This document shows positions 1 to 25,536 of a stretch of 25,536 nt of DNA, piece after piece. The notes beneath the pieces are model-generated. The model saw only the letters and a list, made by a program, of their open reading frames with translations. It made no database searches and was not told where the DNA came from. Source of the DNA: a virus. The first letter of the stretch is position 1. Each line of letters begins with the position of its first letter. The position numbers and the translations under genes were made by a program. Where the stretch lies: the IMG/VR virus record IMGVR_UViG_3300034524_000148, positions 1 through 25,536 of that record. One strand, written 5' to 3'.

Positions 1-127
1 CTTCGGTAATATCCAGTTTCTGTAAACTGAAACTGGGCTTATTAAGTGATGTCTTTTTTAAGAAATATTGGCTATCTTATTTCCAATTTTCTTCTTTAGG
101 TACTTGACATATTACCGCAGGACTTTA
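1..127. repeat. Left terminal inverted repeat (127 bp)
   Basis: These 127 bases are the exact reverse complement of 25410-25536; identity stops at 128 on this side and at 25409 on the other. The repeat has its own inner symmetry: CGGTAATAT at 4-12 is mirrored by ATATTACCG at 109-117, and a smaller hairpin (CCAGTTT/AAACTGG) lies at 13-36. That resembles a short MITE-like element with its own inverted ends. No reading frame of note is seen in it. A length of exactly 127 also equals a common maximum de Bruijn k-mer, so the contig may simply stop inside a longer repeat. Confidence 0.95.
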
Positions 128-162
128 ATATCTTATTCTACCAGTTTAATATCTTATTCTAC
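124..162. repeat. Two tandem 18-bp direct repeats at the inner edge of the left terminal repeat
   Basis: The 18-mer TTTAATATCTTATTCTAC occurs at 124-141 and again at 145-162, separated by three bases (period 21). The first copy begins in the last four bases of the terminal repeat. The second contains the TAG stop of the leftward helicase gene (159-161). The duplication extends the 3' end of that gene and may be a scar of the junction between the repeat and the cassette. Confidence 0.85.
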
Positions 163-2054
163 AAGTTTTTTGTGAAATCCTCTAGTACTCTATTTAAAAA
201 CTCTTCAATTTTATCAAGTTTTTTCTCGGCAATATCCCAGTCGTTTGTTGTCCATTCTTCTCTTTTGGCACCAATCATATTTTTCAATGATGCATTTATA
301 TATATTGCAAGCATAGCAGCATTATTATTTTTTTGCTGTGCAATCCAAGAATATTTTCCGTTGAATAACATTGATTTTTTTAGCTCATCAGTTTCTTTAT
401 TTAAAGAATACTTACTAAGTAAAGTAGGTACAATATTATCTCTAATTCGGCTATCGAGACCAATTTTTTTTCTTTTAATAAATAGATCCGGTCTTTTTAT
501 TGGTGAGGCAAATCCTGTAGTTTGATTTAGTATTTTTCGGGCTTCTTTAAAGGAAATATTAAGAAGCTTTTGGATACCTTCTATTTTCTTCAATTCTTCT
601 TGTTCTTCTTTTTTTCGCTGTTCAATTAGTTTTGTATTTAAATAGGTGTCACCAACAAGAAATCCTTCGCCTTCTTCAAGGGCAGTTCCAATTGTTCTAT
701 CAATTATCCTTGCACCCGTTTCATCAACTTCATTATCATCATTAATATCAATGCTTTCTAGATATTTTATAGTTTCACTTTCTTGCTTCTCTTTTTTATA
801 ATAATCCCAAAGTTTATCTAAATTAAGTTCTTGGTGGCACACTATCTGAGCAATATTATCATCTGCTCTCTTAGCTTCATCATTTGGGATCGCTCGTAAA
901 ACTCTACCAATAAACTGTGCATATGGAAGAAGTGTTCTAAATGGCCTGAATATAGCGGCAATAGAAAGATAAGGATGGTCATATCCCTCACCAAGCATTG
1001 CGACATTTATTACAACATTCACTCTATGATTTTCTATATCCTGTAAGGCTTTTTCCTTATCACTTTTTTCCATTTCACTATGTACTATCGAACATTTATA
1101 ATTGTGTTTTTCATAAAGGTTTTTGATTTGAATAGCATGTGGGATACTACAAGCTACCGCAATTATTTTATGTGGTACCGGGTTGTTATCTTTAAGTTTA
1201 TTTTCAAGTATTTTAATACTTTCAAGTACAACCTTTTCAGAGCATTCCTCTGAATAAGCCACTGTTCTGCTTATCCAATCTTGATCTTTTATTCCTTCTT
1301 TAAGAAGTTCTTCGACAGAATATTTTTTAGTTTCATCGCCGTCAATTGTAAGATAAAGCTTTTCAGGTATATACTTGAAATTTTCCAATGATTTAACATA
1401 ACCATGAGCCATAGCAGCACTTAATTTATATTCATAAATTATCTCACCAATAATTTTTTTATCGTCAGACCTAAATGGCGTACCGGTTAACTTAATTACT
1501 TTTGCATTTGAGAAATATTGCAATGTTTCCAACCAAGTTAATGCTGTGGAATGGTGTGCCTCATCAACGATTATCATATCAAAAAAATCGTTTGAGACTC
1601 TGTTTATGAGGCTATTAGCAAGTCTTGATTGTAGCTTTTGTATATTAACTACTACAATATTTGCTAGTTGCAACACTTCGTCTTTTGTATCTCTACCTTC
1701 ATATTCTATTAAACATGGCAAATCACTCATGTTACAAAAAACTTTTTGGGTTAACCAAAAGTTTTCAGGGTATTCGGGATCTAGAGAACCTACGACTCCA
1801 TCTTTAATAACTAACTGGGGAGTAATTATTAATACTCTTCCTTTAGATATTCCATAGGGGAGAAGACCCATTAAACCTGTTTTCCCAACTCCAGTTGGTA
1901 GAATAATAATTGCATCTGTAGTATTACTTTTGTTCACAAAATGATCAAAGGCACGAGCATACGCTATTTTTTGGGGTATTCTTAAATTATCATTCTCATC
2001 AATATTTGGAATAGTTTTTAGAAAATAATTGGGATCATAATATAATTCAGGCAT
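159..2054 (-). CDS. SF2 DEAD/DEAH-box helicase, type III restriction/RadD-like
   Basis: The 631-aa protein carries a full superfamily 2 helicase core. Motif I is LPTGVGKT (about residues 52-59), motif II DEAH (164-167), motif III TGTPFR (190-195), motif V around NVAMLGEGYDHP (350-361) and motif VI QFIGRVLR (380-387). These ATPases move on or unwind nucleic acid. The C-terminal third (about 440-631) is charged, partly coiled-coil-like, and not recognised. No nuclease motif is visible, so a stand-alone restriction enzyme is unlikely. The ATG follows a strong AAAGGAGG site lying in the end of the preceding gene, with which it abuts, so the two are co-transcribed. Its place beside the immunity genes at the element edge suggests a moron, perhaps a phage-exclusion function; that is inference. 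Confidence 0.85.
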   Translation of the reverse strand: MPELYYDPNYFLKTIPNIDENDNLRIPQKIAYARAFDHFVNKSNTTDAIIILPTGVGKTGLMGLLPYGISKGRVLIITPQLVIKDGVVGSLDPEYPENFWLTQKVFCNMSDLPCLIEYEGRDTKDEVLQLANIVVVNIQKLQSRLANSLINRVSNDFFDMIIVDEAHHSTALTWLETLQYFSNAKVIKLTGTPFRSDDKKIIGEIIYEYKLSAAMAHGYVKSLENFKYIPEKLYLTIDGDETKKYSVEELLKEGIKDQDWISRTVAYSEECSEKVVLESIKILENKLKDNNPVPHKIIAVACSIPHAIQIKNLYEKHNYKCSIVHSEMEKSDKEKALQDIENHRVNVVINVAMLGEGYDHPYLSIAAIFRPFRTLLPYAQFIGRVLRAIPNDEAKRADDNIAQIVCHQELNLDKLWDYYKKEKQESETIKYLESIDINDDNEVDETGARIIDRTIGTALEEGEGFLVGDTYLNTKLIEQRKKEEQEELKKIEGIQKLLNISFKEARKILNQTTGFASPIKRPDLFIKRKKIGLDSRIRDNIVPTLLSKYSLNKETDELKKSMLFNGKYSWIAQQKNNNAAMLAIYINASLKNMIGAKREEWTTNDWDIAEKKLDKIEEFLNRVLEDFTKNL

Positions 2055-2282
2055 CTAGCATTCCTCCTTTTCTCGAAAATACAGTTCTAATGCTTCCTCT
2101 GGGAACCAATCCTCATTACTTTTAACTTTATCACTCGTACAGTGTATTGGGTGAAAATTACCTTTACGATAATCTACAGCTGTAACAGTACAAACCTCGC
2201 CTGTAGTCGGTGTGTACTTATCCGAATGTGGTAGAGTTTTTATGATAATGACTTTGTCCCCTTTTTTAAATAAATTAGACAT
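2055..2282 (-). CDS. Small hypothetical protein, SH3-like beta-barrel appearance
   Basis: This 75-aa protein begins with a GDKV motif followed by alternating hydrophobic strands and a WFPEE segment. The pattern is typical of small SH3-like/KOW-type barrels that bind nucleic acid or partner proteins. The start is well placed behind TAGGAGGAATT. Its TAG stop lies directly against the helicase start codon, and the helicase ribosome site is inside its last codons, so translation of the two is probably coupled. It may be an accessory subunit of the helicase; this rests only on gene order. No catalytic residues can be recognised. Confidence 0.65.
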   Translation of the reverse strand: MSNLFKKGDKVIIIKTLPHSDKYTPTTGEVCTVTAVDYRKGNFHPIHCTSDKVKSNEDWFPEEALELYFREKEEC

Positions 2283-2307
2283 TTATAATTCCTCCTATAT
2301 TAAATTT

Positions 2308-2341
2308 AAAAGCTTGCAAAGAAAAAATTCTGCAAGCTTTT
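2308..2341. terminator. Bidirectional hairpin terminator
   Basis: An 11-bp stem, AAAAGCTTGCA (2308-2318) with TGCAAGCTTTT (2331-2341), encloses a 12-base loop. T-runs of five bases on the plus strand and four on the minus strand follow the stem. It lies between the ImmA-type gene and the helicase cassette, so it would separate leftward lysogeny transcripts from the helicase operon. That operon would then need its own promoter between this hairpin and the 2282 start; I could not identify one convincingly. Confidence 0.7.
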
Positions 2342-2405
2342 TGTGTATTATTTTATAAATATTCAATTATTTATTAGGCCAGCAAATTTATTTACACTCA
2401 TGGAG

Positions 2406-2855
2406 CTATAGTAGCTCTTTTTTAATTCTCTTATCTGCCCATAATTCAACTATTTCATAGGGCATTTTAATCCTGGCAGCGAATTGCTGCAGAGTTTCCC
2501 CAGGCATTGGCTGTTCATCTCTAATTAAAAGTTCTGCCGCAAATAGATTAGCTTTAATTTCTTCCTTGGAGTATTGCATTAATGTATGTTCTACAAGAAA
2601 GAAATAACCACCCGGGGATGAAAGAAAGTAATGGCCGAGTTCATGTGCAAGCACTGTTCTTTGTAAATAATCCGGCAAGAATTGATTTATCCCAATATGA
2701 CTCTCTTCAGGGCTTTTTAAAAGCAATCCTTTGATATTGTTTTCAAAGGGAAATAAATCAACTTCAATTCCAAATATACTTGCAATTTCAAATGGACAAT
2801 TAGTATTATACTTAGCAACAAGTTTATCAACTAGTGTTCCGATTCTTAATAACAA
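2406..2855 (-). CDS. immA: ImmA/IrrE-family metallo-endopeptidase
   Basis: The protein has the zinc-protease motif HELGH preceded by hydrophobic residues (VLAHELGH, about residues 71-78 counted from the longer GTG start) and a downstream NLFAAELL segment supplying the third ligand Glu. This is the IrrE/ImmA layout. In ICEBs1 and related phages, ImmA cleaves the XRE repressor to induce the element. It lies just downstream of an XRE repressor in the same leftward operon, which fits that role. Start choice: an in-frame GTG at 2864 has no ribosome site, whereas GAGGTGA sits five bases before the TTG at 2855, so I prefer the TTG (149 aa). Symbol by family and context only. Confidence 0.85.
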   Translation of the reverse strand: MLLRIGTLVDKLVAKYNTNCPFEIASIFGIEVDLFPFENNIKGLLLKSPEESHIGINQFLPDYLQRTVLAHELGHYFLSSPGGYFFLVEHTLMQYSKEEIKANLFAAELLIRDEQPMPGETLQQFAARIKMPYEIVELWADKRIKKELL

Positions 2856-3003
2856 AGGAGTCACCTCGTTCTATAAAATGAATATTTAAAAAATTTACGA
2901 AGCTCCTATAAATTTTAAAAACTCCTTTGTCATCTGTTAAATGACCTTTAATTACCACACAAATTGAATTTATACAACCTATTGCTGGCCTAAAACTAAT
3001 CAT
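2827..3003 (-). CDS. Possible 58-aa coupled gene between repressor and protease
   Basis: An open frame begins with an ATG (3001-3003) that overlaps the end of the repressor gene by eight bases, and it runs 29 bases into the preferred ImmA-type start. This close overlap on both sides suggests translational coupling in a repressor-small gene-immA operon. The product is hydrophobic in its first third and basic overall. No family is recognised and the ribosome site is poor. The alternative is a 131-bp spacer without a gene. Confidence 0.28.
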   Translation of the reverse strand: MISFRPAIGCINSICVVIKGHLTDDKGVFKIYRSFVNFLNIHFIERGDSFVIKNRNTS

Positions 3004-3364
3004 TATTTTTCTTTTTTGAAGCAACGAATTGTATATATTTGATTATATCTTTCATATCCTCCTCATTAAATTCTTTTAAATTATAAAAGTCTATATTATA
3101 TTCTTTTAAAAGCTTGTCCAAAGGTGAACCAGGATTTTTAATTATTTCTTTCAGTGGGCGGGGGTCGTCTGTATTCCCTAGTAGGTATTCAACTGATGTA
3201 TTAAAATAATTGGCTATTTTAATTAAAGTAGTAATATCTGGTGTATTTATATTATTTTCATATTGAGAAATTGTTGATTTCCCGACATTCAGATATTTTC
3301 CAAGCTGTTCCTGGGTTAAATTTCTTTTATTTCTAAGATTTTTTATTCTTTCTCCAATATGCAC
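2996..3364 (-). CDS. XRE-family lysogeny repressor (cI-like)
   Basis: The N-terminus holds a classic HTH_3 domain (residues about 2-60, with LTQEQLGKYLNVGKSTISQY as helices 2-3). A short C-terminal region has no LexA-type Ser/Lys autoprotease motif. It therefore resembles ICEBs1 ImmR/phi105-type repressors that need an ImmA partner for inactivation, which is encoded next to it. An upstream TTG at 3391 is in frame but lies inside an operator; the GTG at 3364 has AGGGTGA five bases before it, giving 122 aa, and I use that. Three palindromes of the form GTTCA-N7-TGAAC in the divergent region are its likely binding sites, one of them between its own promoter and start codon (autoregulation). Confidence 0.9.
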   Translation of the reverse strand: MHIGERIKNLRNKRNLTQEQLGKYLNVGKSTISQYENNINTPDITTLIKIANYFNTSVEYLLGNTDDPRPLKEIIKNPGSPLDKLLKEYNIDFYNLKEFNEEDMKDIIKYIQFVASKKKNND

Positions 3365-3385
3365 GGCACTCACCCTTTTTAAATT

Positions 3386-3402
3386 GTTCAAAATATATGA
3401 AC
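3386..3402. promoter_or_regulatory. Operator O1, GTTCA-N7-TGAAC
   Basis: A 17-bp palindrome with five-base arms and a seven-base AT-rich centre. It lies between the likely -10 of the leftward repressor promoter and the repressor start, as expected for autoregulation. Matching sites occur at 3485-3501 and 3523-3539, and a half site (GTTCA) at 3454-3458. Confidence 0.75.
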
Positions 3403-3409
3403 TAACTAT

Positions 3410-3437
3410 ATTCTACCAAATATATTTATTCTTGTAA
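3410..3437 (-). promoter_or_regulatory. Leftward repressor promoter (PRM-like)
   Basis: On the minus strand, TTACAA (3432-3437) and TAGAAT (3410-3415) are separated by 16 bases. The -10 is good and the -35 weak. Transcription would start at about 3403, next to operator O1, and read the repressor and ImmA-type genes. Confidence 0.45.
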
Positions 3438-3477
3438 GTAACTAATAAGAAAAGTTCATAAAACATAAAAAATACTA

Positions 3478-3507
3478 TTGACAAGTTCATTTGAGGTGAA
3501 CTATAAT
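3478..3507 (+). promoter_or_regulatory. Rightward early promoter (PR-like), consensus sigma-A
   Basis: Both hexamers match consensus exactly: TTGACA at 3478-3483 and TATAAT at 3502-3507, 18 bases apart. Operator O2 occupies 17 of those 18 spacer bases, so a bound repressor would exclude RNA polymerase completely. The promoter drives the Cro-like gene and probably the early operon. Confidence 0.9.
3485..3501. promoter_or_regulatory. Operator O2, fills the PR spacer
   Basis: GTTCA and TGAAC arms with a seven-base centre, the same 17-bp format as O1 and O3. It sits exactly between the -35 and -10 hexamers of the rightward promoter. Confidence 0.85.
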
Positions 3508-3522
3508 AAAGGTAACATCCAA

Positions 3523-3539
3523 GTTCATGCAAAATGAAC
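3523..3539. promoter_or_regulatory. Operator O3, downstream of PR
   Basis: The best of the three sites, with six-base arms GTTCAT/ATGAAC. It lies about 38 bp downstream of O2, between the expected transcription start and the ribosome site of the Cro-like gene. An ATG inside the palindrome (3534) opens a slightly longer frame but is not the likely start. Confidence 0.8.
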
Positions 3540-3554
3540 AGAAAGGAGGCCATT

Positions 3555-3791
3555 ATGAAACTAGACAATTTAAAAATACTTCGTAAAAAAAAGGGAATAA
3601 CACAAGAAGAAATGGCTAAAAGGCTTGGTTATAAAGGCAAGAGTGGTTATTGCCAACTAGAAAACGGAACAGTAAAAATGACTTTAGAACAAGCCCATAA
3701 AATTGCTGAAATATTAGGTGAAGATCCTAAGAATATTTTTTTTGACAACAAAGTTCATGCTACATTAACAAAAAAGCAACAAGCCGTTTAA
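3555..3791 (+). CDS. XRE-family Cro-like regulator
   Basis: The product is a 78-aa single-domain helix-turn-helix protein (ITQEEMAKRLGYKGKSGYCQ over helices 2-3, then LEQAHKIAEIL and a DPKNIFF end). The size and layout are typical of the first rightward gene opposite a phage repressor. AAAGGAGG lies six bases before the ATG at 3555; an upstream in-frame ATG at 3534 falls inside operator O3 and lacks a ribosome site. It is read from the consensus promoter at 3478-3507 and probably competes for the same operators. Cro function is inferred from position; some homologues act as activators. Confidence 0.85.
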   Translation: MKLDNLKILRKKKGITQEEMAKRLGYKGKSGYCQLENGTVKMTLEQAHKIAEILGEDPKNIFFDNKVHATLTKKQQAV

Positions 3792-3810
3792 TATACTCGG
3801 AAAAAATAGT

Positions 3811-3986
3811 TGAAGAGAGGGGGTGTGGGGGAGTTGGATAAAAGGATCTGCCCTGAGTGTGGTAGAGAAAACCTTAAATGTGCTAACTTTAGCGAAAAAT
3901 GTGGTTCAAAAATCAGCAGTGAGTGCCCGTCATGTTGGAGAAAGAACGGGCAACCAAGCAGTTGCCCTGGTTTAAAATATCCTTAA
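3811..3986 (+). repeat. Direct repeat copy A (zinc-ribbon gene unit)
   Basis: About 175 bases closely matching 4990-5165, including the leader before the TTG start and the whole small gene, with scattered substitutions and no large gaps. The two copies flank the leftward gene at 4027-4869. Confidence 0.85.
3834..3986 (+). CDS. Small zinc-ribbon protein, degenerate copy A
   Basis: A 50-aa protein starts at a TTG behind a G-rich ribosome site. It is a near-duplicate of the gene at 5013-5165. The first knuckle is intact (CPEC, residues 6-9), but the second has lost one Cys (FSEKC here, FCEKC in copy B), and the C-terminal Cys of copy B is replaced by a LKYP end. Metal binding is therefore probably impaired, and this may be a decaying paralogue. 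Such small C4 proteins in phages often act as adaptors or inhibitors of host proteins, but no specific job can be given. Confidence 0.55.
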   Translation: MDKRICPECGRENLKCANFSEKCGSKISSECPSCWRKNGQPSSCPGLKYP

Positions 3987-4026
3987 AGTTCAGCGTCCTC
4001 ATCGATAACAATATCCTTTAATAAAG

Positions 4027-4869
4027 TTAAAACCATTTTATTTTAAAAAATTTTATATTAAATGTTTCTTTTAAGAACTCAGCAGCCTTTTTAAAAGCTA
4101 TTGTGTTCATGCTTCCACCACTTATGGAGTAACCATTTTTTAATCGCATTTCTCCAAAAAAACGCAAATCGCTTCCTGAATATCTATTCAATGATTTTAA
4201 AAATGAATTGTCTGTCGCTACTGAGTCAGCAAATTGGTAAAAAATTTCTTTATAAGGATGAGTATCTAAATTAGCATGTCTGTCATCAGAAAAATATCGA
4301 TAAATACAGAAAACAAAAAATGCAATCTTATCAGTACCGGTTAGATTATTAAAAACTAGATTATAAAGACTTTTTTTGCCGTGATACTTTGAGCTAATCA
4401 TATCTCGATTATCAGCAAATTCTAATAAACCCGGATTTGGATCATTATTATCATCGTCAACTTTTCTGCTTATTAAGCATGATACATCTTCAAATGAAGC
4501 ATTTTCAGGAATAGAAATACCTAGAGCCTTAGCATACTCAATTTGTCTATCAGTTGGTTCATCGAATATTACTTCTGTTTTATAAGGTGGTAATAGCCCA
4601 AGTTCAAGTACCTTAGTTTCAGCTATTTCTTTTGTTTTTGCATAAACTATTATTTTCTTTTTTCTATTAGTTTCTTTATTAATTCCGGTTATTTCATAAT
4701 GTTTTATTAATACTGGAGTGTATGAAATTATTTCTGTTTTTTGTTGAGGCTTTAGCTTATTAAATAAATTTTTATAAATTATTGCTTTATTTTTCAGTTT
4801 ATTAGGTAAATTTTTCAGTTTTTTAAGCCAATTTTCAAGCTTTCTAGGCCATGAAAGAAAATTATCCAT
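4027..4869 (-). CDS. Uncharacterised protein, leftward cargo gene between two zinc-ribbon copies
   Basis: The product is 280 aa. An N-terminal basic amphipathic, Lys/Leu-rich stretch (about 1-45) looks helical. A beta-rich segment follows, then a conserved-looking helical module with PTDRQIEYAKALGISIPEN, a pattern I associate with small modules in uncharacterised Gram-positive proteins. The C-terminal half is mixed alpha/beta. No catalytic motif is seen. The ATG at 4869 follows AAAGGAGC; 30 further in-frame codons upstream lack support. It opposes its neighbours, as a separately expressed moron would. Just after its stop, a shifted frame continues to a TAA at 3983-3985, so a homopolymer indel may have clipped its original acidic end. 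Confidence 0.7.
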   Translation of the reverse strand: MDNFLSWPRKLENWLKKLKNLPNKLKNKAIIYKNLFNKLKPQQKTEIISYTPVLIKHYEITGINKETNRKKKIIVYAKTKEIAETKVLELGLLPPYKTEVIFDEPTDRQIEYAKALGISIPENASFEDVSCLISRKVDDDNNDPNPGLLEFADNRDMISSKYHGKKSLYNLVFNNLTGTDKIAFFVFCIYRYFSDDRHANLDTHPYKEIFYQFADSVATDNSFLKSLNRYSGSDLRFFGEMRLKNGYSISGGSMNTIAFKKAAEFLKETFNIKFFKIKWF

Positions 4870-4989
4870 ATTTTTGCTCCTTTCAAAAATTAATTTAACC
4901 TTCTTTTTTCTACAAAAATATGGTAATTCCTTCTGTATTTTATAACCCAATAAAGCCAAGCCAGTTTAATCGTTATTAATAGTCAAATT

Positions 4990-5165
4990 GGAAGAGATGG
5001 GGTGAGGGAGAGTTGGATAAGAGGATCTGCCCTGAGTGTGGTAGAGAAAACCTTGAACATGCTAACTTTTGCGAAAAATGTGGTTCAAAAATTAGTAGTG
5101 AATGCCCGTCATGTTGGAAAAAGAATGGGCAACCAAGCAGTTGCCCGGGTAAAAAGTGTAACTAA
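4990..5165 (+). repeat. Direct repeat copy B (zinc-ribbon gene unit)
   Basis: Second copy of the unit at 3811-3986. The homology begins about 23 bases before the TTG start and runs through the gene; downstream similarity is weak at the DNA level. Confidence 0.85.
5013..5165 (+). CDS. Small zinc-ribbon protein, intact copy B
   Basis: A 50-aa protein starting at TTG, with a GGGGTG ribosome site eight to nine bases upstream, as in copy A. It keeps all the Cys pairs: CPEC (6-9), CEKC (20-23), CPSC (31-34) and two near the end, consistent with one or two zinc knuckles. It is likely the functional paralogue of the degenerate gene at 3834-3986. A longer ORF in another frame over this region is a shadow. 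The role is unknown; the zinc site suggests a protein- or nucleic-acid-binding adaptor. Confidence 0.7.
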   Translation: MDKRICPECGRENLEHANFCEKCGSKISSECPSCWKKNGQPSSCPGKKCN

Positions 5166-5254
5166 TCATCATTCCCAGGTAACTCTACTACAATATCTTC
5201 TTGATTATAGATTGTTTCTTCGCCGCATAGGAGGAAAAACCTGCAAATTCCCTT
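5162..5254 (-). pseudogene. Possible 3' remnant of a leftward gene behind copy B
   Basis: An open minus-strand stretch of about 30 codons ends in an acidic tail (EDIVVELPGNDD) whose TAG overlaps the stop of the copy B gene by two bases. Behind copy A a minus-strand frame ends the same way (KDIVIDEDAEL), with its TAA overlapping the copy A stop at the same offset. The matching geometry and tail suggest both zinc-ribbon copies were once followed by the same convergent gene, of which only this end is left here. The stretch is short enough to be chance. Confidence 0.3.
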
Positions 5255-5278
5255 TTAAAAAAAGGGGTGTATGTCCAA

Positions 5279-5458
5279 ATGGACATGACTGAAAGGTTAA
5301 AAGTTTTAGAAGAGTATGATGAAAAAAATTGTCATAAGTTCTACATGTACTATGTTTTGAATGAACTATACCTTATTTACAATGGGTTACTTAGAAGCAA
5401 AAACGTAGTTAATGCTTTAGAAAATTTAAAAGACTTAATGGAAGAACTGGATAGTTAG
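5279..5458 (+). CDS. Small hypothetical protein, helical
   Basis: A 59-aa protein that looks entirely helical, with regularly spaced Leu and an acidic end (LKDLMEELDS). The ATG at 5279 lies nine bases after GGGGTG; an upstream GTG at 5267 is part of that site. It is the first rightward gene after the duplicated zinc-ribbon unit, and the next gene follows closely. It resembles no family I can name. Confidence 0.55.
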   Translation: MDMTERLKVLEEYDEKNCHKFYMYYVLNELYLIYNGLLRSKNVVNALENLKDLMEELDS

Positions 5459-5492
5459 CAATATTTCCTTGGAAATAAAAGGAAGTGGAATA

Positions 5493-5744
5493 ATGCCAAA
5501 TAACATGGTTGTACCCAGACACCCGCCTCATAAACATGATTTTAGAGGTGGTTGTATGGAGCAAAAAAGAAAACCGGATAAGGTAATCAAAAGGGGTAAA
5601 ACAACTATTGAAATTTATGCCCCGCCTCCGATGTCTGAAGAGGAGCATAAGAGACGACTCCAAGAGTTTTATAATGCGGCGTGGGCAATTTGGGAGTCCT
5701 TGAGCACCGAAGAAAAGCTAAAAATTAATGCTGAATGTAATTAG
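5493..5744 (+). CDS. Hypothetical phage/plasmid protein
   Basis: 83 aa. The N-terminus has a His/Pro-rich stretch (PRHPPHKHDF), followed by a basic segment and then EIYAPPPMSEEEHKRRLQEF and a helical C-terminus with AAWAIWESLS. The PPPMSEEE-helix-W.IW pattern is one I associate with unassigned small genes of Clostridia mobile elements. The ATG at 5493 is preceded by AAAGGAAGTGG; an internal ATG at 5556 with GAGGTGG before it would give 62 aa and is a real alternative. No function is assigned. Confidence 0.6.
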   Translation: MPNNMVVPRHPPHKHDFRGGCMEQKRKPDKVIKRGKTTIEIYAPPPMSEEEHKRRLQEFYNAAWAIWESLSTEEKLKINAECN

Positions 5745-5807
5745 CAACAATTTCTAGCTTTTTCTTTTAAATCTTTAGTGGACAAGGGTTGTAAAGGAGG
5801 TTAAAAA

Positions 5808-6149
5808 ATGCTGTGTTTTTGTCCAACAGTAAAAAATGAGGATGAATTACTTAGGTTTCTAAAGCAGGGAAGATGGGATAGGGATATATTTGAATATCTC
5901 ATTGAGATTATGTCTGAAAAGGAAAATAAGTCATTAGACTATGATCCTATTGAATTGTTTGAAATGCAAGCAAAAATGACTGATGATAATGAATTATTGT
6001 GTTTTTATTTCTGGAACAAAGAAGAAAGTGGAATTTACCAGAATTGGAAATGGACTATAAATAAAAAACAGGAAGAATTTTTTGATTTATTTGTGATAAG
6101 AATACGTGAAATATATCAAGCATTGCAAAAGTTAGTTAAAAATTATTAA
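5808..6149 (+). CDS. Hypothetical protein
   Basis: A 113-aa acidic, mostly helical protein. The start is firm, with AAAGGAGGT eight bases before the ATG. It has a CFCPTV segment at the N-terminus and aromatic-rich strands in the centre (LLCFYFWNKEESGIYQNWKW). It belongs to the rightward early operon of small genes. No family is recognised and no catalytic motif is visible. Confidence 0.65.
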   Translation: MLCFCPTVKNEDELLRFLKQGRWDRDIFEYLIEIMSEKENKSLDYDPIELFEMQAKMTDDNELLCFYFWNKEESGIYQNWKWTINKKQEEFFDLFVIRIREIYQALQKLVKNY

Positions 6150-6187
6150 AACATAGTCTGAAATTTATGTGAAGGAGGAAATGAAAA

Positions 6188-6328
6188 TTGATTAAATTAC
6201 AATGTCCTGAATGTTACAGTGAAAAAGTTGTTTTTGTATCAAGTGAACTAAACGAAGAGGATTGTTTTCAGTGTGAGGAATGCAATGTTGTATATCCTTT
6301 TTCAAAAATGGCTTGGGAAAGTGAATAA
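6188..6328 (+). CDS. Small zinc-ribbon protein
   Basis: A 46-aa protein starting at TTG, with AGGAGG nine bases upstream. The Cys pairs CPEC (6-9) and CFQC (26-29), with one more Cys at 32, fit a minimal zinc ribbon of the Com/translation-factor type. An ATG seven bases upstream opens a frame that stops at once, so the TTG is the real start. It sits 18 bases before the next gene in the same operon. Function unknown. Confidence 0.65.
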   Translation: MIKLQCPECYSEKVVFVSSELNEEDCFQCEECNVVYPFSKMAWESE

Positions 6329-6346
6329 ACATAGGAGGTTGTATAA

Positions 6347-6523
6347 ATGACAAATTATGAAATGGTAAAAAAATTTAGTATTGAAGAAATGGCTTTAAGT
6401 ATCATGTGCCCGTTTGAAATGGGTTACTTGGATAATTATAGATGTGAGGATAAGCGATACAACCATCAATGTGGAAAGTGTTGTTTGGAATGGCTGAAGG
6501 AGGAAACAGAAGATGAAAAATAA
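6347..6523 (+). CDS. Small phage protein with Cys pairs
   Basis: 58 aa. It starts MTNYEMVKKFSIEEMA and ends with CGKCCLEWLKEE. This layout (helical NYE...IEEMA start, Cys pair just before a WLEWL-type helix) is one I recognise from many uncharacterised Clostridia phage proteins. Cys at about 21, 33, 42, 45 and 46 suggest a structural metal. AGGAGG precedes the ATG. Its end overlaps the next gene by 11 bases, and the ribosome site of that gene (GGAGGAAACAG) lies inside it, so the two are translationally coupled. Confidence 0.75.
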   Translation: MTNYEMVKKFSIEEMALSIMCPFEMGYLDNYRCEDKRYNHQCGKCCLEWLKEETEDEK

Positions 6524-6962
6524 ATCAGAAATAATTGAAGAATTATGGGAAATGTACGAAAGTTCTATTTTAGAAGAATATCGCCTCGACAAACAGCTAG
6601 GAAAAAATGATGAATATTTTTATTTTACTGCAATAGAACGTAGTACAAAGAACGGAGTAACAAACGGAATTTTAAGAAGTATTGAAATTTTAGAAAATAA
6701 CAAGCAAAAGACTTGGAAAAGAGCCTTTGAGATATATTGTAAAGTGAGAAAAAAAGATATTGATACTAATTTTGGTTTTTGGACTCCACTTTCAGTAGCG
6801 TCACCACTAAAGGATGATACATATATGGTTACTCTAGACGGAGAAATATGTGGAATAGATGAGCCAATCGTTGGGATGTGTGGTTATGAAAATGGCAAAT
6901 GGGATGAAGAAGGTTATATTATTGCATGGATGCCATTACCAAAACCATACAAGGAGGGTTAA
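6513..6962 (+). CDS. Hypothetical protein with C-terminal DUF551-like domain
   Basis: 149 aa. The first ~85 residues are helical and charged (ending near AFEIYCKVRKK). The last 60 read WTPLSVASPLKDDTYMVT...IIAWMPLPKPY, the signature of DUF551, a small domain common in phage accessory proteins that begins with a W-P-L/V motif and ends in WMPLP. Function of DUF551 is unknown. Starts inside the previous gene (11-base overlap) with GGAGG upstream, so it is part of the same early operon. Confidence 0.75.
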   Translation: MKNKSEIIEELWEMYESSILEEYRLDKQLGKNDEYFYFTAIERSTKNGVTNGILRSIEILENNKQKTWKRAFEIYCKVRKKDIDTNFGFWTPLSVASPLKDDTYMVTLDGEICGIDEPIVGMCGYENGKWDEEGYIIAWMPLPKPYKEG

Positions 6963-6964
6963 TA

Positions 6965-7170
6965 ATGTATTCATGTGGTTATTGTGGTTGTCCTTGTGAT
7001 GAATATGGAAATGAGGTAGAAACACCAAAAACTATGACCCAAGTAAATATAATCAAGTAGTGTGTAATGATTGTAGGCGTAGAGAAGAAGGGAGATATAT
7101 TACAGTGACTAGAGAAATGGCTTTAGATGCTTGCGACCCCTCATTAGAAGGGCAAAAATGGAGATGGTAA
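6965..7170 (+). pseudogene. Frameshifted Cys-rich zinc-ribbon gene
   Basis: From the ATG at 6965, directly after the previous stop and an AAGGAGG site, the frame encodes CGYCGCPC and then stops at 7058-7060 (31 aa). A second frame, entered at an A-run (7027-7031), continues with NYDPSKYNQVVCNDC and runs to a TAA at 7168-7170. Joined by one added A, the two halves give a coherent ~68-aa protein with paired Cys motifs at both ends, the usual four-Cys zinc ribbon. Either the gene has lost one base in a homopolymer, the sequence has an error there, or slippage is used. Confidence 0.7.
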
Positions 7171-7200
7171 GTTAGTACACATTCCAACAATTAAATGAAG

Positions 7201-7219
7201 CCCGGTAGGGGATACCGGG
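7201..7219 (+). promoter_or_regulatory. RNA hairpin before the 7241 gene
   Basis: A GC-rich perfect 7-bp stem, CCCGGTA/TACCGGG, with a five-base loop GGGGA lies about 20 bases before the next start codon. No T-run follows, so it is not a terminator; a translational control or mRNA-stability element is possible. Confidence 0.4.
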
Positions 7220-7240
7220 ACCTTGGAAGGGGGTGAAAAG

Positions 7241-7450
7241 GTGAGACCGGCCAATATAGGGGATTTGGTGAGAAACGGGGACAGATATTTGGAAGTGGAT
7301 GGTTTTCAAATAATAGATGAACACAAATACATAATATTAAGCAGTTCTGCAGGCGAATTAAAAGTTCCTGTTTCTAGAGTACGTTGGGATGAAAAGAAGA
7401 AGTGTTTTGTATTACAGCCTAAAAATATCATTGAAACACCGGCGGTGTAA
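7241..7450 (+). CDS. Small hypothetical protein, SH3-like
   Basis: 69 aa. The pattern is VRPANIGDLVRNGDRYLEV followed by alternating strands and an RVRWDEKKK segment, suggesting a compact beta-barrel. The GTG at 7241 is chosen because GGGGGTG ends five bases before it; an upstream TTG at 7223 overlaps the ribosome site. A GC-rich hairpin precedes it. It shows general similarity in style to the small barrel protein at 2055-2282 but no clear homology. Function unknown. Confidence 0.6.
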   Translation: MRPANIGDLVRNGDRYLEVDGFQIIDEHKYIILSSSAGELKVPVSRVRWDEKKKCFVLQPKNIIETPAV

Positions 7451-7472
7451 GTGTTGAGCTAATTAAAAAAAC

Positions 7473-7485
7473 GACATTTTATGTC
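7473..7485. promoter_or_regulatory. Short palindrome before the second HTH gene
   Basis: GACAT-TTT-ATGTC lies 17 bases before the helix-turn-helix gene at 7503, just upstream of its ribosome site. It could be an autoregulatory site of that protein. Short palindromes are common by chance in AT-rich DNA. Confidence 0.3.
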
Positions 7486-7502
7486 ATTAAGGAGATGAAA
7501 AA

Positions 7503-7976
7503 ATGTATAAAGAATATCGAGGAGATATGAAGCTTAAACTAGCTGCAAAAAGGCTTGGAATATCTGAGCGGACCTTACTTAGGTATGAATCCGGCGAAGC
7601 TCCTGTTCCGTGTGATGTAGCTGTTAATATGGCAAAAATTTATCGGACACCAAAACTATTGGCGGATCATTGTTCGCTAAAGTGTGAAATAGGCCAAATA
7701 ATCCACCAGTATTTGGACAAGCATGACCTGGGAGTATCAGTTTTGCGACTGCTAAAGGAATTAGATGATGTTTTAAAAACTAAAAGTGACCTTATTGAAA
7801 TAGCAAGTGACGGAAAAATAGATGAAAAAGAAAGGCCCCAATGGCTAATTATTCATAAAGAATTGGCAGAATTAAAAAAATCCATTGGAGAATTAGAACA
7901 GTTGGTCTTTTCAGAAAATATCGATTATGTTTTAAGTACAAAAAAAGAACCTGTGTTTGCGGCACAGATCCTTTAA
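7503..7976 (+). CDS. Helix-turn-helix phage regulator with coiled-coil C-terminus
   Basis: 157 aa. The N-terminal ~60 residues form an XRE-like HTH (KLAAKRLGISERTLLRYESG, then a PCDVAVNMAKIY helix). After a Cys-containing linker (HCSLKC) the C-terminal half is helical and likely coiled-coil (EELAELKKSIGELEQL-type heptads). This is a familiar early-operon protein of Firmicutes phages whose role is not settled. AAGGAG is ten bases before the ATG, with the small palindrome at 7473-7485 upstream. It is more likely a regulator or replication-associated factor than a second lysogeny repressor. Confidence 0.75.
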   Translation: MYKEYRGDMKLKLAAKRLGISERTLLRYESGEAPVPCDVAVNMAKIYRTPKLLADHCSLKCEIGQIIHQYLDKHDLGVSVLRLLKELDDVLKTKSDLIEIASDGKIDEKERPQWLIIHKELAELKKSIGELEQLVFSENIDYVLSTKKEPVFAAQIL

Positions 7977-8079
7977 AAAAATAATTATTTAGTTATCTTT
8001 ATTCTAACATTCTTTAAAAAGAGAGACAAGGGAAACTGACAAAATGCCTTTTCTAAATAAAATTTAGGTAGGTGTGTTT

Positions 8080-8577
8080 ATGAAAAAAGTATTAATCTTA
8101 TTAATGCTACTTGGCATGTTCCTTTGGTCTAGCATAAATATAAAGGCACAAATTCATGAATACTCAATCGAAGTTCAACGAATGCAAATAGAAGTGGAAA
8201 TGCTCCGTTTAGAGCAACAAGAGCTCATAAAACAAGTAAGAAACTTTGTTGATAAATGGAATATTGCAATTATGGAGGCCACAGCTTACGCCCCTATAGA
8301 TAACAAAAGTGGGATGTGTGCCGATGATAATCCCCTCCTTACCGCAACCGGGGCCCGGCCAGGCCCCGGGACTATTGCAGTGAATCCGAAGGTAATACCT
8401 TATCAATCACAAATGTGGGTGCAAGGGTATGGCTGGGGAAAGGCCCTTGATACTGGAGGAATAATTAGAGCTAGAGACGATCTTATAGATGTCTACCAAG
8501 ATACCTATAGTGAGGCTATAAAGTGGGGGCGTAGAAAGGTAGTGGTGATATGGTCACCAGGTCCGACAGAATATTAA
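8080..8577 (+). CDS. Secreted 3D-domain protein (putative wall hydrolase)
   Basis: 165 aa. A signal peptide is clear (MKKV, a hydrophobic core over about residues 4-18, likely cleavage near IKA-Q24). A short coiled coil follows (about 28-57), then a 3D domain: EATAYAP, TATGARPGPGTIAVNP, ALDTGGIIRARDDLIDVY with its three conserved Asp. 3D domains have the MltA/RlpA double-psi barrel fold and cut peptidoglycan in family members such as YocH. In phages this could help lysis or wall remodelling, though it sits in the early region. The ATG at 8080 is used; upstream GTG 8074 is part of the site. A strikingly GC-rich 8-bp palindrome lies at 8348-8369 in this AT-rich gene. Confidence 0.85.
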   Translation: MKKVLILLMLLGMFLWSSINIKAQIHEYSIEVQRMQIEVEMLRLEQQELIKQVRNFVDKWNIAIMEATAYAPIDNKSGMCADDNPLLTATGARPGPGTIAVNPKVIPYQSQMWVQGYGWGKALDTGGIIRARDDLIDVYQDTYSEAIKWGRRKVVVIWSPGPTEY

Positions 8578-8639
8578 TAACGTTGCTAATCGGGAGTATT
8601 TTGTTTTTTCCTTTTTGGTTTAACTTTATTTGCAATTGA
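8550..8639 (+). CDS. Small membrane peptide overlapping the 3D-domain gene
   Basis: A 29-aa frame starts at an ATG 28 bases before the end of the 3D-domain gene, with AGGTAGTGGTG just upstream, and stops 12 bases before the replication gene. The product has a short basic head (MVTRSDR) and one hydrophobic segment (ILITLLIGSILFFPFWF), the look of a single-span membrane peptide. Overlap with a secreted hydrolase suggests coupled expression, perhaps an export or holin-like helper. It could also be a chance frame. Confidence 0.45.
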   Translation: MVTRSDRILITLLIGSILFFPFWFNFICN

Positions 8640-8651
8640 CGGAGTGATGTT

Positions 8652-9413
8652 ATGAATTATATAGCTGAGATTAACGCGTTCAATGATTGGCTACTGTCAA
8701 ATCCATTGCCAACAGGTGCAATTGCTTTGTGGTATCAAATTATGTCCATAAACAATAAAGCAGGCTGGGCTGATGAATTTACTATTGCAAATCTAACGCT
8801 TCAATCTCTTACTGGGTTATCTAGACAGGGCTTAGATAGGGCGAGGAATCTTTTAATCCAAAAAGGGCTTATTGAATATCAAAAAGGTACATCGAATAAG
8901 GCTGGGAAATATAGAGTAATTAGTTTTGAGTGTAAGAAAATAGGCACAGCAGTAGGCACGAAGCGGGCACAGCAAGAGGCACAAGGCGGGCACAATAGTA
9001 GCACATTAAATAAACTAAACCAAACTAAACTAAATAATAATAGTTGTAGTAGTTACGCGCGCGCGAATGATGAACCTGTGGATAACTCTTTGCCAAAGTT
9101 TATAGAGCAAGAGTTTGGCCAGATGCTTAATTCTACCTGCATAGAGCAAATAAAAGATTGGCAGAGCCTTTACCCCGACGAAATGATTAGGTTTGCGGTT
9201 GAAAAGGCAGTCTTGGCCGGAAAAAAGAGTTATCTGTATGTTAATGGCATTATTAATTCCTGGCTTAGAAATGACATAAAGACCCTTGATGAGGCTAAAA
9301 GGGCGGATGAAGAGTTTTCCAGAGAGAAAAAAGTAAAGTCATTTAAGCGAACAAAAGATAAAAGTCAGGTGGTTGATAGTAATAAGCGTGACTTAAGTTA
9401 TTTGGTGGAGTGA
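8652..9413 (+). CDS. Phage replication initiator, DnaD-like
   Basis: 253 aa. The N-terminal ~95 residues are a winged-helix replisome-organiser domain (FNDWLLSNPLPTGAIALWYQ, LTGLSRQGLDRARNLLIQKG, GKYRVISF). A low-complexity linker (about 97-140) follows, then a DnaD/DnaB_2 domain (MIRFAVEKAVLAGKKSYLYV, NGIINSWLRNDIKT). Such proteins bind the phage origin and recruit the host DnaB-type helicase, as lambda O, SPP1 gp38 and phi105-like proteins do. The linker DNA carries iterons and an AT-rich stretch (8943-9065), so the origin is probably inside this gene. No separate helicase loader follows; SSB does. Start GGAGTGATGTT-ATG is good. Confidence 0.9.
   Translation: MNYIAEINAFNDWLLSNPLPTGAIALWYQIMSINNKAGWADEFTIANLTLQSLTGLSRQGLDRARNLLIQKGLIEYQKGTSNKAGKYRVISFECKKIGTAVGTKRAQQEAQGGHNSSTLNKLNQTKLNNNSCSSYARANDEPVDNSLPKFIEQEFGQMLNSTCIEQIKDWQSLYPDEMIRFAVEKAVLAGKKSYLYVNGIINSWLRNDIKTLDEAKRADEEFSREKKVKSFKRTKDKSQVVDSNKRDLSYLVE
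8943..9065. other. Putative replication origin inside the initiator gene
   Basis: Five GGCAC elements begin at 8943, 8955, 8966, 8978 and 8989, with a sixth partial one (GCAC) at 9001. The alternating 12/11-base spacing makes a 23-bp unit repeated about 2.7 times. It is followed by an AT-rich stretch of repeated AAACTAAA-like motifs (9005-9043) and then a perfect (CG)5 run (9056-9065). Iterons plus an AT-rich unwinding region within the linker of the initiator gene match the organisation of lambda ori in gene O. Function is inferred from structure. Confidence 0.7.
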
Positions 9414-9418
9414 TGTTT

Positions 9419-9514
9419 ATGCCTATTGTTAGCGACAAAGAAATAATTGCAGTAATTAAAAAGCACCAAACGGTAAAGAAAACAGAAATTCATGTGCTTA
9501 GAGAATTGAGGTGA
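9419..9514 (+). CDS. Very small hypothetical protein
   Basis: A 31-aa frame, basic and helical ([20 protein letters not shown]), with GGTGGAGTG before the ATG. The ribosome site of ssb (GAGGTGA) spans its stop codon, leaving five bases between the two genes. Tight packing between the initiator and ssb supports a real gene. No family is recognised. Confidence 0.45.
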
Positions 9515-9519
9515 TTAGA

Positions 9520-9915
9520 ATGTTAAACCGTGTAATACTTATTGGCCGGCTAACGAAGGATCCGGATTTAAGATATACACCTAACGGCGTGGCAGTGGCG
9601 ACTTTTACCTTGGCCGTTGACCGGCCTTTTACCAACCAACAGGGGGAACGTGAAACGGATTTTATACCAATCGTTGTTTGGCGAAAGTTGGCCGAGGTTT
9701 GTGCTCAACACCTTGGCAAAGGGCGGCTGGTAGCCATTGAGGGTCGTATTCAAGTCCGCACTTATGATGGTAATGATGGTCAACGACGCTGGGTGACGGA
9801 AGTTGTGGCTAATAATGTTCGTTTCTTAGACAGGGGCAAGGGAGATCCAAAGGATCAGATCGACCCCTCCTTTGGGAGTGAAGTGAGTTTCTCTGATGAG
9901 GATATCCCGTTCTGA
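9520..9915 (+). CDS. ssb: Single-stranded DNA-binding protein
   Basis: 131 aa, full length for a phage SSB. The OB-fold is obvious: [61 protein letters not shown] short linker leads to the acidic tip DEDIPF, the docking peptide for partner proteins at the fork. It coats ssDNA during phage replication, and lies directly after the initiator. GAGGTGA six bases before the ATG at 9520 decides the start; an upstream GTG at 9511 is part of that site. Its base composition is visibly more GC-rich than its neighbours, so it may have been recruited separately. Confidence 0.97.
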
Positions 9916-9944
9916 CCTATTATGAAAATTAGGAGGTTTGGCTA

Positions 9945-10094
9945 ATGAGAGATCGTTGTCCAAAATGCAACTCAGAAGATCTAACGCTAGAACGCAACTA
10001 TGCCTTAGAAGATGATGGAAACATAGTTTGGCTAGATAGTTATGATGCCTATTGTAAAGATTGTGGATGGGAGTTTGTTCTAGTAGAACTTTAA
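9945..10094 (+). CDS. Small zinc-ribbon protein
   Basis: 49 aa with CPKC at residues 5-8 and CKDC at 37-40, followed by GWEF, which is a textbook four-Cys zinc ribbon. The start has AGGAGG nine to ten bases upstream. Together with several others in this window it forms a set of tiny C4 proteins in the accessory genes. Function unknown. Confidence 0.75.
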   Translation: MRDRCPKCNSEDLTLERNYALEDDGNIVWLDSYDAYCKDCGWEFVLVEL

Positions 10095-10142
10095 TATATC
10101 AACTAAACCATTGAGGATATTCCTTTCCGGTAGGTGATGATT

Positions 10143-10262
10143 ATGCAAATTGATGAAAAGTGTGATAATTGCAGACTATTTGCCGTTGGTTTGTGTAACG
10201 GCTTAACCAAGTGGGATTTAATAAAATGCGCAAACCTATGTAAGAAAATTTTATCTTGTTAG
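10143..10262 (+). CDS. Small Cys-rich protein
   Basis: 39 aa with six Cys (about residues 7, 10, 18, 29, 33 and 39) in CxxC and CxxxC spacings, suggesting one bound metal. TAGGTGAT lies just before the ATG. It is 12 bases before the next gene. No family is recognised and no function can be given. Confidence 0.6.
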   Translation: MQIDEKCDNCRLFAVGLCNGLTKWDLIKCANLCKKILSC

Positions 10263-10274
10263 GAGTTAATTAAA

Positions 10275-10472
10275 ATGGCTGCTCCAACGAAAATAGGACA
10301 GGTTGTCAATGTCTATCGTATTACACGTAAAAAAGAGAAGTGTATTACCGGCACCGTAATTTTTATAAACGATAAATATTTTACTATTGATAATGGCAAA
10401 TACAATGAATCTTTTTTGTACGTTGACATAAAAATAGGTGAAATAAAAGTTGTTATCCAAAAGGCCGCTTGA
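10275..10472 (+). CDS. Small hypothetical protein
   Basis: 65 aa, basic, with alternating hydrophobic strands (IGQVVNVYRITRKKEKCITG, then FTIDNGKYNE) like a small beta-barrel. AGGAGTTAATTAAA-ATG gives a firm start. It precedes the putative late regulator by 18 bases. Function unknown. Confidence 0.6.
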   Translation: MAAPTKIGQVVNVYRITRKKEKCITGTVIFINDKYFTIDNGKYNESFLYVDIKIGEIKVVIQKAA

Positions 10473-10490
10473 TTAAAAGGGGGGAAGCTG

Positions 10491-11015
10491 ATGGATTTTG
10501 GGGCAAAAATTAAGCTAGAAAGAAAGCTTAAAAGCTACTGGAAATCGAAACAAAAGCTACAAAATTTACAAAGAACTTTAGAGAAAATTGATAAAGATAT
10601 AAGTACCTTGCGAGGCATTTTAGCTGAAAAAGATGAGCTAATACCTTCCCCCTTACAAATCAGTTTTACCCCAGGCGGTGGCCGGGGATATTCAGAGTTT
10701 ACTCCGGTTGAAAAATCAGTAGTAATGTATCAGGCCAACCAGGAAATACTTCAAAGAAAAATTGAACAGTTACGGCAAAAGAAGCTAAAAATCCAGTTGC
10801 GGATAATGTCAATCGAATATAGTACTGACATCTTTGATTATATTTCAAAAAATTACTTGGATGATGAAGAATTGGAAATCTTTGAACAATGTTATTTATA
10901 CTGCCGGAACAATATCCAGGTCGGAAAGGCTTTAAATTGTGATGAGTCCACAGTCCGGCGCAAACGGGAAAAAATCTTATCAGTTTTCAATGAGTTTTTA
11001 AAAATAAGAGCCTAA
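10491..11015 (+). CDS. ArpU/sigma-like phage late transcriptional regulator
   Basis: 174 aa. Two long coiled-coil segments (about 8-46 and 78-106) flank a Gly/Pro-rich loop (FTPGGGRGYSEF). The C-terminal part reads DDEELEIFEQCYLYCRNNIQ and CDESTVRRKREKILSVF, a sigma-70 region 4-like HTH. This layout is that of the ArpU/RinA-type proteins that control late genes of Gram-positive phages. Its place at the end of the replication region fits. The likely target is the repeat-bearing promoter at about 13166-13226. The start is preceded by AAGGGGGG. Family call moderate, since these regulators diverge quickly. Confidence 0.7.
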   Translation: MDFGAKIKLERKLKSYWKSKQKLQNLQRTLEKIDKDISTLRGILAEKDELIPSPLQISFTPGGGRGYSEFTPVEKSVVMYQANQEILQRKIEQLRQKKLKIQLRIMSIEYSTDIFDYISKNYLDDEELEIFEQCYLYCRNNIQVGKALNCDESTVRRKREKILSVFNEFLKIRA

Positions 11016-11034
11016 ATACGGGAGGTAACAAGAA

Positions 11035-11376
11035 ATGAATAGAAGTGAATTTTTAGAGATGTTAGAACCGGAACTTCAAAGCATAAAGGATTTATTTGCT
11101 TTTAAAAATACATCTTACGGCATGGATGATGATGTTTTTCACAATTTTAGAAATACGGCCTTGCGTGTTTTCGGAACTGATGATCATCAAATGATGCTAA
11201 AAGTATTAATGACATATATGGATAAACACCTGGTAGCAATAGTAAACAAGGGCCTATACGATAAGGAATACGAAAGCAGACTTAAAGATATAATTGTTTA
11301 TTCCTTACTAGCCATAGCAATGGGAAAAGATTTTGAAAGGGCTAAATTTGAAAGGTGTGAATTAAATGCTAAATAA
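11035..11376 (+). CDS. Nucleotide-modification-associated domain 1 (Nmad1/DUF1599)-like protein
   Basis: 113 aa, all-helical. The sequence KNTSYGMDDDVFHNFRNTAL resembles the K-N-x-x-YG...F-x-N-F motif of the Nmad1/DUF1599 family, which occurs in phages near base-modification or nucleotide-metabolism genes. Its biochemical role is unproven. It overlaps the following MazG-like gene by 11 bases, so the two probably act in the same nucleotide pathway. GGGAGG precedes the ATG. Confidence 0.6.
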   Translation: MNRSEFLEMLEPELQSIKDLFAFKNTSYGMDDDVFHNFRNTALRVFGTDDHQMMLKVLMTYMDKHLVAIVNKGLYDKEYESRLKDIIVYSLLAIAMGKDFERAKFERCELNAK

Positions 11377-11743
11377 ATTAAGAGATAAAATACACCAAAA
11401 CGCTGTAGAACATGGCTGGTGGGAAAAAGAAAGGAGTTTTGGCGAGATTATTGCCCTTTGTCACAGTGAATTGTCGGAAGCATTAGAGGAATACAGAAAT
11501 GGCAAACCAGATATATACTATAAAAAATGCGGAAGTCCTGAATGTAATTTTGGAATAAAATGCCATGAATGCGAAATACTTAAAGAGCAAAAACCCGAAG
11601 GCATCGCCATTGAACTCGCTGACTGCATTATCCGCATCTTGGACTATTGCGGTAAAGAAAATATTGACATTGAGAAAGCAATTAGACTAAAGCATGAATA
11701 CAACAAAACCCGCCCTTATAGGCATGGTGGGAAGGTAATTTGA
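11366..11743 (+). CDS. MazG-like nucleotide pyrophosphohydrolase with Cys4 insert
   Basis: 125 aa. The metal-binding helices of the all-alpha NTP pyrophosphatase fold are present: HSELSEALEEY (about 33-43, Glu35/Glu38) and ELADCIIRILDYCG (83-96, Glu83/Asp86). MazG-type enzymes hydrolyse (d)NTPs to monophosphate and pyrophosphate, trimming unusual nucleotides or lowering alarmones. Between the two helices there is an insert with four Cys (about 55, 60, 66, 69) that looks like an added zinc knuckle. It begins inside the preceding gene (11-base overlap). Substrate cannot be predicted. Confidence 0.8.
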   Translation: MLNKLRDKIHQNAVEHGWWEKERSFGEIIALCHSELSEALEEYRNGKPDIYYKKCGSPECNFGIKCHECEILKEQKPEGIAIELADCIIRILDYCGKENIDIEKAIRLKHEYNKTRPYRHGGKVI

Positions 11744-11754
11744 ACCCAGTGAGC

Positions 11755-11802
11755 CTCGTTCCGATGATTTTGGGTACCGGTTGGTATGAGGTACGGGGCG
11801 AG
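11755..11802 (+). other. Possible structured RNA between operon segments
   Basis: CTCGTTCCG (11755-11763) can pair with CGGGGCGAG (11794-11802) over nine positions including two G-U pairs. An inner GTACC (11774-11778) can pair with GGTAC (11790-11794), although the two stems compete for one base. No T-run follows. Nothing else occupies the 107 bases between the MazG-like gene and the next gene. Confidence 0.3.
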
Positions 11803-11850
11803 TGAGTGTTTAGATGTTGAGAAGAAAAAAGCATTGGAGGAGTGATACTA

Positions 11851-11997
11851 TTGGCCAGTAAGAAGGAGAGACGGTTAAAACGGTCACAACGAAATCACAG
11901 ACCTCTGAGCATAGAAACAAAAGCACGGATAGTAAAGCGGCCAAAAGACGACAAAATGAGCCCGGGTAAATTAATGGCCGTGGCGGAGTGGAGGTAA
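11851..11997 (+). CDS. Small, very basic hypothetical protein
   Basis: 48 aa from a TTG start, with TTGGAGGAGTG ending seven bases upstream. It is rich in Lys and Arg (ASKKERRLKRSQRNHR, then KARIVKRPKD) and ends EWR. The charge suggests nucleic-acid binding. The next gene's ribosome site (GGAGG) overlaps its end. No family is recognised. Confidence 0.5.
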   Translation: MASKKERRLKRSQRNHRPLSIETKARIVKRPKDDKMSPGKLMAVAEWR

Positions 11998-11998
11998 A

Positions 11999-12250
11999 AT
12001 GAAACAGTTAACTTTATTAGACTTGGACACTGATCTTATTGACGTTATTCAGTACGGTAAACAAACGAAAATCAATAAAAATGATATTAGGTTTTGCCGA
12101 ATAGAAAAAGGTTTTGATGGAACATTTGTTGTGTGTTTTACAAAAGAGGGTATCTATTTGCTGCCAATTGAGGACTTAACCAAACTGGAAAATAGGTGTA
12201 AGTTACTGGATGGGTCAAGGGATCCAGCAGTAATAAGGAGCATTTTGTAA
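11999..12250 (+). CDS. Hypothetical protein
   Basis: 83 aa with an acidic N-terminus (LTLLDLDTDLIDVIQYG) and a strand-rich middle (DGTFVVCFTKEGIYLLPIED). The ATG follows GTGGAGGTAAA within the end of the previous gene. It may be a small adaptor; no family or motif can be assigned. Confidence 0.55.
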   Translation: MKQLTLLDLDTDLIDVIQYGKQTKINKNDIRFCRIEKGFDGTFVVCFTKEGIYLLPIEDLTKLENRCKLLDGSRDPAVIRSIL

Positions 12251-12278
12251 ATTTTGTGAAGTAAGGAGGTAGTGAATA

Positions 12279-12701
12279 ATGGGTTTTATATGTAAGCATT
12301 TTGATGGAGAATCTTATTGCTATCACAAAGATGAATCTACAACAAAGCATGAATGTGAACATGAGTGTGAAATATCTGAGAAAGTTTCAGATGGCTATGA
12401 AGATTATACAGAAATTGAGAAAGAAATCTACAGGAATATGGAAAGTCTTAATGATGAAGATGGGTTGAATATGGGATGTTGGGTTAAAGGGCATTTTGAA
12501 ATTGAAACATTTAAAAAAATAGCAAAACATTGGCTTTGGTTTGAATATGATAAGTATATTGATTTAGATAGCAACAATTACAGAGTAAGGCAGGGTTACT
12601 TTAAGGCTACTCCAACAGGCGAGGATAGAAGAATGGTTTGGATATTCAAGAAAGAAAAAATTAGGGGTTCGATACCTGTTATGGAATTAGAAATGTTTTA
12701 G
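12279..12701 (+). CDS. Hypothetical protein with His/Cys-rich N-terminus
   Basis: 140 aa. The first 32 residues carry Cys and His in a zinc-finger-like spread (CKHFDGESYCYHKD, then HECEHECE). The rest is mixed alpha/beta with aromatic residues (HWLWFEYDKYIDL, then GEDRRMVWIFKKEK). Start by AAGGAGGTAGTGAATA-ATG. It is part of the accessory gene string before the late control region. No known family. Confidence 0.6.
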   Translation: MGFICKHFDGESYCYHKDESTTKHECEHECEISEKVSDGYEDYTEIEKEIYRNMESLNDEDGLNMGCWVKGHFEIETFKKIAKHWLWFEYDKYIDLDSNNYRVRQGYFKATPTGEDRRMVWIFKKEKIRGSIPVMELEMF

Positions 12702-12739
12702 TACGCATTTCAACCATTTAATGAAGGATGGAGTTTTAA

Positions 12740-12940
12740 ATGATAATTAAATATTTAAGTTGTGATGGATATTTGGTCGAAGAAAAGGTTGATAAGATAG
12801 ACTTTGTTGTTATTCGCGATAATGAAGATATTGAATTGGTTTGTCAAAGGTCAATAGACAACCCTCTTTATGATGCAAATGACGGTTTTGAGGGGAAATT
12901 TTATATTTCTGCTAGTTCAGTAGATTGTATTAAAGATTAA
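12740..12940 (+). CDS. Small hypothetical protein
   Basis: 66 aa, acidic, with alternating strands (IKYLSCDGYLVEEKVDKIDF and FVVIRDNEDIELV). GAAGGATGGAG is 10 to 12 bases before the ATG. No family is recognised. Confidence 0.5.
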   Translation: MIIKYLSCDGYLVEEKVDKIDFVVIRDNEDIELVCQRSIDNPLYDANDGFEGKFYISASSVDCIKD

Positions 12941-12975
12941 TTTATTCTTCTTTAGAAGGAAAGAGGTTGATTAAG

Positions 12976-13164
12976 TTGGATAAATGTCCAATAAAACCTT
13001 GTGATAAAGAAAAGTGTGGCTGGTGGGACAAAAGGATAGGTGTTTGTGGTTATGACTGGGAACACGGAGAATATTGTCCAAAATGCGGGGCCAGTTTGTT
13101 AAAAAATAATTATGATGTTGAATGCTCATTTACCGGTTGCGATTATAGTAAAAAGTTTGAATAA
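12976..13164 (+). CDS. Zinc-ribbon protein, last gene before the late control region
   Basis: 62 aa with many Cys: CPIKPC and CGWW near the start, then CPKC and a C-terminal C....C pair. The central YCPKCGASL is a typical zinc-ribbon knuckle. The TTG at 12976 is preferred with AGAGGT upstream; a TTG at 12967 overlaps that site. Its stop lies two bases before the TTGACT of the putative late promoter. Function unknown. Confidence 0.65.
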   Translation: MDKCPIKPCDKEKCGWWDKRIGVCGYDWEHGEYCPKCGASLLKNNYDVECSFTGCDYSKKFE

Positions 13165-13165
13165 A

Positions 13166-13226
13166 TTGACTATGCCGAATTTTCGCCGAATAATCGCCGA
13201 AAAAAGTCAGTATATTTTGATAGAAT
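13166..13226 (+). promoter_or_regulatory. Putative late promoter with three 11-bp-spaced GCCGAA repeats
   Basis: GCCGAA occurs at 13174-13179, 13185-13190 and 13196-13201, exactly 11 bases apart, about one helical turn, so the repeats lie on one face of the DNA. A TAGAAT -10-like hexamer follows at 13221-13226, with no good -35 at the usual distance (TTGACT at 13166 is far upstream). This is the arrangement expected for an activator-dependent promoter. The candidate activator is the ArpU/sigma-like protein encoded at 10491-11015. Confidence 0.65.
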
Positions 13227-13264
13227 GTACATGATAAGACATTTATATAGAGAAAACATGACAA

Positions 13265-13287
13265 AGACAGTCCGTATTGGGCTGTCT
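13265..13287 (+). terminator. Hairpin 1 in the late leader (terminator-like)
   Basis: AGACAGTCC pairs with GGGCTGTCT (nine pairs, one G-U) around the loop GTATT. It is followed by ATTTAATTTA, a poor T-run, so termination would be weak. It lies about 40 bases into the putative late transcript. Between it and hairpin 2, TTGCCT (13312-13317) and AGGCAA (13337-13342) form another possible stem. Confidence 0.5.
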
Positions 13288-13388
13288 ATTTAATTTATAA
13301 AAGGTAGGTGGTTGCCTATGATTGTGTGAAAAACTGAGGCAAATCCGAAAACATAAGCTACTTCATCCAAATTATTCAATTTGTCTTT

Positions 13389-13415
13389 AATGCGGTCTCA
13401 CCAACCGCATTTTTT
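13389..13415 (+). terminator. Hairpin 2 in the late leader (intrinsic terminator)
   Basis: AATGCGGT (13389-13396) pairs with ACCGCATT (13404-13411) around CTCACCA, and a run of six T ends the element at 13415. This is a good rho-independent terminator, yet it stands upstream of the 57-aa gene, the recombinase and the terminase with no complete gene before it in the transcript. That points to attenuation or antitermination of the late operon. Confidence 0.7.
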
Positions 13416-13459
13416 GGAAAAGCGGTAGGCGTTTATCGAGTTCGAGTCTCGACTTTTCC
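13416..13459 (+). other. tRNA-like minimal fold (acceptor stem plus T-arm)
   Basis: GGAAAAG (13416-13422) pairs perfectly with CTTTTCC (13453-13459) as a 7-bp acceptor-like stem. Inside it TCGAG-TTCGAGT-CTCGA (13436-13452) is a canonical T-arm with a consensus T-loop. Only 13 bases separate the two stems, so D and anticodon arms are missing; CGGTAGGCG there resembles a D-loop remnant. No CCA follows. It could be a tRNA fragment (such as an attachment-site core), a relic, or a functional tRNA-like RNA signal in the late leader. Confidence 0.5.
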
Positions 13460-13498
13460 TAACCGACTGGCCAATTGAAATAAAGGAGGCGGGGACAG

Positions 13499-13672
13499 TT
13501 GACTATTAAAGAAATATTAATAGAAAAACAGCTTGAAGCATATATAAAACTACTTTGGCTAAAGAGGTCGCTGGGCCCACAGTCAATTACAGAAAGAGAC
13601 ATTAAAGAATGTATGAGACAAAATGCCTATAAAAGAGGTAAAGGTGGAGCACTAAGGCAAATAAGAAGGTGA
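13499..13672 (+). CDS. Small basic hypothetical protein before the recombinase
   Basis: 57 aa from a TTG start, with AAGGAGG about eight bases upstream. It is helical with a basic end (MRQNAYKRGKGGALRQIRR). It ends four bases before the recombinase ATG, so the two form one unit and the product could be a partner of the recombinase, such as a directionality factor. That role is inference. No family is recognised. Confidence 0.5.
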   Translation: MTIKEILIEKQLEAYIKLLWLKRSLGPQSITERDIKECMRQNAYKRGKGGALRQIRR

Positions 13673-13676
13673 AGCA

Positions 13677-14264
13677 ATGAATACTGTTGAGCCTATAAGG
13701 GATAAAAAATTGGTCAACGATATTGCCGAATATTTAAGAATAAGAAGTGAGCGTAATTTTGTTATGTTTGTATTCGGTATATATTCTGGATTGAGGATAT
13801 CAGATATTTTAGAACAAAGAGTAAGAGATGTTAGAGACGCTAATGGTAAAATCAAAAGTCATATTTATATACGTGAGAAAAAAACAGGTAAAGAAAAAAG
13901 GTTTGTTATTAATGATGAACTTAAAGATGTATTACAAGAATATGTCCAAGATAAACCTGGCTATGAATATCTTTTTAAGTCAAGAAAAGGTTTAAATAAA
14001 CCAATAACTCGTGAATATGCATATCAAATACTTCGTGATGCAGCTCAAGCCTTTGGACTTGAAAGCATAGGGACTCATACAATGAGAAAAACATTTGGCT
14101 ATCATCTGTACCAGGAAACAAAAGATGCTGTATCATTACAAAAGATATTCAACCATAGCCATGTTTCAATAACTTTATTATATATTGGTGTTACTCAGGA
14201 TATGAAAGATAATATGGTTAAAAAGTTAAGTTTTAAATTAAATACAAGGAAAAAACGGAAATAA
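13677..14264 (+). CDS. Tyrosine recombinase, catalytic domain only
   Basis: 195 aa. All catalytic residues of the lambda-Int/Xer family are in place: Arg40 (SGLRISDIL), a beta-hairpin Lys near 68-72, His134-x-x-Arg137 (THTMRKTFG), His160 (FNHSH) and Tyr169 (LLYIGV). The N-terminal core-binding (SAM-like) and arm-binding domains of phage integrases are missing, so it resembles the short FimB/FimE type of invertase or the short recombinases often found before the terminase in Clostridia phages. Its place just downstream of the late promoter argues against a role in initial integration. Dimer resolution, inversion or late gene control are possible. Confidence 0.85.
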   Translation: MNTVEPIRDKKLVNDIAEYLRIRSERNFVMFVFGIYSGLRISDILEQRVRDVRDANGKIKSHIYIREKKTGKEKRFVINDELKDVLQEYVQDKPGYEYLFKSRKGLNKPITREYAYQILRDAAQAFGLESIGTHTMRKTFGYHLYQETKDAVSLQKIFNHSHVSITLLYIGVTQDMKDNMVKKLSFKLNTRKKRK

Positions 14265-14540
14265 ATATTTCGTATTTTTTAAATATAACATAATTTAAAA
14301 GTGTAAGATTAGTTAAGTATTTTTGAGTGATATATATAGGAAGGGAAATTATAAAATGAATATTACATAATATTAAGATATGTGAGATTAGAAATGTAAA
14401 TTTATGACTATTGATATACATAGGTTCTTCTGAAACTTTCTCTAAGGTGCGGGTCTTGCGAGGCCCAAAATCTATTCAGTTACAGAGTTTTTTTTAGTGC
14501 CGTTTCCTTTACCAGGAAAACATTTAATTGAGGTGCGAAA
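14265..14540. other. Non-coding, AT-rich region with hairpins before the terminase
   Basis: No gene is seen in these 276 bases. The first ~160 are AT-rich and featureless. Then come a hairpin GGGTCT-TGCG-AGGCCC (14451-14466), an eight-T run (14488-14495) preceded by AGAG that can pair with CTCT at about 14440-14443, and a hairpin TTTCCT/AGGAAA (14503-14519). The terminase start follows GAGGTGCGAAA. The location just upstream of terS is where lambda-like phages carry cos, so a cos or pac site may lie here; a terminator for the recombinase transcript is also possible. Confidence 0.45.
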
Positions 14541-15107
14541 ATGAAAAAACCAAAGGTTGAGGATATAAGTTCAGTTGTTGTGCCCGCCAAAGTATTATCT
14601 GATGTTATTGGTGTTTCAGAGAGAAGAATTAGACAGCTGGCTGAAGAAGGAATTTTAGTTAAAACTTCAAGGGGTAGATATAGTTTTGGTGAGAGTGTTA
14701 AAAACTATATTGTTTATTTAAAAACAACCTCTGACTTAGAAACTACTAATATAATAAAGCTCGATCTGGATGAAGAAAGAGCGAAGCATGAAAGACTAAA
14801 GAGAGAAAAAACTCAATTGCAATTAAAAGTTATGAAAGCCGAGTTGCATTATTCAGGAGATGTTGAGGTTGTAATGAATGATATGTTATCAAATTTTAGA
14901 GCAAAAATTATTGGTTTACCAGCAAAGGTTGCACCAATATTAATTTCTAAAAACAAAGTATCTGATATACAGGAAATTTTACAAAAACAATGTTACGAAG
15001 TATTGGAAGAGTTATCAAATTATGACCCTAAATTGTTTTATAACGATAAGTGCATAGACTTTGAGGAAGATTTAGAAGAAGGTGGAGGCGGTGAAGAAGG
15101 AACATAA
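14541..15107 (+). CDS. terS: Terminase small subunit, Nu1-like
   Basis: 188 aa. The N-terminus has a winged-helix/MerR-like HTH (VPAKVLSDVIGVSERRIRQL, EEGILVKTSRGRYSF), as in lambda Nu1, used to recognise the packaging site. The middle helix LDEERAKHERLKREKTQLQL is a dimerisation coiled coil, and the C-terminus is acidic (FEEDLEEGGGGEE), the likely contact with the large subunit. Its end overlaps the large subunit gene by 26 bases. GAGGTG precedes the ATG. Confidence 0.88.
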   Translation: MKKPKVEDISSVVVPAKVLSDVIGVSERRIRQLAEEGILVKTSRGRYSFGESVKNYIVYLKTTSDLETTNIIKLDLDEERAKHERLKREKTQLQLKVMKAELHYSGDVEVVMNDMLSNFRAKIIGLPAKVAPILISKNKVSDIQEILQKQCYEVLEELSNYDPKLFYNDKCIDFEEDLEEGGGGEEGT

Positions 15108-16950
15108 AATAAAATTAAAAACCCTTGAATTGTTCAGAGATATAGCAAAAATAATGGCCCCTCCCCCAGATTTGACTGTTTCACAGTGGGCTGATAAATA
15201 TAGAGTACTATCCCCTGAGTCGTCTTCGGAATCAGGGCGATGGAATACAGACCGAGCTCCATATCAGCGTGAGATTATGGATGCAGCTAGTGATCCGGAA
15301 GTTGATACTGTTGTAATTATGAGTAGTGCCCAGGTAGGGAAGACAGAAATTATCAATAATATAATTGGCTATCATATTGATTATGACCCTTGTCCAATGT
15401 TGCTTGTTATGCCTACGGATACACTAGCAAAAACTTGGTCAAAAAAACGTCTATCACCAATGATTAGAGATACTCCTGCTTTACACGATAAAATAAAAGA
15501 TGCAAAAAGCAGGGATAGCGATAATACCATATTAGAAAAGGGTTTCCCGGGTGGTTACATTGCAATAGTAGGAGCCAATTCCCCTGTAGGCCTTTCATCG
15601 AGACCGATTAGGATTGTTTTAGCGGATGAAGTTGATAGGTTTCCTCCATCTGCTGGTAAAGAAGGAGATCCACTGAGTCTTGCTGTAAAAAGGACAGCAA
15701 CTTATTGGAATAAAAAGAAAATATTCGTGTCAACTCCAACAGAAGTAGGAATTTCAAGGATAGAGAAGGAATTTAGTACAAGCTCGCAAGAAGAATGGAA
15801 TTTGCCATGTCCTTTATGTGGAAAATATCAACCTATTGATTGGGACCGCATCAAATTTCAAAAGATAGATGAAAAAGGAACAGACGTTACAGATGTAACA
15901 ATGGAATGCAAATTTTGTAAAGAAAATTTTAATGAATTTGAATGGAAAGAAATGAGTAGTCAAGGGAAGTGGATCCCCAAAAAAGAAGGAGTAAAGGATA
16001 AAAGAGGCTTTCATTTAAATGCTTTTGTTTCTCCTTGGGAACGTTGGGAAGAAATAATTAAAAATTTCCTTGAAGCCAAAAGGAATGGAAAAGAAACTTT
16101 AAAAACTTGGGTAAACACATACCTTGGACAACCATGGGAAGATGATGAAGGAGAAACCTTAGAACATGAAGTCTTAATTAAAAGAAGAGAAGCCTATAAT
16201 TGTCAAGTACCAGATGGTGTCCTTGTTTTAACAGCCGGTGTAGACGTCCAAGATGATCGTATAGAAATAGAAGTAGTAGGATGGGGAAAAGATAAAGAAT
16301 CATGGGGGATAGAATATAAAAAAATTTATGGCAACTTAGAACAACCGGAAATATGGAAAGAACTAGATGAGTATTTATCTAGTTCTTTTTATTTTAATGA
16401 CGGCAGCATCATTAATATTTCCTGTACCTGTATTGATACAGGGGGCCATTATACTAACGAAACTTATAAATTTATAAAGCCAAGAGAAATTAGAAGGATA
16501 TTTGGAATAAAAGGTTATGCCGGCTTTGATAAACCGGTGATTGGTAAACCAAGTAAAAATAACAGAGAGAAAATTAATCTATTTCCCATAGGGGTAGATA
16601 TTTTAAAGGATAGAGTATATGCGAGATTAAAGGAAGATTTTGAGGGTCCAGGGTATTCACATTTTCCAATTGAGAGCGAAAAGGGATATGATGAGGAATA
16701 TTTTAAAAGTCTATGCTCTGAAAAGAAAGTAACAAAATATTCTAAAGGTGTTGCATCTTTTCGATGGATTAAAAAAAGAAAAAGAAATGAAGGTTTAGAC
16801 TTAAGAAATTATGCAACAGCCGCATTGGAAATTTTGAATCCAAAATTTGAGATCCTTGAAAAGATGAAGAAAAATGGCATGTTAAATAATCAAAACAAAA
16901 AAACATCTAATGTGAAAAAGAGGAGAGTAATATCAAAAGGAGTCCAGTAG
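15082..16950 (+). CDS. terL: Terminase large subunit, lambda GpA family
   Basis: 622 aa, full length for GpA. The N-terminal ATPase has WADKYRVLSPESS, a Walker A-like SSAQVGKT (about 81-88) and Walker B IVLADEVD (about 178-185). A treble-clef-like four-Cys site lies at CPLCGKYQ...CKFC. The C-terminal nuclease starts at GVDVQDDRIEIEVVGWGKD and continues with CIDTGGHYTN and GVDILKDRVYARLK, including acidic metal ligands. It cuts concatemers and pumps DNA into the prohead. The start is ambiguous between GTG 15082 and GTG 15091. GpA family membership suggests cos-type packaging. Confidence 0.96.
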   Translation: MEAVKKEHKIKLKTLELFRDIAKIMAPPPDLTVSQWADKYRVLSPESSSESGRWNTDRAPYQREIMDAASDPEVDTVVIMSSAQVGKTEIINNIIGYHIDYDPCPMLLVMPTDTLAKTWSKKRLSPMIRDTPALHDKIKDAKSRDSDNTILEKGFPGGYIAIVGANSPVGLSSRPIRIVLADEVDRFPPSAGKEGDPLSLAVKRTATYWNKKKIFVSTPTEVGISRIEKEFSTSSQEEWNLPCPLCGKYQPIDWDRIKFQKIDEKGTDVTDVTMECKFCKENFNEFEWKEMSSQGKWIPKKEGVKDKRGFHLNAFVSPWERWEEIIKNFLEAKRNGKETLKTWVNTYLGQPWEDDEGETLEHEVLIKRREAYNCQVPDGVLVLTAGVDVQDDRIEIEVVGWGKDKESWGIEYKKIYGNLEQPEIWKELDEYLSSSFYFNDGSIINISCTCIDTGGHYTNETYKFIKPREIRRIFGIKGYAGFDKPVIGKPSKNNREKINLFPIGVDILKDRVYARLKEDFEGPGYSHFPIESEKGYDEEYFKSLCSEKKVTKYSKGVASFRWIKKRKRNEGLDLRNYATAALEILNPKFEILEKMKKNGMLNNQNKKTSNVKKRRVISKGVQ

Positions 16951-16997
16951 TGCGGCAAAATTTTATTTAATAAAAATGCAAAGTTGGTGAAATAGTT

Positions 16998-17234
16998 ATG
17001 TCTGCTTTTACCTTAGAACAAGCGAGAACTCAATTAAACATGTGGCTTGAAGCAGAGAGAGTTGTAGCCACCGGTCAAAGTTATCAAATTGGGTCAAGAA
17101 GGCTGGAAAGAGCAAATTTACTCCATATTCGTGAGCAAATAAAGATGTGGAGAAGGGAAGTTGAAAGATTGGAAGCAATTGCTTCAGGAAAAGGCTCTCG
17201 TAGAGTAATAAGAGTTGTACCAAGAGATCTGTAG
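16998..17234 (+). CDS. Head completion protein, gpW/DUF6148-like
   Basis: 78 aa. The sequence FTLEQARTQLNMWLEAERVV, ATGQSYQIGSRRLERANL, IREQIKMWRREVERL and VVPRDL matches the DUF6148/gpW pattern seen between terminase and portal genes. In lambda, gpW binds the portal after DNA packaging and lets the tail attach. Position and size both agree. Confidence 0.82.
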   Translation: MSAFTLEQARTQLNMWLEAERVVATGQSYQIGSRRLERANLLHIREQIKMWRREVERLEAIASGKGSRRVIRVVPRDL

Positions 17235-17252
17235 AGGAGGTGATAAAAGTAA

Positions 17253-18803
17253 ATGAATATTGTCGATAAGGTGGTTAGTTTTATTTCACCTCAAATTGCT
17301 GTAAAGAGAATAGTGGCCAGAAAACAATTGATAATTTTAAACAGCGGATATAGCTATCATGGAGCCAGTCGAACTAAAAAATCTTTACTAGGATGGATAA
17401 GTAGCGGCGGATCGACAAAAGAGGATATCGATGATAATTTAGATCTTTTGCGGCAACGTTCTAGGGATCTATATATGGGCACGCCACTAGCTACAGGTGC
17501 TTTAAAAACAACTAGAACTAACGTAGTGGGAAGCGGCTTAAAACTTAACGCCCAGATTGATTATGAGTTTATAGGCTTAACAGCTGAAGAAGCGGACGCC
17601 TGGGAAACAAAAGTAGAAAGAGAATTTTCTCTTTGGGCCGACTCTGTTCATTGTGACGCTCAAAGAATGAATAATTTTTATGAATTACAGCAATTAGCCT
17701 TTTTAGCCTGGCTTATGAGTGGAGAATGTTTTGTATTACTCCCACTAATAAAAAGGCCCAATATGCCTTATGACTTACGGGTGTACGTTATTGAAGCCGA
17801 TAGGGTATGTACGCCGACGGATAAAAAATATTCTGATGATATTATTAACGGGGTTGAAGTTGGAAAATATGGTGAGGTAATGGCCTATTATATTGCACAA
17901 AAACACCCATTAGCAGTAAACATTGGTAAGCAAGAATGGGTGAGAGTGCCTGCTTTTGGAAAGGAAACCGGTAGACCTAATATTCTACATCTTATGGAAG
18001 CTGAAAGGCCGGAACAACGAAGGGGTGTCCCTATACTTGCTCCTGTTATAGAAGCATTAAAACAACTGGGCAGATATACCGAGGCAGAATTGATGGCGGC
18101 AGTAGTGTCAGGCATGTATACGGTTTTTATAAAAAGCGAAACCCCGAACGTAGATGTTCCTTTTGGAGAAGTAATTCCTGAAGAGGCGAGGATAGATGAT
18201 ATTGACGAAAACTCATACGAGCTAGGAAATGGAGCAATTATAGCACTAGGTGATAATGAGGATATTAAAGAAGCTAATCCTGGAAGGCCAAATACGGCAT
18301 TTGATGGTTTTGTCACTTCTGTATGCCGGCAAATTGGGGCCGCATTAGAAATACCTTATGAATTATTACTTAAAAACTTTACAGCTTCTTACTCAGCCAG
18401 TCGTGCTGCACTATTAGAAGCTTGGAAAATGTTTAAAATGAGAAGAGCATGGTTAGCCACAGATTTTTGCCAACCAATATATGAAGAGTGGCTTTCTGAA
18501 GCCGTTGCCAAGGGTAGAATTTATGCCCCTGGCTTTTTTTCTGATCCTATGGTAAGAAAAGCATATTGTGGAGCTGAGTGGAACGGGCCTTCTCAGGGAC
18601 AGATTGACCCCTTAAAAGAAGTTACTGCAGCAGCCAAAAGAGTAGAAGAAGGCTTTAGTACCAGAACCCGGGAAACTCAGGAACTTACCGGCGGAGATTT
18701 CTTTAAGAATTTAAGCTTAAGGGTAAGGGAGGAGAAATTACGCAGAGAAGGAGGATTGGCTTCAAACTTAATTTTAGAAAGACAAGGGGGTGAAAATGAG
18801 TGA
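17253..18803 (+). CDS. Portal protein, lambda gpB family
   Basis: 516 aa. It has the features of lambda-type portals: RSRDLYMGTPLATGALKTTR, TNVVGSGLKLNAQID, a central MSGECFVLLPL strand and the stretch FTASYSASRAALLEAWKMFK late in the protein. Twelve copies form the ring through which DNA enters the head and to which the tail binds. AGGAGGTG lies before the ATG. Its stop overlaps the next start by three bases, so expression with the protease is coupled. Confidence 0.95.
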   Translation: MNIVDKVVSFISPQIAVKRIVARKQLIILNSGYSYHGASRTKKSLLGWISSGGSTKEDIDDNLDLLRQRSRDLYMGTPLATGALKTTRTNVVGSGLKLNAQIDYEFIGLTAEEADAWETKVEREFSLWADSVHCDAQRMNNFYELQQLAFLAWLMSGECFVLLPLIKRPNMPYDLRVYVIEADRVCTPTDKKYSDDIINGVEVGKYGEVMAYYIAQKHPLAVNIGKQEWVRVPAFGKETGRPNILHLMEAERPEQRRGVPILAPVIEALKQLGRYTEAELMAAVVSGMYTVFIKSETPNVDVPFGEVIPEEARIDDIDENSYELGNGAIIALGDNEDIKEANPGRPNTAFDGFVTSVCRQIGAALEIPYELLLKNFTASYSASRAALLEAWKMFKMRRAWLATDFCQPIYEEWLSEAVAKGRIYAPGFFSDPMVRKAYCGAEWNGPSQGQIDPLKEVTAAAKRVEEGFSTRTRETQELTGGDFFKNLSLRVREEKLRREGGLASNLILERQGGENE

Positions 18804-19825
18804 AGAAGATACATATAAAAGGGGTTATTGTTTCTGATGATGAGAAATGGATTTACGATTGGTTTGGTATTGAGTGCACAACTCCTAAAATGGTAAATCA
18901 AGTGCTTGAAGAAGCTAGTGGAGAAGAGATAGAGGTAATTATTAGTTCCGGAGGTGGCGATGTTTTTGCCGGCTCAGAAATGTATACTGTCCTGAAAGAC
19001 TATCCTGGTAATAGCATTGGGAAAATTGTAGGGGTTGCCGCAAGTGCTGCTAGCATTGTTGCTATGGGAGTAAAAAAATTATTAATATCCCCAACTGCAC
19101 AATTGATGATACATAATGTTTCTACTAGATCCAATGGAGATTATAGAGATCATCAATTTACGTCGGACTTTTTAAGAAATTGGGACAAGTCTATTACTAA
19201 TGCTTATATGCTTAAGACTGGGATGAGCCAGGAGGAATTACTAGGACTCATGGATCAGGAAACATGGCTTACAGCTCAACAAGCTTTAGAAAAAAAGTTT
19301 GTTGATGAAATAATGTTTGAAGACAGTAATCAGCCTAAATTAGTAGCAAGTGTAGGCAATTTTGAGATAATTCCTCAGAAGGTTCTCGATAAAATCAGAA
19401 ATGAGTTTAAAAAGACTACTTTACAAAATGTGGCTGAAATTAATAAAAAGGAGGAAAGAAAGATTATGGATTTAGAACAATTAAAAAATGAACACCCGGA
19501 CCTTTATGAACAAGTCAAAAATGAGGGTATAAAAGCGGAAAGGGAAAGGATAAAAGCTATTGATGAAATTGCTATGCCTGGTAATGAAGAAATCATCAAT
19601 AAAGCAAAATTTGAAACAGGAATTACTGCTGAACAAGTGGCCATGGAAATTATTAAGGCAGAAAAACAACGAGGGGCGAACTTTTTAAAGGATAGAGAAA
19701 AGGATGCTCAAGATTTAAATAATATTGAACCTAGTTCTGTACCTCAAAAAAATAAGGATGCACAGAATAAAAAGGCCGCCGAAGATATTGCGGCTGAAAT
19801 TAATAAAAGGAGGGGGCATAAGTAA
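18800..19825 (+). CDS. Head maturation protease, ClpP-type, fused to scaffold
   Basis: 341 aa. The first ~200 residues are a ClpP/S14-type protease: oxyanion loop SSGGGDVFAG (about 49-58), catalytic Ser in GVAASAAS (Ser82), His105 in LMIHNVSTR, and the LMDQETWLTAQQAL end. The remainder (about 215-341) is charged and helical, the scaffold region. An internal ribosome site and ATG at 19466 likely make the scaffold alone, as lambda C/Nu3 does. It trims the portal and head proteins and is then degraded. Starts at GTG overlapping the portal stop. Confidence 0.93.
   Translation: MKKIHIKGVIVSDDEKWIYDWFGIECTTPKMVNQVLEEASGEEIEVIISSGGGDVFAGSEMYTVLKDYPGNSIGKIVGVAASAASIVAMGVKKLLISPTAQLMIHNVSTRSNGDYRDHQFTSDFLRNWDKSITNAYMLKTGMSQEELLGLMDQETWLTAQQALEKKFVDEIMFEDSNQPKLVASVGNFEIIPQKVLDKIRNEFKKTTLQNVAEINKKEERKIMDLEQLKNEHPDLYEQVKNEGIKAERERIKAIDEIAMPGNEEIINKAKFETGITAEQVAMEIIKAEKQRGANFLKDREKDAQDLNNIEPSSVPQKNKDAQNKKAAEDIAAEINKRRGHK
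19466..19825 (+). CDS. Nested scaffold protein from an internal start (Nu3-like)
   Basis: An ATG in frame with the protease gene at codon 223 is preceded by a strong AAAAAGGAGG at 19444-19453, 12 bases upstream. Initiation there would give a 119-aa helical, acidic protein identical to the C-terminus of the protease. Lambda makes scaffold Nu3 from gene C in the same way. The ribosome site is strong for an intragenic position, although the spacing is a little long. Confidence 0.6.
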   Translation: MDLEQLKNEHPDLYEQVKNEGIKAERERIKAIDEIAMPGNEEIINKAKFETGITAEQVAMEIIKAEKQRGANFLKDREKDAQDLNNIEPSSVPQKNKDAQNKKAAEDIAAEINKRRGHK

Positions 19826-20208
19826 TGGCTGAACAACTTTATAATTCTTTAGGAGAATATACTCCGGATAATCTTATCGCTGGACATGATGTACCAGTAA
19901 TAGTCAAGGGTATTACTTTGGCTAAAAATCAGGGTATTGTTGCCAGGGGAACTGTTTTAGGTATTAATAAGGACACTGGTTTAGCTAAACCTGTTGACAG
20001 CACTCAAACTGATGGCACTCAAACACCAAATTGTATTTTAACTGATACTATAGACACTACTGGTGAGGCTGATGTAAAAACAACCGGTTATGTATCAGGA
20101 CTATTTAACAGTAAAGCTCTTATCTTTGGAGGGACTGACACAGTAGAAAAACATGAATTAAAGCTTCGTGAATTAGGGATTTTCCTTAAAGAAAATATTG
20201 AATATTAA
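19825..20208 (+). CDS. Head decoration protein, lambda gpD-like
   Basis: 127 aa. The features are a flexible N-terminus (SLGEYTPDNLIAGHDVPVIV), beta strands (GIVARGTVLGINKDTGLAKP, ADVKTTGYVSGLFNSKAL) and the C-terminal LRELGIFLKENI. This matches gpD-type proteins, which form trimers on the expanded capsid and stabilise it. It overlaps the protease stop by one base (TAATG) and precedes the capsid gene, exactly as in lambda. Confidence 0.9.
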   Translation: MAEQLYNSLGEYTPDNLIAGHDVPVIVKGITLAKNQGIVARGTVLGINKDTGLAKPVDSTQTDGTQTPNCILTDTIDTTGEADVKTTGYVSGLFNSKALIFGGTDTVEKHELKLRELGIFLKENIEY

Positions 20209-20221
20209 GGAGGAAAAATAC

Positions 20222-21247
20222 ATGAGTATTGATATTTATAGTACCAGAACCATGATGCAGGCAATTAACTTAATGATGCCTGTTCATACTTTTTTAAGGG
20301 ATACATTTTTCCCGGTAGTTGAAACTTATATTACTGAACATGTGGATGTTGACTTTAAGAAAGGCAAAAGAAAAATGGCTCCCTTTGTTGCGCCTCGTAT
20401 TGGCGGCGTAGTTATGGATAGACAGGGTTTCAAGACTGAAACTTACAAGCCTCCTAAGATTGCACCTGAAAGAGTAATTACTGTTGACGACCTTGTTAAA
20501 AGAGGCATGGGCGAGAATCTTTACAGTACTAGAACTCCGGAAGAGAGGGCAAGAGAGTTGCTTGCCAGCGACTTGGTTGAACTTGACGATTACATTATCC
20601 GGAGAGAAGAATGGATGTGTCGGGAAGTTTTGATTAACGGCAAGCTGGTTATGGCCGGCGAAGGATTTGAGCAAGTGGTAGATTATGGATTTACCAACAA
20701 AGAAACTTTATCAGCCGGTGCCCTTTGGACTGCTACTGATACTTCTGATCCTCTAGCTGATTTAAAGCGTTGGAGATTAGATGTAATTAAGAAAACCGGT
20801 AAATCTCCGGAAATTTGTGTTATGGCATCTGATGTTGTGGATATTTTTACGAATCATCCTAAGGTTAAGGAAAAACTTGATTTGTTAAGGTTAAATATTG
20901 GTGTGCTGGAACCTTCGGTTAAAAATCCTGCTCTAACTTTCATTGGCAGGCTAGCTGAGTTAGGCTTAGAAATTTACAGTTATGATGAGTGGTTCCTAGA
21001 TGATGCCGGGACAGAACAACCTATGATTCCGGAGGGTTATGTTATCTTGGCTCCTAGAGGTGGTAATAAGCGTATTTATGGCGCTATTACTCAGGTAGAA
21101 AATGGTCAATTTGTAACCATTGAGGGTACTAGAATACCTAAATCTTGGGTTGATGAAGATAATGAGGTCAGAAAATTGAGATTAGCTTCCCGTCCGTTGC
21201 CTGTTCCTGAGGATATAGACAGCTGGTATGTAGCTGTTGTTAAGTAG
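20222..21247 (+). CDS. Major capsid protein, lambda gpE family
   Basis: 341 aa, typical for gpE. The N-terminus reads MSIDIYSTRTMMQAINLM, then LRDTFFPVVETYITEHVDVD and APFVAPRIGG; the C-terminus has WFLDDAGTEQPMIPEGYVIL. These are hallmarks of the GpE HK97-fold capsids. AAGGAGG lies nine bases before the ATG at 20222; the frame extends eight codons upstream but that start would lie within the decoration gene and ribosome site. It builds the head shell around the scaffold. Confidence 0.95.
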   Translation: MSIDIYSTRTMMQAINLMMPVHTFLRDTFFPVVETYITEHVDVDFKKGKRKMAPFVAPRIGGVVMDRQGFKTETYKPPKIAPERVITVDDLVKRGMGENLYSTRTPEERARELLASDLVELDDYIIRREEWMCREVLINGKLVMAGEGFEQVVDYGFTNKETLSAGALWTATDTSDPLADLKRWRLDVIKKTGKSPEICVMASDVVDIFTNHPKVKEKLDLLRLNIGVLEPSVKNPALTFIGRLAELGLEIYSYDEWFLDDAGTEQPMIPEGYVILAPRGGNKRIYGAITQVENGQFVTIEGTRIPKSWVDEDNEVRKLRLASRPLPVPEDIDSWYVAVVK

Positions 21248-21260
21248 GGAGGAGATTTAG

Positions 21261-21452
21261 TTGACAGTTGTAGCTAAGTGGAAAATTACTACCCGGGATA
21301 AAGCTGGGAATGTGAAAATTTATTTTGCCGGTGAATTAATAGGGGATATTAATAGTTCAGAAGAAAAACGTCTTTTGGAACAAGGTGCAGTAACAAAAGT
21401 ATTGGTAGAGGATAACAAGAAAAGTAAAAATCAGAAAAAAGATGGTGAATAA
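21261..21452 (+). CDS. Small head-tail region protein
   Basis: 63 aa from a TTG start behind GGAGGAGAT. A strand-rich first half (VVAKWKITTRDKAGNVKIYF) and a Lys-rich end (EDNKKSKNQKKDGE). It is between capsid and head-tail joining genes, where lambda has FI. A packaging or connector accessory role is plausible, without sequence support. Confidence 0.6.
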   Translation: MTVVAKWKITTRDKAGNVKIYFAGELIGDINSSEEKRLLEQGAVTKVLVEDNKKSKNQKKDGE

Positions 21453-21454
21453 TC

Positions 21455-21778
21455 ATGCTAAGGTTGCGTGATTTTTTTAATAGTGATCTGGAAACCTTCT
21501 TTAATAATAATGAATTTGCAGAAATTCATAACATTGATGGTTTAGATGTTCCGGCTATTGTAGATAGCGATATTCTTAAAATTCGTAGTAATAATAAGTC
21601 CGAGCAGTATGATGGAGTGTATTCCGGCGTAGTCGCAGTCTTTGTTAAGGCTAGCGACTTGCCGGAAAGGCCTGTGTTTGGGCAGCATATTAGGTTGGAT
21701 GGGAAGCTCTATTTAGTGAAAGAATGCAATGAAGATATGGGAGTTTTAGAAATAATCTTAGAGGCGAATGAGTCATGA
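21455..21778 (+). CDS. Head-tail joining protein (FII-like)
   Basis: 107 aa. The N-terminal helix (LRDFFNSDLETFFNNNEFAE), a strand series (LDVPAIVDSDIL, GVVAVFVKASDLP, GQHIRLDGKLYLVKE) and the end MGVLEIILEANE fit the small beta-barrel head-tail connectors of the gpFII group. These close the head and attach the tail. The stop overlaps the next gene by four bases (ATGA). Confidence 0.7.
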   Translation: MLRLRDFFNSDLETFFNNNEFAEIHNIDGLDVPAIVDSDILKIRSNNKSEQYDGVYSGVVAVFVKASDLPERPVFGQHIRLDGKLYLVKECNEDMGVLEIILEANES

Positions 21779-22341
21779 TTACCCTTGATGCCGAACATAT
21801 TGAAAGAGCAGAGTTACTTTTGAAAAATATTCCAGGCGGTATAGATAAGGCAGTTGTGAGAGCAATAAACCGTTCTGTAGATAGGGCACAAACTGCAACA
21901 GTTAAAAAAGTAAGAGATAGATATTATATTAAAGCTGGTGATGTTAGAAAGACTATAAAGGTTAAAAAGGCCAATTATAGTGACCAGATAGCAATTATTC
22001 GCTCTACAGGTTCACCAGTTGCTTTATCTAAATTTAAAATTACTCCTTCAAAACCGCCTCAAAAGAAGACTAAAAAGCCTGTTAGAGCACGGGTTGTAAA
22101 AGGAGAGGGTGGGGAACTTAAAAGAAGGGCCTTTGTTGCAAAGATGAAATCAGGGCATATTGGGGTTTTTAAGAGAGCTGGAAAATCAAGGTACCCGATA
22201 AATCAGTTTTATGGTCCTTCAGTCCCACAAATGTTAGGGCATAAATCAGTAGTGACATATGTAGAGGAAAGAGCTAATGAACAGTTAGTAAGCCGCTTGG
22301 ACCATGAGATTGAGCGATTATTGCGAGGTGCAGGTAGATGA
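21775..22341 (+). CDS. Minor tail protein Z-like (tail completion)
   Basis: 188 aa, basic. A helical start (IERAELLLKNIPGGIDKAVV RAINRSVDRA region, about 9-38), then RYYIKAGDVRKTIKV and GSPVALSKFKI, and a C-terminal GPSVPQMLGH, match the prophage minor tail protein Z family. Lambda gpZ connects the tail to the head. It overlaps its neighbours on both sides (four bases each), showing tight coupling. Confidence 0.8.
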   Translation: MITLDAEHIERAELLLKNIPGGIDKAVVRAINRSVDRAQTATVKKVRDRYYIKAGDVRKTIKVKKANYSDQIAIIRSTGSPVALSKFKITPSKPPQKKTKKPVRARVVKGEGGELKRRAFVAKMKSGHIGVFKRAGKSRYPINQFYGPSVPQMLGHKSVVTYVEERANEQLVSRLDHEIERLLRGAGR

Positions 22342-22793
22342 GTACAGTATTATTGGTGGATGAACTTAAGGAATTTGTAAATACGGTAGTTAAAGAGTAT
22401 TGTTTAGAAACAAATAAACCGGGAGTAGAAAAAGAACCTCAGGTAGTAACCGGCTATCTCCCACCCAAAAAACTCACAGAAATCCCTGATTATCCATTTG
22501 TAATAGTTCGTTTGGCTAAAGGTATAGATAATCAAGAGGGAGCAATGGTGACTGTAAAGATTATCGTCGGTACCTACTCGGAAGATGCTCAAAATGGTTG
22601 GCGTGATGTTGCCAATATTATTCAACGCATTTGGACTGAGTTATATAAGCGGAGAATAATTGCTAACAAATTCCGAGTTGAATACCCGATGGAATTTGAA
22701 ATACCGGAAGAACAGCCTTATCCTGAGTGGATAGGTATCATGACTATTACTTGGACTGTTCTTCATCCGATAGAGGAGGTTGTGTATGAGTAA
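22338..22793 (+). CDS. Tail terminator-like protein
   Basis: 151 aa, alpha/beta. It has YPFVIVRLAKGIDNQEGAMV, VKIIVGTYSEDAQNGWRDVA and a C-terminal IMTITWTVLHPIEE strand. Size, fold pattern and position (after gpZ-like, before sheath) fit the tail terminator group, which caps the growing tube and sets its end. Assignment is mainly by position and general pattern. Confidence 0.7.
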   Translation: MSTVLLVDELKEFVNTVVKEYCLETNKPGVEKEPQVVTGYLPPKKLTEIPDYPFVIVRLAKGIDNQEGAMVTVKIIVGTYSEDAQNGWRDVANIIQRIWTELYKRRIIANKFRVEYPMEFEIPEEQPYPEWIGIMTITWTVLHPIEEVVYE

Positions 22794-23064
22794 GACGAAG
22801 AAAGCTGCACCAAAACAAAAACCGGAGCAACTTATTTATTGTGGACCGAATTTCCCTGGTGGGGCTATACAGAGTTTTACAGCCTTTAAAGGTGGTTTGC
22901 CAGGGTATGTTAATGATTTGGCCCAAAAGTGTCCAGCTATTAAGAAACTATGTGTTCCAATTACAAATTTTAACAAAACCAGACAAGCAATAAATATATC
23001 AGGAACACCTGAAAATAGATTTTATAAGCAAATCTTAGATTTTGTTAATAAAGGTGGTGTTTAA
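22786..23064 (+). CDS. Hypothetical protein before the tail sheath
   Basis: 92 aa. It starts with a Lys/Pro-rich stretch (SKTKKAAPKQKPEQL), then YCGPNFPGGAIQSFTAFKGG and a helical end. GAGGAGG before the ATG at 22786 lies inside the end of the previous gene. Small proteins in this slot occur in many contractile-tail modules (the Mu-like position before the sheath), and a role in sheath or connector assembly is possible. No named family is certain. Confidence 0.65.
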   Translation: MSKTKKAAPKQKPEQLIYCGPNFPGGAIQSFTAFKGGLPGYVNDLAQKCPAIKKLCVPITNFNKTRQAINISGTPENRFYKQILDFVNKGGV

Positions 23065-23068
23065 GTAA

Positions 23069-24526
23069 ATGACATATAAACATGGAGTATATGTTTCTGA
23101 GATACCTACTTCGGTGCTGCCACCAGTAAGAACTACTGCCGGGCTCCCGGTAGTATTCGGGACAGCACCTGTTAATTTAACAGATGATGAGGGAGCGGAA
23201 AAGGTTAATAAACCTATTTTGTGCTACACATATAAAGAAGCTGTAGATGCACTAGGTTACTCGGACGATTGGAACAGTTACACACTTTGCGAGTTTATAA
23301 AGTCGCATTTTAGCTTATTTGCCGTGGCTCCGGTGGTACTTGTTAACGTATTGGATCCGGCTATTCATAAGGCTAGCGTGAGTGCCGAATCCTTGACATT
23401 GGATACCAATGACCAGGCACCGTTGGACAATAAGGGTGTTTTACTTTCTACGGTTGTAGTCAAGTCTTCCGATGGCCTAACTACTCATGTAAAGGATACT
23501 GATTATACCGTAGATTCTGATGACGATGGAAATGCTGTTATTACCAGGTTAGATTCTGGGGCCATTGCCGAAGGAGCAGAATTGCAGGTTGATTATGACC
23601 ATCTGGATCCATCAGCTGTAGTTTCAGATGATATTATTGGCGGTGTAGATGCTAGTACTGGAGAGTATACAGGGTTAGAGCTTCTAAATCAGGTTTTTCC
23701 AAAGTTTCGGTTAGTACCGGGCATGGTATTGGCTCCCGGATGGTCTCATGATCCGACAGTAGCAGCTGTAATGGTAGCAAAGGCAGAAAACATAAATGGT
23801 CACTTTAAGTGCACTGCATTAACCGATGTTCCCACAGATACTGTCACTAAATATACTGATGTAGCTTCCTGGAAAACCAATAACAACTACACTTCTGAAA
23901 GGCAGGCAGTTTGTTGGCCAAAGGTTGCACTAGGCGATAAACAATACCATTTATCTACACAATTAGCCGGAGTAATTTGCAAAAATGATGCTGAATATGA
24001 TGATGTTCCATTTGCTAGTCCTAGTAACAAATCTCTCCAAGCCGATAGTACGGTTCTAAAAGATGGTACTGAAGTTTCCTTAGGACCTGATCAAGGATCT
24101 TATTTAAACGGCCAGGGCATTATAACAGGTTTAAACTTTATTGGAGGATGGAAAGCCTGGGGGAACCGCACTGGTGCTTACCCTGCAGTAACCGACCCCA
24201 AAGATGCATTTTTACCCACCAGGCGTATGTTTGACTGGATAGCAAATCAGCTGATTTTAATGTTCTGGCAGAAGGTGGACTATCCTGTTTCTAGGCGTAT
24301 GGTAGAAACAGTTATTGATTCGGCTAATATTTGGCTAAATGGATTAACAGCGAGAGAATTTATTCTTGGAGGGCGGGTAGAATTTTTACTGGAGGAGAAC
24401 CCAGATACTGACTTGGCTGACGGTATTGTTCGTTTTCACGTTTATGTGACCCCTCCTGCACCAGCCAAAGAAATTGATTTTATGATTGAATATGACCCAA
24501 AATATCTTGAAGGAATATTTGGATAA
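23069..24526 (+). CDS. Contractile tail sheath protein
   Basis: 485 aa. The beginning TYKHGVYVSEIPTSVLPPVR and the end with the long C-terminal strand-helix domain (ILGGRVEFLLEENPDTDLAD, FHVYVTPPAPAKEIDFMIEY) are typical of Mu gpL/P2 FI-type sheath proteins. The central inserted domain (about 100-210) is variable. Rings of this protein wrap the tube and contract to drive it through the cell envelope. This fixes the virion as a myovirus-type, despite the lambda-like head module. Confidence 0.93.
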   Translation: MTYKHGVYVSEIPTSVLPPVRTTAGLPVVFGTAPVNLTDDEGAEKVNKPILCYTYKEAVDALGYSDDWNSYTLCEFIKSHFSLFAVAPVVLVNVLDPAIHKASVSAESLTLDTNDQAPLDNKGVLLSTVVVKSSDGLTTHVKDTDYTVDSDDDGNAVITRLDSGAIAEGAELQVDYDHLDPSAVVSDDIIGGVDASTGEYTGLELLNQVFPKFRLVPGMVLAPGWSHDPTVAAVMVAKAENINGHFKCTALTDVPTDTVTKYTDVASWKTNNNYTSERQAVCWPKVALGDKQYHLSTQLAGVICKNDAEYDDVPFASPSNKSLQADSTVLKDGTEVSLGPDQGSYLNGQGIITGLNFIGGWKAWGNRTGAYPAVTDPKDAFLPTRRMFDWIANQLILMFWQKVDYPVSRRMVETVIDSANIWLNGLTAREFILGGRVEFLLEENPDTDLADGIVRFHVYVTPPAPAKEIDFMIEYDPKYLEGIFG

Positions 24527-24539
24527 GGAGGGATGAGGG

Positions 24540-25061
24540 ATGAACCAGGTACCGGAAAAATTAATTAACTTTAGGGTATATGAGGACGGCAATGACTTAC
24601 TCGGTATTGCTGATGTCCAATTGCCGAGTATAGAGGCTATGACTGAAACAGTTAAAGGGGCAGGTATTGCCGGTGAAGTAGATAGCCCAGTTCTGGGTCA
24701 TTTCGGCAGCATGACTCTTACATTAAATTGGAGAACTGTCACTAAACCAACAGTACATTTAGCTCAACAGCGAGCGCATAATTTAGATTTAAGAGGAGCG
24801 ATTCAAGCGTATAATGCTGGTTTAGGAGAGTATAAAGTAACACCTTTAAAAGTTAATGTTAGATGTGTTCCCAAAAAAACTGATTTAGGTAAACTCGATG
24901 TAGGTGCAACTTCTGATGCTTCTAATGAATTTGAAGTATCTTATATTAAAGTGACTTTAGATGGTAAAACGATTGTTGAAATTGATAAGTTTAATTATAT
25001 ATGTGTAATAGATGGGAAGGATTATCTTAGAGATGTTCGTACTGCTTTAGGATTAAGTTAA
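24540..25061 (+). CDS. Tail tube protein
   Basis: 173 aa. The pattern is that of P2 FII/Mu gpM-type tube proteins: MNQVPEKLINFRVYEDGNDL, IADVQLPSIEAMTETVKGAG, SPVLGHFGSMTLTLNWRTV and FNYICVIDGKDYLRDVRTAL. It forms the inner tube under the sheath. GGAGG precedes the ATG. In related phages tail assembly chaperone and tape-measure genes follow directly; here a terminator follows instead. Confidence 0.93.
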   Translation: MNQVPEKLINFRVYEDGNDLLGIADVQLPSIEAMTETVKGAGIAGEVDSPVLGHFGSMTLTLNWRTVTKPTVHLAQQRAHNLDLRGAIQAYNAGLGEYKVTPLKVNVRCVPKKTDLGKLDVGATSDASNEFEVSYIKVTLDGKTIVEIDKFNYICVIDGKDYLRDVRTALGLS

Positions 25062-25068
25062 TAAAAAC

Positions 25069-25090
25069 AGGGCCCGTAGTTTGGGCCCTT
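25069..25090. terminator. Bidirectional terminator after the tail tube gene
   Basis: AGGGCCC (25069-25075) pairs with GGGCCCT (25083-25089) around GTAGTTT. On the minus strand the stem is followed by TGTTTTTATT, a good T-run for the leftward membrane gene ending at 25094. On the plus strand TTAATTT follows, which is weaker. It would end the structural operon here. Confidence 0.8.
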
Positions 25091-25093
25091 AAT

Positions 25094-25375
25094 TTAATCA
25101 TCACTAAAGAATTTACTACCCAACCATAAACCGGTTAGGAAGGAAAATATTGATGTTTTTCTTTGATTAGTATTTATATTTTCAATATCACCAAATCCCA
25201 AGAGGGGACCACATTTAATTAAAAATATAAGTAAACCGGTAAAGAAACCAATCCAATATCCTATAGGACCTAGTATAAGTTCGCCGAAAAAACCAACAAG
25301 TAGGCCAAAAATAGAACCGAAGGCGAGTATTATACCCAAAACGATTAACTTTATTAGTAACTCAAAAATAACCAT
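25094..25375 (-). CDS. Small membrane protein of unknown function
   Basis: 93 aa, very hydrophobic. Two to three membrane segments are visible: about 4-30 (IFELLIKLIVLGIILAFGSI region), 32-52, and possibly the end. Gly-rich helices suggest packing in the membrane. The C-terminal third is polar (DIENINTNQRKTS). AAGGGGGAATTAGTA precedes the ATG. An extended -10 (TGGTATAAT on the minus strand, 25400-25408) lies just inside the right terminal repeat, so it is a self-contained leftward unit, with promoter and terminator, like a moron. Superinfection exclusion is a possibility, not shown. Confidence 0.6.
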   Translation of the reverse strand: MVIFELLIKLIVLGIILAFGSIFGLLVGFFGELILGPIGYWIGFFTGLLIFLIKCGPLLGFGDIENINTNQRKTSIFSFLTGLWLGSKFFSDD

Positions 25376-25399
25376 TACTAATTCCCCCTTGTTAGTAAA

Positions 25400-25408
25400 A
25401 TTATACCA
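25400..25408 (-). promoter_or_regulatory. Extended -10 promoter of the leftward membrane gene
   Basis: On the minus strand TGGTATAAT is an extended -10 element 25 bases before the start codon. A TTGACA lies at 25428-25433 inside the terminal repeat, but the 22-base spacing is too long for a standard sigma-A promoter. Confidence 0.5.
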
Positions 25409-25409
25409 C

Positions 25410-25536
25410 TAAAGTCCTGCGGTAATATGTCAAGTACCTAAAGAAGAAAATTGGAAATAAGATAGCCAATATTTCTTAAAAAAGACATCACTTAATAAGC
25501 CCAGTTTCAGTTTACAGAAACTGGATATTACCGAAG
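25410..25536. repeat. Right terminal inverted repeat (127 bp)
   Basis: Exact reverse complement of 1-127. Divergence begins at 25409, where this side reads toward the membrane gene promoter and the left side reads into the duplicated 18-mer near the helicase stop. See the left copy for inner symmetry and the assembly caveat. Confidence 0.95.

Follow-up and report, generated by a model that had tools for sequence, protein, structure and literature searches.

A phage contig probably cut at both ends within inverted copies of an IS110-family insertion sequence

The contig analysed here is very probably a piece of a metagenome phage cut at both ends within inverted copies of an IS110-family insertion sequence (IS), with the right ends of the two copies facing inward, the repeat length of 127 an artefact of assembly at k = 127, and the rest of the tail operon on a second contig, IMGVR_UViG_3300034524_000152 (hereafter L094). 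The window, meaning the whole stretch of DNA that was analysed, is the entire 25,536-base IMG/VR record, and its repeats are therefore genuine contig ends. Bases 1-127 are the exact reverse complement of 25410-25536 and the sequences part at base 128, confirming the perfect inverted repeat given in the preliminary description. The rest of the window contains no 15-mer of the repeat; in a repeat search the 127-nt pair ranked first, the other inverted pairs being 20-34 nt long and 71-86% complementary, and a chance origin of the perfect match is ruled out. Alignment of right-end flanks revealed that the mobile element accounts for bases 1-124 only, followed by a flank (125-127, TTA) that agrees at both ends either by chance or through a target preference. 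The earlier statement that a repeat of at least 127 bp surrounds the segment is thus upheld as to an inverted longer repeat, but the element part of the 127 bp is 124, plus 3 nt of flank. The features of the two ends are as follows.

1..124, + strand: right end (3' non-coding) of the left IS110-family copy, cut by the contig end (homology to G150 and L037)
13..36, + strand: hairpin with 8-bp perfect arms, 13-20 and 29-36 (folding)
104..109, + strand: TTGACA, the -35 half of a predicted circle-junction promoter (joined ends)
123..124, + strand: putative core dinucleotide CT at the left junction (right- and left-end alignments)
125..127, + strand: TTA flank, extending the exact repeat to 127 (alignment of right-end flanks)
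25410..25412, - strand: TAA on the + strand (TTA on the - strand), flank common with the left end (repeat comparison and flank alignment)
25413..25536, - strand: right end of the right IS110-family copy, cut by the contig end, with core AG at 25413-25414 (CT on the - strand) (repeat and alignments)

Judged by homology, the repeat derives from an IS110-family insertion sequence, of which it is the right end, and is not phage sequence. Of 398 genomes sampled from the phylum, 13 carry a homologue (E up to 1e-5), the best match being to both G150 copies (91% identity). One relative at 91% identity, on a 3.72-Mb contig (L037), lies 20 nt past the stop codon of an intact gene for a 410-aa IS110 transposase (NF033542 at 252.7 bits, cut-off 140), and a degenerate transposase gene of that family (pieces matching PF01548 and PF02371) precedes the L026 homologue at the same spacing; this DEDD and Transposase_20 recombinase gene, present beside the repeat in both relatives, lies outside the window itself, and that of the left copy is expected 20 nt further left, beyond the contig end. 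In 13 of the 21 loci, homology to the L037 copy breaks off at base 124. Complete copies in relatives are 1.8-1.9 kb long, and identification of the repeat with an element of about this size favours the technical reading of the preliminary description, in which the contig ends are the last k-mer of a longer inverted repeat. In seven copies, about 410-529 nt of non-coding left end precede the open frame and 144-148 nt of right end follow the stop; the IS lacks terminal inverted repeats and carries a short CT core at both ends (right ...GGACT; left CT-CGTATA, in relatives). When the right end from the window, one core CT and the left end of L059 were joined, TTGACA-17 nt-TATAAT was formed in this one pair.

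The fold containing the hairpin is stabler than 200 of 200 shuffles (z-scores of -4.5 for DNA and -3.9 for RNA), and repeat bases 4-12 pair with 109-117. The strong fold and this pairing suggested a small dispersed palindrome (MITE), which was rejected as the homologues run outward into the transposase gene; the structured nature of the right end likewise raised the IS1111 group, which was rejected as the left end is the longer one. The window had no Rfam match at gathering scores, and the exact hairpin and right-end motifs were absent from the viral contigs searched, a collection from which the window's own record is possibly missing. The repeat had no DNA match among plasmid records and none in three of three genomes from the class of the Carboxydothermus genome (E up to 1e-3), while the genomes yielding L012, L013 and L014 gave only 15-32 nt matches (E 0.01 to 0.9). 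A plasmid of Alicyclobacillus dauci with many IS110 copies held one full-length close relative at the cut-off applied.

The interior of the contig is that of a temperate-type phage, probably of Bacillota; no DNA match to bases 1-25000 was found among phage records, and the window's terminase was found in none of 11 genomes carrying a repeat homologue. The phage features that bear on the argument are listed below.

128..158, no strand: phage spacer, from the left IS junction to the helicase 3' end (open reading frame map)
159..2054, - strand: ResIII/DEAD-type helicase, leftward operon (Pfam, PHROGs)
13677-14264: 195-aa short tyrosine recombinase (Pfam, PHROGs)
15082..16950, + strand: terminase large subunit, GpA type (Pfam, PHROGs)
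17253..18803, + strand: portal protein, lambda type (Pfam, PHROGs)
23069..24526, + strand: tail sheath (PHROG 23; no Pfam match at E 0.01)
24540..25061, + strand: tail tube, the last late gene before the break (PF04985; PHROG 55, labelled head closure)
25094..25375, - strand: 93-aa small membrane-type open reading frame, between tail tube and chaperone (open reading frame and relatives)
25376..25412, no strand: phage spacer to the right IS junction; joined to L094 it restores the chaperone upstream region (flank joining)

Relatives of the 93-aa frame occur at six loci and comprise four distinct sequences; it has no match in Pfam or PHROGs. Tail chaperone and tape-measure genes were present in 10 of 10 relative loci searched (eight distinct sequences, one being the query's own source); because relatives carry these two genes next and both were searched for in the window and are absent, the fragment is incomplete; with both ends cut within IS copies, the phage genome would go on past each of them.

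According to the explanation proposed here, the right copy would lie antisense to the tail assembly chaperone gene, at its ribosome-binding site, and the remaining tail operon would sit on a separate contig opening in the IS left end. A contig with this start, running into the chaperone gene, was predicted in advance and was found as L094. Its first 124 nt are IS left end (90.5% identical to L059 over 126 nt), the core AG comes next, and its chaperone start codon lies at offset 13 from the core. Across the joined flanks of the window and L094, no gap interrupts the alignment over the final 29 nt up to the start codon (23/29 identical to L003 and 21/29 to L012); further upstream a 12-nt gap is needed against L003 and L012, and only 29 of the last 43 nt are identical. 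The two contigs have no 20-mers in common, as expected for opposite IS ends, and the link therefore rests on spacer fit and IS identity. The closest relatives of the terminase and portal are L005/L013 and those of the tube and of most L094 proteins are L003, L012 or L099, a split compatible with mosaicism and not proof of one phage. From these sequence comparisons, we infer that L094 belongs to the same phage as the window. At the other end, the left copy would likewise sit where the gene following the leftward helicase starts, a gene predicted to begin just past this copy; both copies would be full length and lie in one genome. No partner for the left end of the contig was recognised among three left-end matches in viral contigs.

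The placement of related IS copies was examined next to start codons. In 21 of 22 distinct flanks of relatives the start codon lies 13 or 14 nt from the core, and all 22 flanks begin with AGG; start codons at this distance followed 493 of 4810 AG and 126 of 1158 AGG control positions (about 10%). A stricter rule, demanding a Shine-Dalgarno match of at least 4 nt and an open frame of 30 codons or reaching the contig end, held for 18 of 23 flanks compared with 776 of 10808 controls. L094 and L095 conform to the target rule and L096 does not (L095 and L096 were inspected solely for the left-end flank); the L094 flank begins with AGA, compared with AGG in the 22, and for the window itself the rule was assessed at the right copy, through L094. 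On this positional evidence, the IS in relatives nearly always sits antisense at Shine-Dalgarno sites in a fixed orientation. Two antisense insertions of this kind in the divergent operons of the phage would arrange themselves as an inverted pair.

The left-end motif preceding TGTAGC was also compared with the target of the same copy: the mean match was 7.2 of 9 positions (range 5-9), a value equalled by 12 of 5040 guide permutations, for 10 copies with 7 guides and with CT fixed by selection, the comparison omitting 14 of 24 copies that lack the motif. The Alicyclobacillus dauci guide and target match at 9 of 9 positions. We lean towards the view that several Bacillota carry a branch of RNA-guided IS110 elements with the guide set to the Shine-Dalgarno motif, which would land antisense upstream of almost any gene while keeping the ribosome-binding site, in this case splitting a phage late operon, and in which guide and target would drift together between subfamilies. 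A literature search for IS110 or IS900 elements that target Shine-Dalgarno sequences or ribosome-binding sites returned, as its sole relevant item, a title on IS900.

The length of 127 is best explained as the k of the assembler: a short-read assembler run at k = 127 would have been stopped by the repeat, leaving one k-mer on each side, made up of 124 nt of IS and 3 nt of flank. JGI assemblies use k up to 127; a literature search on this point found no paper. In a toy assembly graph with one inverted pair, all 40 runs gave a unitig whose terminal repeat equalled k. Once a third copy of the repeat was added, the length was 127 in only 19 of 40 runs, and in a further set of such runs k was recovered in 2 of 4, the k = 127 run giving 0; the k argument therefore hinges on the graph.

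Several other readings of the inverted ends were weighed. The 25 kb could be an invertible segment, as also raised in the preliminary description, flipped by recombination between the inverted IS copies through homologous exchange, the IS110 enzyme or the 195-aa recombinase. The probable presence of two inverted copies and of a short tyrosine recombinase gene in the window is consistent with this, and IS110 enzymes are reported to invert DNA between reprogrammed sites in the laboratory (PMC11208160). We nevertheless regard inversion as improbable, as the repeat is an IS end and not a dedicated inversion site, and the right flank pairs with L094 in the manner of a simple insertion. About equally improbable is a chimeric assembly with one real IS copy and a false join at the other end; the flanks differ immediately after the IS end, as with independent insertions, and the right flank fits L094, support that the left end does not share.

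Still less probable is a composite transposon, in which the phage segment would travel with an IS copy on either side. Two flanking copies would suit such a unit, and likewise the transposon-like unit of the preliminary description, but their right ends face inward, so that the outer ends would be two left ends, and IS110 recombination joins a right-left end pair. The interior has ordinary phage gene order, nothing points to 25 kb moving as a unit, and no such IS end was found in nine related phage records, all distant relatives (no match in seven, and an 18- or 19-nt match only in two). The perfection of the terminal repeat would fit a linear phage genome of the protein-primed type whose real ends bear inverted repeats (a linear element with terminal repeats was among the earlier suggestions); we give this almost no credence, given the GpA terminase and lambda-type portal, a tail operon cut before the chaperone that the relatives carry, and an IS110 right end that has no boundary at base 1 in relatives. 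L094, if it is of the same phage, argues against linear termini as well, the operon appearing to go on in another contig.

The explanation by two cut IS copies has practical consequences. A perfect, k-length terminal inverted repeat on a viral contig can represent two IS copies instead of genome ends, and contigs with such IS-derived repeats should not count as complete. Predicting the other end of the IS and searching for contigs that open in it offers a recovery route, which here yielded a contig carrying the missing tail genes. Furthermore, IS110 elements landing at ribosome-binding sites provide naturally occurring material for comparing guides with targets at the family level.

Compared with known systems, L012 (a Thermosediminibacterales MAG) and L013 (Carboxydothermus islandicus) match the window phage in the order of the late genes near sheath, tube and chaperone (identity to L012 and L013 of 80 and 74% for the sheath and 87 and 76% for the tube); their pre-chaperone spacer differs in being unbroken, without an IS. 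The CheckV paper describes direct terminal repeats of k-mer size (55, 77 and 99 among them) and, of the inverted-repeat contigs that had a completeness estimate, rates only 33.2% as high quality (PMC8116208); those k-sized repeats are direct and come from circular templates, whereas the present ones are inverted and would come from two IS copies. The element resembles the IS110 group (IS621 type) in its DEDD transposase (in relatives), longer left non-coding end, CT core and predicted circle-junction promoter, the last three being group traits described in two reports (PMC11208160, PMC11187229). It differs from the IS621 type in the extent of the left end before the open frame (about 410-529 nt) and in its putative Shine-Dalgarno target. 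IS900 is likewise an IS110-family element. By the title of Doran et al. 1997 (cited in PMC8141618), IS900 of Mycobacterium avium subsp. paratuberculosis targets translation initiation signals. In its putative targeting of translation initiation signals the present IS is like IS900, in a different host phylum.

The window is very probably a phage contig cut within two inverted copies of an insertion sequence (IS) of the IS110 family, the presence of each copy being deduced from its truncated end. The preliminary description had reported a perfect 127-bp inverted repeat at the ends, and this holds exactly: bases 1-127 of the window, itself a whole IMG/VR record (25,536 bases), are the reverse complement of 25410-25536, the sequences part at base 128, and the rest of the window shares no 15-mer with the repeat. 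The repeat does not stand as a single 127-bp unit; bases 1-124 are an IS110 right end and bases 125-127 are flanking DNA, on account of transposase adjacency, the limit of homology at base 124 and comparisons of IS copies. At locus L037, on a 3.72-Mb contig, a repeat homologue (91% identity) lies 20 nt past the stop codon of a transposase gene that is intact; its 410-aa product scored 252.7 bits, above the cut-off of 140, with the model NF033542 for IS110 family RNA-guided transposases. At locus L026 a homologue comes after a degenerate IS110 transposase. In 13 of 21 loci homology to L037 ends with repeat base 124, in six it extends 3-18 nt beyond and in two it ends earlier. IS copies compared inside a single genome measure 1.8-1.9 kb. 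The transposase frame is broken in a second copy (L049) from the genome of L037. In this genome (G150; L059/L049) an IS copy with a broken frame lies between an acpS-like gene and the start of the next gene. A 21-nt tandem duplication (window 124-165) begins exactly at the left IS junction.

Because seven of nine related phage records gave no match to the repeat and the other two a single match of 18-19 nt only, the repeat is foreign to these phages. Among bacteria, matches were present in 5 of 26 genomes of the class (E up to 1e-3; three of the five short only, 23-60 nt) and in 13 of 398 genomes of the phylum (E up to 1e-5; at most two candidates scored per genome, nine genomes fully rescored). 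Terminase was found in none of 11 repeat-carrying genomes and in both searched genomes among those that gave phage relatives.

In JGI assemblies k can be as high as 127; our literature search gave no paper on this. The relatives have no boundary at repeat base 1, and their IS extends about 1.7-1.8 kb further. The earlier proposal that a contig between inverted copies keeps one k-mer of the repeat at each end was borne out in a toy de Bruijn graph containing the inverted pair alone, where all 40 of 40 runs gave a terminal inverted repeat equal to k; with a third copy 19 of 40 did so, and in a separate four-run version with a third copy two runs did, the k = 127 run giving 0. The CheckV paper reports that direct repeats occur at k-mer lengths, and it recommends care with inverted ones (PMC8116208). 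Four draft-genome contigs from other bacteria (L025, L030, L038 and L040) likewise stop inside the same IS, about 80 nt or less from the repeat homologue, and their ends are assembly breaks of the same type as those of the window.

Between the repeats, a leftward group encodes a helicase, an IrrE-like protease and a repressor, and a rightward block closes with terminase, portal, sheath and tail tube. Three further features were noted:

25094-25375, strand opposite to the tail operon around it: small membrane-type ORF, with a relative (36-47% identity) in six loci (four distinct sequences)
13677-14264: short tyrosine recombinase gene (195 aa), directly ahead of the terminase genes
4027-4959, minus strand: 310-aa gene, PHROG 20233, function not assigned there

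The 310-aa gene has a 165-nt direct repeat (90% identical; 3812-3976 and 4991-5155) on both sides and, from these repeats, looks as if it were a cassette. A search by sheath protein found relatives in eight viral and three genome contigs, including Carboxydothermus islandicus and a Thermosediminibacterales MAG; among the relatives, L005 equals L013 in DNA and L006 is contained entirely in L007. In the relative L003, the tail tube is followed by a small minus-strand ORF, the tail chaperone, the tape measure and baseplate genes, and the window breaks between the small ORF and the expected chaperone start. Searches with the L003 proteins found chaperone and tape measure in 10 of 10 relative loci (eight distinct sequences including L003, the query source; L010 left out) and neither in the window.

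A left-end pattern matched 22 times in 11 of 398 genomes, and its reversed control nowhere in the same 398. Together with two plasmid copies (L068 and L070) this gave 24 rows and, less one duplicate flank and one 2-nt flank, 22 distinct flanks, all of which start with AGG. Counted from the core, the CT dinucleotide at the junction (AG on the other strand), a start codon lies at offset 13 or 14 in 21 of these 22 (exception L079), compared with 493 of 4810 AG and 126 of 1158 AGG control positions in the same flanks; a stricter rule, adding a 4-nt Shine-Dalgarno match and an open frame, held for 18 of 23 against 776 of 10808. By these counts, the IS lies at the Shine-Dalgarno site of, and antisense to, a gene directed away from its left end. 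Two of three left-end matches in viral contigs (L094 and L095) follow the rule, and L096 does not. A left-end motif ahead of TGTAGC is more similar to each copy's own target than to permuted ones, 12 of 5040 permutations being equally good (10 copies, 7 guides; 14 of the 24 copies lacked the motif and were left out). The result is no more than suggestive. In the Alicyclobacillus dauci plasmid locus (L069, 31998-35362), the annotation splits cas12b into two CDS that overlap.

If the right copy entered at the chaperone gene, a separate contig should begin within the IS left end and lead on to that gene. The left-end search returned such a contig, L094 (IMGVR_UViG_3300034524_000152; 7,484 b), which was also among the 56 loci returned by the tape-measure search. 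Its first 124 nt are IS left end, with 90.5% identity to L059 across 126 nt; then come the core AG, the start codon of the chaperone gene at offset 13, the tape measure and baseplate-type genes. When the window flank was joined to L094 over one core, the last 29 nt aligned gap-free, 23 of them agreeing with L003 and 21 with L012. Across 43 nt, 29 agreed with each, and a 12-nt gap was required further upstream. The window tail tube is closest to L003, L012 and L099, and the two L094 proteins, chaperone and tape measure, are closest to L099, L003 or L012, but the window terminase and portal are closest to L005/L013. We regard L094 as the probable far side of the insertion at the right end.

The two copies would be inverted because an IS entering antisense at ribosome-binding sites would take opposite orientations in oppositely directed operons, here the rightward late operon and the leftward helicase group; recombination is unnecessary to account for the arrangement. 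We infer an insertion at the left end as well; no partner contig for it was found among the three viral left-end matches. The simplest reading places both copies in one cell, but a mixture of strains is possible. Our confidence in two truncated IS copies is high, tempered slightly by the third-copy toy graph and the spacer identities, which are not fully decisive.

As for the element itself, most full alignments show the right end terminating in ...TTGACATATTACCGCAGGACT. The left end begins CT-CGTATA(A/G)TAT in alignments of relatives, that of L058 being damaged. Joining the window right end to the L059 left end over one CT core, in this one pair, yields TTGACA, 17 nt and TATAAT, a promoter-like feature of joined ends described for IS110 elements (PMC11208160). 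In seven copies the non-coding end is longer on the left than on the right, as is likewise described for the IS110 group (PMC11187229, PMC11208160).

Follow-up and report, generated by a model that had tools for sequence, protein, structure and literature searches.

A GCCGAA array at 11-bp steps as the probable target of an ArpU/RinA-like late regulator in a temperate-type phage

Results

Organization of the locus

The window, i.e. the whole stretch of DNA that was analysed, is a 25.5-kb virus record and holds an AT-rich (about 35% GC) fragment of a temperate-type phage. The early module closes with the regulator gene, which lies 3.5 kb upstream of terS on the same strand and is not immediately adjacent to it; the late genes start with the terminase genes. 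The features of the locus are listed below.

10491..11015, + strand: ArpU/RinA-like late regulator gene (174 aa)
11016..13164, + strand: small genes between the regulator gene and the array (phrog_6802, MazG-like pyrophosphatase and others)
13166..13194, + strand: promoter-like TTGACT-17-AATAAT that overlaps the array (a match within chance)
13174..13201, + strand: GCCGAA x3 at 11-bp steps, proposed regulator binding array
13221..13226, + strand: -10 hexamer TAGAAT, extended by TG; its first base is 25 bases from the start of the final repeat
13265..13287, + strand: terminator-like hairpin with U-rich tail, ~33 nt past the predicted start and 64 nt past the array
13391..13409, + strand: second terminator-like hairpin, TGCGGT-loop-ACCGCA followed by T6
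13677..14264, + strand: small tyrosine recombinase (phrog_216), a common neighbour of such arrays
14541..16950, + strand: terminase small (14541-15107) and large (15082-16950) subunits (phrog_57, E 2.5e-29; TerL relatives)

Since window positions 12262-12705 did not align to the 99% copy (L020), the genes between regulator and array are exchangeable. A tRNA-like fragment with an acceptor-like GGAAAAG/CTTTTCC pair and the T-arm TCGAGTTCGAGTCTCGA was observed at 13416-13459, between the proposed late promoter and terS, its T-arm-like match being the only one in the window; two ARAGORN tRNA calls were obtained at the matching place of phage TP901-1. Adjoining terS, a cos-like stretch (14440-14515) carries CCGTTTCCTTTACC, which we take to resemble the lambda cosB R sites, and is conserved in locus L041. 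The GCCGAA array itself was also considered as a cos-type terminase site and this reading was rejected, because the cos-like stretch by terS is shared with L041, which has no GCCGAA repeats there. TerL of L041 (6518-9574) is interrupted in frame, apparently by an intein (1018 aa vs 622 aa).

The GCCGAA array and its -10 element

Three copies of GCCGAA were located at 13174-13179, 13185-13190 and 13196-13201 on the + strand, in the exact 11-bp steps that an earlier note on this DNA had described. The whole window was scanned for any core word at equal spacing (7 to 40 bp), and at spacing 11 no triplicate exact hexamer but this one turned up; one other was detected, at spacing 23. Simulated windows with the same first-order composition gave 0.017 spacing-11 triplicate hexamers per window. 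The repeats lie just upstream of TTTTGATAGAATG, which holds an extended -10 (TGaTAGAAT), the hexamer TAGAAT at 13221-13226 having TG just 5' of it (TTTTGATAGAAT). No family was matched in a search against Rfam.

The earlier note had also taken the repeats to replace a normal -35 at the only promoter-like site before the late genes. The order of array and then -10 agrees with such a replacement, but a canonical TTGACT-17-AATAAT match overlaps the array, within what chance would give. The site is not the only one, as a promoter consensus scan of a 5.2-kb stretch yielded 23 matches against 21.4 +/- 3.9 expected by chance. It does precede the late genes, but the tyrosine recombinase gene and two terminator-like hairpins come before terS (14541).

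The regulator protein

An ArpU/sigma-like gene had been claimed upstream, and the product of the ORF at 10491-11015 indeed matched PHROG 36 (transcriptional regulator) with an E value of 3.7e-13. Against the NCBI RinA model TIGR01636 it scored 21.2 bits, below the cut-off of 31.9, and sigma-70 models also matched below their cut-offs. When a profile of 34 family members was compared with the PDB, sigma factors were obtained, the best being FliA (1rp3, 4.3e-8), over region 4. The AlphaFold model (mean pLDDT 83.8) consists of a long helical hairpin or coiled coil followed by a C-terminal HTH; this C-terminus superposes on region 4 of SigF (8jzt) at 0.8 A over 55-58 columns, with a whole-model E value of only ~1. 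The recognition helix lies around DESTVRRKREKI. Like members of the ArpU/RinA/Ltr group, the protein is small and mostly helical with a C-terminal sigma-region-4-like HTH.

Beyond the one 99% copy no close relatives of the regulator were found. A tblastn search of annotated phages gave no match, and bacterial genomes held no close relatives of either the regulator or TerL. The protein evolves fast. The regulator of L041 is 30% identical to that of the window, and its array word differs (TGGGAC).

Search for GCCGAA repeats in other phages

The search for GCCGAA itself that the earlier note had suggested proved unworkable. Among 37 viral contigs with GCCGAA x3 at 11 bp, one was the 99% copy and the rest were unrelated tandem or coding repeats, while a search for AT-spacer variants returned eight further contigs, unrelated by inspection. 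The only copy (L020) shows no difference from the window across 760 bp surrounding the array, and as no other genome with a close regulator relative was found, the pair of GCCGAA and regulator stands without an independent replicate. The search presumably fails because GCCGAA goes with this regulator in particular; the conserved feature is the spacing, not the word.

A GC-rich phage group, Gram-negative by appearance, has four GCGCCGA(A/G) words at 11-bp steps (L021:1248-1287, and the equivalent place in L006, L009, L013, L014, L018, L026, L031 and L033). This array spans the 3' end of a phrog_4300 gene (function unknown), ~0.7 kb upstream of terS. The layout is again gene and then array, with an unrelated protein that is possibly an undescribed late regulator.

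Period-11 arrays in relatives

The comparison set consisted of 81 loci, namely 80 phage loci found via the small tyrosine recombinase plus L041. Triplicate hexamers with period 11 were present in 21/81 loci, and each other period (7-19) occurred in 0-4. Array words included GCCGAA, TGTGAA, ATGTC, GTACT, CGAACTTTT, TTGGCA, TGGGAC and others. A phrog_36 protein was encoded in 57 of the 80 recombinase-locus records, those without one being mostly short fragments.

Many arrays start no more than ~20 bp from the stop codon of the ArpU-like gene, and others lie ~1-3 kb downstream. The window array, 2.2 kb from its regulator gene, is unlike most relatives in this respect, and no array was found around the regulator stop codon (10950-11400). 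A position at the stop codon does not define the group, however, since in 21 of the loci examined the distance is 1-3 kb.

A second set comprised 18 regulators not used in finding the pattern and mostly from other phages (11 loci of annotated ArpU phages, five new viral loci and two phages that have been characterised). In the interval from -60 to +150 around the stop codon, a period-11 triple was found for 8/18 regulators against 0.015 in shuffles, three of the 18 not being independent since Javan427, MissG1 and phiARI0578 share one regulator; other periods gave 0 everywhere except period 22 (2). Period-11 arrays accompanied ArpU/RinA-like genes in both sets. In Geobacillus phage PK5.2 the array begins 22 bp after the ArpU gene, and in GBSV1, NIIg3.2 and phiOH2 a near-identical word of the PK5.2 type lies 1.7-2.6 kb from the regulator, before HNH or terminase genes, so that the 2.2-kb separation in the window has precedents.

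In 13/21 arrays, a hexamer matching TATAAT in at least five of six positions began 25-31 bases downstream of the first base of the last word, compared with 3.1 +/- 1.6 in shuffles (p <= 5e-4). This distance would place the last word at about -40 to -32, the usual seat of sigma region 4.

In L049, L054, L055 and L045, ATGTCG words at 12-bp steps were observed ~145-165 bp upstream of the recombinase; in L049, L054 and L055 this is a second array, beside an 11-bp TGTGAA array.

Array word and recognition helix

Similarity between array words was correlated with similarity between recognition helices (Mantel r 0.59, p 2e-4), also when recombinase similarity was controlled for (0.40, p 2e-4). After near-identical pairs were removed, the value for the helix was 0.36 (p 2e-4), and that for the recombinase given the helix was 0.10 (p 0.11). 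L079 and L082 have recombinases that are 86% identical, helices that are 42% identical, and the words ATGTC and GTACT, respectively, whereas L085 and the later-found L139 share both the SERQ helix start and the word ATGTCCGA. The word therefore seems to track the recognition helix, as a correlation from which the partial test removes shared ancestry only in part. Such co-variation offers natural specificity switches (L079/L082).

Terminator-like hairpins after the arrays

An intrinsic-terminator-like hairpin with a U-rich tail was found 15-215 nt past the array, mostly at 45-93 nt, in 32/36 cases when one mismatch and longer loops were allowed, against a background of 5.7% and 3/36 on the opposite strand of the array stretches. 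With the strict terminator definition the count was 11/36 against a background of 3.3%, so the result holds under both definitions. A hairpin upstream of the array was rare (3/36). Where array and regulator lie apart, the hairpin came after the array in 20 of 21 loci and after the regulator gene in one, though most of these loci come from two groups of close relatives, with the words CGAACTTTT and TTGGCA, and are not independent. The hairpin goes with the array, not with the regulator gene. RNAfold gave -14.5 kcal/mol for window positions 13233-13300, which include the hairpin at 13265-13287.

Discussion

The sequence shows the array, its -10 element, a regulator of this family and fold, and the repeated occurrence of such an arrangement in relatives. 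We consider it likely that the phage's own ArpU/RinA-like regulator binds in tandem at GCCGAA x3 and would thereby switch on the late genes. Regulator protomers would sit at 11-bp intervals along nearly the same helix face, and the last word would fall between about -37 and -32 from the predicted start site. Their sigma-region-4-like domains would replace the missing -35 contact, and host sigma-A RNA polymerase would be recruited or activated at TGaTAGAAT, the extended -10. The genes for packaging, head and tail would be transcribed from this promoter, and RNA polymerase would have to pass the terminator-like hairpin just inside the transcribed region. Binding, activation and the reading of the GCCGAA word by this particular regulator are inferred. 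The regulator-target pairing put forward in the earlier note gains support from the period-11 arrays beside ArpU/RinA-like genes, the co-variation of word and helix, and the fixed distance to the -10; its reading of the helical phasing as several bound protomers is likewise favoured by the comparative evidence.

Two terminator-like hairpins stand between the array and terS, as would be expected if the array activated only a short leader or a small RNA that stops at the hairpin, with the late genes transcribed from a promoter nearer terS. We regard this as unlikely: phi11 has a matching hairpin layout, and according to PMC13123087 the late transcript is reported to be driven in full by the repeat-bearing late promoters of phi13 and RinA. 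An RNA ending at 13265-13287 is also part of a reading in which the array is a repressor operator over the sigma-A promoter TTGACT-17-AATAAT (13166-13194), a 10/12 match that overlaps all three words. Such an operator seems quite unlikely, since promoter-like matches in the 5.2-kb stretch are at chance level (23 vs 21.4), no equivalent -35 is apparent in most relatives inspected while the downstream -10 offset is conserved, and Alt and RinA, the relatives that have been characterised, both act as activators according to PMC13123087.

The array might instead be the binding site of a different protein, such as the small tyrosine recombinase encoded next to it, with a role in recombination rather than transcription. 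This enzyme is encoded by the nearest gene of known type, and it was also through it that the arrays had come to light. We hold its involvement to be very unlikely, because without close pairs it is the ArpU helix, and not the recombinase, that array similarity follows, because the arrays of TP901-1 and phi11 have no annotated recombinase in the stretch examined, and because a -10 and a terminator come after the arrays. Binding by the ArpU/RinA-like regulator remains the preferred reading.

The position of the hairpin bears on how such a regulator may act. One would expect a terminator that solely ended early transcription to lie upstream of the late promoter, and here late transcripts must pass it. 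At lambda pR'/tR', an activator site upstream of the -10, a short leader and a terminator precede the late genes, and Q carries polymerase through. The hairpin past the late promoter in the window and its relatives gives the same layout. It is conceivable, though we put it forward tentatively, that ArpU/RinA/Alt-type regulators are both activators and Q-like antiterminators that would carry RNA polymerase through a terminator 45-93 nt on from the 11-bp array and -10, so that array, -10, leader and terminator would form one portable late-control cassette with its word set by the recognition helix. The antitermination part is our reading of the layout, and no paper on antitermination by RinA was found among the papers searched. 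This cassette is a more interesting result than a new word. As a terminator recurs just inside the late unit, the use of lambda-Q-like antitermination for late genes in Gram-positive phages can be tested directly. For late promoters without a known motif, the arrangement also offers a rule, namely any 11-bp-repeated word, then a -10, then a hairpin, by which late regulators can be assigned in poorly known phages.

Comparison with known systems

The earlier note knew of no published motif of this form, which does not stand: TP901-1 Alt and phi11 RinA are reported to bind repeats, and an 11-bp period can be read in both. Pedersen 2006, Ferrer 2011 and Quiles-Puchalt 2013 may already state this period. 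For Alt of Lactococcus phage TP901-1, binding to imperfect direct repeats, four in number and lying between -76 and -32, is reported (cited in PMC13123087). In the TP901-1 sequence (L130) the repeats lie at 492-537 and were read as 11 bp each. As in the window, a late activator gene is followed by 11-bp tandem repeats (TGGGTCAAATT/GGGATAAAAAC/GACACGAAAAA/GGCACGAAATT) and then a -10; unlike in the window, the word is another one, the cores are four and imperfect instead of three and perfect, the array comes directly after the gene and lies further from the -10 (offset 37), and within 215 nt there are tRNA-like genes and no hairpin.

RinA of Staphylococcus phage phi11, which reportedly binds a repeat region upstream of terS (PMC9867676), is likewise a sigma-4-like helical regulator. 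TGGCAG x2 at 11 bp is followed by a -10 (TATTAT/TATGAT) at offset 27-30 and a terminator-like hairpin at +92, but there are two words of another core, located at the rinA stop codon. The late promoter of phage phi13 also lies downstream of its regulator gene and needs direct repeats, which differ in being three 18-bp units (65 bp in all); its activator Ltr is not homologous to RinA by sequence (PMC13123087). The ArpU-family regulators of Geobacillus PK5.2/GBSV1 share with the window an 11-bp array (TGACRGAAAA), a -10 and a terminator, the cassette of GBSV1 being 1.7 kb from the regulator, and differ in the word and its five copies. As for lambda Q/pR'/tR', the window also has terminators (13265-13287 and 13391-13409) between late promoter and late genes, but no match to any Q family was found in the searches of Pfam and PHROGs. 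The system of the window is a member of the known Alt/RinA/ArpU kind of late promoter, with a new word.
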